Shown here: piece by piece, positions 1-64,000 of the stretch | How the letters are laid out: each line of letters starts with the position of its first letter | Position numbering within the stretch: the stretch's first letter is position 1 | DNA from: Microglena sp. YARC | Taxonomy: Eukaryota > Chlorophyta > Chlorophyceae > Chlamydomonadales > Chlamydomonadaceae | Length of the DNA: 64,000 nt | Assembly (NCBI GenBank): GCA_022414725.1 | Contig: CM039464.1 | Span: 61,727,313 to 61,791,312, forward strand | Direction of reading: 5' to 3' | Notes under the pieces: model-generated | Told to the model about the DNA's origin: nothing | The model's input: the letters and a program-made list of their open reading frames with translations, nothing else | Databases searched by the model: none | Translations under genes and position numbers: made by a program

Positions 1-50
1 AAACACACACACACCTACACAGACACACACACAGACACACACACACACAC

Positions 51-85
<35 letters not shown>

Positions 86-1304
86 CACCACACACACACA
101 CACTTACACACACACACACCTACACATACACACACGCACAGACACACACACACACCTACACACACACGCCTACACCTACACACTTACACACACACACCTA
201 CACATACACACACACAGAGACACACACACACCTACACACACACGCCCACACCTACACACCTACACACACCTACACACACAGACACACACACACACACACC
301 TACACACACACACACTCTCCGATCTTGCTGCCGACAAAGCGATTTTGTTTAGAGTAAAGATGGGATACGATTACAGCGGCGTCATCGCTCCTATCTTGCT
401 GGTGAGTCTTGCACACCTACACACACACACACACCTACACACACACACACCTACACACACACACACACACCTACACACACCTACACACACACACACACAC
501 ACACACTCTCCTATCTTGCTGCCGACGAAGCGATTTTGTTTAGAGTAAAGTAGGGATACGATTACAGCGGCGTCATCGCTCCTATCTTGCTGGTGAGTCT
601 TGCACACCTACACACACCTACACACACACACACACACACACACCTACACACACACGCCTACACCTACACACTTACACACACACACCTACACATACACACA
701 CACAGAGACACACACACACCTACACACACACGCCTACACCTACACACCTACACACACCTACACACACAGACACACACACACACACACCTACACACACACA
801 CACTCTCCTATCTTGCTGCCGACAAAGCGATTTTGTTTAGAGTAAAGATGGGATACGATTACAGCGGCGTCATCGCTCCTATCTTGCTGGTGAGTCTTGC
901 ACACCTACACACACACACACACACCTACACACACACACACCTACACACACACACACACACCTACACACACCTACACACACACACACACACACACACACTC
1001 TCCTATCTTGCTGCCGACGAAGCGATTTTGTTTAGAGTAAAGTAGGGATACGATTACAGCGGCGTCATCGCTCCTATCTTGCTGGTGAGTCTTGCACACC
1101 TACACACACCTACACACACACACACACACACACACACCTACACACACACACCTACACACACACACACACACACCTACACACACCTACACACACACACACA
1201 CACACACACTCTCCTATCTTGCTGCCGACAAAGCGATTTTGTTTAGAGTAAAGTAGGGATACGATTACAGCGGCGTCATCGCTCCTTTACTGCTGGTGAG
1301 TGGA
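1..1304 (+). repeat. CA-rich microsatellite with five repeated exon-donor blocks
   Basis: An ACACACCT-type repeat is interrupted by five near-identical blocks of about 85-90 bases. Each block begins CTCCTATCTTGCTGCCGAC and ends in an exon-like stretch followed by the consensus donor CTG|GTGAGT, with donors at about 402, 593, 890, 1085 and 1296. The blocks differ by a few substitutions or one-base indels. I read them as copies of one exon end plus its 5' splice site scattered through its own intron repeat. The exon belongs upstream in the gene whose later exons start at 4144. Frames through the CA repeats are open by chance and are not genes. Confidence 0.75.
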
Positions 1305-1380
1305 TGCTTGACTTGGTGGTGTGTGGTGTGGTGGTGTGTGGTGGGTGGTGTGTGGGGTGGTGGGTGGGTGTGGGTGTGTG

Positions 1381-1427
<47 letters not shown>

Positions 1428-1510
1428 GTATGTGTGTCATCTCTCCTAGAGTGCTGGTAAGTGGATGCTTGTCTTGGTGGTGTGGGTGGTGGGTGTGGGT
1501 GAGAGAGAGT

Positions 1511-1576
<66 letters not shown>

Positions 1577-1677
1577 GGGGGGGGGGGTATGTGTGTCATC
1601 TCTCCTATAGTGGCTGGTAAAGTGGATGCTTGTCTTGGTGGTGTGGGTGGTGGGTGTGGGTGTGAGAGAGTGGGGGT

Positions 1678-1715
<38 letters not shown>

Positions 1716-1795
1716 ATGTGTGTCATCGCTCCTATACTGCTGGTAAGTAGCTGGTGGTGTGTGGGTGTTGTCGTGGTGGCGGTGGTGGTGGTGTA
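1305..1795 (+). repeat. GT/G-run repeat with three more donor copies
   Basis: GTGTGG repeats and runs of up to about 35 G separate three more decayed copies of the same donor block (CTCCTA..TGCTG|GTAAGT) near 1441-1461, 1600-1620 and 1728-1748. The donor has changed from GTGAGT to GTAAGT but the block is recognisable. The strand asymmetry (C/A-rich before 1.3 kb, G/T-rich here) is abrupt. The G runs are prone to length errors. Confidence 0.65.
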
Positions 1796-2303
1796 CACAC
1801 ACAGGCACACACACAGGCACACACACATATGCACGCACTTACACACAAACACACACACACTAACACAAACACAAGCACAAACCGGTGTAGGCAGTAGACG
1901 CTTGCTCCCAGCGACCCTCAGAGCTGTGCAAACACACACAAACACGCACAAACACACACACACATAAACACACACACACACGAACAAACCCATGCAGGCA
2001 GTAAACGCTCGCTCCCTTCCCACCACTACCACCACCACCTCCGCCTCCACCACCACCACCACTACCATGCAATAGACACTGCTCCTTAGTTCACATACAC
2101 ACACACAAATATACACTCAGACACACGCACAAACACACGCAAACACACACACACATAAACAAACAAATCCATGCTGGCAGTAGACGCTCGCTCCCAGCGA
2201 CCCTCCGAGCTGTGTGTTGGAGGTGCTCCTGTGTATGACCAACATCTACTTTGACCACCACCACTAAACACCACCAACCACCAACATATAAACACAAACC
2301 ACC

Positions 2304-2335
<32 letters not shown>

Positions 2336-4143
2336 CAACGACGACAACCACCACTAACCTCCACCACCACACTAACAATCCCATGCAGGCAGTAGATGCT
2401 CGCTCCCTTCACACCACCACCACCACCACCAACCACCATCACCAACCACCATCACCAACCACCATCACCACCACCACAACCACAACCACAACCACAACCA
2501 CAACCACCAACCACCACCACCACCACAACAACAATCCCATGCATACAGTAGATGCTCGCTCCCTTCACACCACCACAACAACCACCACCACCAACCATTA
2601 TGACCACCACCACCACCACCACCAACCACCACCACCACCACAACAACAATCCCATGCAGGCAGTAGATGCTTGCTCCCTTCAGACCACCACCACCAGCAC
2701 CACCACCAACCATTATCACCACCACCACCACCACAACCAGAACCACCACAACCACCACCACCACAACCACCACCACCCACCACCACCACCACCACCACAA
2801 CAACAATCCCATGCAGGCAGTAGATGCTTGCTCCCTTCACACCACCACCACCACCACCACCACCACACTGACAATCCCATCTAGGCAGTAGATGCTTGCT
2901 CCCTTCACACCACCACCACCACCACAACCACCACCACCAACAACCACCACCAACGCCAACCACCACCAACACCAACCACCACCAACACAAACACAAACAC
3001 CACAACCACAACCACCACCACACTAACAATCCCATCCCACCACCACACTAACAATCCCATGCAGGCAGTAGATGCTCGCTCCCTTCACACCACCACAACC
3101 ACCACCAACCACCACCACCACCACCACCAACCACCACCACCACCACCACCACACTACCTATCCCATGCAGGCAGTAGACGCCCGCTCCCAGCTTCCCTTT
3201 GAGCTGTGCAAACATACACACACACCTACACACACACACACCCTACACACACACACACACCTACGCACACACACTCACACTTACACAAACAAACAAACCC
3301 ACGCAGGCAGCAGACGCCCGCTCCCAGCTTCCCTCCGAGCTGTGCACACACACACACACACACACACACACCTTATGAACTGAAGAGGACAAACGCACAC
3401 AATCAAACCCCATCCACAAACCCATGCAGGCAGTTGACGCCCGCCCCTGGCTGCCCTTTGAGCTGTGCAAACATACACACACAAGCACACACACACACAC
3501 ACAAACACACAACAAAAAAACCATCCACAAACCCTAACCACAAATCCTTGCAGGCAGTAGACGCCCGCTCCCAGCTCCCCTTCGAGCTGTGTGTGCTGGA
3601 GGTGCTCCTGTGTATGACCAACATCTACTTTGACCGCCGCCGCCAATCACCACCAACCACCACCACCACCACCACAAGCTCCTGCGTATGACCAACATCT
3701 ACTTCAAACCACCACCAACCACACCACCACCACCACCACAAGCTCCTGCGTATGACCAACATCTACTTCAACCACCACCAACCACCACCACCACCACCAC
3801 AAGCTCCTGCGTATGACCAACATCTACTTCAACCACCACCAACCACCACCACCAACCACCACAAGCTCCTGCGTATGACCAACATCTACTTCAACCACCA
3901 CCAACCACCACCACCACCACCACAAGCTCCTGCGTATGACCAACATCTACTTCAACCACCACCAACCACCACCACCACCACCACAAGCTCCTGCGTATGA
4001 CCAACATCTACTTCAACCACCACCAACCACCACCGACCACCACCACAAGCTCCTGCGTATGACCAACATCTACTTCAACCACCACCACCAACCACCACCA
4101 CCACCACCACCACCACCACCACCACACTTCCTATCCCATGCAG
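1796..4143 (+). repeat. CACCAC/ACAC intron repeat with many copies of the next exon's start
   Basis: CACCAC and ACAC microsatellite holds roughly a dozen copies of the 3' splice site and start of the exon at 4144. The core is CCATGCAG|GCAGTAGACGC followed by TCGCTCCC or CCGCTCCCAG. Copies lie near 1888, 1996, 2172, 2384, 2540, 2660, 2814, 2884, 3062, 3166, 3303, 3424 and 3551. Those near 2172 and 3551 extend through CTGGAGGTGCTCCTGTGTATGACC. From about 3660 to 4080 a further sub-repeat of 45-48 bases (GCTCCTGCGTATGACC plus a CACCAC tract) is tandemly repeated about eight times. The intron has been populated by fragments of its downstream exon. Confidence 0.75.
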
Positions 4144-4347
4144 GCAGTAGACGCCCGCTCCCAGCTTCCCTTCGAGCTGTGTGTGCTGGAGGTGCTCCTG
4201 TGTATGACCAACATCTACTTTGACCGTCGCATCGCCCATCTGACGTGGATGCTTGATCGCGTGTTGCACGATTTGCAAAGCAGCAATGAGCCCTTCTCCA
4301 CCGTCAGCAATGAAATGATGATCCAGCAGCTGGTGCCCCTTGAAAAG
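4144..4347 (+). CDS. MRS2/CorA-type Mg2+ transporter, soluble-domain exon
   Basis: A 68-codon, phase-0 exon with acceptor ATGCAG|GCAGTAG and donor GAAAAG|GTGCGC. It encodes LPFELCVLEVLLCMTNIYF near its start, closely matching the plant/algal MRS2 signature LPFEFRALE..L. Joined to the exon at 7335 it gives LVPLEK|VLTTVRHDAEE and then LLEDDEALASICLTE, equivalent to the family's LLDDDDDMADLYLT segment just before the variable loop. MRS2 proteins form pentameric Mg2+ channels of mitochondrial, plastid or other membranes; this region is the long-helix soluble domain. Intron lengths (over 2 kb upstream, 2987 bp downstream) are extreme. No mature start codon is visible in the window, so the protein is partial. 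Family assignment is from remembered motifs; I am fairly sure. Confidence 0.72.
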
Positions 4348-4475
4348 GTGCGCTGTGGACATGGTGGTGGTGGTGACTAACCATCTAACGAACGAACGAA
4401 CGAACGAACGAACGAACGAACGAACTAGCTAACTAACGAACGAACGAACGAACGAACGAACGAACGACGAACTAG

Positions 4476-4510
<35 letters not shown>

Positions 4511-5834
4511 GCTAGCTAACAAACTGACTAAATATTTGAAATATATAACAGCCTGGATAATTAATTTGGATTTACGAAATGTCCCTCCTGACTAAATATT
4601 TGAATTATAAAACAGCCTGGATAATTAATTTGAATTTACGAAATGTCCCTCCTGACTAAATATTTGAAATATATAACAGCCTGGATAAGTAATTTGAAAT
4701 TTACGAAATGTCCCTCCTGGCTTATGCAACCAGGTTCGAAATACTTTCCAACCAACCAGCCAACCAAGCAACTAATTAACTAACAGCCTGACTAAATATA
4801 TGAAATATATAGCAGCCTGACGAGATATTTGAAATTTACAAAATGTCCCTCCTGACTAATGCAACCAGATTCGAAGTACCGACCAACCAACCAACTAAAT
4901 AACTAACTGACTAATGTAACCAGGGTCTAAGTACTGACCAACCAACCAACTAAATAACAAACTGACTGACTAATGCAACCAGGTACTAAGTACCAACCAT
5001 CCAACCAACCAACCAACCAACCAACCAACCAACCAACCAACCAACCAACCTACCGATTAATGCAACCAAGTTCTAAATACTGACCAACCAACCAACCAAC
5101 TAACCAACCAACCAACCAACCAACTTACGAACAGACTGAAATATATGAAATATATAGAAGACTGACAAAATATTTGAAATTTATGAAATGAACCCATTGA
5201 CTAATGCAACCAGATTCGAAGTTCTGACCAACCAACCAACTAACTAACTAACTAACTAACTAACTAATTAACTGATTAATGCAACCAGGTTCTAAGTACC
5301 AACCGACCAACCAACCAACTAACTAAATAACTAACTAAATAACTAACTAAATAAATAAATGACTAATGCAACCAGAGTCGAAGTACTGACCAACCAACCA
5401 ACCAACCAACCAACTGATTAATGCGACCAGGTTCCAAGTATTGACCAACCAACCAACCAACCAACCAACCAACCAACCAACCAACCGACTGCTTAATGCA
5501 ATCAGGTTCTAACTACTGACCAACCAACCAACCAACCAACCAACCAACCATCCAACCAACCAACCAACCGACTGCTTAATGCAATCAGGTTCTAAGTACT
5601 GACCAACCAACCAACCAACCAACCAACCAACCAACCAACCAACTGCTTAATGCAATCAGGTTCTAAGTCCTGACCAACCAACCAACCAACCAACCAACTG
5701 ACCGACTAACTAACAGACTGAAATATATGAAATATATAGAAGACTGACAAAATATTTGAAATTTAGGAAATGAACCCATTGACTAAAGCAACCAGATTCG
5801 AAGTTCTGACCAACCAACCAACCAACTAACCAAC

Positions 5835-5884
<50 letters not shown>

Positions 5885-6255
5885 GCTAACTGACTAACTA
5901 GCTAACTGACTAACTGACTAACTGACTAATGCAACCAGGTTCTAAGTACCAACCAACCAACCAACTGATTAATGCAACCAGGTTCCAAGTACTGACCAAC
6001 TAACCAACCAACCAACCAACCAACCAACCAACCAACCAACCAACCAACCGACTGATTAATGCAACCAAGTTCTAAATACTGACCAACCAACCAACCAACC
6101 AACCAACCAGCCAACCAACCGACTATAACTAACAGACTGAAATATATGAAATATATAACAGACTGACAAAATATTTGAAATTTATGAAATGAACCCATTG
6201 ACTAATGCAACCAGATTCGAAGTACTGACCAACCAACCAACCAACTAACTCACTG

Positions 6256-6294
<39 letters not shown>

Positions 6295-7334
6295 GACTAA
6301 CTAACTAACTAACTAGCTAACTGACTAACTAACTTACTAGCTAACTGACTAACTAGCTAACTAACTAGCTAACTGACTAACTGACTAACTGACTAATGCA
6401 ACCAGGTTCTAAGTACCATCCAACCAACCCACCATCCAACTACCTACCTAACTAACTAACTGACTAATGCAACCAGAGGCGAAGTACTGACCAACCAAAC
6501 AACCAACCAACCAACTGATTAATGCAACCAGGTTCCAAGTACTGACCAACCAACCAACTAACTAACCAACCAACCAACCAACCAACCGACTGATTAATGC
6601 AACCAAGTTCTAAATACTGACCAACCAACCAACCAACCAACCAACCAACCAACCAACCAACCAACCAACCAACCAACCAACCGACTAACTAACAGACTGA
6701 AATATATGAAATATATAAAAGACTGACAAAATATTTGAAATTTATGAAATGTACCCATTGACTAGTGCAACCAGATTTGAAGTACTGACCAACTAACCAA
6801 CCAACCAACCAACTAACCAACTAACTAAGTAACCAACTAACGAACGAACAAACGAACGAACGAACTAGCTAACTAACTGACTAACTGACTAATGCAACCA
6901 GGTTCGAAGTACCAACCAACCAACCAACCAACCAACCAACCAACCAACCAACCAACCAACCAACCAACCAACCAACTAACTAACTAACAGACTAATGCAA
7001 CCAGATGTCTAAGTACTGACCAAGCCTCTTTCGGTGATATGCATTGGTCCAGTGATAGACTGAATCACTATAAGAATGAAGAGTCGGGGGTTCGACTCCC
7101 CCTTCGGTCGCTCTTGGCGTTGCAGGTCGTCGTCAACCGCGATGGTAGCTTGTCCAGTTGAGGTAGGAGACCGCTACCCACCCGCGTACGACAGGCTCCC
7201 TTAACACCACGCCCCACCAGGCGTTATCATTACCTTTTTTAAGTACTGACCAACCAACCAACCAACCAACCAACCAACCAACCAACCAACCAACCGACCA
7301 ACTAACTAACTGACTGACTGACTAATGCAACCAG
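4348..7334 (+). repeat. Intron of AACC/AACT/AACG repeats with about two dozen splice-acceptor-like units
   Basis: After the donor at 4348, (AACG)n and (AACT)n runs give way to a higher-order minisatellite. Its unit is GACTAATGCAACCAG, then GTTCTAAGTACTGACC, then (AACC)n, with spacing of about 50-140 bases. A second motif, AATATATGAAATATATA..GACTGACAAAATATTTG, recurs about every 500-1000 bases (4790, 5130, 5720, 6135, 6695). The true acceptor of the next exon is itself a copy of the unit: ACTAATGCAACCAG|GTG at 7334. A SINE interrupts it at 7024-7240. All ORFs here (for example Leu-Val-Gly-Trp repeats on the minus strand) are repeat artefacts. Confidence 0.8.
7024..7240 (+). mobile_element. tRNA-derived SINE, family A copy 1
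   Basis: A 217-bp non-repetitive island in the AACC array. Its head is tRNA-like: an A-box-like TGGTCCAGTGATAG near 7045 and a B-box GGTTCGACTCC near 7089. The body contains GCAGGTCGTCGTCAACCGCG and CTTGTCCAGTTGAGGTAG, and the end is TTATCATTACCTTTTTT. It is flanked by AAGTACTGACCAA at 7011-7023 and 7241-7253. That is what a target-site duplication would look like, although the target motif is itself repeated in the array. A second copy sharing body and tail is on the minus strand at 19718-19925. It is not a functional tRNA: no intact acceptor pairing is seen. Confidence 0.75.
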
Positions 7335-7483
7335 GTGCTCACCACGGTTAGGCATGATGCCGAGGAGACAGCTAGCGCCATCAACGACCTCTTGGAAGAT
7401 GATGAGGCGTTGGCAAGCATATGCTTGACTGAGGCTCGTAACTTGAGGGCTAGCAACAACCGCGACAGTTCAAACAGCTACAG
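7335..7483 (+). CDS. MRS2-like Mg2+ transporter, second recognisable exon
   Basis: Acceptor CAACCAG|GTGCTC and donor CTACAG|GTCAGT enclose 49 codons plus two bases, phase 0 in and phase 2 out. The product continues the coiled helical region (VLTTVRHDAEETASAINDL) into LLEDDEALASICLTEARN, the acidic MRS2 segment preceding the variable linker. It then runs into a Ser/Asn-rich stretch (SNNRDSSNSY). Three degraded duplicates of the exon's 3' half follow downstream, so which copy is spliced is unclear; this one is the only full-length intact copy. Placement in the same gene as the 4144 exon follows from matching phases and homology order. Confidence 0.7.
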
Positions 7484-8030
7484 GTCAGTCTCCTTCTCTC
7501 TCTTTCTCTCTCTCTCTCAGGTCAGGTTGGGGTTGGATGGGGGGGGGGGGGGGGAGGGGGGAGATGATGAGGCGTTGGCAAGCATATGCTGACTGAGGCT
7601 CGTAACTTGAGGGCTAGCAAACAACCGCGAACAGTTCGAACAGTTACAGGTCTGTTGGGGGGTTGGGGGGGGTCGGTGTTGCAGGTCTGATCCGGGGTGC
7701 GGTGGGTGGGGTGGGGAGAGGGGGAGGGGGTGCCAGGGGGGCGGATTTTGGGTGTGTGGGTGCAGGGCGTTGGCAAGCATCTGTTTGGACTGGGGCTCGT
7801 AACTTAAGGCTAGCAACAACCGAGACAGTTCATCAGCCAGTTACAGGTCAGTTGGGGGAAATGGGGTGGGTGGGTGGTGGGGGGGGGGGATTTGGTGTGG
7901 GTGCAGGGCGTTGGCAAGCATCTGTTTGACTGGGCTAGTTACTTGAGAGCTAGCAACAACCGAGGACAGTTCGAACAATTACATGTCCCAGGGAGGGCTG
8001 GGGGTCGGGGGGGGAGGGGAAGGGGATGTT
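7484..8030 (+). repeat. Three decayed duplicates of the preceding exon in G-rich spacer
   Basis: Copies of the exon's 3' half (GCGTTGGCAAGCATMTG..GCTCGTAACTTGAGGGCTAGC..ACAGTT) occur at about 7572-7650, 7768-7845 and 7908-7985. Each carries one or more frame-breaking indels and all but the last ends at ACAGGTC(A/T)G, a retained donor. Spacers are GGGGTG-type. The middle two copies begin with TGCAGGGCG, an acceptor-like junction. Confidence 0.75.
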
Positions 8031-8042
8031 TGACTCATCATT

Positions 8043-8080
<38 letters not shown>

Positions 8081-8708
8081 TCATCATCATCTATCATCAT
8101 CATCAATCATCATCATCATCCTCATCCTCATCGTCATGGCATCGTCATCATCATCATCATCATCATCTTCTTCTTCACCATCATAATCATCACCACCATC
8201 AGCATCCTCATCATCATCACCACGACCATCACCTCCACCATCACCATCACCATCACCATCACCACCACCACCACCACCATCACCATCATCACCACCATCA
8301 TCACCACCATCATCATCACCACCATCACCACCATCACCATCACCATCACCACCGTCACCATCACCATCACCATCACCACCACCATTATCCACCATCAGGA
8401 TCACCACATCAGCATCACCACCAGCCACCAGCATCAAATCATTACCACCAGCCACCATCATCATAACCATCATCACCACCAGCACCACCTCCACCATCAA
8501 CTATCATTGCTGCCATCATCATCATCATCATCATCTCATAGCGCCCATTTTGTTCTTCTGTTGTGCAAGCAACAGCTACGGCAACAACATCATGATCGGA
8601 ATCACCACCATCAGCATCACCATCATCAGCAACCACCATCAGCACCAACCACAAGCATCATCATCGTCATCATCACACTATCATCATCATCATCTCACAA
8701 ACGCGAAA

Positions 8709-8767
<59 letters not shown>

Positions 8768-9475
8768 CCACCACCACCACCACCACCAGCATCAGTATCA
8801 TCTCATAGCGCCTATTGTGTTCTTCTGTTGTGCAGGCAGTGGCAGCAAAGCAAGCAACGCCAACAACAGCATGATCGGCATCACCACTATCAGCATCACC
8901 ATCATCAGCGCCACCATCATCACCACCACCACCACCAGCATCATCAGTATCATCTCATGGTGCCCATTGTGTTCTTCTGTTGTGCAGGCAGTGGCAGCAA
9001 AGCAAGCAACGCCAACAACAGCATGATCGGCATCACCACCACAATCACCATCAGCATCACCACCATCAGCATCACCACTACCTCCATCAGCATCATCACC
9101 ATCAGCATCACCAGCATCACCACCACCACCAGCATCATCAGTATCATCTCATAGCGCCCATTGTGTTCTTCTGTTGTGCAGGCAGTGGCAGCAAAGCAAG
9201 CAACGACAACAGCAGCATGCTCAGCATCACCACCACAATCACCATCAGCATCACCACCATCAGCATCATCACCACCACCACCACCACCATCAGAATCATC
9301 TCATGGTGCCCATTGTTTTCTTCTGTTGTGCAGGCAGTGGCAGCAAAGCAAGCAACGGCATGAACGGCATCAGCACCATCAGCATCACCACCATCACACC
9401 ACCGACCATCACACCACCACCACCAGCAGCATCAGTATCATCTCATGGCGCCCTTTGTGTTCTTCTGTTGTGCAG
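8031..9475 (+). repeat. ATC/CAC microsatellite intron with six acceptor copies
   Basis: Long ATC, CAT and CAC tracts are punctuated by copies of TGTTCTTCTGTTGTGCAG|GCAGTGGCAGCAAAGCAAGC at about 8549, 8819, 8970, 9165, 9317 and 9460. The first copy reads GCAAGCAACAG instead. Each copy keeps a pyrimidine tract, the AG acceptor and the first 30-40 bases of an exon coding AVAAKQAT. The period is about 150-200 bases. Poly-His, poly-Ser and poly-Ile frames are artefacts of the ATC repeat. Confidence 0.78.
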
Positions 9476-10235
9476 GCAGTGGCAGCTAAGCAAGCAACGG
9501 CAACAGCAGCACGATCAGCCAGCAGCAACAGACCAACAACAGGACTGGGTCAGCAGAATCAGCAGCAGAATCAGCAAGCAGCAGCCGCACCAGCAGCAGC
9601 AGCAGCAACCCAAGACCAAACAACAGGACTGGAGAAAGCAAAATCAGCCAGCAGCAGCAGCCAGCCGCACCAGCAGCAGCAACCCCTCCAGCAGCAGCAG
9701 CAGCAAAACAGCAGGCAACAACCCCAGCAGCAGCAGCAGCAGCAACAACCCCAACAAACCCCAGCAGAAAGCAGCAGCAGCAGCAGCCCCCCCCCCCACG
9801 CCTTGCAAACAAACCCACTCACGCAAACCCGCCCACACACTCCTACAACCCCTACCACACCCCCACCTATAAACCCACACACCTCAAACAGCCCATTCAC
9901 CCCGGCGTGACCGCTCTCAAAAGCCTCAAAATCGGCGGCGTAGGCGCTGTCAAGCATCTCAAGCTTGCCAACGCAGTATTGGGGCCGCGGGCCCGGGAGG
10001 CCGCCCAGGCCCCCCCCCAGGGGGGGGGGGCCGCCCGGTACCCGGGCGGAGGCGGAGGCAGCGGGGAGGGCGGAGGGCCGATCCCGAGTATCGAATGCGT
10101 GCACGAGCGGGGGCTTGGTGGTGGTGAACAGCTGCCCGCTGCCGCCCCCTCGCGCAGCACCAAGGCCCATAACCTTTCTGGAGACCCTATGAGAGAGAGA
10201 TTTGAGAGCTCCAGCTTTAGCTTGGTTGAGGAGTG
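9476..10235 (+). CDS. Gln/Ala/Ser-rich and GC-rich exon of the same transcription unit (uncertain)
   Basis: After the last acceptor (GTGCAG|GCAGTGGCAGC) the sequence stays open for about 430 bases as AVAAKQATATAARSASS followed by poly-Gln/Ala/Ser and a Pro/Thr-rich tail. From 9905 the +1-shifted frame reads TALKSLKIGGVGAVKHLKL, then a Gly/Ala/Pro-rich stretch, then the first copy of the ETYEREIESF-type block near 10177. GC content peaks at 9980-10160. MRS2 proteins have a variable low-complexity linker at this position, so this could be that linker. The frame change at about 9905 means either an unseen intron or an indel. I cannot prove expression. Confidence 0.35.
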
Positions 10236-12470
10236 GGTGGGTAGTGAGGTGGGTTTTGTGGGTGGTGGGTGTGCGCCTGTGGGTGGGTGGTGGGTTGAGT
10301 GTGTATGCAGGTTGGGGTTGGTGGAGGAAGACCTATGAGAGGGAGATTGAAGAGCTCAGCTTAAGCTGATGAGCTGAGTGGTGGGTGGGTGGATGGAGTG
10401 GGTGCGTGGGTGAGTGGGTGGGTTGGGCAGTTGAGTGGGTGGGCAGGGAGTAATTAGGTGGGTGGGTGGAGAGAGTGGGTGAGGGGGTGTGTGGGTGTTA
10501 GCTTGGTGGGTGGGTGGGCAGGTGCAGTGATTAGGTGGGTGTGTGGGTGTTTAAATTGGAGGATGGCAGTGGTGGGTGGGCAGGGTTGAGTGATTAGGTG
10601 GGGGTGGGTGTTAGCTTGGTGGGTGGTGGGCAGCAGTGAGTGATTAGGTGGGTGTGTGGGTGTTAGCTTGGTGGTGGGTGGGCAGGTGAGTGATTAGGTG
10701 GGTGGGTGGGTGTTATTCTTGGTGGGTGGGTGGGCAGGTGAGTGGGTGGTGTGGATGGAGAGTGGCGTGGCGTGCATGGTGTGTGGGTGGTTAGCTTGGT
10801 AAGTGGGTGGGCAGGTGGAGTGGATGGGTGGATTGAGAGTGGGGGCGTGGTGAGTGTGGTGTTAGCCTTGGGTAAGGTGGGTGGCAGGTGAGGATTAGGT
10901 GGGCGGGTGGGGTGAGTGAGTGAGTGTGCTATGCAAGTTTGGTTTTGGTGGTTGATGAGTGGGTGTCAGCTTGGTGAGTGGATGGGCGGAGAGAGGTGAA
11001 CGAGAGGGTAGTTGCGGGAGTGAGTGGAGACCTATTGAGAGAGAGATTAGAGCTTTCCCAGCTTTAGCTTTGTGTGAGTGGGTGGGCGCCATGGGTGAGT
11101 GGGTGGTGGGTGAGTGTGTATGCAAGTTTGGTGGCGTTCTAGGACCTATGAGTGGTGTGGTTTAGGTGGGCGGTGACGCGGGTGGGTGAGGTGAGTGGGT
11201 GGGTCGTGAGTGTGTATGCCAAGTATGGTTGGCAGTTGGGTTTTGGAGACCTATGAGAGGGAGAAATTAGAGAGCTTCCAGCTTTAGCTGGTGAGTGGGT
11301 GGGGATTGCATGAGTGGATGAGTGTTGGCGGGAGTTGAGTGAGTGATGGGGTGGGTAGGATGGGTGATGAGTGTGAGGTGGGCGGCGTGGGTGATTTGGG
11401 TGGGGGAATTGAGCAGTGTATGCAAGGTATGGTTGGTGCTTCTGGGACACTTATGAGAGGGAGATTGAGAGCTTCCAGCTGTGGTTGAGTGGACGGGAGG
11501 GTGAGTGCGTGGGTGAGTGTGAAGGTGGGCGCGTGGGTGAGTGGGTGGGTGAGTGTGAGGGGCGTGGGCGCGTGGGTGATGGGTGGGTGAGTGCGTGGGT
11601 GATTGTGAGGGTGGGCGCGTGGGTGAGTGGTGGGTGAGTGCAGTGGGTGAGGTGAGGGTGGGCGTGTGGTAGCTGCTGTGGGGTGAGTGTGGCGGGTGGC
11701 GCGTGGGTGAGTGGGTGGGGTGGAGTGCGTGGGTGAGTGTGAGGGTGGGCGCCGTGGGTGAGTGGGTGGGTGCGTGTGAGGGTGGGCGAAGTGGGTGAGT
11801 GGGTGGGTGAGTGTAAGGGGTTGGGCGCGTGGGGGAAGTGTGAGGTGGGCGTGTGGGTGAGTGGTGACGTGCGGGGTGAGTGTGAGGGTGGGCGCGTTGG
11901 TGAGTGGGTGGGTGAGTGGGGTGGGTGAGTGTAGGGTGGGTGAGTGGGTGGGTGAGTGTGAGAGGTGGGCGCGGGGTGAGTGGGTGGTGAGTGCGTGGGT
12001 GAGTGTGAGGGTGGTGTGAGTGGGTGGGTGAGTTGTGAGGGTGGGCGTGTGGGTGAGTGGGTGGTGAGTGCGTGGGCTGAGTGTGAAGGGTGGGCGCGTG
12101 GGCTGAGTGGGTGGGTGAGTGGGTGGGTGAGTGTAAGGGTGGGCGCGTGGTGTGAGTGGGTGGGTGAGTGTGAGGGTGGGCGTGTGGGTGAGTGGGTGGG
12201 TGAGTGACGTGGGGTGAGGTGAGGGTGGGCGCGTTTTGGTGAGTGGGTGGCATGTGAGGGGTGGGTGAGTTGTGAGGGTGGGCGCGTGGGTGGGTGTGAG
12301 TGAGAGGGTGGGCGCCAGTGGGGTGAGTGGGTGGTGAGTGCGTTAGGTCGAGTTGTGAGGCGTGGGCCGCGTTGGTGAAGTGGGTGGGTGAGTGGGTGGG
12401 TGAGTGCGTGGGTGAGTGTGAGGGTCGGCGCGTGGGTGGAGTGGGTGGGTGGTGTGTTCTGTACGTTCTG
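10236..12470 (+). repeat. GGTGGGTGAGTG repeat intron with ETYEREIESF exon copies
   Basis: About 2.2 kb of (GGTGGGTGAGTG)n-type sequence with very frequent one-base indels. Decayed copies of an exon block GAGACCTATGAGAGGGAGAT..GAGAGCTTCCAGCT occur near 10177 (in the preceding exon), 10330, 11027, 11148, 11250 and 11449. Several are followed by a donor-like GGTGAGTG, so the repeat unit itself resembles an extended 5' splice site. The G-rich strand could form G-quadruplexes. Pro/Thr/His-rich minus-strand frames are artefacts. Confidence 0.7.
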
Positions 12471-13599
12471 CATAGATGGAGATTGGTTCACCAATTGGAA
12501 GGAACCTGTACCTCAAACTGTACCTACCTGTACCTCAAAATTACTTAACCTGTACTTCAAACTGTACCTTCCGATGGCCCTTAACCTGTACCTCAAAACT
12601 TGATACCCTAACCTGTTTCTTCAAACTGTACCTCCGCATGGCCCTAACCTGTACCTCGAAACGGTTGTAACCTAATGTCTCCCTGATTCTTTCCCTGCTC
12701 CACCCTTCACACGCATGGTTCACACTTATCCAACATTTCAAAGCCACCTGCGAACAGACGGTTGTTGTTATATACCTAACCTCCTAGCTATGATTTGGTG
12801 ATTCCTTCCATGGTTTAAACACTCTGGCCTACAGCCCATACTTCCGACTCCATGGCCCAACCTGTATCCTCAAACTGTTACCTAAATGTCTGACCTTCTT
12901 TCGTCACTTATCAGTCCATGGTCCATCCATATCCTATCCATCCAGTTGGCGCACCCTCCTACCCTCACCTGTACCTTCTACCAAACGTGGTTCCAACGCT
13001 CCTGCATGATGGAATGGAATCCCATCTTGGACGCAAACCTGTACTCAAACCTGTACATTCACAATGCCCAACTGCACCTCCACAATGTCAACGTTTGCAT
13101 GTAGGTGGAGATGGAATCCCACTTGGACGCAACCTGTACCTCAACCTGTACATCACAATGGCCCTAACCTGCACCTCACAATGTCCAACGTTGCATGTAG
13201 GTGGAGATGGAATCCCACTTGGACGCAACCTGTACCTCAACCCTGAATACAATCACAATGGCCCTAACCTGCCACCTCACAATGTCCAACGTTGCAGTAG
13301 GTGGAGATGGAATCCCACTATGGACCAACCGTGTACTCAACCTGTACATCACAATGGCCCAACCTGCCACCTCACAATTGTCCAACGTGCATTAGGTGGA
13401 GATGGATCCCACTTGGCATGCGACCGGAGAGAGGACGTGGGCGCATAAAGTTGACACTGCACGCAACCACTTTATGGCTAGCTCAACCTCTACCTCAGCC
13501 ATGGCCAACTTCATGATCACCAAGCTGTTTCCTCCTTCTCCCATTCATATTCAAATTTCAAATGCATATATTTCCAACCATTTTGTCTTTCACGTGTAG
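12471..13599 (+). repeat. CCTGTACCTCAAA-type repeat with VEMESHLDAT exon-start copies
   Basis: Units of CCTGTACCTCAAACTGTACC and ATGGCCCTAACCTGTACCTC occupy about 12500-13060. From 13080 a period of about 100 bases appears, with acceptor-like GTTGCATGTAG|GTGGAGATGGAATCCCACTTGGACGC near 13100, 13200, 13300 and 13395. Each copy restarts an exon coding VEMESHLDAT. The last runs on to RERTWAHKVDTARNHFM, which fits the MRS2 segment just before the first membrane helix. No intact single reading frame covers all copies. Confidence 0.65.
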
Positions 13600-13775
13600 G
13601 TGAGAATGGAAGTCCCACTGATGCAACCAGAGAGAACGTCGGCGCATGAAGTTGGACAATGCACGCCAATCACTTCATGCTGCTTCAACCTCTACCTCAC
13701 CATGGCCTCCGTGAGCTTTCATGTCACCACCTTGCTGCCCGCCTTCTATGGCAGAACATCGAGCATGGCATGGAG
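13600..13775 (+). CDS. MRS2-like GMN-motif exon, first copy (frame-damaged)
   Basis: Acceptor-like CACGTGTAG|GTGAGAATGG precedes sequence coding an LNLYLTMASVSFHVTTLLP membrane segment and then FYG. Later copies of the same block continue FYGMNMEHGME. MRS2/CorA channels are defined by a GMN triplet at the pore end of the first transmembrane helix, so LYLTM..TTLLPAFYGMNMEH is a good match in position and character. In this copy MN is lost (GGCAGAACATC in place of GGCATGAACATG) and another indel sits upstream, so it may be a non-functional shard or contain assembly errors. Confidence 0.5.
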
Positions 13776-14900
13776 GCGGAGTCAAACCTACTTCAACCAC
13801 CATTTTGATCGGAAGCATTGCTGCGATTGGCTAGCTTCCCCGCTGCCTTCCACTGTACCGCAGGGGTGCAGTACAAGGGTGTGTGTGGGAGGGGAGGTGA
13901 GGGGGGGAAAGAGAGAGAGAGAGAGAGAGAAGAGAAGATGAAGAGAGATGAAGGCAGATCAAACCTACTTCAACACCATTTTGATCGAAGCATTGCTGCG
14001 CGATTGGCTAGCTTCCCCGCTGCCTTTCCACTGGTACCGCAGGTAGTGGCATACAAGGGTGTGTGTGGGGGGGGAGGCTGATGCGGTGATTGTGTGTGTG
14101 TGTGTGTGGCGGGGGGGGGGTAATGGGTGCGTGATGGAAGTTTAGTTACCGGATTGCTTGCTTGTACCACCCCTACTGCCCGCCTTCTATGCATGACATG
14201 GAGCAGCATGAGCGATGTGGCTTGGCTTGGCACCACTCGTGCGCCGGCCTGTCTATGGCATAAACATGGAGGCATAAGCATGGAGCGATTCTTTGGCTTG
14301 GCACCATCTCTGCTGCCCGCCTTCTATGGCAATGAACATGAGCATGCATGGAGCGGATTGCTTGCTTGGCCACCACTCTGCTGCTCGCCTTTCTATGGCC
14401 ATGAACAGAAAATAGAAAAATTTTAGAACATCCAAGTTATCACATGCCGGGGACAGTTTAACCTACAAGGACGTGGTTTTTACGACACCGTCGTAGCTCA
14501 CCTTAGCTCGAGGTTGTCAATGCAGGCTAGAACCAGTCACGTTCATATGTGTTGACGGCCACCTGAGAACCCCGAGAACGCTCCCGACGGGTTCGAACCC
14601 GCATCTCCCTTCGATTCAAGGTCGGATTACGTCTACCATGAGCCACTCCGAGTCCGGATCGTGGGATATCGGCTATGAACATGGAGCATGGCATGAGCGG
14701 ATTCCGCTTGCTTGGCACCACTCTGCTGCCCGCCTTCTAGGGCATGCACATGGAGCATGGCATGGAGGCGGATTGGATTGGCTTGGCACCACTCTGCTGC
14801 CCGCCTTCTAGGGCATGCACATGGAGCATGCATGGAGGCGATTGGCTTGGCTTGCACCACTCTGCTGCCTGTCTTTCTATGCATGGACATCGACCTTGAG
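13776..14900 (+). repeat. Tandem copies of the GMN-coding exon edge
   Basis: Copies of TGCTGCCCGCCTTCTATGGC, then ATGAACATGGAGCATGGC, then GGATTGGCTTGGCACCACTC recur near 14178, 14250, 14322, 14390, 14735, 14798 and 14870. The spacing is about 65-75 bases outside the interruptions. Many carry one-base losses. Between 13860 and 14130 there are two larger units containing TGATCGGAAGCATTGCTGCG and GTGTGTGGGGGGG. A SINE-like insertion at about 14419-14670 splits the array. Confidence 0.65.
14419..14670 (-). mobile_element. tRNA-derived SINE, family B
   Basis: On the minus strand this reads CGGAGTGGCTCATGGTAGACG (A-box region) and GCGGGTTCGAACCCGTCGGG (perfect B-box with T-arm stem), followed by about 130 bases of unrelated body. 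It interrupts the GMN-exon array cleanly, and the array resumes at 14671. The T-arm is intact but the sequence upstream does not fold convincingly into a whole tRNA with a 3' acceptor match. I call it a tRNA-derived SINE rather than a tRNA gene. The body differs from family A. Confidence 0.55.
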
Positions 14901-14924
14901 TTGGGCAGCGAAACACTAGTACAA

Positions 14925-15640
14925 ACCCTAAACCCTAAACCCCTTGCAGGATTGGACAAAGACCTTCACACTGACTTTGCGCAAGCACGTAGCACAAACC
15001 TAACCCTTTAAACCCCCGCAGGCATGCGGCTAAAACCTCCAGCACTGAGTTTGCAAGCACTAGCACAAACCATAAGACCCTAATGCTAAACCCTAACGCT
15101 CAGGCATTATGAAGACCCCAGCACCGAGTTGGGGAAGCACTAGCACAAACCCTACACCCCTAAAACCCCTCCGCGACCGAGTTGGGAAGCACTAGCACAA
15201 AACCCTACACGCCTAAACCTAAACCCTAAACTGCTTTGCAGGCATGCTTGAAGACCTCAAGACCGAGATTGAGGCGAGCACCAGCAAACAACCCTAACCC
15301 TTAAACTAACCCTCAACGCTTGGCAGGCATTGGATGAAGACCCTCCAAGCACGAGTTGCGAGCACTAGCACAAAACCCGTACACCCTAAACCGCTTGCAG
15401 GCATTGGCCTGAAGACCTCCAGCACGAGTTGGGCGAGCACTAGCACGAACCCTGAACCCTAAACCCAAACCCTAAAACCGCCTCAATGACACCCTTTAAA
15501 ACGCTAAACCTCTTGCAGGCATTGGATGAAAAAACTTCCAGCACCGAGTTGGCAATGTCCATATTAAACCCTAAACCCCTAACCCCAAACCGCCACAATG
15601 ACACCCCTAAACCCTTAAACCGCTTGTAGGCATGATTGAA
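14925..15640 (+). repeat. Telomere-like CCCTAAA repeats alternating with acceptor/exon-start copies
   Basis: About nine units of roughly 80-100 bases. Each has (AAACCCTA)n, then GCTTGCAG|GCATTGGATGAAGACC, then TCCAGCACCGAGTTGGGC and AGCACTAGCAC. The CCCTAAA motif matches the plant/green-algal telomere type but is interstitial, degenerate and interleaved with an exon start coding ALDEDLQHRVG. The intron repeat here has telomere-like sequence; it is not a chromosome end, because coding exons and other introns continue on both sides. Confidence 0.72.
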
Positions 15641-17300
15641 AACCTCCAGCACCGAGTTGGCAAGGTTCCATGTTAAGTTGTTTTGGTTGGCAACATATGG
15701 ATCACTGGACACATATGGCATGGCCTGCGTCGCATACGAGTACGTGCTCATGTCACTCATGTATCTATCTATATATATCCATTCATTCATTCATCCACCC
15801 ATCCACCCATCCACCCATCCACCAAGTCGCCCCGTTGGTGGTCCAACACATGGATCACTTGGATGACATCTTGCATGGCGCTGCCGCTCGCTACGATACC
15901 GTGCTTCATGTCACTCCATTATCTATATATACCATTCATTCATTGCATTCCACCCATCCACCCTCCCACCCGCCACCATCCACCCAGCCCATGTTGGTGG
16001 TGGAGCAACACCATGGAAATCACTTGGATGACATCTTGATGGCCATGCCGTCGCATTACAGGTACGTGCTTCATGTCACTCATGCATCGATCAGATGTAT
16101 TCCATGCATCTATCCATTCATCCACCCATCCTCCCACCCATCTCCACCCATCCTCCCATCCACCCAAGTGCGCCCCTTGGTGGTTCAACACATGGATCAC
16201 TTGGACGACATATTGATGGCCTGCCGTCGCATACAGGTACTGCTTCATGCACTCATTATCTATATTTATCCATCATTTCATTCATCCACCCATCCACCCT
16301 CCCACCCACCACCCATCCACCCACCATGTTGAGGTTGTTGGTGGCGCAACACATGGATCACTCCGACGATATCGATGGCCTCCTCCCATACAAGGGCGTG
16401 CTTCATGTCACTTCTGTATCTATATTACATTTTCATTAATGTATCCATCATCCACCCATACAAATCAGTTGCTTCATTTACACTCATTTCCTCTATATCC
16501 ATCATCGTCCATTTACCCACCCATACACCCACCCATTCATTCGTTCATACAACCCACCCATCATTCGTCCGATTTAACCCACCCATGCACCCACCCATTC
16601 ATTCGTCCATACACCCAGCCCATTCATTCTCCATTTACCCACCTTACACCCACCTATTCATTCGTCCATACACCCACCCATTTACACCCACCCATTCATT
16701 CGTCCCATGCCACCCACCCATTCATTCGTCCATACACCCACCATACACCCACCCATACACCCACCCTTACACTTCACCCATACACCCACCCATACACCCA
16801 CCCATACACCCACCCTTACACCCACCCATACACCCACCCATACCACCCACCCATACACCCACCATACACCCACCCATGCACCACCCTTTACACCCACCCA
16901 ATACACCCACTCAACAACCCACCCATACCACCACCCATACACCCACCCATTACACCCACCCATACAACCCACCATACACCACCCATGCACCCACCATACA
17001 CCCACCCATACACCCACCATTACCAACCTCCCATACACCCACCCATACACCCACCCAATACACCCACATACACCCACCCATACACCTACCCAGTTACACC
17101 TACCCATACAACCCACCCTTACACCCACCCATACACCCACCCATACACCCACCCATACATCCACCCATTACACCCACCCATACACCCACCCATAACACCC
17201 ACCCATACACCCAACCCATACACCACCCACCCACCCCGCCGTTGGTGTCCACACTTTGATCATTTAGATACATCTTGATTCCTGCTGTCGCATTTACGAC
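15641..17300 (+). repeat. CATCCACC repeat intron with copies of an HMDHLDDILMACRRI exon
   Basis: Five or six copies of CACATGGATCACTTGGATGAC followed by ATCTTGATGGCCTGCCGTCGC and a donor (ATACAG|GTACGTGC) occur near 15710, 15850, 16015, 16190, 16355 and 17255. They code VVQHMDHLDDILMACRRIQ. Upstream of each is CGCCCCTTGGTGGT; downstream is a CATTCATCCACCCATC repeat that expands to a 700-bp CATACACCCACC tract at 16480-17230. The encoded short amphipathic helix is not one I recognise. It may belong to the transporter's C-terminal region or to a separate downstream gene. Confidence 0.62.
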
Positions 17301-18109
17301 GTACGCTGCTCATGTCCACTCATAGCATTCAATGTATATTCAACTTATTATCATCTATCCACCCAACCCATCATCCTTCCATCCATCCACCTACCCAACC
17401 CACCCACCCAGTACTTCATACACTCATTTGTCAAAATATATTTCAATCATTTCTCCAATTCATCCATTCATCCATCGTCTATTTATCCATTCATCCTTCC
17501 CACCCCATTATCTACCACATATATTACCCACCCGACCCACACCAAAACACGTTATCCCACCCACCCTTCAGGCAAAGTGTATAGAAGACCTTCTGGCCCA
17601 AAGCTGCGTCGTAACTAGCGTCTCAACATCAGCCACCCACCCACCCACGCTATTCTTACCACAAACCCAACCACCTATGTACCCACACCCACCCACCTAT
17701 CTACCAACCCACCCACCCTTCAGGCAAAGTGGATGAAGAAGACCGTTGTGCCCAAGCTCGCCGTAACCTGTCGTTCGATCAACATCCAGCCACCCACCCA
17801 CCCACCTATCTACCTCTGCCCACATATATAACCACACACCCAAGCACCCCAAGCACACCACCTATCTACCCACCCAACCACCTATTACCCAACACCCACC
17901 TATCTACCCACCCAACCACCTATGTACCCACACCACATCTACCAACCCACCCACCCTTCAGCAAAGTGGATGAGAAGACCTTCTGTGCCCCGTTCGTTCG
18001 TAACCTGTCGTCCGTCAACATCGAGCCCCACAACACACAACCTATTACCCTCCTGCACAAAATAACCCCCACACACAGCACCCCCCTACCCATCCACCCA
18101 CCCTTCAGG
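17301..18109 (+). repeat. CCACCTAC-type repeat with four KVDEKTFCAQVRRNLSS exon-start copies
   Basis: CACCCACCTATCTACC repeats carry copies of CACCCTTCAG|GCAAAGTGGATGA followed by GAAGACC and a CGTAACCTGTCGTC block near 17568, 17720, 17957 and 18107. They code KVDEKTFCAQVRRNLSSIN, with the first copies diverged. The acceptor (pyrimidine tract, TTCAG) is preserved in each copy. The last copy leads into the terminal exon. Confidence 0.65.
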
Positions 18110-18363
18110 GCAAAAGTGGATGAGAAAGACTTTCTGTGCCCAGGTTCGTCGTAACCTGTCGTCCATCAACAATCAGCTTGGATGAAGCCCTGCTGAAATC
18201 CTCTTCCACAATTTTGACAGCTAACAAGACGGCTTTTCGAGGCGCTGAATCATCGAAGAACCACACGTCCTTAGACGTCCTAGGTCGCGTGCCGTCCAAG
18301 AAGCGGAAGCGTCCGTCTCACTTTAACGAGCTGCATAAGGATGAGGGTTCCAGACCACGTTAG
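18110..18363 (+). CDS. Terminal exon of an unidentified gene, basic C-terminus
   Basis: Following the last TTCAG acceptor, an open frame runs through SLDEALLKSSSTILTANKTAF and ends with VPSKKRKRPSHFNELHKDEG and a TAG stop at about 18361. The KKRKRP patch resembles a monopartite nuclear localisation signal, which does not fit an MRS2 C-terminus well. The exons from 15 kb onward may therefore belong to a different gene. A one-base indel separates the RRNLSSIN frame from the SLDEALL frame. I do not recognise the product. Confidence 0.4.
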
Positions 18364-19031
18364 GTAGCCTACTAACCCCCTACTGTACCACAAACGGTTG
18401 AACACATGAATGGGGGCATAGTACCCTCTGCTTGCCAATATCGTACTAAATGATATGTAGCTGCAATACAGAAATCGTACGGATTCTCATGCAAGCCGTC
18501 GTACCATCTGCTGTAGCATAAGCATGGCATATGTTTTCTATGTATTTCTGTAATTCATTTGGTGAGGCCGGCTCATCAAATTTATTTTGCAAGTTATAAG
18601 AAACATACAATGAATACCAAGTTTATTTCCGGGCGAGGGGGGGGGGGGGGGTCTATACTAGGAATACGTTGTAAATAGCTTAATTGCTTGATGCATCTGC
18701 AGCTGCAAGCAATTGGCCTCTGGCACCGTTGCACTACTTGTAATGGTACCATATATTATAAATATCAGGGCAGTAAAACAGTTGCTGTAGCTGCGTCTCA
18801 TTCCCCCCATTCAAAGACCTTTACATACTGATTACGGGCCTGGTTACACTGATTACAGACCCACTTACCAGATGCTTTACAGACCCAGTTACAGGGTTTA
18901 CAGACCCCAGTATTGAGGTAACACACCCAGGTTACCAAGTTACACACCCAGTTACAACATGGTTACACACCCATTATAGATGGTTTGCAGACCCAATTGC
19001 ATGGCAGTCCGGTAGAGACACGCGCCTGTAG
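18364..19031 (+). other. AT-rich intergenic sequence with a short ACAGACCCAGTTACA repeat
   Basis: No coding signal is seen from 18364 to 18800; a run of about 17 G lies at 18640. From about 18830 to 18990 a loose tandem repeat of ACAGACCCAGTTAC units (about 15-18 bases) is present, roughly nine copies. Confidence 0.6.
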
Positions 19032-19224
19032 CAGAATACTTCCATTGACCAAATTGGCCAGCGCTTTAGCGCACTTGAAAAAAAACAAAACTGCGCTCTG
19101 TAGTGCGAAAAGCGCACACATGCTTCTGCGACCCACAGGGGTTGAAAAAAACTGCGCAAAAACGCGCAGTGGGGCTCAAATAAGGCAACGCGCCAGCGCG
19201 CCTAAGCGCCGCTTGAAATACCTG
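19032..19224. mobile_element. hAT-like MITE (family CAGGGTACTT), short copy
   Basis: This 193-bp element has diverged ends CAGAATACTTCCATTGACC and, inverted at the other end, CAGGTATTTCAAG. The interior is rich in GCGC and AGCGCT palindromes (AAATTGGCCAGCGCTTTAGC). It is flanked by CCTGTAG at 19025-19031 and 19225-19231 (7 bp, possibly 8). Better preserved relatives sit at 41955-43486 and 57871-58033, with ends CAGGGTACTT..AAGTACCCTG. Terminal CAGGG and a duplication of about 8 bp are hAT superfamily traits. There is no coding capacity. Confidence 0.65.
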
Positions 19225-19244
19225 CCTGTAGCAGTAGCTTCACG

Positions 19245-19700
19245 TCACCAGAAGCAGTTCATTATATAGATTATAGCTGATTATGGATGGTAAAAACCCC
19301 TGTAATAATAATGCGTTACTGGTGCTGGTACTTGTGAAACGTGGAGCAGTTCATTATTATAATTATAGCTGATTATGGATAGTAAAACCTGTTAATAAAA
19401 GCGTACTGCGTTGCTGGTACTGTGAAACGTGGAAGCCAGTCATTTATTATAGATATAGCTATTATGGATAGTATAAACCTTTAAAATAATGCGTACTGTA
19501 TAGTACTTGTGAAACGTGAGCAGTTCATTTATTATAGATTATAGCTGATATGGATACCGAGTAAAACGCCTGTTAATAATAATGCGTAACTGTGATAGTA
19601 CTGGTGAAAACCTGAAGCAGTTAATTTATTATAGATTATAGCTGTTATAGAAGTAATTAGTAAAACCTCTTAATAATAATCTGTACTGGTGCTGTATATA
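19245..19700 (+). repeat. Tandem repeat of about 95 bp, five units
   Basis: Units read AGCAGTTCATTATTATAGAT, then TATAGCTGATTATGGATAGT, then AAAACC..TTAATAATAATGCGT and ACTGGTGCTGGTACTTGTGA. About five copies carry frequent one-base indels. AT-rich and non-coding. Confidence 0.7.
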
Positions 19701-19717
19701 AGCCGCAACATTAGCCA

Positions 19718-19925
19718 AGTAATGATAACGGGCCTGTGGGCCTTATAAGGACCGCTCGTAACTCGGCTAGAGAGCGTACTTCTACCTCAACTGGACAAGC
19801 TATCAATCGCGGTTTAACGACGACCTGCACATTCAGGGCGCCGTAGGGAATCGAAACTCCCGACCCTGCATCCTCAAACGATTTGGGCCCACTAGATACT
19901 AGACCAATTGATTTGCTGAAAAGGG
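19718..19925 (-). mobile_element. tRNA-derived SINE, family A copy 2
   Basis: Read on the minus strand this shares body and tail with the element at 7024-7240: TTGTCCAGTTGAGGTAG, TGCAGGTCGTCGT and the terminal GTTATCATTAC. The head is a tRNA-like segment with an A-box-like TTGGTCTAGTATCTAGTGGG and B-box-like GAGTTTCGATTCCC. The two heads are more diverged than the bodies. The 3' end lies at the lower coordinate. A target duplication is not obvious. Confidence 0.65.
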
Positions 19926-20049
19926 GCTATAGCAGAGATAGCATTGCAGAGCCAACGCGAACTTGGTTACATAGAACTCCACCAGCAATTAGCTGCTCGC
20001 CGTCTTAAGCAGTAAAAAAAGTTACCAGGAAAATGTAAACGCAAAACAA

Positions 20050-20310
20050 ACCACTTTATTACGACACCTGCAATCAAGCCCTTCCAGGCTTGTATGCAGC
20101 TGCTTACAAGCCTGGCAACGAAGATCACGACAGCCTGCAATCAAGCCCTCCTTGATTTTGTGGCAGTGCTTCCAGCCTGCAACAAGTCACGACAGCCGGC
20201 AAATCAAGCCCCCCTATTGTGCGCAGGCTTATAGCCGCAATGAAGTCACGACAGCCTGGCAATCAACCTCCCAGATGTGGTGCAGTGCTTATAGCTTGCA
20301 ATTGAAGTCG
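20050..20310 (+). repeat. Tandem repeat of about 65 bp, four units
   Basis: Units read ACGACAGCCTGCAATCAAGCC followed by CTCC..GTGCAGTGCTTATAGCCTGC. Four diverged copies are seen. No gene is apparent between the SINE and this array. Confidence 0.6.
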
Positions 20311-20349
20311 CGCAAAAGGCTAACTGCTCATCGGTCTCAGGTGACTTCT

Positions 20350-20720
20350 GCAAATGTTATACAATACAAATACGGTTATTAAAACAATAAAATAAATACA
20401 GCGCGGAATACAGAACTAAACAATACAAACCAAAATACAGTCAATAACAAATAAACCAACAAAATACGCAGTTCCTAAAATAAATAAAGACAAAATACAG
20501 GCTAATACAAAAGTAAACACTGATACAGGTTACTGACAAACAAAGCTGAAAATACCGTATTAAAAAATAAAACACTAACTAACTCGCAAAATAAAGGTAC
20601 TAAAAAATAAACACGAACATTAAAGGTTACTGAAAAATAAACATAACATAAAGGTTGTTAAAAAATTAACACCAAAATTCAGTTACTAAAAAAATTAATA
20701 CAAAATATACAGTTTCTGTA
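20350..20720 (+). repeat. A-rich tandem repeat (AAAATACAGTTACTAAAAAATAAAC)
   Basis: About ten irregular units of 28-38 bases containing AAAATACAG..TTACTAAAAAATAAACAC. AT-rich and non-coding. Confidence 0.6.
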
Positions 20721-20859
20721 GCACCCGAAGATTGCTATATTTTTGACCAAGACAAGCCTGCCCACAAATTAAGATACAGGTGCAACCAAGATCAGGCATG
20801 CTACAAGCAGCGAAAAGTGCTGAAAAGCTTGGTAGATGTTTATTGTGGGGGTGTTTGGG

Positions 20860-21259
20860 TGGGGGTGGTAGTGTGTAGGGCGTGTATCCAAAAAACCCAA
20901 GGCTTTCCCATTAAAAAGGAGGCGTGGAGGAAAAACAAGTGTGATGTTGAACGTTGTGGTGTGGTTATGGGGTTTAGTGTGTGGGTGTGTTAGGGGGTTG
21001 GCGGGCGGGGGGGCGTGAGAGTGTAGGGGGTGTATCTAAACCCAAGCTTCCCAGTAACAGGTAGGCGTGGAGAAAAAACAAAGCGGTACTTGTCGTGGTG
21101 TGGTGTGGGGTTTTATTTTGGGTGTGGTGTGGTTAGGGCGGGGATGAGTGGGGGCTTGTACCAAACCCAAGCTGCCAAAGTAAAAAGAGGTATCGCGGAG
21201 AAAAAACAATGTGTGTTGTTTGTGGGGGTTGGTTTTGGTGTGTTGTGGGGTCAGAGTGT

Positions 21260-21291
<32 letters not shown>

Positions 21292-21544
21292 GGGGGGGGG
21301 GGAGGAATTAAGTGTGGGTAATGGTTGTGGGTGTGGTGGGCTCAAACCACCAAGCCCTATACAGGTTGATTGTGAGGAAACAAGAGTTTGTTTTGTGGTG
21401 AGGTGTTTGTGTGTGGGGGTTCAGAGTGTGGGTGTGTGTGTGTCGTTGGTTTAAGTGTGTGGGTTGGGCCTTGGTGGTTGGTGCTCAACACAGCCCTATA
21501 CAGGCAGATGAGAAACAAGTGCAACTGAAACAATCTCTCTCTTT
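20860..21544 (+). repeat. GTGTGGGGGT repeat with five exon-start copies, running into the gap
   Basis: Five units of about 130-150 bases combine a G/T-rich spacer (GGGTGTGGTGTGG..) with an exon-edge block: CCAAACCCAAGCTKCCAG, then GCAGAT or GTAGGCG, then GAGAAACAA. Copies lie near 20890, 21035, 21160, 21345 and 21487. The last two carry the clearest acceptor, CCCTATACAG|GCAGATGAGAAACAAG. This is the same layout as the 1-18 kb introns, so another gene with such introns probably continues into the gap. Confidence 0.6.
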
Positions 21545-22544
21545 NNNNNNNNNNNNNNNNNNNNNNNNNNNNNNNNNNNNNNNNNNNNNNNNNNNNNNNN
21601 NNNNNNNNNNNNNNNNNNNNNNNNNNNNNNNNNNNNNNNNNNNNNNNNNNNNNNNNNNNNNNNNNNNNNNNNNNNNNNNNNNNNNNNNNNNNNNNNNNNN
21701 NNNNNNNNNNNNNNNNNNNNNNNNNNNNNNNNNNNNNNNNNNNNNNNNNNNNNNNNNNNNNNNNNNNNNNNNNNNNNNNNNNNNNNNNNNNNNNNNNNNN
21801 NNNNNNNNNNNNNNNNNNNNNNNNNNNNNNNNNNNNNNNNNNNNNNNNNNNNNNNNNNNNNNNNNNNNNNNNNNNNNNNNNNNNNNNNNNNNNNNNNNNN
21901 NNNNNNNNNNNNNNNNNNNNNNNNNNNNNNNNNNNNNNNNNNNNNNNNNNNNNNNNNNNNNNNNNNNNNNNNNNNNNNNNNNNNNNNNNNNNNNNNNNNN
22001 NNNNNNNNNNNNNNNNNNNNNNNNNNNNNNNNNNNNNNNNNNNNNNNNNNNNNNNNNNNNNNNNNNNNNNNNNNNNNNNNNNNNNNNNNNNNNNNNNNNN
22101 NNNNNNNNNNNNNNNNNNNNNNNNNNNNNNNNNNNNNNNNNNNNNNNNNNNNNNNNNNNNNNNNNNNNNNNNNNNNNNNNNNNNNNNNNNNNNNNNNNNN
22201 NNNNNNNNNNNNNNNNNNNNNNNNNNNNNNNNNNNNNNNNNNNNNNNNNNNNNNNNNNNNNNNNNNNNNNNNNNNNNNNNNNNNNNNNNNNNNNNNNNNN
22301 NNNNNNNNNNNNNNNNNNNNNNNNNNNNNNNNNNNNNNNNNNNNNNNNNNNNNNNNNNNNNNNNNNNNNNNNNNNNNNNNNNNNNNNNNNNNNNNNNNNN
22401 NNNNNNNNNNNNNNNNNNNNNNNNNNNNNNNNNNNNNNNNNNNNNNNNNNNNNNNNNNNNNNNNNNNNNNNNNNNNNNNNNNNNNNNNNNNNNNNNNNNN
22501 NNNNNNNNNNNNNNNNNNNNNNNNNNNNNNNNNNNNNNNNNNNN
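21545..22544. other. Assembly gap of exactly 1000 N
   Basis: The run is exactly 1000 bases, so it is probably an arbitrary scaffold gap of unknown true length. The left flank is an exon-edge array and the right flank has no visible homology to it. Genes on either side should not be assumed adjacent. Confidence 0.99.
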
Positions 22545-24639
22545 CAAGAGAGAGATTGCTGGTTACAACTCATAAGGGGATTGGCAAGGACAACACTGGG
22601 AGGTTGTCCCCTTAGACCTACCCAACTATAGGTGCTCAGCGCTGGCCACTGGAAGGAGATTCAGAAGCCTCACCCTTCCTCCTAGGCAGAAGTGTGTACT
22701 TCATGCCCTCTCCTCCCCCTCTAGCACAACAGGGCCCAAAAAAGCCCTTTAATGGAACACCCCCCTTGGCCGCCTGGGCCCCCCCATATAGCCCCGGCTA
22801 ACGCTGACAGCTTGACCTTGCTTGCGCACCCAGGGATTCAGGACTTGCTCCTAACCTGGAAAGGACTACCACCTGGATGGACCTGCTCCAGACCTACACC
22901 CTACAGGTACATTCTCAATTCTCCTCCCGCAGTTTCAGTCTTGATAGTCCCAGGCAGCTCATAACATACTACTTTTGATTTCACAGCGCAGCCACCCCGC
23001 CCCAACCTGACCAGCAGCCCAGGAAAACGCCCAGCACCCAACAACCCAGTAGGAGGAGGTGGCCAAGAAGACGCGTCCGGAAGAAGCCATAGGGTTTTCT
23101 GTGCATCATAGTGATCCCTGCCCCTTAGTCCCCTCATAGACTTTTATAGCACTTCTCTCTGACTTGTTTTCTCCTCCTCCATGGCTACATATAGTCTGAT
23201 CATAGGGTGTACCAAGAGTACCCCACATTGATAATCAACCGTGAATAGCCTCCTTTCTTCTCAAAGCAGAAATGCAGCTGTGCAACCTAATAGAAATCTG
23301 CATTCAGGACTTTAGAATTTTGACTCATCCACTAGGAACATGCGCCTAGGGGAGGCAAGACCTACTCCAATACTTCGTTCCACTTCGTAACAGTTCTAGT
23401 TATTGGGAACCCAAATAGCCTCTCACTGTCAAATTCATTCCTATTAACACCGTACCTCGCGAATAAGCAAGGGCCGGACTACAAAGATGTCCTAACAGTT
23501 CTCCATAAACCCTCATACACCGTCACTAACTACACTCAACATGGAAATGGGATTAGAACGTGCCTATTTTAACAAACTACCCGGTACTACACAATCCTTT
23601 TAGCTCAAACTACTACCTGGCTAACAGGAAATCTCACTTAGGCTTTCTACTTGGCCAACAGAAACTTCACCAAACATACATCCCATCTTCATCCTCACAC
23701 TACTATACACAACCACAACTGAAGACACATCTGAGAATTATTTTGCAGGAATTATGCCTAGCAGCAAAAACAGCAAATTTCTATCTTCGCTTCCTCCTAG
23801 CTGCTCAAGGTTTATCCTCCACACGACTGTGGATATGGACAGAGCTAGCTAACCATTAAGGCAAATAAATGGTAGTGGTGGGACATGAAACTCTGAAGCA
23901 ACAACGGCCTAAGTCTTCTCCACGTCACAAGACTGATAAAACTTCAAGTGAACATCTACAACTCTTACCAAAACATCAACCTCCTTCCTATCATACCCTT
24001 TTCAACTAGAAAATTAACACACCCGGCACCTAGTAGGGGGACTGTTGACATGATCTTCCCCTACTAGTAAGCACCACACACCCACTCACACCATCCTGAC
24101 TCTCCTAAATAGTATGGACCACAAATAATCCCATGGCCTGCAGAAAACTCGACAGATCTACAACTTACCAGATCAGGATAACTCCTAGATCTCACCTTCT
24201 CAGAATCTCACCCTCCTAAACTGCCACCTTTATTCAGATCAAGAAGTACCTCATAATCCTCCGGCTCATTTAAATCAAAAAGACCCCAGCATAAACTATT
24301 TTACCTAGTCTCTGCAAGATGAGGAACCTCCCAAATCAAAAACAAAAACATACTCCTGGTTGCGTATGAGCAAAGAAAAAATCATTTAACTACAAAACGC
24401 TGCACACTCCTGCAACACATCACATGCACAACACACCTCTCCCTATACCTAGCAAAGTCGTCCTTCCTGACTTCACTAAGTTTCGCCAATGCAGAATCTT
24501 TGGAGCCATGAACTCCTACCAAGAAACCCGCGCCTCCCAGACTCACCACTAAAACCCTTCCAACGAAAAGAATTAAAATAAATCATACTACTTCACATCC
24601 TATTCAAACAACAGCAAAACTGCACTCTATCTCACTAAC
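22545..24639 (+). other. Probable 5' region of the LINE; no intact gene
   Basis: The sequence is C/A-rich on the plus strand, like the LINE body that follows. A short Pro/Gly-rich stretch at about 22980-23085 (SSPGKRPAPNNPVGGGGQED) could be the remnant of a first, nucleic-acid-binding ORF. Otherwise stops are frequent and no domain is recognisable. The 5' end of the element is not defined and may lie in the gap. Confidence 0.35.
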
Positions 24640-25900
24640 ATTATCACCTCCAACTGCCAGCATCTTCTCATCCTGGGAAACACTCTATGACCATATTCGA
24701 ACTTCAATGAGCCAGACACTGCTATTCTCACCGAAACAAAACTCATCTCCAACAACACAGGTTCAATTAATCATGATCAAAGCACAAGACCTTTCTGACT
24801 ACCACTTCTATCACACAGCAAAAAACCATTAAGCAAGCTACCAATGCAGACAACATTGTTTACCCGCTCAGCTGGAGTTAATCACAATTATAAAAAAAGA
24901 CTCTTACTACACACCCAATTAAAACATGAAATCCCCACTGACATAGCTGATCATCTCACTCATCAAACTATTAACATCACTCACATTTTAGGCGTCTTTC
25001 GTTTTCTTTCTTCTTTTCTTTCTCTTTACTCTTCTTTCTGGTTCTTTTTTCATCCTCTTTACCTTTCTTTCTTTTTTTCTTCAGCCCTTTTTTTTTCCGC
25101 TTTTCTCTTTTTTCTGTTCCGGTTTTTTTCGTGGTCTCTTTCTTTTGTTCCCTACGGTTCTCTTTTGGTTTTCTCCCCTTTTCTTCGGATGTTTTTTTCT
25201 TTTTTCGCTTTTCGTTTTTTTTCGTCGGTCTTGTCTTTTCTCTCCACCGCCTGCACGGTTTTCTTTCTCTTTCTCGGTTTTTCACGTTTTTTTGTTTGTT
25301 CTTTTTCGTTTCATTCTTTTTTTTTTTTTTTCTGTTGTTTTCTCTTTCGTCTCGTCTAGCGCCCTTTTTTTTTCCTTTTCCTTTTATCTATACGTTTTTT
25401 TTCGGTCTGTGGTGTTTTCGTAACTGTCTTTTGTTTGGTCGTCGTTTTCTTTTTTCCGGTTCCTTTCCGTCGTTCGCTCTTTTCGTTTTTTTTTTTACAT
25501 TTTTCTTCGTCTTTTTCGTTTCTTTTTTTCTTGTTTTTTTCCTCAACTACATCATATCCAAAAAAGCAGAACCCCTCTCACCAGAACTATATTTGCAGGG
25601 GGAGACTGGAATGCAGCTTACTACCTTACGATAGATGCAACACAGTCCATCACCTGGAGGACCAGCCTCACTATCAGCATCTTAATAAATATCCCAATTC
25701 ACATTCAACCATCACCACGTCCCCATACTTAACTCAGACAACACTTCCTACAGCAGCAGGATAGATGACATCATTCTCATCAACCCCCACTCTGCAACCA
25801 CGGCGTGACAGAAACCACACACCAAATGGGAGACACACTTGACCACTTGACCCTGAACAACAAATTACCTCCTCTCTCTTTCCCCCTCCCAACCTTGACA
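24640..25900 (+). pseudogene. LINE-A endonuclease domain (degenerate)
   Basis: Recognisable endonuclease motifs are DTAILTETKL at about 24714-24747 (the catalytic Glu motif) and IFAGGDWNAAY at about 25589-25621 (the GGDWN motif). A possible terminal DHL motif lies at about 25840. Stops and frameshifts separate them, and a pyrimidine-rich block of about 550 bp is inserted between the two motifs. APE-type endonucleases nick target DNA for target-primed reverse transcription; this copy cannot encode an active one. Confidence 0.7.
24992..25545 (+). repeat. Pyrimidine-rich (TTTCTTTTC) block inside the LINE endonuclease
   Basis: About 550 bases of T/C-rich sequence (CTTTCTTCTTTTCTTTCTC and the like) with scattered G are inserted between endonuclease motifs. 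It is irregular rather than a pure microsatellite. The Phe/Ser-rich plus frame and the Lys/Glu-rich minus frame are composition artefacts. Confidence 0.8.
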
Positions 25901-26479
25901 CACCACCTCACAATCCAACACCCCAACTGCAACTTCCTCTCAAGCAACAGGGCATGGCCAAAGCTAAAGAGGCCATCTCAAATCAATTTCTCCATCAATT
26001 TCAGCACAGCCACATCAACATAAATAAAGCCTGGACTATAGCACAAACTTTACTGGGAGAAGATAAAACATCTGCACACATTCAATCTATTAGACAAGAA
26101 CTCACAGCCACCATGCCAGAAAAACCTTAACAGCATGGCAGATCATCTCATGATCACTCTTCACCAAGCTCTTTTCCATCATGACTGACACCTGCCCCAC
26201 TAAGCCTAGCACACCAGGCATCTTTTTTGCCCAGGACAAACTGTTAAAAGCCTACAGACGTCTTAACTACCATATTAAACACATTAAAGCACTTCGAACA
26301 GCCTCCAATCACCTTGACCAACAACAATACATGGAGCTTAGAATCACACCTCACACGGCAGGCACATACTCACCTACCACTAAAATTAAAATACAACAGC
26401 ACCTACAAAACTTACTCCTCCGTGACTACTGCCTCTCTCTAACTGCTGATATTAAACAAAGTATTACATAACTAACGTC

Positions 26480-28955
26480 ACATGCAGGCTGCAACTCAAA
26501 GAGGAAGAGCAACCGCCTCCATCAAGAAATTCCGACGCCGCCTCAGCACACAGGCCACGACAAACTCACAGGTATATTTTCTCTCTTGAAATTACACACC
26601 ACACCCCACTGCTCTACTGGACGCATCCTCAAACACACTTAGCACCAGCACCCAGGGGTCTCCTGGAAGTTATTACCAAACACATGGGTAAATCTATGTC
26701 ACCTCCCACACCACCCATCCAGATGATTATACACGACATGCCACCCCCCCCATGGGAAAATACACACAGATAAATACCAACCTTGAAACCCCAGCCAACT
26801 CCATACAAACACTGCCTCCCCTTACACCTATCTCTCCTCCTCAACCACCTATGATGACTGTATTAGGAAACTCTCCACCAACAAAAGCCACAGGCCCCAG
26901 ACGGCATACCCAATGAACTACTTATGTGCCCTCCCACAGGAAATGCACCTTACCATACACAAACTCATGCAGCTAGTATGGATCCTGGGAGAATCACCAG
27001 ACTGCTTGGAAAACCTCACACACAGTCATGCTCTAGAAAAACAAAAAAATCAGATCCTTGCGTGCCTCAAAACTACAGGCCAATAGGCGCTAACAATGCT
27101 GTAGCCAAACTCTGGACTTCTCTTGTACTAACACTATTACTACCTACTCTGAAACCAACCACATTCTTAAGTGCCTGCCAAGAGGGTTTCAGAAAAGACA
27201 AAAGTACCTATAGACAACTCTTGACCCCTACTCCACAACATTGAGGATGCTGCCCTCTTCCACCAGGACCTTTTATGCTGGCCTACTTTGACTTTAGCTC
27301 TGCCTTCAACATGATTGACCACCAAAAACTTCTCTGCATCATGCACAGCGTTGGGTTACAGACCGACGACACTGTAGACACTATTAAAGGAATTTTACAC
27401 AAAACTCTACTACAACATATCCTCCTTAACAATACATCTGGCTCCCCTATCCCCCATCACTTAGGGGCACTATCCAGGGAGACACTCTCTCCCCCTTACT
27501 CTTCATTATCTTTCTAGAACCCCTACACAGATGGCTCCGTTCTGGGGGACGAGGATACAGAGCAGCATCCCTACCCTCCAAAACAGCAGATGAAAATCAC
27601 ACTAGCAGCTTGGGGTAAGCTGACGACACTGCCGTCCTAACCGGCAGCTCAGAGGACCTTCGTATCCAATGTGGTAAAGTCCAAACTTTTAGCATCTGGT
27701 CGGGCATTCCTCTTAACGCCACTAAATGTGTGGTCAGTGGCATACTCCACAAATTACACCCCTCACAACCTACTCACAACAACATTCTCAAACAAAGGCT
27801 AGAAAAAAGTTCCCTTAGGAAAATTCCTATGCTACCTAACCAGCCGCCAGACCAAAGCCTACAAAATACTTGGGGGTTCACATCTCACTTACCTTCAATT
27901 GGAAAACTCAACTCCACTCTACTATTGAAACCATTCACAACAAAGGCTTGAGTATCCTCACTAAAGCTAAAAATAGGGCAACCCCCACCCAATGCTTACG
28001 AATAATTTCACAATGTGTCAGAGCAGCTATTAAATACCCCATGATAGTAGCTCCCTTCTCACTAACCGACATTCATGTCATTGACAGAGCAGTATTAAAA
28101 ACAGTTAAACTCTGCTGCTCCCTTCCTAGATCCTTTCCGACAAGAGCACTCCACCTCCCCAAAACAGAGGCAGGACTAGGGGTGCCCTCTCTACTCACTA
28201 AATATACCCAGATTACTGCGACAGCCCTCACCCAGTCCATGAACGACCAAGGTCACCTGGGAATGCTCACCAGGGCTCTTCTTAACAAATCAACCTCCAC
28301 CATGACAACTCTAGATCCTCTCTCTCTCTCCCGCAAGCAACTTAAATATATGTCCCTAGCCCGCCAGCTGGAAATTATTAAAAAATCTGACATAACAATT
28401 TCTTGGAATGACACAGAACTTCTCGACAATCTTAACATATACTCTCTCCCTCTCCCTCCACAGGCAATCCCTGTCTCACTCATGACTCCATTCCATGACC
28501 TGGACATCTACTCATACCATGACCTGGTCACCCCCATGGGAACTCACCTTATCAGTACTACAGATCTCTCCCTTATCACCTTACACAAAATTACTAAACA
28601 CCACTAACGATCCCTGAACCGCCTCACCGCTCACCTCTCCTCCCTCCAAACCGTCGTTCCTCCAATACACTCTGACCCTCTCCCCCTCTCTCACCGACAA
28701 CTTGCGCCTGGTTACGCAATTTCGCAGAACACAACAGACAACGTTAAATCTCCTGCTCCTATCGAACCCTCCAATCCACTCACCCAGCGCTACCAACCTC
28801 ACACCACCGTTACTGATGCAGACTACGAGGCGGATCCCACTGGGGACCTGGAAGGAAACCGATGGTGGGCGTGGCCCACGTAGATCGCAGGCAGTCACGC
28901 GCACCAAGCATGGGGCTGCCCCAGCAGTGATGCCACCTGGTCAGCACGCCACTAC
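26480..28955 (+). pseudogene. LINE-A reverse transcriptase region (dead)
   Basis: RT motifs in order: QNYRPIGANNAVAKLW at about 27070, QEGFRKDKSTYRQL near 27180, the A-motif LAYFDFSSAFNMIDH at about 27276, the B-motif GTIQGDTLSPLLFIIFLEP at about 27466, and the C-motif region ADDTAVLTGSSEDL at 27619. The tyrosine of YADD is a TAA stop (27616-27618). A frameshift separates motifs A and B, and another occurs near 27860. The frame downstream of 27870 is open for 245 codons and continues into the connection region. RT copies RNA into DNA at the nicked target; this copy cannot. Confidence 0.85.
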
Positions 28956-31652
28956 TTGTGCAAATCCTGGATTCGACACTCCTCCACCTCCAAATTTTAC
29001 CGCGCATATAAAATAACTCCCACCTCACACCCTGACAGGATCCGCGAGGCCATGACATTCCCCGACAGCAGCGCACCTGCACCACCGGCGCGCCTGCTTC
29101 ACCTTACCTACGGATCCCAGTACAGAGCCCTGCACATTACGAGCTGGCGGGGCAAGCGCTCTTACAACGACGACAAACTTGCCACCACTACCGTTGTCCA
29201 CGTCCAATGGGCACCAACCATTATGCACAACGACCATATCAACTCCTACACACACATGGGATACAGCATCCACCACAGCACACCTCTTACCTCCACTACC
29301 TCCACCATACATTGGAAACCCCAATCTCACCATGCGGCTCATCTTGTTGAACTGGTGGGACAACCAGCATATGACCAATTAACCCACACCTTTAAAACCA
29401 CTCCCCCAACAACCACACACCTCAACCCCAGGAAGGACATCCACCTCACTAACCTCCAGCAACAAGGCCAATGGGCCATCTCTCCAGGATTTAATGCTGA
29501 CAACCATAATCTTGTTCACAAACTTTTGAAAATTGACACACACGACAGGCACCCAGACTGGGACATTCAACCACCCTCAGCCTACATTATACAAACAGGC
29601 ATCCTCACTACTCTGGATGACCAATCCACACACACACACACCAACGCTTCATATCTTTATAACCCCACCGGTCACTGTCTTGGGCACATTCCCAACGACA
29701 GACTCACCTCTCTTAAACAAAACTATGACCACTTTAAAAACCACCACCATACCAAATGGAACCAACTGACCCAAGGAGGAACATACCACACTGACTTAGC
29801 TGCCCTCTTCACCAGATACAGAGCTGCCCCTGCCGCCACCAACACTCTTTCTCCCTTCCTCTACCAAGCAGCAGCTGCTCTGGGCATTACTCACCATCGT
29901 ACTTCTAACCCCCTTAGCTACGACCAAAGACTCACCAGCTTCTTTTCTACCAGCCCTGCTGACCAGCTCTTTGGCTCCAACCAAGACCCCTTTCTTACCA
30001 TCTGGACTGGGGGCTCACTGGTGGACATTCCCAACTCCACCACACAAGCACACCAAGCTCTAAGGTGGGCTCTAGCCAGTGCCGACCATGCTGAAAATAC
30101 TCTCAGCCCTACCTGCACCCTGATGCTCCTCCCTCATGACCTTGCTGCCCCTTACAAAACTCTCCTCCATCACTCCTGGATTCACTACATTGACTCTAGA
30201 CCACAGTCTGAATTTTATACTACCTCTGAAATTTGGCTTGGCAGAAAATCTCACACTCCACCCTCCACTCAAAAATTACACCTCATTCTTATATGCAACC
30301 CCCACAGCCAAGATACATACTTTCCTAAACTCCCAGATTTTAACGACCAATGGACATACTACATGCAAAGCCTCTCCTCATCCTGGGAGCCCTCTACTAT
30401 CACACCACCTCCCACTCTTACCTTCTCTGACATTGTCATCACCTACCCTCGGAAACTTAAATCTTTTGCCAAAAATCCCTGGCAAACTCCACTCCACCAA
30501 CACCCTCCTCCTTCCCCTCTTACCATTACCCACCCTTGTCTTTACCTAGCTACCCCCTCCTCAGGCCTCCAGGTCTACACAGATGGTAGCCTAATAAAAG
30601 GTAAACCAGGGCACCCTAGCAAAATAGGTGCTGCAGTATATGTCCCGGCTGCAGGACAAAGCTACACCATCAACCCTGGGGGAATAGGGGCCACCAAAAC
30701 TAACAACCGGGCAGAATTGGTAGCCATCCACCAAGCCCTTCTCAACATTGATTATGACAAATCTCTTACCCTTCATACAGACAGCCTCTGCTCTCTTCAA
30801 CTTATAAAAAAAATGATTCATGACCCTACCACAACAACCCGTTCCATTCATACTGAATTACTGCAATCAATTCAAAAACACCTCATTCAACGCATCCTGC
30901 ATGGCTCACACACCACTCTTTGTAAAGTCCGTTCCCACACAGGTATCCTTGGAAATGACAGAGCAGACACTCTGGCACGCAAGGCAGCTGAGCACCCTAC
31001 CTCAACCAATTTTACTGATAACACTGGGGAAATCCCCCGCCACAATGTTTACTGGCCCACAGTTCAACCTCCTCGCACACCCATGGGAGATATTCCCCCA
31101 CGCATCCTAGCACCTAACCTTACACAAGGTATCACCTCTAACCTGCCCACTAGCTGCCACCTTGGCCAACACCCTCTTAAAGGGATTTATGCAACCACCT
31201 GGGCTGATAACACTCCCCACCAACTTCCTCAAGCAAGTAACAAATTTTGGACCTCAACCCTTATCCAACATAAAACTAAATTCCACATCCTTAAAGCCCG
31301 CTGGGGTAGACTGTGGAACCGTAAACTTGCATTCCGCTGGAAACTCCCTTATATTACCAGCACTCACCCACCCACGAACTCCCTATGCCCCATTTGCCAC
31401 ACCTGTGAGGACGGAGCGGGCCACATCCTGGCGGGCTGCACACACCGGACTTTCAAGGGGCTCTATATCAAGAGACATGACGCCGCAGTGCGACTCATCC
31501 ACAAGGCCATTTGCACCGGAGCCCTGGGATCCCGCAGAATGATCATGGACGCTGGCAAGGAAGAGGACCTCCCCAAGGGGGTCCTGGGCAAACGTCTCCC
31601 TGACTGGTTACGCCCCTCCACTATTACTGTAGCGGACTGGAAGAGAGAATGA
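28956..31652 (+). CDS. LINE-A C-terminal polyprotein: connection, RNase H and zinc knuckle (open 898 codons)
   Basis: An unbroken frame with no natural start; it is the 3' continuation of the RT frame. After about 520 residues of connection sequence comes RNase H, with catalytic residues visible: VYTDGSLIKGK (Asp), NNRAELVAIHQ (Glu), LTLHTDSLCS (Asp) and VRSHTGILGNDRADTLARKA (His/Asp). A zinc knuckle follows, CPICHTCEDGAGHILAGC, then a basic tail RLPDWLRPSTITVADWKRE. RNase H would remove the RNA template after cDNA synthesis. Its integrity contrasts with the ruined RT, implying either recent death of the copy or an assembly junction between two copies. Confidence 0.85.
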   Translation: MCKSWIRHSSTSKFYRAYKITPTSHPDRIREAMTFPDSSAPAPPARLLHLTYGSQYRALHITSWRGKRSYNDDKLATTTVVHVQWAPTIMHNDHINSYTHMGYSIHHSTPLTSTTSTIHWKPQSHHAAHLVELVGQPAYDQLTHTFKTTPPTTTHLNPRKDIHLTNLQQQGQWAISPGFNADNHNLVHKLLKIDTHDRHPDWDIQPPSAYIIQTGILTTLDDQSTHTHTNASYLYNPTGHCLGHIPNDRLTSLKQNYDHFKNHHHTKWNQLTQGGTYHTDLAALFTRYRAAPAATNTLSPFLYQAAAALGITHHRTSNPLSYDQRLTSFFSTSPADQLFGSNQDPFLTIWTGGSLVDIPNSTTQAHQALRWALASADHAENTLSPTCTLMLLPHDLAAPYKTLLHHSWIHYIDSRPQSEFYTTSEIWLGRKSHTPPSTQKLHLILICNPHSQDTYFPKLPDFNDQWTYYMQSLSSSWEPSTITPPPTLTFSDIVITYPRKLKSFAKNPWQTPLHQHPPPSPLTITHPCLYLATPSSGLQVYTDGSLIKGKPGHPSKIGAAVYVPAAGQSYTINPGGIGATKTNNRAELVAIHQALLNIDYDKSLTLHTDSLCSLQLIKKMIHDPTTTTRSIHTELLQSIQKHLIQRILHGSHTTLCKVRSHTGILGNDRADTLARKAAEHPTSTNFTDNTGEIPRHNVYWPTVQPPRTPMGDIPPRILAPNLTQGITSNLPTSCHLGQHPLKGIYATTWADNTPHQLPQASNKFWTSTLIQHKTKFHILKARWGRLWNRKLAFRWKLPYITSTHPPTNSLCPICHTCEDGAGHILAGCTHRTFKGLYIKRHDAAVRLIHKAICTGALGSRRMIMDAGKEEDLPKGVLGKRLPDWLRPSTITVADWKRE

Positions 31653-32029
31653 GACCTGATCATGCCGTCCTACCTGACATAGACTCCCCTACCTGTATGT
31701 CTGATAAAGAACTCTGGGTTCTTGAGCTTGGATACTGCTCTGATACCAACCATGCTACTAAGTTTATCACTAAACACGCTCAGCATGTTGAATTAGTAAA
31801 TGGCCTCAGATCGGCTGGATACCTTGTTCACTATGAAGTTATCACCGTTGGTACAACTGGTACTATTCCTACCTCTTTTTTGACTTCTATGACCACTCTT
31901 GGACTTCAGAGATCCTGTGCCCTCAAACTGGCGGACACAGTCCACTCTCACACCATTACTAGCTTTCAGAGTATTTTACAGTGCAGACGCTTTATGGAAG
32001 CACACCCCGGGTCGATACCCGGGGACTAG
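31649..32029 (+). CDS. LINE-A C-terminal RPD..E domain, overlapping ATGA
   Basis: 126 codons starting at an ATG that overlaps the TGA of the preceding frame (ATGA, 31649-31652). It begins MRPDHAVLPDIDSP and continues ELWVLELGYCSDTN..K. The order R-P-D, then E-L, then K about 14 residues later resembles the PD-(D/E)xK core of restriction-like endonucleases found at the C-terminus of some non-LTR elements. It then runs through GYLVHYEVITVGTTGTI to a stop. It could be made by stop-restart, by a one-base frameshift, or be one frame broken by an indel. Function is inferred from a short motif. Confidence 0.55.
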   Translation: MRPDHAVLPDIDSPTCMSDKELWVLELGYCSDTNHATKFITKHAQHVELVNGLRSAGYLVHYEVITVGTTGTIPTSFLTSMTTLGLQRSCALKLADTVHSHTITSFQSILQCRRFMEAHPGSIPGD

Positions 32030-32277
32030 CACACAGACCGTCCCCCCTCTCAGGTTTTGTCTTACCAGCTGTATTGTGCCGGTGCTTCCCAACCGGGGTG
32101 AAAAACCCCCGTATTAAGCTGCACTGGCATGATGTGGTTGGTAATTCTTTTTACTGAGATGGTCCTACGGTGACTATAGCTAGCTCCGGCTTACGCTATG
32201 GTGTCCTTAACTTCACGTCCTGTGAGTAACGGTTCTACACGGATGTAACAATTTCAATTTCAATTTCAATTTCAATA
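32030..32277 (+). other. LINE-A 3' UTR and TTTCAA repeat tail
   Basis: The UTR contains GCTAGCTCCGGCTTACGCTA, a ..TTCACGTCCTGTGAGT.. block and ACACGGATGTAACAATTTC, and ends with about five TTTCAA units. The same blocks in the same order occur at 57851-58118. Confidence 0.8.
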
Positions 32278-32680
32278 ACTTGAAAGCATCTTGCAAGTGC
32301 CCAGCAGTGTGGCTTGGTTGACATACTACTACTTTAGTGCTCAGTAATTTCCTACTGGTGTTAACCTTTCCACGTCCATGGTTCAGGTCAAGATATCATG
32401 CATGGAGGGAAAGCTGCACTTCTTTGACCAAATTGGTAGGTTCCACTGTTCCAGCAATGTTCCTGAGAGGTTTATATCTTTTTTTTAGCCCATGATTTCC
32501 AGTACTCCTCCGAGCGCAAGGACAAGCAAAAAACTTGTGAAGTGTAGCCGTTTCTGACAAACCTTACCGTCTAACATTCGTTAGGGATTTTATGTTTGGC
32601 TTTTCTGAGCAGCTTTTAGGCAGCTCCTTCAGCCAGCGAATTTGCTACACCTGGATATTTTGGCAGTTCTGTACAATCGA
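32278..32680 (+). other. Intergenic, nothing recognised
   Basis: No ORF with coding character, no tandem repeat and no terminal repeats seen. Confidence 0.5.
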
Positions 32681-33019
32681 CAGGGTTGTGTAGTATGGAT
32701 ACGGTATTGGCTTTAGAATTGAGTACGGTTTGAGTACGGTACGTTTTAAGTATTAAAACATTCCCTGACCTGGAAACCTTTTTGTTTTTCCTAATTTGAC
32801 TTTCGTTTCAGTAGGAAACATGTAGAGGGCATTACGGGCTTTCCAGTGGTATGCTGATCATGTAAAAAATCGAAGGCAGCAAAACGTTATGCCACTTTGT
32901 ATCATGGAACTGACTGAGCAAGTATGTGTCGTGAGTACGGACCGTACTCGTACTCAATTCTCAGGAAAACGAGCATGGTACGGATTTTAGGTGCGTACTG
33001 TCCGTACTACACAACCCTG
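32681..33019. mobile_element. MITE with CAGGGTTGTGTAGTA ends
   Basis: Inverted ends CAGGGTTGTGTAGTATGGA and, complementary at the right, TCCGTACTACACAACCCTG bound 339 bp. Internal GAGTACGG/CCGTACTC palindromic units occur near both ends. The terminal CAGGG is hAT-like, but an 8-bp flanking duplication is not evident, so boundaries or age are uncertain. The ends resemble those of the element at 33628-35997. Confidence 0.6.
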
Positions 33020-33448
33020 AAAATATATCGTCAGCTTTAAGGTGCCCTAGGTTGCGTTAGGTTTAGCTGAAAAGGCAGGCATTTCCCACAGTAATTATGA
33101 AGAAGATGTTGAGCAGCCCAACTGCTGGGTGGGGCCATGTTACCATTTTCAAGTTCAATCTAGCCAGACAGGAAAACTGCCTGGAAAATATTTTTTTATA
33201 GCCGTACATAAACCACCTGAGGAGATCCATTTTGAACCTCTTTTCCCCTGGCTGCACAATTATTTCTTAATTACTTGCTTTATTGCTATGCAGATGGAAT
33301 ACCTGAGGCAGCGCTTGTTGGAGGAGATGTTGACATTGTCTACAGTTAAAGGATCACTGTCGGTTTGGATGGCTGTTTTACAGTGTCTTTTTTTCAGAAA
33401 TCTGGAGCTCATTTTGGTAGCTACAAGTGGCGACCAAAGCCTCATTCT

Positions 33449-33508
33449 GGGACGGTGTGGTAGCACCGTCTGTAGAGCGCGAAGCGCTCGGCGCGAAGCG
33501 CCGCTACT
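33449..33508. other. Cluster of GC-rich hairpins
   Basis: Three consecutive perfect stems: GACGGTG..CACCGTC, AGCGC-GAA-GCGCT and CGGCGC-GAA-GCGCCG. The last two are enclosed by GTAG..CTAC to give a three-way junction. A G-rich stretch (GGGGGGTCCGGGGGGCGC) follows. I cannot assign a function. Confidence 0.6.
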
Positions 33509-33834
33509 TTTAAGGGGGGTCCGGGGGGCGCAGGGCTTTTTGGGGGGGGGGCTTAGAAAACATGCATTTTGAACATGGGTGACATATGTTACACTGGTTT
33601 GTAACAACTTTGTCAAGCCTCTAAATCATTTAGGGTTGTGCCATTTGCGTTCGCGTACGGCTTCGGTTTCGGTTTCGGTTTCGGAATCGTACGGGTTTTT
33701 GAAGGTCGTTCGGTTGCGTTCGGTGGAACTGTAACTTTAAAATGGACAATGATACGGATAAAATTCATCTGACAATGTTATTTCCTGGAGGCAAACAACT
33801 CTAGTTATGAGTTAACCTTTTTCACACACGGCTG

Positions 33835-33960
33835 TAGTACTTCTCTCCAGAAAGATAATTATCTGACCTAGCCCTCAAGGAGAAATTATCCCGGTGCCGA
33901 GGATCGAACCCCCGACTACGATATGCTGAAACAACCGAGCACATGGTAAGCCGATGCGGT
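33835..33960 (-). mobile_element. tRNA-like SINE fragment, family C
   Basis: On the minus strand: GGCTTACCATGTGCTCGG (A-box-like), then GTCGGGGGTTCGATCCTCGG (B-box in a T-arm). No intact acceptor stem is seen. It lies immediately upstream of the LINE-B fragment. Confidence 0.45.
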
Positions 33961-35024
33961 CGTTCCCACACGGAAAATATGTATTACACGTGTACTGTGT
34001 ACAGTTACTAGCTGGAAAATTTCCCCTTTCCCCTCCTCTTCAACTTGGTCCCCCAGCTACGCTGGGCAAGTTCAAGGTCAAACTTGGGACTACTCTACTG
34101 AATAGCGCCACAGGACAGCTTCAAGCAGAGGCACGGGCTGTGTATGTGGGTCTAGCAATGGGCCCACCCCACAATCCCCGGTATGTGACAGGATGTACCC
34201 GGATGTTTGCTCGGCGTTTGTCTGCTCTCTGGTCCTTTCCTTGGGAAAACCAACAGAAGGAAATCATGTGGTGTCTTGCAGCTGATGGGGTCCGTGGAGC
34301 ATCATCCAGGGTACAGTTTCGTTGCCCATGTTGCCCTGATGCACCTCCTTACTCAGATGCTCGTATGCACAGTTTTTGGACTTGTCCCGTGGCTGTGGCG
34401 GTTCGAGATGCTATTCAGACCACCCTGCTTGCCTCTACCACTGTCCCTCTCCAACAGACCAGCCTCTGGTTGTGCTACCCCCGCCCTTCCTCGACTATTT
34501 ATCTGGAGGTGTGGGGTGTTGTCTGCCTTGCTGCTCTGTCAGCCATGGATCATGGTCGACTGCAAGCGTGGAGGCTGCACTATGCAGCCTCTAATCAGGC
34601 TCTTCTTAACCAAGGTCAACGCACTCTCTATGAGGTGTGGGGACTAACTAATCCGCACGAGGTGGCATCCCGCCCTATCTCTGTCCGGGCTGGAGCCCTT
34701 GCTGTGACTGATTTTTGGGCCCGCATCGCTGACTTTGTAGCCATTGGGGCACCCCCGGACGATTGGGAGGACACTGTGGACTCTTCTCACCCCTTCATTA
34801 GCCATGGGGGAGCCAGGTTCAATATGGGTTCTCCCCCTCAAACTTTTCCGCATGAAGATGCTTCCCTCATCCACGATCCTCCCCTTTCTCCTCCCCCCAT
34901 CCCCCCTTCACCATCTACGCTCTTCAATCCTGTTCTCCCCATGGTTCCACTGGTACCCTCCCCTTCTCACATGCACCTGTTAGGTAGCCAATTGATTTTG
35001 CCAGAAGAGTGGTCTTACGATTAG
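33954..35024 (+). pseudogene. LINE-B C-terminal fragment with zinc knuckle
   Basis: An open 356-codon frame whose start is not genuine. WSFPWENQQKEIMWCLA followed by FRCPCCPDAPPYSDARMHSF, WTCP and VAVRDAI is the CxxC..H..C zinc-knuckle tail seen at the end of many LINE polyproteins. The last 100 residues are Pro-rich. No RT motifs are present, so the element is 5' truncated. It shares no close sequence with LINE-A or LINE-C, so it is a separate lineage. A C/T-rich 3' UTR seems to extend to about 35860. Confidence 0.7.
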
Positions 35025-35860
35025 CTGATACCTTTTTGCTAGTCTTTCTTTGCATGCGCCAGCTTGCTTGCGTCTTTACGCTCCTCTTTTCAGCTCCTCT
35101 TTCTTGGGTGCCAAGCATTAGATCGCTCTCGGGTTCCGTACGTCACAGGACACCCTTTTGTCTAGTTTTTTGGTTTGGCCCTTCATGCCCGCAGTTTTCG
35201 GGTTTGGGTTTTGGGTTTAGGATTACCAGTTTCCACCCTGGACCCTAAACCCTCCCCCCTCCCTTCTCCTTTTCGCCTCCCTTTCTCGCTGGCTGTGCTT
35301 AGATTGTTGGTTTCGTTTCTCTAGTAATAGCTCTAGTTTGTGGCTTCTGGTGTACGGGCAGGGCAGGTCTACCAAGTGTGGTGGATTCTCTTGTCCCTGA
35401 CATGTGTGCTTGCCTTCTGAGTCTTGCTAGGTTGGTTTCTGGCCTCTCTGTTTTCGGCTGGCCTCCCCCTTTCCTTCATGGGGTGTCTATGGTTATCATC
35501 CTTGACACTCCGGTCCTTTTCTGCAAGTTGGTTGTGTCGGGTGGTCTTGTGCTTTCTTCCTTTGAGGGCATTATCGCTGCATATTAAGGTGCTCATAGCG
35601 CATGCCCTTGGGTGGTATTTAGCTCTTTTCGTTTGGCCTTCCTCTCTTGTGGTTGGTGGGCTTGGTGTTCTGGATTGCTTACTTTTGCATCCCTCCCCTT
35701 TCCGCTCTCCTTTCCGCCTATAGTTTGTTTCCTTTTTTGGGACTTGACCTAGTTTGTTTTCAGGTTTGTGGGGGTGCCTTCAAAACCCTCGTGCTTCCGT
35801 GTTATAAAATTGGATGGTCGGCAGGCTGTGCTGCTGTCCAGTCTCGGCAGTGATTTGCTG
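35025..35860 (+). other. Probable LINE-B 3' UTR
   Basis: A T/C-rich stretch without coding character containing TTTCGGGTTTGGGTTTTGGG near 35203. The end is set only by the resumption of CGAACG sequence of the surrounding hAT-like element. Confidence 0.4.
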
Positions 35861-35997
35861 AGTTTATGTAACGAACCCCCTCTCTCGAAAATGGGCTAGG
35901 CACCGAACGACCGAATGCACCGAACGCGAACGAGATTTCCACCGAATGCAAACGCGTTCGGTATTTTGGTGCATACGGACCGAATGGCACAACCCTG

Positions 35998-37335
35998 TCT
36001 AAATGTACAGAAAAATAATCACTGGGTCTTAGTACTACAACCTAGCCCCAACATTCCGGCCGACTTTAAACATACTCACTATTAAGTTATCATCTACACA
36101 CATTCCTTGCGCATCATAAGAAAAGGGTCTACTCGATCATTTCACATCATGCAAAATGTGATACTATCAATTGTGGTGTTAGCATTGGGGTGGGGGTGTG
36201 TGGGGGGGGGGGGTCTTCACACACATACACCCTCATCACACCTGTCTCCTGTGTTGGTGCAACCTCTGCTGGCATGGCCTAGACCCGGGGCCTAGACCTC
36301 TGTCCAAGCAATTTCCCTAAGGCAGGGGTTGAGGGGGAGGGGGGCGCGCCCAAGGTCCGACTTCTCCCATGAATTCGACGTTTAGAGATAGTGGCGGTGC
36401 TTTGCTAGGACGTTGGGAGAGGGGTGGGTGGTGCGAATAGACTCGCATGTCCCTTCTAACGGGTTTCAAAGGAGTAGTCGCGACTGGATTGAAGACGAGC
36501 GACAAACTTGTCATTGCCGCGACTGCGCTCGGTAGATACCGCCAGCGCAATAATCAACATATCAACTAACTAAGCTTGACAGGAACGGTGCCCACCCCAG
36601 ACCCCTGGTGGAAGTTGGAACGCGGGAGTAACTCCACGGGCTGCACTACTGTACTTTCTGGCTTGGTCAGTTGGCCTCAGGGGTCACTTTCAGTTCTTTC
36701 CGTTCTGACCAGAGCTGGCTTAGTCGCTTAGAGCTAGCTGGCTAGCTGGGCTGGGCTGGGCCTGTGCGACCCAGGTGCGACCAAGGTGGCGACCCAGGGC
36801 ACAAATCAATTACTCGCGGTCGCAATTGTGGCGACCAAGGGCCGATTTCGCCTTAAAGTCGCACACCTGGGGGTCGCACGGTGGTCGCCACTGGGTCGCC
36901 GATTTGGCGACGGGTCGCACACAAAAAAAACTGCTGATTTATAATGAAAGAGGAGGATTAAATTCGACTGACTGAATGGCAAGCTAGGGGAGCTGCTTAG
37001 AAGCTACTACGTGTAGCAGAAAAAACAGTACTAGAATCGCTATCAGTTCACCAGGGTTGTTCAGAATGCTAACCTTGCATCGCACATACAATCTGAGAAT
37101 AGCCATCGTAGACTTCCATTTTGGAAGACTGGTTGCGACGTAGATGCAGTTTTTAATGATTTTTGTTGCAGATGCACATATTGAAATTGATTGTGCTTCA
37201 ACCAGGAGGATGCCAGGAGCCATAGAAAGTCCGACACGGTCCATGCCAGGGCATCGGGAAGTTGTTTCCGTTAGGGGATCACGTGATTTATCGATACCCC
37301 CGGGTCCGGGTCCATTCTGAGTACTTCAGGGCAAG

Positions 37336-37371
<36 letters not shown>

Positions 37372-37563
37372 CCCCATCTGAACTTGTTCCCAACTTTTTT
37401 CTCCCTGCTCCATTTCGCCTCTGGATAAGTGCAACGACTTCGTCTCGATGCAAGCGTGCTGATTCCATAGTTTTCAGACACCTGCTATGTAATTCAAGTT
37501 CGAGTTCAAGTTATAAACCTTGTTTCACCGGTCATCTCCTGCTTATCCTTGTTTGAGTTCGGC
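35998..37563. other. Non-coding spacer with a GGTCGC palindromic patch and homopolymers
   Basis: A G run lies at 36201-36210. At 36765-36925 repeated GCGACCCAGG and the complementary GTGGTCGCCACTGGGTCGCC form an imperfect inverted-repeat block, possibly a decayed MITE. A run of about 30 C lies at 37339-37368. GGGGAGCTGCTTAGAAGCTAC at about 36989 matches the end of the MITE at 38983. No gene is recognised. Confidence 0.5.
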
Positions 37564-37870
37564 ATGGATACATCCAATATAACTGCAGAGTCGAACGCGA
37601 CCATTGAAGAGACTATTAACGACAAAAGTCCGTCCAAGAGGCAGCATGTGGAGCGTGTGGACCTGACTGATGGCCGCCTGGACGAGGTCGACGACATATG
37701 TCATGTTTGTGCTCGGTCGGCAACAGTTCGAGCAGCACAAGAAGTTCTGCCGAGGTACTCAGGCGAAAATCCCTGCATGTCATTGTGGGAAGGTCTGGAC
37801 AGCTGCTGGTGATGTTGAGAGGCACAGAGCATCTTGCTTTGTGTACAAAGCCCTTGAACCCCTTCCTGGA

Positions 37871-37894
37871 CAGCTGAAAATCAGCCAGTTCTTT
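37871..37894 (+). other. PCNA-interacting (PIP) box motif in the zinc-finger segment
   Basis: QLKISQFF exactly fits the Q-x-x-(I/L/M)-x-x-F-F consensus that binds the sliding clamp PCNA. It lies 30-odd residues after the second zinc finger, in the same frame, followed by VKPAQP and a TAG stop. Confidence 0.6.
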
Positions 37895-37925
37895 GTCAAA
37901 CCAGCCCAGCCATAGCCACAGCTGC

Positions 37926-38065
37926 AGCCCCTTGATGGAGATGATGCAACTGCAAGTGCTGAGCCCCAAACACAGCCCCTTGATGGAGATGATGCGACTG
38001 TAAGTGCTGAGCCCCTAACACAGCCCCTTGATGGAGGTGATGCAACTGCAAGTGCTGAGCCCAAG
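37926..38065 (+). repeat. 48-bp in-frame repeat, three copies
   Basis: The unit CCCCTTGATGGAGATGATGC plus AACTGCAAGTGCTGAGCC.. codes PLDGDDATASAEPQTQ. Its length is a multiple of three and it stays in the frame of the surrounding decayed gene. Confidence 0.85.
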
Positions 38066-38982
38066 CGAACTATTTGCCAAGGTTGGAAGGCTGTGGAGTG
38101 ACCTCAGCCTTTCTGTAAGAGCTACCCCTTCCAGGTTCACCGTCCTACCGAGGCCCATCATGCAACCCAGGTGTCTTGGAGTGCTACAACAAAGGGTTTC
38201 TTAGTCTCAGATGCTTGCAAACGGTACTACTTGCCCGGGGATGCCTCGTGTTGCTCTTCTTGCGCTGAGTTGCCGTACAAGCAAGTGATTTCTGACGTCC
38301 GGAACCGTGCAAGTCAAGAGCAACCTCTAGGGAATGGCCTGCAACACCAATACCTGACTCAATCTCAGCACAGCAGTCAAGCCCTAGAACGCACCGAACA
38401 GGTTCGTGTAATGCAACGCAAGGCCAATGATGCAGCTAACAAGATAGCCCGCCTAACCAAAGGCCTGACCTTGCACAAGCACATTGTCATGTACCTCAGC
38501 CAGAACCGAGAACCTCGCCTACACCAGCTACTGAGTGTTTGCTTGCACTCCGGAGCCTCTCCTTCATCCATTCACCAGGAGCTTGCTGATGCAGTGCATG
38601 GCATGTATGGGAGCAAGAGGACTACGATGCTGCAGTATTGGCCTGTCGTACTGGTGGATGGCGTTGCCTTGCCATGTTGGCAAAACGTGAAGGCTATCCC
38701 AGTGCACGGGCTGTCATTTGTGCTGTGGAGCATACCAAGTTCCAGCTGTGCAGCAGGGGCTGGGATGGTGAAGTGGTAGAGAAGAACATGGAGCGCCTGC
38801 TGCTTCTCACTTATAAACGGCCCAAGATCATGATGGTGGATGAGGTGGCTGTAGATCAAACACCGAGATATGACTCATGGTAAGTAATCACTTTTCTTTC
38901 TTGCAGAACGTGCACATTGTTGGTTACATGCCTGGTTACGTGACATACATCTGCATACATGAACAAATGACCGGACATGGGC

Positions 38983-39186
38983 CATAGCCTTTCTTTTCAG
39001 CTACGAGCAGCAGCTTCTAGGCAGCCCCCCTGGCTTGCTACCTTGCCCAAACCAACAGCAGGGAAGTGCACTTCGAAGCTGGTATAATCATATTTCCAGA
39101 ACTGTTGAAATCTTGGGGCTTAGCCCTGTGGCTGTCTCAGGGAGCTGCCTAGAAGCTGCTGCTGGTAGCTGAAAAGAAAAGCTATG
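38983..39186. mobile_element. hAT-like MITE (CATAGC ends) in the intron of the large pseudogene
   Basis: This 204-bp element has inverted ends of about 45 bp, CATAGCCTTTCTTTTCAGCTAC at left and its near-complement at right. The next stretch, AGCAGCAGCTTCTAGGCAGC, is also shared by both arms. It is flanked by a perfect 8-bp duplication ACATGGGC (38975-38982 and 39187-39194). It sits inside a GT..AG intron (38880-39291). An arm of a relative is at 45107-45170. Confidence 0.85.
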
Positions 39187-39429
39187 ACATGGGCATATGA
39201 AGATATGCTACACGTGGTGCAAGGTGCCTAAATTCTGAAACACATCCACCACCATTTAACCTTTCCCCCGCACATTCCCATCCATTTGCAGCACTGGTGA
39301 GCTTGTGGGCCTGTGACACCAGCATGCGTCCAAACTCCCTCTGAAACTTGACTCCTATGGGGACATGGAGCACCTGAGGAGGTTGGTTGATGAAGATACA
39401 GTTCACATCGCACAAGAAGTCACTGCTGT

Positions 39430-39910
39430 GGCAATTGCAAGCCTTGGCCGCCATGATTACACCAGTCACTGCTGGTCTTAGCCGCCATGATTACACCAGT
39501 CACTGCTGGCCTTGGCCGCCATGATTACACCAGTCACTGCTGGTCTTGGCCGCCATGATTACACCAGTCACTGCTGGTCTTGGCCGCCATGATTACACCA
39601 GTCACTGCTGGTCTTGGCCGCCATGATTACACCAGTCACTGCTGGTCTTGGCCGCCATGATTACACCAGTCACTGCTGGCCTTGGCCGCCATGATTACAC
39701 CAGTCACTGCTGGTCTTGGCCGCCATGATTACACCAGTCACTGCTGGTCTTGGCCGCCATGATTACACCAGTCACTGCTGGTCTTGGCCGCCATGATTAC
39801 ACCAGTCACTGCTGGTCTTGGCCGCCATGATTACACCAGTCACTGCTGGTCTTGGCCGCCATGATTACACCAGTCACTGCTGGCCTTGGCCGCCATGATT
39901 ACACCGGTGG
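39430..39910 (+). repeat. 34-bp minisatellite, about 14 copies
   Basis: The unit GGTCTTGGCCGCCATGATTA plus CACCAGTCACTGCT has expanded out of the exon segment coding SLGRHDYT. Copies are nearly identical (GGTCTT/GGCCTT variants). Because 34 is not a multiple of three it destroys the reading frame of the host gene. Confidence 0.92.
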
Positions 39911-40014
39911 AGTCATTGCTGGTCTGCCTCATTGCAAGAAAGCTACTAGTCAAGGCCAAGAAGAGCTCATCTGAGATATGATTGATCACTATCACTCAGG
40001 TCCACATCTCATGT

Positions 40015-40566
40015 ACGGGCCTGTATGGACCTGAGTGCCTGCGCCTATATGGACCTGAGTGCCTGCGCCTGTATGGACCTGGGTGTCTGCGCCTGTATGG
40101 ACCTGAGTGTCTGCGCCTGTATGGACCTGAGTGTCTGCGCCTGTATGGACCTGAGTGTCTGCGCCTGTATGGACCTAAGTGTCTGCGCCTGTATGGACCT
40201 GAGTGTCTGCGCCTGTATGGACCTGAGTGTCTGCGCCTGTATGGACCTGAGTGTCTGCGCCTGTATGGACCTGAGTGTCTGCGCCTGTATGGACCTGAGT
40301 GTTTGCGCCTGTATGGACCTGAGTGTCTGCGCCTGTATGGACCCGAGTGTCTGTGCCTGTATGGACCTGAGTGTCTGCGCCTGTATGGACCTGAGTGTCT
40401 GCGCCTGTATGGACCTTTGTGTCTGCGCATGTATGGACCTGAGTGTCTGCGCCTGTATGGACCTGAGTGTCTGCGCCTGTATGGACCTGAGTGTCTGCGC
40501 CTATATGGACCTGAGTGTCTGCGCCTGTATGGACCTGAGTGTCTGCGCCTGTATGGACCTTTGTGT
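40015..40566 (+). repeat. 24-bp minisatellite, about 23 copies, open in several frames
   Basis: The unit GTATGGACCTGAGTGTCTGC plus GCCT codes LYGPECLR in one frame, MDLSVCAC in another, and Arg/His/Gly/Pro repeats on the minus strand. It abuts the next conserved segment of the large pseudogene (SDGATTRR..), and YGP is plausible ancestral sequence there. It is most likely a local expansion of coding DNA rather than a genuine repeat protein, since the YGPECLR frame ends 20 codons later. Confidence 0.9.
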
Positions 40567-42473
40567 CAGATGGAGCTACCACCCGTCGTTGTCCGTATGT
40601 TCTGATCTTCGAGAGTAACAACTTGGACCCTGCCTTGCCAATGTATGGCAAGGTCAAGTACCTTGCGCTCCTTGACACCACTGTGGGCCCACACGACGTG
40701 ACCGAGAAGCACTGTGGGAAGCGGTTACGTGAACGCATCAAGGGGCCCAAAGGAGTGCTGATCGGCCACGTCTTGCTCACTGGCACAATCCACAAGCACT
40801 TCTTGCCTCTAGCAGGATGCAAGAATATGGATGCGTTCCTTCACCCTAAAGACTCCATGAACGCACAATGTGCTGAGGACCTGGGCGTTGCTCTAGCTGC
40901 AGTCTGCCTATCCTAATCGACCCGGCTCTTGTGGAGGAGGGATCCAAAGAAACATGGGAGGCTGAGAAGTTGTTGGAACATGTGCAGAGATACTTGTGGA
41001 GTATCTTTGACACGGCGTTGTCCATCAGTGAGCAGCTTGTGAACTTGTCTACCCTGGGACATCTCATAGCCTTCCTTTCCTACGGCTGCGGGTCATGAAC
41101 CAAGTTCATTCCCTTCTAGCTGTATCACGACTTGCAGGCGGTGATCAAGAACGCATTCTTCTGTGCTGCCAAGGCTCAGCTGCACCAAGGGGACATGGAG
41201 CTTTTCTTGTTTCAGCTGGGGAACAATGCTCTTGAAGAGATATTCGCCTGGCTGAGGACACTATCACACCAGCGCAACATGGATTGCCTAAACTTTCAGC
41301 ACAATGTTGGGATTGCGGGACAGATGAACAGTGTCTATGACCGGAACCTGGGTTGGAAGTTGCAGCGGTCCAAGATCAGCGTAAGAGACGACCGAGACAG
41401 GCCGAATGCAGTGAAGGGAGACCGGTTCATGAAGAGTGACATATCTTTGTCAGAGCTGTGGAATGGTGGTCGAGCTTTTGCTGCTATGCTAATCCAGGAG
41501 AGCAAGCTGTTTGAAGACAGTGGCGCCAACCCAACAGAGACCTACTTTGTCAAGCTTGCACAATCAGGTGGGATGGTCAGTCTCCTACGCCCAGAGGGTA
41601 CACCCGTTGGGGCTAAGCCCTACAAGCAGACTGGAGGCATTGCTGCTGAACAGGTTGAGGAAGAGGAGGAAGAGGAGGAGGGGTTCTTCCAGAGAAAAGC
41701 AGAACGCGCAGTGGTACCCCTCAGTCTAGTGGAGGAGGAAGAGGAGGAGTTGAATGAAGAAGATGCCACTGCAACTGCTCAGGCGGTTGAAGACATGGAG
41801 GAAGCGACAGCCGTGGATACAAGCTGTGAAAAAGATTGGGTGACTCATGAGGGAAACAAGACGCACAAGGCTTCACTAGTGCAAGAATTCTTTGGCCATC
41901 AAAAGGCGTCAACTGATCGGACAAAACGTGTCATGGGCACAAGCATGTACTCCTCAGGGTACTTCAAAGCGCGCGCTTTTGCACTTTTGAGCGCTGACTT
42001 TTTGACACCCTTGCGCGCTATAGCGCAGATTTTTGCAACCCCTGTGCGCTTAGCGCGCTGTCTTTTTGAACACCAGTGCGCTTTCCTCTTTTCAGTCTCT
42101 CACAGAAAGCGCTGAAACCGCAGTCCCCCTGTGCGCTTTCTCAATTTTTGAGTGACAGTCACTGACTCATTGAGTGACTGACTGAGTGACTCAAGGGGTG
42201 GGATTCAAATAGTGTGACAGGCAGCCATCCTGACTAGGTAGCACTGTAGCAGCACGCGGCGAGCCGTCGACCGTGCAATTTGAACGCTAACGGAAACAAC
42301 CGTATTCTGGAGTCTTAAATACAACACCCGGCAGAGTGCGGTTACGACAAAATCCTATCTCTGGGCTTATTCAACGCTTCCGTTCCTCGCCCCTGCTCAT
42401 CTGCTGCTCATCTGTTGCCATTTCGTCACAGCTAACTGCTCAAGTCTGATAGGCTCCTTCTAACCCACCACAC

Positions 42474-42598
42474 GTAAGTTCGATTGCGTCTGAATCGACG
42501 AGTCGAGTACTCTTTCAGCTTGTTGAGTTGTGACCTGCCGAATTCCTGGAAACGCGCTGACATCAAGTGTCTAAACTTTTCCTTTCCCCCTTGTGCAG
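42474..42598 (+). other. Introner-like intron, copy 1 (5' leader)
   Basis: A 125-bp GT..AG intron beginning GTAAGTTCGATTGC and ending CTTGTGCAG. The interior TTGAGTTGTGACCTGCCG..TCCTGGAA..GACATCA aligns with copy 2 at 42909-43048. Flanking exons do not obviously align. Confidence 0.6.
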
Positions 42599-42827
42599 TC
42601 CTTGTCCTCGACTCCTCGTCGCCCAGTCGCCAAGTCGGAGTCCTCGCTCCTCACTTCTCCTCCGCCACCTCCTTTTCACTCTCCTCCTCCTGCTCCTCCT
42701 CTCTCTCTTCCTTTCCGCCTCCTCCTTCCTGCTCTACTCGCCTGTCGCCTCTGCTGCTCGCCTCTGCTCGCCTCTGCTGCTCTCCTAGTCACCCCTACCG
42801 CTCTCCTAGTCGCCCCTACTGCTGCGA

Positions 42828-43215
42828 TGGGCAAGCAGGATAACCCGACGGAGAAGGCCAAGACCGCTGGGGTCCCAACAGCGAAGACCAAGAACTACTG
42901 GGCCACGAGTAAGTTCGATTGCTTGGGTACATAATTTGATCGAGCTGTATCTGTGTGTGTTTGCTTATCGAGTTGCGACCTATGTCCTGGAATCTGCTGG
43001 ATGCCATCATATCTTCTTAGCTAAATCAACTCCTTCCACTTTGTGCAGCCGGAATCGTTGCCGTTTCTGCGTCCCCGACGAAGCGGAAGGGAACCATTGC
43101 GGCTGCACTGGATGCTTCAGCTGGTCCTTCGGCCTTGCGGTGTTCTGTCCCTGCTCCACGAGACACTCCCACTCCATCCGTGCATGCTTCAGCCGGTCCT
43201 TCAATTTGTAACAGG
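42828..43215 (+). CDS. Short spliced ORF inside the hAT-like element (unknown, possibly an N-terminal fragment)
   Basis: MGKQDNPTEKAKTAGVPTAK then TKNYWAT, donor at 42909, acceptor at 43048, then GIVAVSASPTKRKGTIAAAL and a Ser/Pro/Ala-rich stretch. The phase-1 junction (ACG A|CC GGA) keeps the frame. It runs to a TAA at about 43209. A leader intron (42474-42598) precedes the ATG. The basic, low-complexity N-terminus would suit the start of a DNA-binding transposase, but no domain is identifiable. Whether it is expressed is unknown. Confidence 0.4.
42909..43048 (+). other. Introner-like intron, copy 2
   Basis: A 140-bp GT..AG intron. Its first 14 bases are identical to copy 1 (GTAAGTTCGATTGC). 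The interior ATCGAGTTGCGACCTATG..TCCTGGAATC..ATGCCATCA is homologous, and the end CTTTGTGCAG is nearly identical. Confidence 0.6.
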
Positions 43216-43738
43216 TTTCCACCTCCAATTTGTAACAGGTTTCCACCTCCACCCCCCCCACACACACCCACAAGAGTCTCTCTGGCACCCCACCAGTTCA
43301 CCAGCAGCACAGGAAAAGCGCTGAAAAAAACACAGTTGCGCGCTTAAAGCGCAGTTTTTTTTGTGTAGCGCTTTTTTTTGAGGCTTTTGGAAAGCGCTGC
43401 GTTTTTTTGCCTCTGCGCTTATAGCGCAGATTTGTTTTCTCCAGGGCGCTATAGCGCTGGTCAAATTGGCCAATTGAAGTACCCTGGTACTCCAACAAGT
43501 CAGTCCAGCTGAAGAGAGCAGACAACCTGAACAATACGATAGAAGACGAGGTGACCTCCAGCCTAAAGCACGGGAGCCCTATTGCCATACAAGTGACTTA
43601 TAATGGGCACAAGGGGTATAATGGGCATAAGGAAAAGGTGTGGGACCTTATGGCAACTGCTACTAGCAATGAGGGACCTCCCAAGCTGCTGCCACAATTG
43701 GGATCAGTGGACAGCTCGGCTGTCTTACAAGCTATGTG

Positions 43739-44451
43739 TAGGGTTTGGAAGCAAACGTTTATTTGTATTTGTATAAGCCTTATAAACATATACATATAAA
43801 CGTGTAGGAAAATTAGGCACTTCCTGAGAAAATACTTTTACATGGTTTTAAAGGTATTGCTGCGTAGCTAATTTCATTGGCATCACATATCAACTCTCAG
43901 AAAAATAATCTGGCAAGTTTAGGTTGTCCAAATCTCAGAAAAGAAATAACGACCAGAAAGCGCGGTGCCAATCTAAGGGAGCCATTAAATGCCAGTTGGT
44001 ATATTATAACTGTATGAGTGCATAATAATATAAGTACATAACGGTATTGCAATTTTGTCCATGTTCACATTGCACTAGGCTTGCACCATCAATCCTTCAA
44101 GCCCACGTAGGAGCACAGCTTGTGGAATGGAAGGCTAGGTGGCGCTCAGATATGTGTGCCATCCTGGCTATCTAGATCAACCATTAGGCCAAATGTTTAT
44201 AAAATAATGCGTGTGAATGGTGATTTTATTGCATATTGTGATAGAGGAGGTCAAAAGCTTTCCAATGAGCTATCTAAATCAAAAATATAATGAAAACCAA
44301 GAAAGTTAAGTGCCGGGACGTGTGCTGTACTTCTTGAAGTACCGACTATACGTTTTGTATACGACGTATATAAGGTCGATTTGAGAAACAATGTACGGCG
44401 TATTTATACGTATACACGTATATTATACGTTTATATGTCGGTCCAACCCTA
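43739..44451. mobile_element. 713-bp hAT-like element with a perfect 8-bp target duplication
   Basis: Flanked by GCTATGTG at 43731-43738 and 44452-44459. Ends are TAGGGTTTGGA and, inverted, TCCAACCCTA. The interior is AT-rich with TACGTATAT-type palindromes near the right end and no coding capacity. It splits the large pseudogene between VLQAMC and RFPYTNVDG; removing it restores the frame. Confidence 0.85.
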
Positions 44452-44933
44452 GCTATGTGTCGCTTCCCCTACACAAATGTTGATGGACAACATGTCTTCT
44501 TTGAAGTTCCCCTTGCTACTGCCCCCACAGATGCATGGCAATGCGTGGTTGAATTGGATGGAGTGGCGTGTGCAGAGGTGCTACCCCCTGACATGATGAA
44601 TGTGGGCAGCATGCGTGAACACATTGGGGCCCACATTCTCCAGGGAGACATACCAGACACTTCATGTGGGTGTTGTGGTGGCCAAGCTGTACCCCAAGCA
44701 TCAACAAGGGAGGGCAAGCAGTCATAATCTGCAAGGCTAAGTACTTCAAGAAGTACAGCCAGAAGGCCAACAAGGGTGATAAGGCGGCATGCACCAACAC
44801 CCCGATTGTGTGCCCTCACTGCCCAGCCACCATATAGAAGTACGGAATGGAGTCCCACCACAAGGAAAAGCACAGTGGTGTGGCTCAAGTCCCCCAATTG
44901 GGGCTTACGAGGTGGCACACATGGCAGCTGTGA

Positions 44934-45656
44934 TGAGCAAGTTGAAGCCTCGACAGCCTCAACTATAGTTTCTTGTCTGATGTGCTTTTTGGGGACCAGA
45001 ACAAGTTGAAGGCCTGATAGGGGCCTAACCAACTGAACAATAGCTTCTTGTTGTGCACTCAGAGCAGAGCAATTAATGGACCCATAGACCCATACTACGA
45101 TTCGAGACATAGCTTTTATTGTAGGCTACAGCTGGCTGCAGGCAGCAGCTTCTAGGCAGCTCCCCTGGCTGGCGATTCAGCCCAAACTAAAGCGAGCTGG
45201 CGCACCTTGGAGCTGACATAATGATGGTGGGCGCAGGTGGGCGTTACATTTAGACCTTTCGGTGGGCTTCATGTAGCAAGCCCATGCAGTTTCCATGCCA
45301 ATACTAGGCAAGTTAGTTATGAAGGATCTTGAAGGAAGGAAAGGAACTGTAAGGAGGCTCCAGGAAGCTGAAATATTGAGGTATCTAGGTTGCAGACTCG
45401 AATAATTTGTACTTGTGTTCAGGCCGTGTTTAAAAACATTCCACAAACATTCTCAGGGTTTTAAAAATGCAGGGTACTAAAGGAGATGATTTGCCACAAC
45501 ATAGGCTAGTTTTCATCTAAATTGGCAGGGTCCGCCCCCCCCCCCTTTTTTTTACTATTCCAACTTTTTGGACGGGGTACCAGATATTTCCCGTTTGCCA
45601 TCCTCCCGCTTCAACAAACATATTTTATAACAAGCTATACCTCTTCCATCCCCTAC
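44934..45656. other. Non-coding sequence with an arm of the CATAGC MITE
   Basis: At 45107-45175 CATAGCTTTTATTGTAGGCT followed by AGCAGCTTCTAGGCAGCTCC matches one arm of the MITE at 38983-39186; the other arm is not seen. A run of C then T lies at 45535-45552. No gene is recognised. Confidence 0.5.
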
Positions 45657-45825
45657 ATCTTTGAAAAAAGTTGGTTTCTGCAGGCCTGTTTGTTTGAGAA
45701 AAAGTCGGTTTCTGCAGGCCTGTTTGTTTGAAAAAAGTCGGTTTCTGCAGGCCTGTTTGTTTGAAAAAAAGTCGGTTTCTGCAGGCCTGTTTGTTTGAAA
45801 AAAGTCGGTTTCTGCAGGCCTGCAG
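45657..45825 (+). repeat. 33-bp minisatellite, five copies
   Basis: The unit GTTTCTGCAGGCCTGTTTGT plus TTGAAAAAAGTCG varies only in the A-run length. Each unit contains PstI- and StuI-type palindromes (CTGCAG, AGGCCT) and CTGCAG|G looks like a splice acceptor after a T-rich tract. Confidence 0.9.
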
Positions 45826-47137
45826 TTTTTAGACAGCTCTTTGATTTATCCACTAGGCTGTGCGTCAATATGTCAACAGATGTAGAATACTAACGATATC
45901 AGCGCAGTAAGTTTGGTTAGATATAGAGATAGGGGAGCTGTCCATCCTAGCTGTCCATCCTAGAAACTTGGATGTTCACATGCAGCCAGGTGGTCCTTCG
46001 TGAGCACTTGCCCACCATTTGTTGGTGTGTGTGTTGGGTGGGGGTGGGGCGTGGTGTGTGGTGTGATGTGGGGTCACAGCATGATGCATTTCCATCCCTC
46101 CCTCCCCCCCACCTCCCCCGCACACATTACCCCACCCCACCCCGCCCCGCCTAGGGGAGCTGTCCATCCTAGAAACTTGGATGTGCAATATATGATAGCT
46201 TGAAACAATGACACATCGGTCATATTATAATTGCATTTGTATTTTATCTTGTTGAATATAATATGCAAGTCCTGAATAATTCTTTGAAATAGCACTTCGG
46301 TTAGTATTTATGATTTTAATTGTGTTGGCTCTTTATTTGTGATTTTAATTGTATTGGCTCTTTATTTGTGGTTTTAATTGTGTAGGCTCTTTATTTGTGG
46401 TTTTAATTGTGTTGGCCCTTTGTGTGCAGTATAGATAAATGAAATGATTATTTACAACTTCCTAACTGAATATAGCCTAACGACTCAAATAGTGTGCTTT
46501 GTTATAGCCTAGTGTGTTTTCGCTTCAATTGACCTGATAAACAGATTTTATGCTGATTATAGCCTCACGACTCAAGTAGATTCCATTTTAAGATTTTTAT
46601 TTTCGAATTGTTGAAGCCATTTTTTGAATTGTTGGGACAATTTTTCGATTTTTCGATGCCATGTAATTAAAAATACAAATCGAGACACTAAAGCATATAC
46701 AATACTTCGGATTCGGAATGCTCTCGTCTAACCAGTTTCGAAAGTATGCTTAACTTTGTCAGATTCCGACTGGTGAGGAAGTTAAAATGATATTTCGAAA
46801 CCGGCTCGACTTCTGTACAAGGATCTGCCAGCCTGGCAGGTGCCTCGAGGATCACGCCTCCGTATTAAGTCGTTGTCGGAAATAGGCGCGGATTCAAAAG
46901 ATCTCGTAGAGCCTGTGTCACAGGTCTGTGTTTGTGTCTGTGTCGAGCCAGTGTCACAGGTCTGCTTCACTTCCTCAGAAACTGAATATTGAGGAAGTTT
47001 CGACCTCAAACGGATTTCACGAGAGGAAATTTCTGAAAGCGGCTGGACCCCCCCCCCCCCCCCCCCCCCCCCCCCTGACACATTTTTCGACATTTTTGCG
47101 GTACACGAGCAACTTCCTCACTACCCCCTGTGTGGCG
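45826..47137. other. AT-rich intergenic region between the pseudogene and the F-box/LRR gene
   Basis: A 30-bp segment GGGAGCTGTCCATCCTAGAA..CTTGGATG is present at 45934 and 46154, flanking a G/T then C-rich stretch. A 29-bp repeat (GTTTTAATTGTGTTGGCTCT..TTATTTGTG) occurs four times at 46312-46425. A run of about 26 C lies at 47050-47075. Nothing coding is seen. The 3' UTR of the minus-strand gene probably lies just below 47138. Confidence 0.5.
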
Positions 47138-48322
47138 CTACATTTGCTTATTGGTTAGGGTGACTGGGCAGGAGGGAAGCAAAGCACGGCATGCATCCAA
47201 CAGCGCTACCGGCCAATCAGGTACATTGACGGTAAAGGCATGGGAGGCTCCAGAGCAAAGCGCCACAATGCTTTCCGTCGTCAGCGAACCCGATTGGACA
47301 CTCAAGCATTGTAGCGTTGGAAGGTCTTGGAGAGGAGTGAGGGCGCCATCCATGATCTTGCAGTCTTTCAAGCTGAGGTGGCTGAGACAAGGGAGTGAGC
47401 GAACCAAGGCTTTTGTCCTTTGCTGCTGGATGGAAGTACGCTCCACAACCAGGTCGGTCAGTGTCTTTCCCAGTGGCTGTAGTGTTGTTGCTGGAAGTTG
47501 ATCCGGCATTGCTGACTTATCACTATCGTCTTTCGTGTTGCCATCATCACTTTCTTCACTATCAACTTTCTCCTCCTCTTCCTCCTCCTCCTCATCAGCA
47601 TCTTCACGATCATCTTTCTCCTCCTCCTCATCATCATCATCATCTTCACTATCATCTGCATCCACAGACAGGTCACCATCCACGTAGAGTTTGCTGATAT
47701 TGCAGTGCTGGAGTGCCTTGGCTACTGCAAGTAGGCAAGAAGCAGACCCGATGTCACTTAGCTTGCTGACTCCTTCCAGCCTACGCAGCCGGGTGGTGCC
47801 AGAGAGAAGGTAAGAGAGCTCCGTGCATGAGAAGGTAGCACCGTCTTGGATCCGGTTGGTGTAGTTGTCAGAGTGACGGCCAATAAGTATTTCCAGCTTC
47901 TCCAGGGGATTGTGACACGACAAGCATATTCTCCAGAATTCAAGAGAGCGAAAGTCAGTAAGGCCGCTCAGGGCCTGGGCCACGCAATTGTCCACGGCAC
48001 ACCATGGGCCCAGCATCAGGTCCTGAAGGAGGGGCATCTGCCTAATCGCTGCTGCCATGGAACTGCTGCTGCTGCTGCTGCTGCTGCCATCGGGGAGGGC
48101 GCCACCAAAAATATGTACTAAACCCTCTCCCCCGCCCAGGTGGAGGACCCTCAGCCTTGGTGCACAACCCAAGTGCTCTAGTCCTAGCCTCCATCGCACG
48201 CCTTTGAACTGCATTTCTGAAGTTACTGAAGCTCTACCCCTGCCACTGTCGATTTGGATGCGGTGCTTCAGCTTCAAGCTAGTGAGGCTTGTCAAAGCTG
48301 TAAGCCAGGACAAGGGCACTGA
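47138..48322 (-). CDS. F-box/LRR-like protein, C-terminal exon
   Basis: A 394-codon exon entered at acceptor CTCCACAG|TCAGTGCCC and ending in TNKQM with a TAA. Leucine-rich segments are SWLTALTSLTSLKLKHRIQI, APRLRVLHLGGGEGL, LPCLSHLSLKDCKIMDGAL and LPTLQCLSVQSGSLTTES, with the spacing of irregular LRRs. Two oddities: a Ser run coded by a CAG/AGC repeat near residue 80, and an extremely acidic insert of about 50 residues (DDSEDDDDDEEEEKDDRED..) near the middle. LRR domains in F-box proteins select substrates for SCF ubiquitin ligases. Joining to the exon at 50735 is phase 0 on both sides. The function is a family-level inference. Confidence 0.68.
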   Translation of the reverse strand, partial: SVPLSWLTALTSLTSLKLKHRIQIDSGRGRASVTSEMQFKGVRWRLGLEHLGCAPRLRVLHLGGGEGLVHIFGGALPDGSSSSSSSSSMAAAIRQMPLLQDLMLGPWCAVDNCVAQALSGLTDFRSLEFWRICLSCHNPLEKLEILIGRHSDNYTNRIQDGATFSCTELSYLLSGTTRLRRLEGVSKLSDIGSASCLLAVAKALQHCNISKLYVDGDLSVDADDSEDDDDDEEEEKDDREDADEEEEEEEEKVDSEESDDGNTKDDSDKSAMPDQLPATTLQPLGKTLTDLVVERTSIQQQRTKALVRSLPCLSHLSLKDCKIMDGALTPLQDLPTLQCLSVQSGSLTTESIVALCSGASHAFTVNVPDWPVALLDACRALLPSCPVTLTNKQM

Positions 48323-48432
48323 CTGTGGAGCAAGGGGTGGGTGGGAGGGTGGGGGTAGTTAGTGAGGCTTGTCAAAGCTGTAAGCCAGGACAAGGGCACT
48401 GACTGTGGAGCAAGGGGTGGGTGGGGGTAGTT
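48281..48432 (-). repeat. 80-bp tandem duplication of acceptor plus exon start
   Basis: 48281-48360 and 48361-48432 are near-identical. Each contains, on the minus strand, a pyrimidine-rich tract, ACAG acceptor and the first 43 bases of the exon (SVPLSWLTALTSLT). The exon therefore has two possible 3' splice sites of equal quality. The outer copy, if used without skipping, would lead into the repeat tract. Confidence 0.88.
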
Positions 48433-48858
48433 AGTGGGGGGCGGTATGGGGTAATACCCCCCTGGACAGGGGGATGGGGGGCTGTTGTGGCTTACCACAA
48501 CAACCCCAGTATCTACAAGATCATCATTTCAGATGATTGTATAGTTAATTCCAATCTACTGCTACACAGTGCAATCTGGAGTTAGATGGCATGATTAGGG
48601 GCCGGCTATGTTATGAACTGTAATATTAGTGAATAAATAATATTAGTCGGACTAGCCGTCTCACCAGAATTTCAATTTATTTGAAAATTTAATATTATTG
48701 TGACACTGTAATAATATTCGTTAATAATAGTTTTTCAAACGCTCATATAAGTTGCCTTTCCCTAGTTTCAGGTGAGATGACTCGTCTGACTAAAATTGTG
48801 TAATATTATGTATCCACTAATATTATATAACCTAGCGTCATAGCCTACCCTTAGCCAA

Positions 48859-49465
48859 TGCTCAAGCCCAGCATCTGCAATCCGTCAATACTTTGAATCG
48901 TGCATGCCCCATGCTCAAGCCCAGCATCTGCAATCCGTCAATACTTAGAATCGTGCATGCCTGATGCTCAAGCCCAGCATCTGCAATCCGTCAATACTTT
49001 GAATCGTGCATGCCCGATGCTCAAGCCCAGCATCTGCAATCCGTCAATACTTAGAATCGTGCATGCCCCATGCTCAAGCCCAGCATCTGCAATCCGTCAA
49101 TACTTAGAATCGTGCATGCCCGATGCTCAAGCCCAGCATCTGCAATCCGTAAATACTTATAATCGTGAATGCCCCATGCTCAAGCCCAGCATCTGCAATC
49201 CGTCAATACTCAGAAACGTGCATGCCCCATGCTCAAGCCCAGCATCTGCAATCCGTCAATACTTAGAAACGTGCATGCCCCATGCTCAAGCCCAGCATCT
49301 GCAATCCGTCAATACTTAGAAACGTGCATGCCCCATGCTCAAGCCCAGCATCTGCAATCCGTCAATACTTAGAAACGTGCATGCCCCATGCTCAAGCCCA
49401 GCATCTGCAATCCGTCGATACTTAGAAACGTGCATGCCCAATGTTCAAGCCCAGCATCTGAAATC
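48859..49465 (+). repeat. 53-bp minisatellite, about 11 copies
   Basis: The unit TGCTCAAGCCCAGCATCTGC plus AATCCGTCAATACTTAGAATC.. occurs in about 11 copies with scattered substitutions (GAATCG/GAAACG, CCCCA/CCTGA variants that suggest sub-families). Confidence 0.93.
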
Positions 49466-49560
49466 CGAATACATTTCCCAAACCTGGGAGCCTGATGGAC
49501 AAAACCAGCTCAAATGTTTAGAATCAGGTTTGCCACCTTCTCTCCAAGACTCACAACCAT

Positions 49561-50328
49561 TTGACAACATGGGGTGGGGGGCAGAACCGGCAAGCAGTTC
49601 AACTAAGATTGGCAACATGGGGTGGGCAGAACCGGCAAGCAGTACAACTAAGATTGGCAACATGGGGTGGACAGAACCGGCAAGCAGTACAACTAAGATT
49701 GGCAACATGGGGTGGGCAGAACCGGCAAGCAGTACAACTAAGATTGGCAACATGGGGTGGGCAGAACCGGCAAGCAGTACAACTAAGATTGGCAACATGG
49801 GGTGGGCAGAACCGGCAAGCAGTACAACTAAGATTGGCAACATGGGGTGGGCAGAACCGGCAAGCAGTACAACTAAGATTGGCAACATGGGGTGGGCAGA
49901 ACCGGCAAGCAGTACAACTAAGATTGGCAACATGGGGTGGGCAGAACCGGCAAGCAGTACAACTAAGATTGGCAACATGGGGTGGGCAAAACCGGCAAGC
50001 AGTACAACTAAGATTGGCAACATGGGGTGGGCAGAACCGGCAAGCAGTACAACTAAGATTGGCAACATGGGGTGGGCAGAACCGGCAAGCAGTACAACTA
50101 AGATTGGCAACATGGGGTGGGCAGAACCGGCAAGCAGTACAACTAAGATTGGCAACATGGGGTGGGCAGAAACGGCAAGCAGTACAACTAAGATTGGCAA
50201 CATGGGGTGGGCAGAACCGGCAAGCAGTACAACTAAGATTGGCAACATGGGGTGGGCAGAAATTGCAAGCAGTACAACTAAGATTGGCAACATGGGGTGG
50301 GCAAAAACGGCAAGCAGTACAAATAATA
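49561..50328 (+). repeat. 45-bp minisatellite, about 17 copies, open in several frames
   Basis: The unit GGCAACATGGGGTGGGCAGA plus ACCGGCAAGCAGTACAACTAAGATT has very low divergence. Because 45 is divisible by three, four frames stay open for about 280 codons, including a hydrophobic minus-strand LPILVVLLAGSAHPM repeat. It lies inside the intron of a minus-strand gene, so I treat it as non-coding. Confidence 0.93.
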
Positions 50329-50734
50329 TGCCAAATGCCTCTCAAGGTTGCAGGATACAGTAGTAGGAGACAAATGTTGCCACATTCAAGCAGAAATGGG
50401 AACTGCTTCTGACCATGCTTGTTTAAGAATGAAACCAATATAATAAAAAAATGATCAGTACAATCTGTGTATAATCACGTGCAAAACAAATTTAGTCTCG
50501 GTAGAAAAACAATGTGGAACTCCGGCCCAGGGCTCTATATATCAAGCTGTATACTATACTGCTGCGTTTTCACAGCCCTGGTGCCCGTGGGTCTAGCGCG
50601 GGGGGATAAATTGCACTTGGCATTCTGTTAGACGCCCAGAGGCGTACAAAACGATGTTCCGATCATTCTTCTGTTGCAGCATGTTTCCGTAACCCTATCC
50701 GACAACCTTCCACCTCTCCATCTGAGCCTCTCAC

Positions 50735-51544
50735 CTCACACACAGAAGGTCGCATGTATCTGAATGTTTCAGGAACTGGGCGAAGGTCAGAGTTCAGCTC
50801 CATGCATACCAACTCCAGGCTGGTGAGGTTATGGCAAGCAGCCAGGGGGGCAAAGGGGTTGAGTTCAATGTCCTTTACCAGCACTTGACGCCTGCTTGCT
50901 TAGTGCTGCATGCTGATGCTACTCAGTGAGTCACCCAAATAGTCAGCGATGACCTGTAAATAGGATGCAATCTGGTGCGTATCCACTACTAATCCCTCTG
51001 GGCACAGTTCCATGTGACTTCTGACACCTGGTATGTCCAGGAAGGAATGGTCAAGCAAGCCTGACCTCATCATATAAACAAGAGGGAAGGGGAGCACTTC
51101 CAGGTCGGCCTGGAGGTCGACCAGGCGACCTAACGCTTCCAATTCACCCCCCAACCACTTATAATGGTCAACCTCAAGCAGGCTCCGAGGCCCGTTTTTC
51201 AAGAGCTCGTGGGGATCGGGCATGGAGATGTATGCCACATCCTGACGAAAATGCAGATCTCGCACCGATGGGAAAACGTCAAGCAATGGAATCCTGAACT
51301 TGCGAGGGGTAAAACTAGCGTCCTGGTACTTTTTCCAGAGGTCTAGCCCGATTTTAGCGCAGTTAAGGCTGGTGATGGAAGCTTTCTGCGACAATGCTTT
51401 GCAGCTGCACCGCAAAGCCACCTTCTCGCAGCGGCTGAGAAGCGGCAAGATACTGTTGCTGAACAGATCCCCGGGTATTGCGCCCAGCCCGCTGCGGGCT
51501 GCTCCTTCGCACTGGGACCTTGCATCACCTGCTTGTTCTTCCAT
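50735..51544 (-). CDS. F-box/LRR-like protein, N-terminal exon (contains an in-frame TAA)
   Basis: Starts at ATG 51544 (MEEQAGDARSQCEGAARSG). Residues 24-60, IPGDLFSNSILPLLSRCEKV then ALRCSCKALSQKA, have the shape of an F-box. The exon then runs through LLDVFPSVRDLHFRQDV. In the same frame a TAA occurs at 50902-50900 after SSISMQH, and the frame then continues ASRRQVLVKDIELNPFAPLA and CHNLTSLELVCMELN up to donor GTGTGTGAG|GTGAGA at 50734. The LRR-like sequence beyond the stop suggests a recent nonsense change (or sequence error). I saw no splice pair that would remove the stop and keep the frame. Confidence 0.62.
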
Positions 51545-52258
51545 TAGCGTTGAAACTAGAAAGAAAGAAAAACAGTCGTCACGGGCGTGGCCGAGAAAGA
51601 AAGAAAGAACAGCCGGTACGCAGTGATTTGGCTCCTGGGCGAAAGGGGCGCTCTAGGGGTGCCCGGTTTCCAGATCAGTCGATCGATAATCGATGATAGG
51701 CAGAGATCTCTGATGATAGGTGATCACGCGGGAGGAAAACCACGGGAGCAAAATGGCAGTTGGGTCGCACACGCGCACACACCCGACCACCCCTCCGCGG
51801 AAGGTCCCGTCCAGCCCAGACCTGAACGGCACATACTGCCCAGTCCAAACATGCAACACCTTCAAAATATTCCCTAAAATCAACCCGACCTCTGATCGGT
51901 CTCATTTTTTCTGCATCGAATTCTAACAACAAAATCTAACCTTCATAAATGATTTGCATAATAGTATAGGCACGTTCAATACTGCTTAAAAACAGCAACC
52001 CTGCAAAATGTCCCTTTTTTGTTTGTTTGTTTGTTTGTTTGTTTGTTTGTTAATTCGCAAGCAACAAGGATACAACATAAGTACATGACTGACCGCCCGT
52101 ACATAAGCTTACAATTCCAAAAAACAACAGCTCAGGGGGCGGTCAATATAGTTACCGCCCCTCCATGGGTAGCGACTTCGGTACATCAGGCGTACTGCCG
52201 GACGAGCAAAACGGGCGCGCCAAACGGGTGCGCCAAACGGATGCGCTAGGGAACCTTA
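51545..52258. other. Upstream region of the minus-strand F-box/LRR gene
   Basis: Presumed promoter/5' UTR near 51550-51650 (AAGAAAGAAAGAA tract). A (TTTG)n run lies at 52016-52048. Repeated GCGCGCCAAACGG at 52214-52245. No other gene is seen. Confidence 0.45.
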
Positions 52259-52534
52259 GGGGTAGGTCACACTGCTCTTGCTTTTGGTCGATTTAGCTTT
52301 CGCTTTTGGTCCGATTTTGGTCCGATTAGGGCCCGATTTTGGTGGGGACCAAAAGCGACCAAATCGGACCAAAATCGGACCAAAAGCTAAAACGAAAGCA
52401 AAATCTGGTCTTTGAGACAATTCATTGATCCGATTTTGCTTTCGATTTTGCTTTTGGTCAGGTATTTAAATACAGTAGTATAGCTGATTGTTTTCAAGTC
52501 TAAAAGCTGTAATGTTTTTGAACTGATGACAATT

Positions 52535-52660
52535 TTTTGACAGCCCCCAAAGTGCCGATGCCTTCAAAAATGTGCGCTGTCAAAAAAGCGCACTTGCCTT
52601 TGAAAAAGTGCGCTCGCACCAGTTTTTTAATTGGTGCGCTTTTGTTTTTTTTGCAGGACC
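52535..52660. mobile_element. Fragment of the GCGC-rich hAT-like MITE family
   Basis: TGCGCTGTCAAAAAAGCGCAC and AAAAAGTGCGCTCGCACC resemble the interior of the elements at 19032, 43290-43486 and 57871; the terminal CAGGGTACTT ends are missing or degraded. Confidence 0.4.
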
Positions 52661-52895
52661 TGCATGACCTGCAAGGTGCTGGGACCTGGAGGACCTGCAG
52701 GGAGCTGGGAGCAGGAGCAGGGAGCTGGGAGCAGGGAGCAGGGAGCAGGAGCAGGGAGCAGGAGCAGGGGCGGGAGCTGCCCGCAGCAGGGACGGAGCAG
52801 GAGCGGGAGCAGGAGCAGGAGCAGGGAGCAGGAGCAGGGAGCAGGGAGCTGGGAGCTGCCCGCAGCAGGGACGGAGCTACAGGGAGCTGCAAGTA
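52660..52895 (+). repeat. GGAGCAGGAGCAGGGAGCTG minisatellite
   Basis: Irregular 6- to 14-bp units of GGAGCAG(G/GGA)GCAGG, purine-rich on the plus strand, preceded by GACCTGCATGACCTGCAAGG repeats. Cys/Ser/Ala-rich minus-strand frames are artefacts. Confidence 0.85.
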
Positions 52896-53245
52896 GGGAG
52901 ACTGGATAGTGGAAACAATGCAGATTTGGGAACCTCTGTTACAACCTCGGTTTAAATTATATGACCAAGTCGTCAATTAATAATAGTAAGAAAAGAAATC
53001 CAAGTTGCTTGCTAGAGGGATGTAGCCAAGTTCAATTGGGGAATAATGTAACAATTCGCTTGCTGGGAACATCTAATGAAGTACCAAGTAGGAATAATGT
53101 ACCACTTTAAATTCAACCTCTCAAATCTTGCTACATAGGAAATACGACGAGGTTCCTGAATCCATGTTACGAAGTGACAATCTCTCTCGTGGGTACCGCA
53201 CGAGTAATGTGCCAACGACATGCAACAAAAAATCAGTATAGCCAT

Positions 53246-53560
53246 CTAGCTAGGGGGGTTCTGGCTCATGTTTGGCATGAATGGACCACCCATCATCCCA
53301 GGCGTACCCCCAGACGTACCCATAGGGACATAATAAAGATAGGGACATAACGTCGAATGGGTCTTGAAGAGTTCCACCCACAGCCCCAAATGCATCCACC
53401 CTTTCTTTTCAAGGGACATGGCCTCTAAGTCCTTCAACTCAAGTGCCATGCCAGTGACACCCTCTCGGTTGTCCCTGGCCTGAACGCACAGAGATCGGAC
53501 TAAGTCTTTCTTGTTGGTAAAGTAGTTTTTCGCCGCCCAACCGTGACAAGAAGTGCTGAA
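53246..53560 (-). CDS. Element-borne ORF of unknown function (possible terminal exon)
   Basis: Entered by a good acceptor (TTTTTCTTTCAG|CACTTC on the minus strand) and open for about 105 codons: KNYFTNKKDLVRSLCVQARD, then MALELKDLEAMSLEKKGWM, then GTSGGTPGMMGGPFMPNM and a stop. It lies inside the Harbinger-like element. Harbingers carry a second, Myb-like gene, but I see no SANT signature here. It may also be a captured host exon. Confidence 0.35.
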   Translation of the reverse strand, partial: FSTSCHGWAAKNYFTNKKDLVRSLCVQARDNREGVTGMALELKDLEAMSLEKKGWMHLGLWVELFKTHSTLCPYLYYVPMGTSGGTPGMMGGPFMPNMSQNPPS

Positions 53561-54123
53561 AGAAAAAGCGTTGAAAAAGCTGAGTAGGCAGTTGCTTGAC
53601 AGCACACACCTAATGATCATGTGCAAGCCCAATAGGCTGAAGAGACATTCCCAATAGCGAGAGAGAGTTGGATGATTTCGTATTTTTTATACAATTTATG
53701 TAACATGTTCCTTCTCATTTGCAGCTATTTGGGCCATATCTCAACACAATATCAGCTTGCGACTGTGCCGCACCCTTTGAAAAATTTGATGACTAGAAGC
53801 AACAATAATTAAGAATTGGATAAGAAAAGGCATGAGTGAAACAACGAAGATACGGAAAAGATAACAACAGAAAACAATATAAAGTTCCAGAAAAAATCCG
53901 GACCAAAAGCAAAACCGAGGCAAATACCCCCCCCCCCCCCCCCGATTTTGCTTTTGCTCGATTTAGCTTTTGCTTTTGGTCCGATTTTGGTCCTGACCAA
54001 GATCGATTCTGGTCAATGTTGTAGTGTGACCACTAAGATTTTGGTGATAGGCAAAATCTACCAAAATCGGACCAAAATCGGACCAAAATCGGCCGGACCA
54101 AGAGCAGTTTGACCTACCCCTTA

Positions 54124-56227
54124 GGGTTCACCCTACAAATTGCAGGTGGACCGCACCAACTGACGTTTGCAAACGGAAGGCAGCTCAATAAACTCGCGAA
54201 GACAGTCACCTCTTCTCCGACTCGAAGCAAATTTCAGACAAGTTGTATTTTTAGTCACGTCACCTCATCTTCCAGGTAGATTTAAGTCAAACTGCGCCCC
54301 GAACCACTTGACGTTTGATTTCGGCAGTCATCCCGAAGAAGACTGCCTAGTCACTGTCGAAGGGTGCACAGCCCCAGTTTATGTGGTAACGCGCGACTGT
54401 GTACCAAAGCGCGGTATACGAGACACACCTTTCACAAGAACAGCCACGAGGGCAGCAACAAGGTTAGACACACCGCACACCTCAAACCGCACACAAAACA
54501 ACCCTACTTACAGGGGGGCTACCCATCCGGCCATCCCCATCCCCAGCGGATCCCTTGGCCCAATTGGTCCAATCCAACTCAAGGGCGGTCACGCCCTTGT
54601 TTCCGGTTGCTGGCTGCTGGCAACCGCTTACATCAGGATTCGAAACCCGAATCGTTCCCTGCCGTTACTTGACAGGAGGAAATCAGACGCGATTTGGAAA
54701 GTCTCGGAATTGTGTCGGAAAAGTGCTCTTGTTTACACTAAAAAAGTGACGGTGAGGACTCAAAGCTAATAGTCTAGTATAGCACTAGTCTAACATAGGA
54801 GGGCTCAGTGGACATCAGTGGACGAGGTGGAGGTTGGAGAAAGTGATCTGGGAACTTTCGATAATGATACTAGGCTAATATGGCATGGCACGCGGGTGCC
54901 GTAACTGCATGAACACGTTACTGAGCATCCCTCTGCTGTGCATGCACCCGACCGCGACCGATCCGACATGGCAGCCCTGTGCACGTGGGCCGCGGGCCGT
55001 TGGCATCGAAGAATAACACCAAGGGGTCAATGGGTACTCTTTACTATTACACTAGGGTGATCAGAGTGATAGTGCGCCAGGGCAGGGCCAGCGCCCTGCA
55101 GAAGTCCAGCATAAAAAGCGAGCATCGCTCCTCTTTGTTAACACACCGACACAGCTCGTACTCCCACACTGTGACAGGGACACACACACGGCAACAAAGA
55201 AATTGAACCAGAACAGTACACTGTACATACGTCAATAGATACCTTGATTCCCCAGCTAGATCGACGTTTCCTGAGCTTTCATTCCATTTATCTTCTAGCG
55301 CCATTCCTCTGAGGCTGGGACTCAGTAAGCCAATAAAAAACTGCAAGGCTCTTCGGCTCTCAGATTCTTCCAGCCTGCCTGTGGATCTCTCACACAACTA
55401 ACAGGCTCCCACCCTCCAAGACATCCGCCTCGTCACGGGACCAGGAGATCAGAAGGTCTCGAAGCACGACAAGCCTTTCCGAAGTCCAAGCCATCGAAGC
55501 TCTCCAGGTAAATCAGTCTATGTTTGGTCGATCGACAGTGACGGATCGAAAGTTACCGAGTTACCAGTTTGTTAGGTATCAGTCGCAGCGATCTTCCCAG
55601 GTACCTTGTACCGCCTTCCCGTTTCTTGCTGCAACTGCAGCATCACAAGTCATAGGTAGCGTCGCAAGCGACTCGGAAAATGGGCGGAGTGTTGGCAACG
55701 GAATCTAGCTGACGTAAGCCAGTTATTTACGAGACCGTTTGCTGGCGTTTCTTCTTCATCTCGATCGCACGCGCACGTCAGGCGTCGGTTGCACAAACAC
55801 TGAAACACTGACAGCGAACACCACCACACGGCCCTCTTCACCATCACAAACAAACAACGGCCGGAAAGCTAATGCCGGACATAGAGCCCGAGGGACGATT
55901 TGGACCAGAGGACCCTCTGATTTGGACCCCAAGCGAGACACGATTCGGACCCCAAGCGCCGGACCCTGTCATCTCCCTGCGGCTAGCCTGCAGGACCTAG
56001 ACATGCCTAGGAACTGTCTACACTCATCCGATTACATTCTGTACTGAGAAGTATGGTTTGGTAGTAGTGTCTCTACCAAGGGTAGCATGTTTATTCCCCC
56101 TCACCCCCCCCCCCCCCCACCCCCACGTCCCCCACCCACCCCCTCTCCCCAGGACAGGTGAACAGCCTGAAGGCCGAAATACCCACAAACTAAACAAAAT
56201 CTTTGCCTCACAGGAGCCACTACCACC
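54124..56227 (+). other. Upstream region of the lipase gene; no confident gene
   Basis: A 200-codon frame at 54167-54769 has weak coding character (Thr/Arg-rich, no domain) and I do not accept it. 56041-56215 contains C-rich runs and a probable 5' UTR. CTCACAG|GAGCCACTACCACCATGC at 56210-56230 looks like a leader-intron acceptor just upstream of the start codon. Confidence 0.45.
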
Positions 56228-63134
<6,907 letters not shown>

Positions 63135-64000
63135 GCCCAGGGTTGGTTGGTCGTGTTATAGACCGGTTCTCTCGGTCCAGCTAGAGTGTCTTAGTGCGCC
63201 AGGCCCTCCGCCTGGAAGCATCCATTACAGTGCCTCTGCCCGATAGGGCCAGCACCTAGTGGCGGCAGTACCCTGAAGTACTGTCGCCTTTTCTCTTCTT
63301 ATACCAGCCATGTCGCCTGACATGGCATCACGCTTGTAAGCTGCCCTAGTCCCTTCCCTGTCTCTGTACTTACGATATAGAACTCCGGAAAGCTAAAGGT
63401 TATCGCCCATCACGGCCGCCGCGTCTTCCACTGCAACAGATTTGAGCACATCAAAGTCTGTCAAATTGTCTGTAGATCCCGAGCTCCCGCGCATCTGCAG
63501 TGTCTTCAATTGTTGCTGGCGCAACTCCCGAAGAAGAGGATCTCAAGCCCAGAAAACTTGTCATCGCTTAGGCCCCCCCCCCCCCCCCCCGCTGGATCAC
63601 ACCAGTTTGTTGCCCCCGCAACTCCCAAGACCCTCCGCTGGATAACACCAGTACGTTGCCCCGCAACAACCAAACCCCCCCACTGCGTCTACCCATCAGT
63701 TCCCCTCTCCTCCCCTCCCGCCATCTCCTGTAACCCCGTCGGCCTCACAAGCCCCCCCCCCGGGACCCCCCCCCCCCGACCCCTGATCTCCTGCCCACAA
63801 GATCTTTCTTCTCTCCTGCCTACGTCGTCAAAAACTCTCTTCAGTTCAATCGCACATTGGATTCTCATTCCGCAAAGCTCCACTCAAGACTCCAAGATGC
63901 CAGGACGAATAAATACACCATAAGATGGTAAGGGAGGTTACAATGTCTTTGCACAATGATATGCAGAACTTGTGGCCCCCTTGCTCGAATAAGATTCAGT
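63135..64000 (+). other. Downstream of the lipase; no confident gene
   Basis: Probable 3' UTR to about 63400. From 63410 a frame starting GRRVFHCNR or, in another phase, ATDLSTSKSVKLSVDPELP could be the start of a new gene, but a C run at 63570-63590 and a C-rich stretch at 63750-63780 break it. No domain is recognised. Confidence 0.4.

What the first reader, a model, noticed from the sequence alone, without database searches (positions are those of the whole stretch)
1..21544. Every intron is a different microsatellite seeded with decayed copies of its own exon edge and splice site
In at least ten successive introns the spacer repeat differs (CA, CACCAC, AACC, ATC, GGTGGGTGAGTG, CCTGTACC, CCCTAAA, CATCCACC, CCACCTAC, GTGTGG). 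In each, 3-13 copies of the adjacent exon's first or last 20-80 bases, with the functional AG or GT, are spread through the repeat. This is too systematic for random duplication. It suggests a recurrent process, such as slippage or break repair that copies exon edge plus repeat as one unit. One consequence would be many competing splice sites. I know of no named class of element that behaves this way.
Basis: partly seen in the sequence, partly recalled or inferred. Interest (0 to 1): 0.88.

Follow-up and report, generated by a model that had tools for sequence, protein, structure and literature searches.

The report
Introns full of exon-edge copies
In what is probably the salt-loving green alga Dunaliella, most predicted introns of a likely magnesium-transporter gene hold tandem copies of the neighbouring exon edges; the pattern matches "mirage" repeats already named in lancelets and likely arises by ordinary tandem duplication.

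Summary
The MRS2-like gene has 7 predicted exons and 6 introns, not ten or more; an intron can carry two arrays, one at each end. With uniform 42-nt probes, 9 of 11 predicted edges have 3-13 further copies in their own intron; a lipase gene beyond the assembly gap has them at 2 of 7 edges. The 18 probes gave 1 hit in the stretch searched beyond the gap. A third, LRR-like gene on the minus strand has one extra acceptor copy with 5 bp of microhomology. Part of the "decay" after about 7.5 kb is indel noise (median 11% in arrays against 1% elsewhere), probably uncorrected long reads; clean copies differ by substitutions, so the duplications are real. A named class exists: "mirages", minisatellite-like duplications of exon-intron boundaries in amphioxus. 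Likely mechanism: tandem duplication across one splice junction, silent in the mRNA if the outermost site is used, then repeat turnover. Splicing and copy-number instability are untested. A striking new member of a known kind; the listings of ten paper searches showed no green-algal case.

The parts
320..1301 (+). five copies of an 88-nt unit that holds predicted exon X1 with its GT donor, in a CA/CTACAC repeat; three of the five read TAG in the frame that I take for coding (a guess), two read ATG there
   Evidence: (94-100% identity), alignment, higher-order period 488 bp
1429..1751 (+). three extra copies of the X1 donor edge in a GT/G-rich repeat
1879..3640 (+). 14 extra copies of the X2 acceptor edge in CA and CAC repeats; 11 of 14 keep AG; of the 12 that were aligned all end in the exon at position 19, 38 or 82-87
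   Evidence: 14 copies; 12 aligned; 13 pass the uniform probe
3644..4107 (+). seven identical copies of a 29-nt X2 interior piece (positions about 51-77) in a 61-bp CAC minisatellite (no splice site)
4144..4347 (+). predicted exon X2 of the MRS2-like gene (last acceptor copy, the only one followed by the full exon)
   Evidence: X2+X3 peptide hits PF22099 MRS2-like, 36.3 bits against cut-off 27; open frame across X2|X3
4857..7004 (+). 19 copies of TAATGCAA(C/T)CA(A/G), the intron side of the X3 acceptor, in an AACC/AACT repeat; 16 keep CAG; no exon sequence copied
   Evidence: negative
7335..7483 (+). predicted exon X3
7566..7989 (+). three extra copies of the X3 donor edge in G-rich repeats, with indel noise
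8513..9401 (+). five extra copies of the X4 acceptor edge in an ATC/CAC repeat, four of them with about 60 nt intron + 43 nt or more of exon, the first shorter; clean sequence
9476..10224 (+). predicted exon X4 (Q-rich linker, then ..GGAGACC..TATGAGAG..)
   Evidence: open frame 9490-10335; edges
10326..11492 (+). four extra copies of the X4 donor edge in a GGTG repeat, noisy
12465..13425 (+). up to six extra copies of the X5 acceptor edge in a CCTGTACC repeat, noisy (three pass the uniform probe)
13600..13860 (+). predicted exon X5 with a GMN-like stretch, recognised by eye; donor not defined
   Evidence: sequence read; no Pfam hit for a hand-made consensus peptide
14152..14893 (+). seven copies of an X5 interior segment in the downstream intron, split by an insert near 14410-14670
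   Evidence: E7 probe, 8 hits with the exon's own
14937..15555 (+). seven extra copies of the X6 acceptor edge in a CCCTAAA repeat, noisy
15629..15740 (+). predicted exon X6, with its own edge copies on both sides
15835..17323 (+). five extra copies of the X6 donor edge in a CATCCACC repeat, noisy
17560..18026 (+). three extra copies of the X7 acceptor edge in a CCACCTAC repeat, noisy
18109..18360 (+). predicted last exon X7
   Evidence: open frame 18124-18360
48277..48439 (-). LRR-like gene: predicted acceptor edge and first 43 exon bases present twice (first exon bases at 48322 and 48402), CACTA shared at the junction
   Evidence: LRR matches are below Pfam cut-off
57612..58184 (+). old, decayed copy of the lipase exon-2 acceptor edge plus about 146 nt of exon, split by an insert with a 14-bp target-site duplication
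59819..60169 (+). lipase exon-3 donor edge and two extra copies (about 41-43 nt exon + 47-68 nt intron) in an AAC-rich intron, no indels in the aligned 76 nt
   Evidence: gene: PF01764 Lipase_3, 74.3 bits, relative P0004

Best explanation
These are minisatellites whose repeat unit spans a predicted exon-intron junction (the structure called "mirage" in amphioxus), and they likely arose by repeated local tandem duplication in a very repeat-rich algal genome. Shown: tandem copies of exon edges at 9 of 11 probed edges of one predicted gene and 2 of 7 of another; in the X2 array, discrete truncation classes with adjacent copies more alike; a two-copy case in a third gene with 5 bp of microhomology. 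Inferred: a duplication that covers one splice junction leaves the mRNA unchanged when the outermost site (first donor, last acceptor) is used, so it escapes selection, whereas duplications inside exons or across whole exons are removed; simple repeats at intron ends would provide the microhomology and the room for later slippage or unequal exchange, so each array takes up its own local simple repeat as spacer. Predicted, untested: splicing uses the outermost sites, and array lengths vary between strains.
For: Edge probes: 11 of 18 predicted edges with copies in their own intron, 1 hit beyond the gap for all 18. Truncation classes in X2 at exon positions 19, 38 and 82-87, plus the 51-77 piece, suggest several independent events, each then amplified. 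Adjacent X2 copies are more alike than in permuted order (mean edit distance 4.9 against 5.9, p = 0.018; one array tested). The LRR-like case has two copies 80 bp apart and a shared CACTA. Copies in the four clean families diverge by substitution or not at all, with 0 indels, and one lipase copy carries an insert with a 14-bp TSD, so they are old genomic sequence. On which site is used, indirect support only: X2+X3 joined give one MRS2-like domain across the last of 20 similar acceptor motifs, and relative P0004 runs across the lipase exon 1|2 join at the last acceptor copy. The genome sample is 29% repeat of period 15 or more. In Chlamydomonas and Volvox tandem repeats concentrate near intron-exon junctions (PMC3887541, 12 of 29 passages). 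Same structure named in amphioxus (PMC3087553 passages; PMC3902484 passage).
Against: No RNA evidence, so exon edges and used sites are predictions; that extra copies lie on the intron side is partly by construction, because I took the outermost copy as the exon's own. P0004 ends exactly at the lipase exon-3 edge and the Pfam match ends about there too, so neither tests the intron-3 donor. No significant gradient of divergence with distance from the exon in X2 (rho 0.40, p = 0.16). X1 is duplicated as a whole unit with its donor, which an outermost-site rule alone does not explain. X2 donor, X3 acceptor and 5 of 7 lipase edges have no copies. The phosphatase exon in sampled locus L013 has none nearby, though that screen (blastn, E 1e-5) would miss short or old copies. 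Copy numbers in the noisy half cannot be trusted to the unit.
Confidence: 0.83

Rival explanations
1. Assembly or sequencing artefact: the extra copies were created by gap filling or by noisy long reads, and the real introns are short.
For: Arrays in the zone 10,170-21,544 show 11% median indels against 1% elsewhere; the gene lies next to a 1,000-N gap; a Dunaliella salina assembly of matching size was built from PacBio reads and corrected with Illumina (PMC11140103 passages). The seven identical E2_mid units could be miscounted by an assembler.
Against: The pattern is also in sequence without indels between copies (X1, X4 acceptor, lipase intron 3) and in the X2 array, lipase intron 1 and the minus-strand LRR-like gene, on both sides of the gap; copies there differ by substitutions and one is split by an insert with a TSD, which an assembler does not invent.
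Confidence: 0.07
2. The copies are kept by selection as decoy splice sites or decoy exons that control intron retention or splice-site choice.
For: Most copies in the two sets counted keep the dinucleotide: 11 of 14 in X2, 16 of 19 of the X3 acceptor motif.
Against: No test showed that the dinucleotides are kept better than other bases; there are exon-interior copies without any splice site; no RNA data.
Confidence: 0.05
3. A dedicated element or copying process that takes exon edge plus splice site as its unit, unlike ordinary tandem duplication.
For: High share of affected edges in one gene (9 of 11).
Against: Each edge probe with copies hits its own intron, with 1 hit beyond the gap for all 18, so no shared element was seen; unit ends differ between copies of one edge; an intron-only duplication (lipase intron 2) and exon-interior arrays occur too; the toy model gives 32-84% junction-spanning for introns of 200-300 bp.
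Confidence: 0.05

Closest known systems
Mirage minisatellites of amphioxus (Adh3, globin BflGb6/BflGb9, similar repeats in PGBD5; PMC3087553 and PMC3902484, passages read; the original 2002 Adh paper is not held)
   Same: Tandem repeats that span an exon-intron boundary, at donor or acceptor; many but not all units with AG/GT; turnover like other minisatellites.
   Different: A green alga instead of a lancelet; 9 of 11 probed edges of one gene are affected; spacers are microsatellites that differ per array. There RT-PCR suggested undisturbed splicing and length differences between haplotypes were seen; neither was testable here.
Intron gain by tandem duplication (Rogers model; potato RdRp case, PMC4974935, passages read)
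   Same: A duplication that crosses an intron-exon boundary; the copied splice signals can be used.
   Different: There one duplication made a new intron; here existing introns grow and no new intron is shown.
Tandem repeats near intron ends in Chlamydomonas and Volvox (PMC3887541, passages read)
   Same: Tandem repeats enriched in green-algal introns, towards the junctions, with GT/AC motifs.
   Different: That study counts repeats and, in the passages I saw, does not describe copies of exon sequence in them.

Membership tests
mirage minisatellite | tandem repeat whose unit spans an exon-intron boundary | tested here: met
   11 of 18 predicted edges; boundaries are predicted, with Pfam or homology support for X2|X3 and lipase exons 1|2
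mirage minisatellite | minisatellite-like unit length (10-72 bp in Adh3, 150-160 bp in globins, as quoted in PMC3087553) | tested here: met
   TRF periods of the arrays that bear edges lie mostly between 61 and 196 bp, one higher-order period of 488 bp; LRR-like case 80 bp
mirage minisatellite | many but not all copies keep AG/GT | tested here: met
   11 of 14 in X2; other junction-spanning arrays not counted
mirage minisatellite | local homogenisation of units | tested here: met
   adjacent X2 copies more alike, p = 0.018; one array tested
mirage minisatellite | regular splicing of the mRNA is not disturbed | not testable with these tools
   no RNA reads available
mirage minisatellite | length instability between haplotypes or somatic cells | not testable with these tools
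   one assembly only; the genome search on it did not complete
introner-like or other mobile intron element | shared element sequence at many sites | tested here: not met
   within this window: 1 hit beyond the gap for 18 edge probes; not tested in the rest of the genome
intron gain by tandem duplication | a new intron created from the duplicate | not tested
   needs orthologues from related species

The most novel reading that the evidence does not exclude
In this alga intron growth by capture of its own exon edges is a genome-wide regime: introns are built by serial junction-spanning duplications, and the spliceosome reliably picks the outermost of up to a dozen near-identical sites, making every such intron a natural test of how splice sites are chosen and of how introns expand.
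Probability: 0.3. Interest if true: 0.75.

Novelty: new member of a known kind. Interest (0 to 1): 0.5.

Why it matters
In the passages and listings I saw, mirages are reported only from amphioxus. Their presence in three predicted genes of a 64-kb algal stretch suggests that a genome with frequent tandem duplication and short ancestral introns may produce them readily. The arrays offer natural series of near-identical splice sites in a row, which would make first-donor/last-acceptor choice and exon definition directly testable, and they show a simple route for intron growth. They also warn annotators: gene finders and homology searches in such genomes could place false exons in these copies.

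Tried and rejected
Rejected: chance similarity (reversed-sequence and minus-strand controls empty; one hit beyond the gap). Rejected as sole cause: assembly artefact (families without indels). Rejected: ten separate introns (gene model). Not supported: divergence gradient with distance from the exon (rho 0.40, p = 0.16). Led nowhere: ARAGORN and Rfam (gathering threshold) on the window, 0 hits each; protein search with the X2 read-through frame, 4 candidates, none significant; PDB search with the X2+X3 peptide, 0 hits; X5 as read matched only a sub-threshold family (E 0.1) and its hand-made consensus none; lipase exon 1 alone matched none. Pfam on 130 ORFs of the sampled loci gave 13 families; the one ordinary gene exon that I could place and use was the phosphatase in L013; the RCC1 gene was placed but its edges were not tested, and the thioredoxin and AAA matches were not placed (20 ORFs tried). 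The genome-wide rate of affected edges therefore remains unknown.

Limits of my counts: the 13 probes were chosen by eye after seeing the repeats, and several are consensus-like; one search is the less biased count but rests on my predicted edges, and searched only the own intron and one stretch beyond the gap; X5 donor and X1 acceptor could not be defined and were not probed. The clean and noisy zones were drawn after reading the sequence; clean arrays range 0-12% indels, noisy ones 5-16%. In the noisy families substitutions outnumber indels (320 to 144); some of these may be shifted bases in the alignment, some real divergence. X2 copy 2070 is so diverged that it drops out, and it and 2885 were not among the 12 aligned. 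Paper searches: I saw listings, often capped (15 of 21, 15 of 256, 10 of 34, 10 of 11).

Full report
What is in the window. The window looks like nuclear DNA of a green alga, GC about 0.5 overall (0.34-0.61 per 2 kb), with a 1,000-N gap at 21545-22544. The own assembly has six large contigs of 194.9, 94.8, 63.2, 57.6, 46.0 and 18.6 Mb (about 475 Mb together) and at least 94 more contigs; the ten of these whose length I saw are under 0.25 Mb, and none was added to the sum. That is close to the 472 Mb published for Dunaliella salina FACHB435, for which the paper names PacBio, Illumina and Hi-C (PMC11140103, passages). The GC is near the 49.1% of D. salina CCAP19/18 (PMC5658486, whole text).

The gene. 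The peptide of predicted exons X2 and X3 hits the Pfam family MRS2-like (PF22099, 36.3 bits, cut-off 27) and the exon join is open in one frame. I predict seven exons and six introns: X1 to 1295, X2 4144-4347, X3 7335-7483, X4 9476-10224, X5 from about 13600, X6 about 15629-15740, X7 about 18109-18360. Edges in the noisy half may be off by a few bases. X5 was recognised by eye from a GMN-like stretch; a consensus peptide found no Pfam family, so its place in an MRS2 protein rests on recall. That X1 and X4-X7 belong to the same gene is likewise inferred.

The copies. Uniform probes of 30 nt of exon plus 12 nt of intron were taken at 18 predicted edges and sought in the own intron at up to 33% edits. 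Nine of 11 MRS2-like edges have extra copies: X1 donor 3, X2 acceptor 13, X3 donor 3, X4 acceptor 5, X4 donor 4, X5 acceptor 3, X6 acceptor 7, X6 donor 5, X7 acceptor 3. X2 donor and X3 acceptor have none; at X3 only a 12-nt intron-side motif is repeated, 19 times, 16 with CAG. Two of seven lipase edges have copies (1 and 2). In the stretch searched beyond the gap the 18 probes gave one hit. Thirteen hand-picked probes gave 84 plus-strand hits (own copies included, five places under two probes), 81 beside their own exon, none on the minus strand and none in the reversed window. I took the outermost copy as the exon's own: for X2 it is the only one followed by the full exon, for X3 and lipase exon 2 domain or homology supports it; elsewhere this is a choice, so that the copies lie on the intron side is partly by construction. 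Exceptions are the whole-unit copies of X1, and copies of exon interiors, E2_mid x7 and E7 x7.

Other genes. A class-3 lipase gene (PF01764, 74.3 bits; relative P0004, 133 of 248 positions identical with the joined exons) has two extra copies of the exon-3 donor edge in an AAC-rich intron, and one old copy of the exon-2 acceptor edge plus about 146 nt of exon (73.6 and 85.5% identity in two pieces) split by an insert with a 14-bp target-site duplication. P0004 crosses the exon 1|2 join but ends at the exon-3 edge. The old copy has no microsatellite around it: TRF finds none in lipase intron 1. On the minus strand an LRR-like gene (LRR matches below Pfam cut-off) has its predicted acceptor and first 43 exon bases twice, 80 bp apart. 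There the exon ..CCTCACTA|GCTTG and the intron ..CCCACTA|ACTACC share CACTA at the point of fusion, read directly.

Noise versus decay. In four families (X1, E2_mid, X4 acceptor, lipase) 1,146 aligned bases hold 0 indels; E2_acc has 4 inserted columns in 297 bases that reflect longer copies; the seven families E3 and E5-E10 hold 144 indels and 320 substitutions in 2,395 bases. TRF arrays of period 15 or more have a median of 1% indels in clean zones (41 arrays, range 0-12) and 11% in the noisy zone (21 arrays, range 5-16), Mann-Whitney p = 1e-8; the zones were drawn after reading. I take this as uncorrected long-read consensus (inference), so 'decayed' should not be read simply as age there, though substitutions outnumber indels and some divergence will be real; unit counts there are approximate. 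Noise is not the cause of the pattern, which is just as clear in clean sequence.

How it arose. In X2 the 12 aligned copies end at only a few exon positions (19, 38, 82-87), and a 51-77 piece is repeated beside them, which speaks for several independent duplications, each amplified. Adjacent X2 copies are more alike than in random order (p = 0.018), but divergence does not significantly rise with distance from the exon (rho 0.40, p = 0.16). A duplication that covers one junction is silent in the mRNA if the outermost site is used. In a toy model with introns of 200-300 bp, 32-84% of such silent duplications of 60-150 bp span a junction, against 4-9% for 3-kb introns, so the pattern would be set up while introns were short; that they were short is an assumption. 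The background is rich in repeats: in 19 sampled 10-kb stretches 34% is TRF repeat and 29% has period 15 or more (several stretches are contig ends or small contigs, so this is not an even sample). The only Pfam-confirmed ordinary exon there that I checked, a dual-specificity phosphatase in L013, has no local copies at blastn E 1e-5, so the pattern is probably not universal.

What is known. Tandem repeats that span an exon-intron boundary are called mirages in amphioxus; they occur at donor and acceptor, many but not all units keep AG/GT, they turn over like other minisatellites, and the data there suggest that regular splicing goes on (PMC3087553 passages; PMC3902484 passage). The first description (Adh, 2002) is not held. 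Intron-end enrichment of tandem repeats is reported for Chlamydomonas and Volvox (PMC3887541 passages). The listings of my ten paper searches (several capped) showed no green-algal mirage; the library is open-licence papers only.

Verdict. I file it as a mirage-type minisatellite by structure: four defining features tested and met (two of them on one array only), two (splicing undisturbed, length instability) not testable here.

Noticed in passing
7011-7253: SINE-like insert in the AACC intron, flanked by the 13-bp direct repeat AAGTACTGACCAA; 7073-7233 is 73.7% identical to the reverse strand of 19719-19874.
   Followed up: partly
14410-14670: Another insert, with a GGTTCGAACCC stretch like a tRNA box (by eye), that splits the X5-interior array.
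   Followed up: no
57851-58118: Insert with a 14-bp target-site duplication (TACCCCATTCCCTT); its parts resemble 32179-32264, 41955-42065 and the reverse strand of 19093-19237.
   Followed up: partly
26150-32030: Retrotransposon, LINE-like by eye; the frame 28884-31652 has an RNase H domain (67 bits) and matches unnamed metagenome proteins at 75-97% identity over 25-59% of its length. No reverse-transcriptase domain was found by Pfam in the two upstream frames tried.
   Followed up: partly
56828-56907: 80-bp hairpin (90% self-complementary), MITE-like, in lipase intron 1.
   Followed up: no
39443-40567 and 48858-50326: Four very regular minisatellites (24-53 bp units, 95-98% match, 0% indels); no exon edges seen by eye, not probed; the 24-bp one keeps a reading frame.
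   Followed up: no
59421-59648: Intron-only duplication in lipase intron 2 that stops 7 nt before the exon.
   Followed up: partly
320-1301: Of five X1 copies two read ATG and three TAG at the same place, so in the frame that I take for coding only two would stay open.
   Followed up: partly
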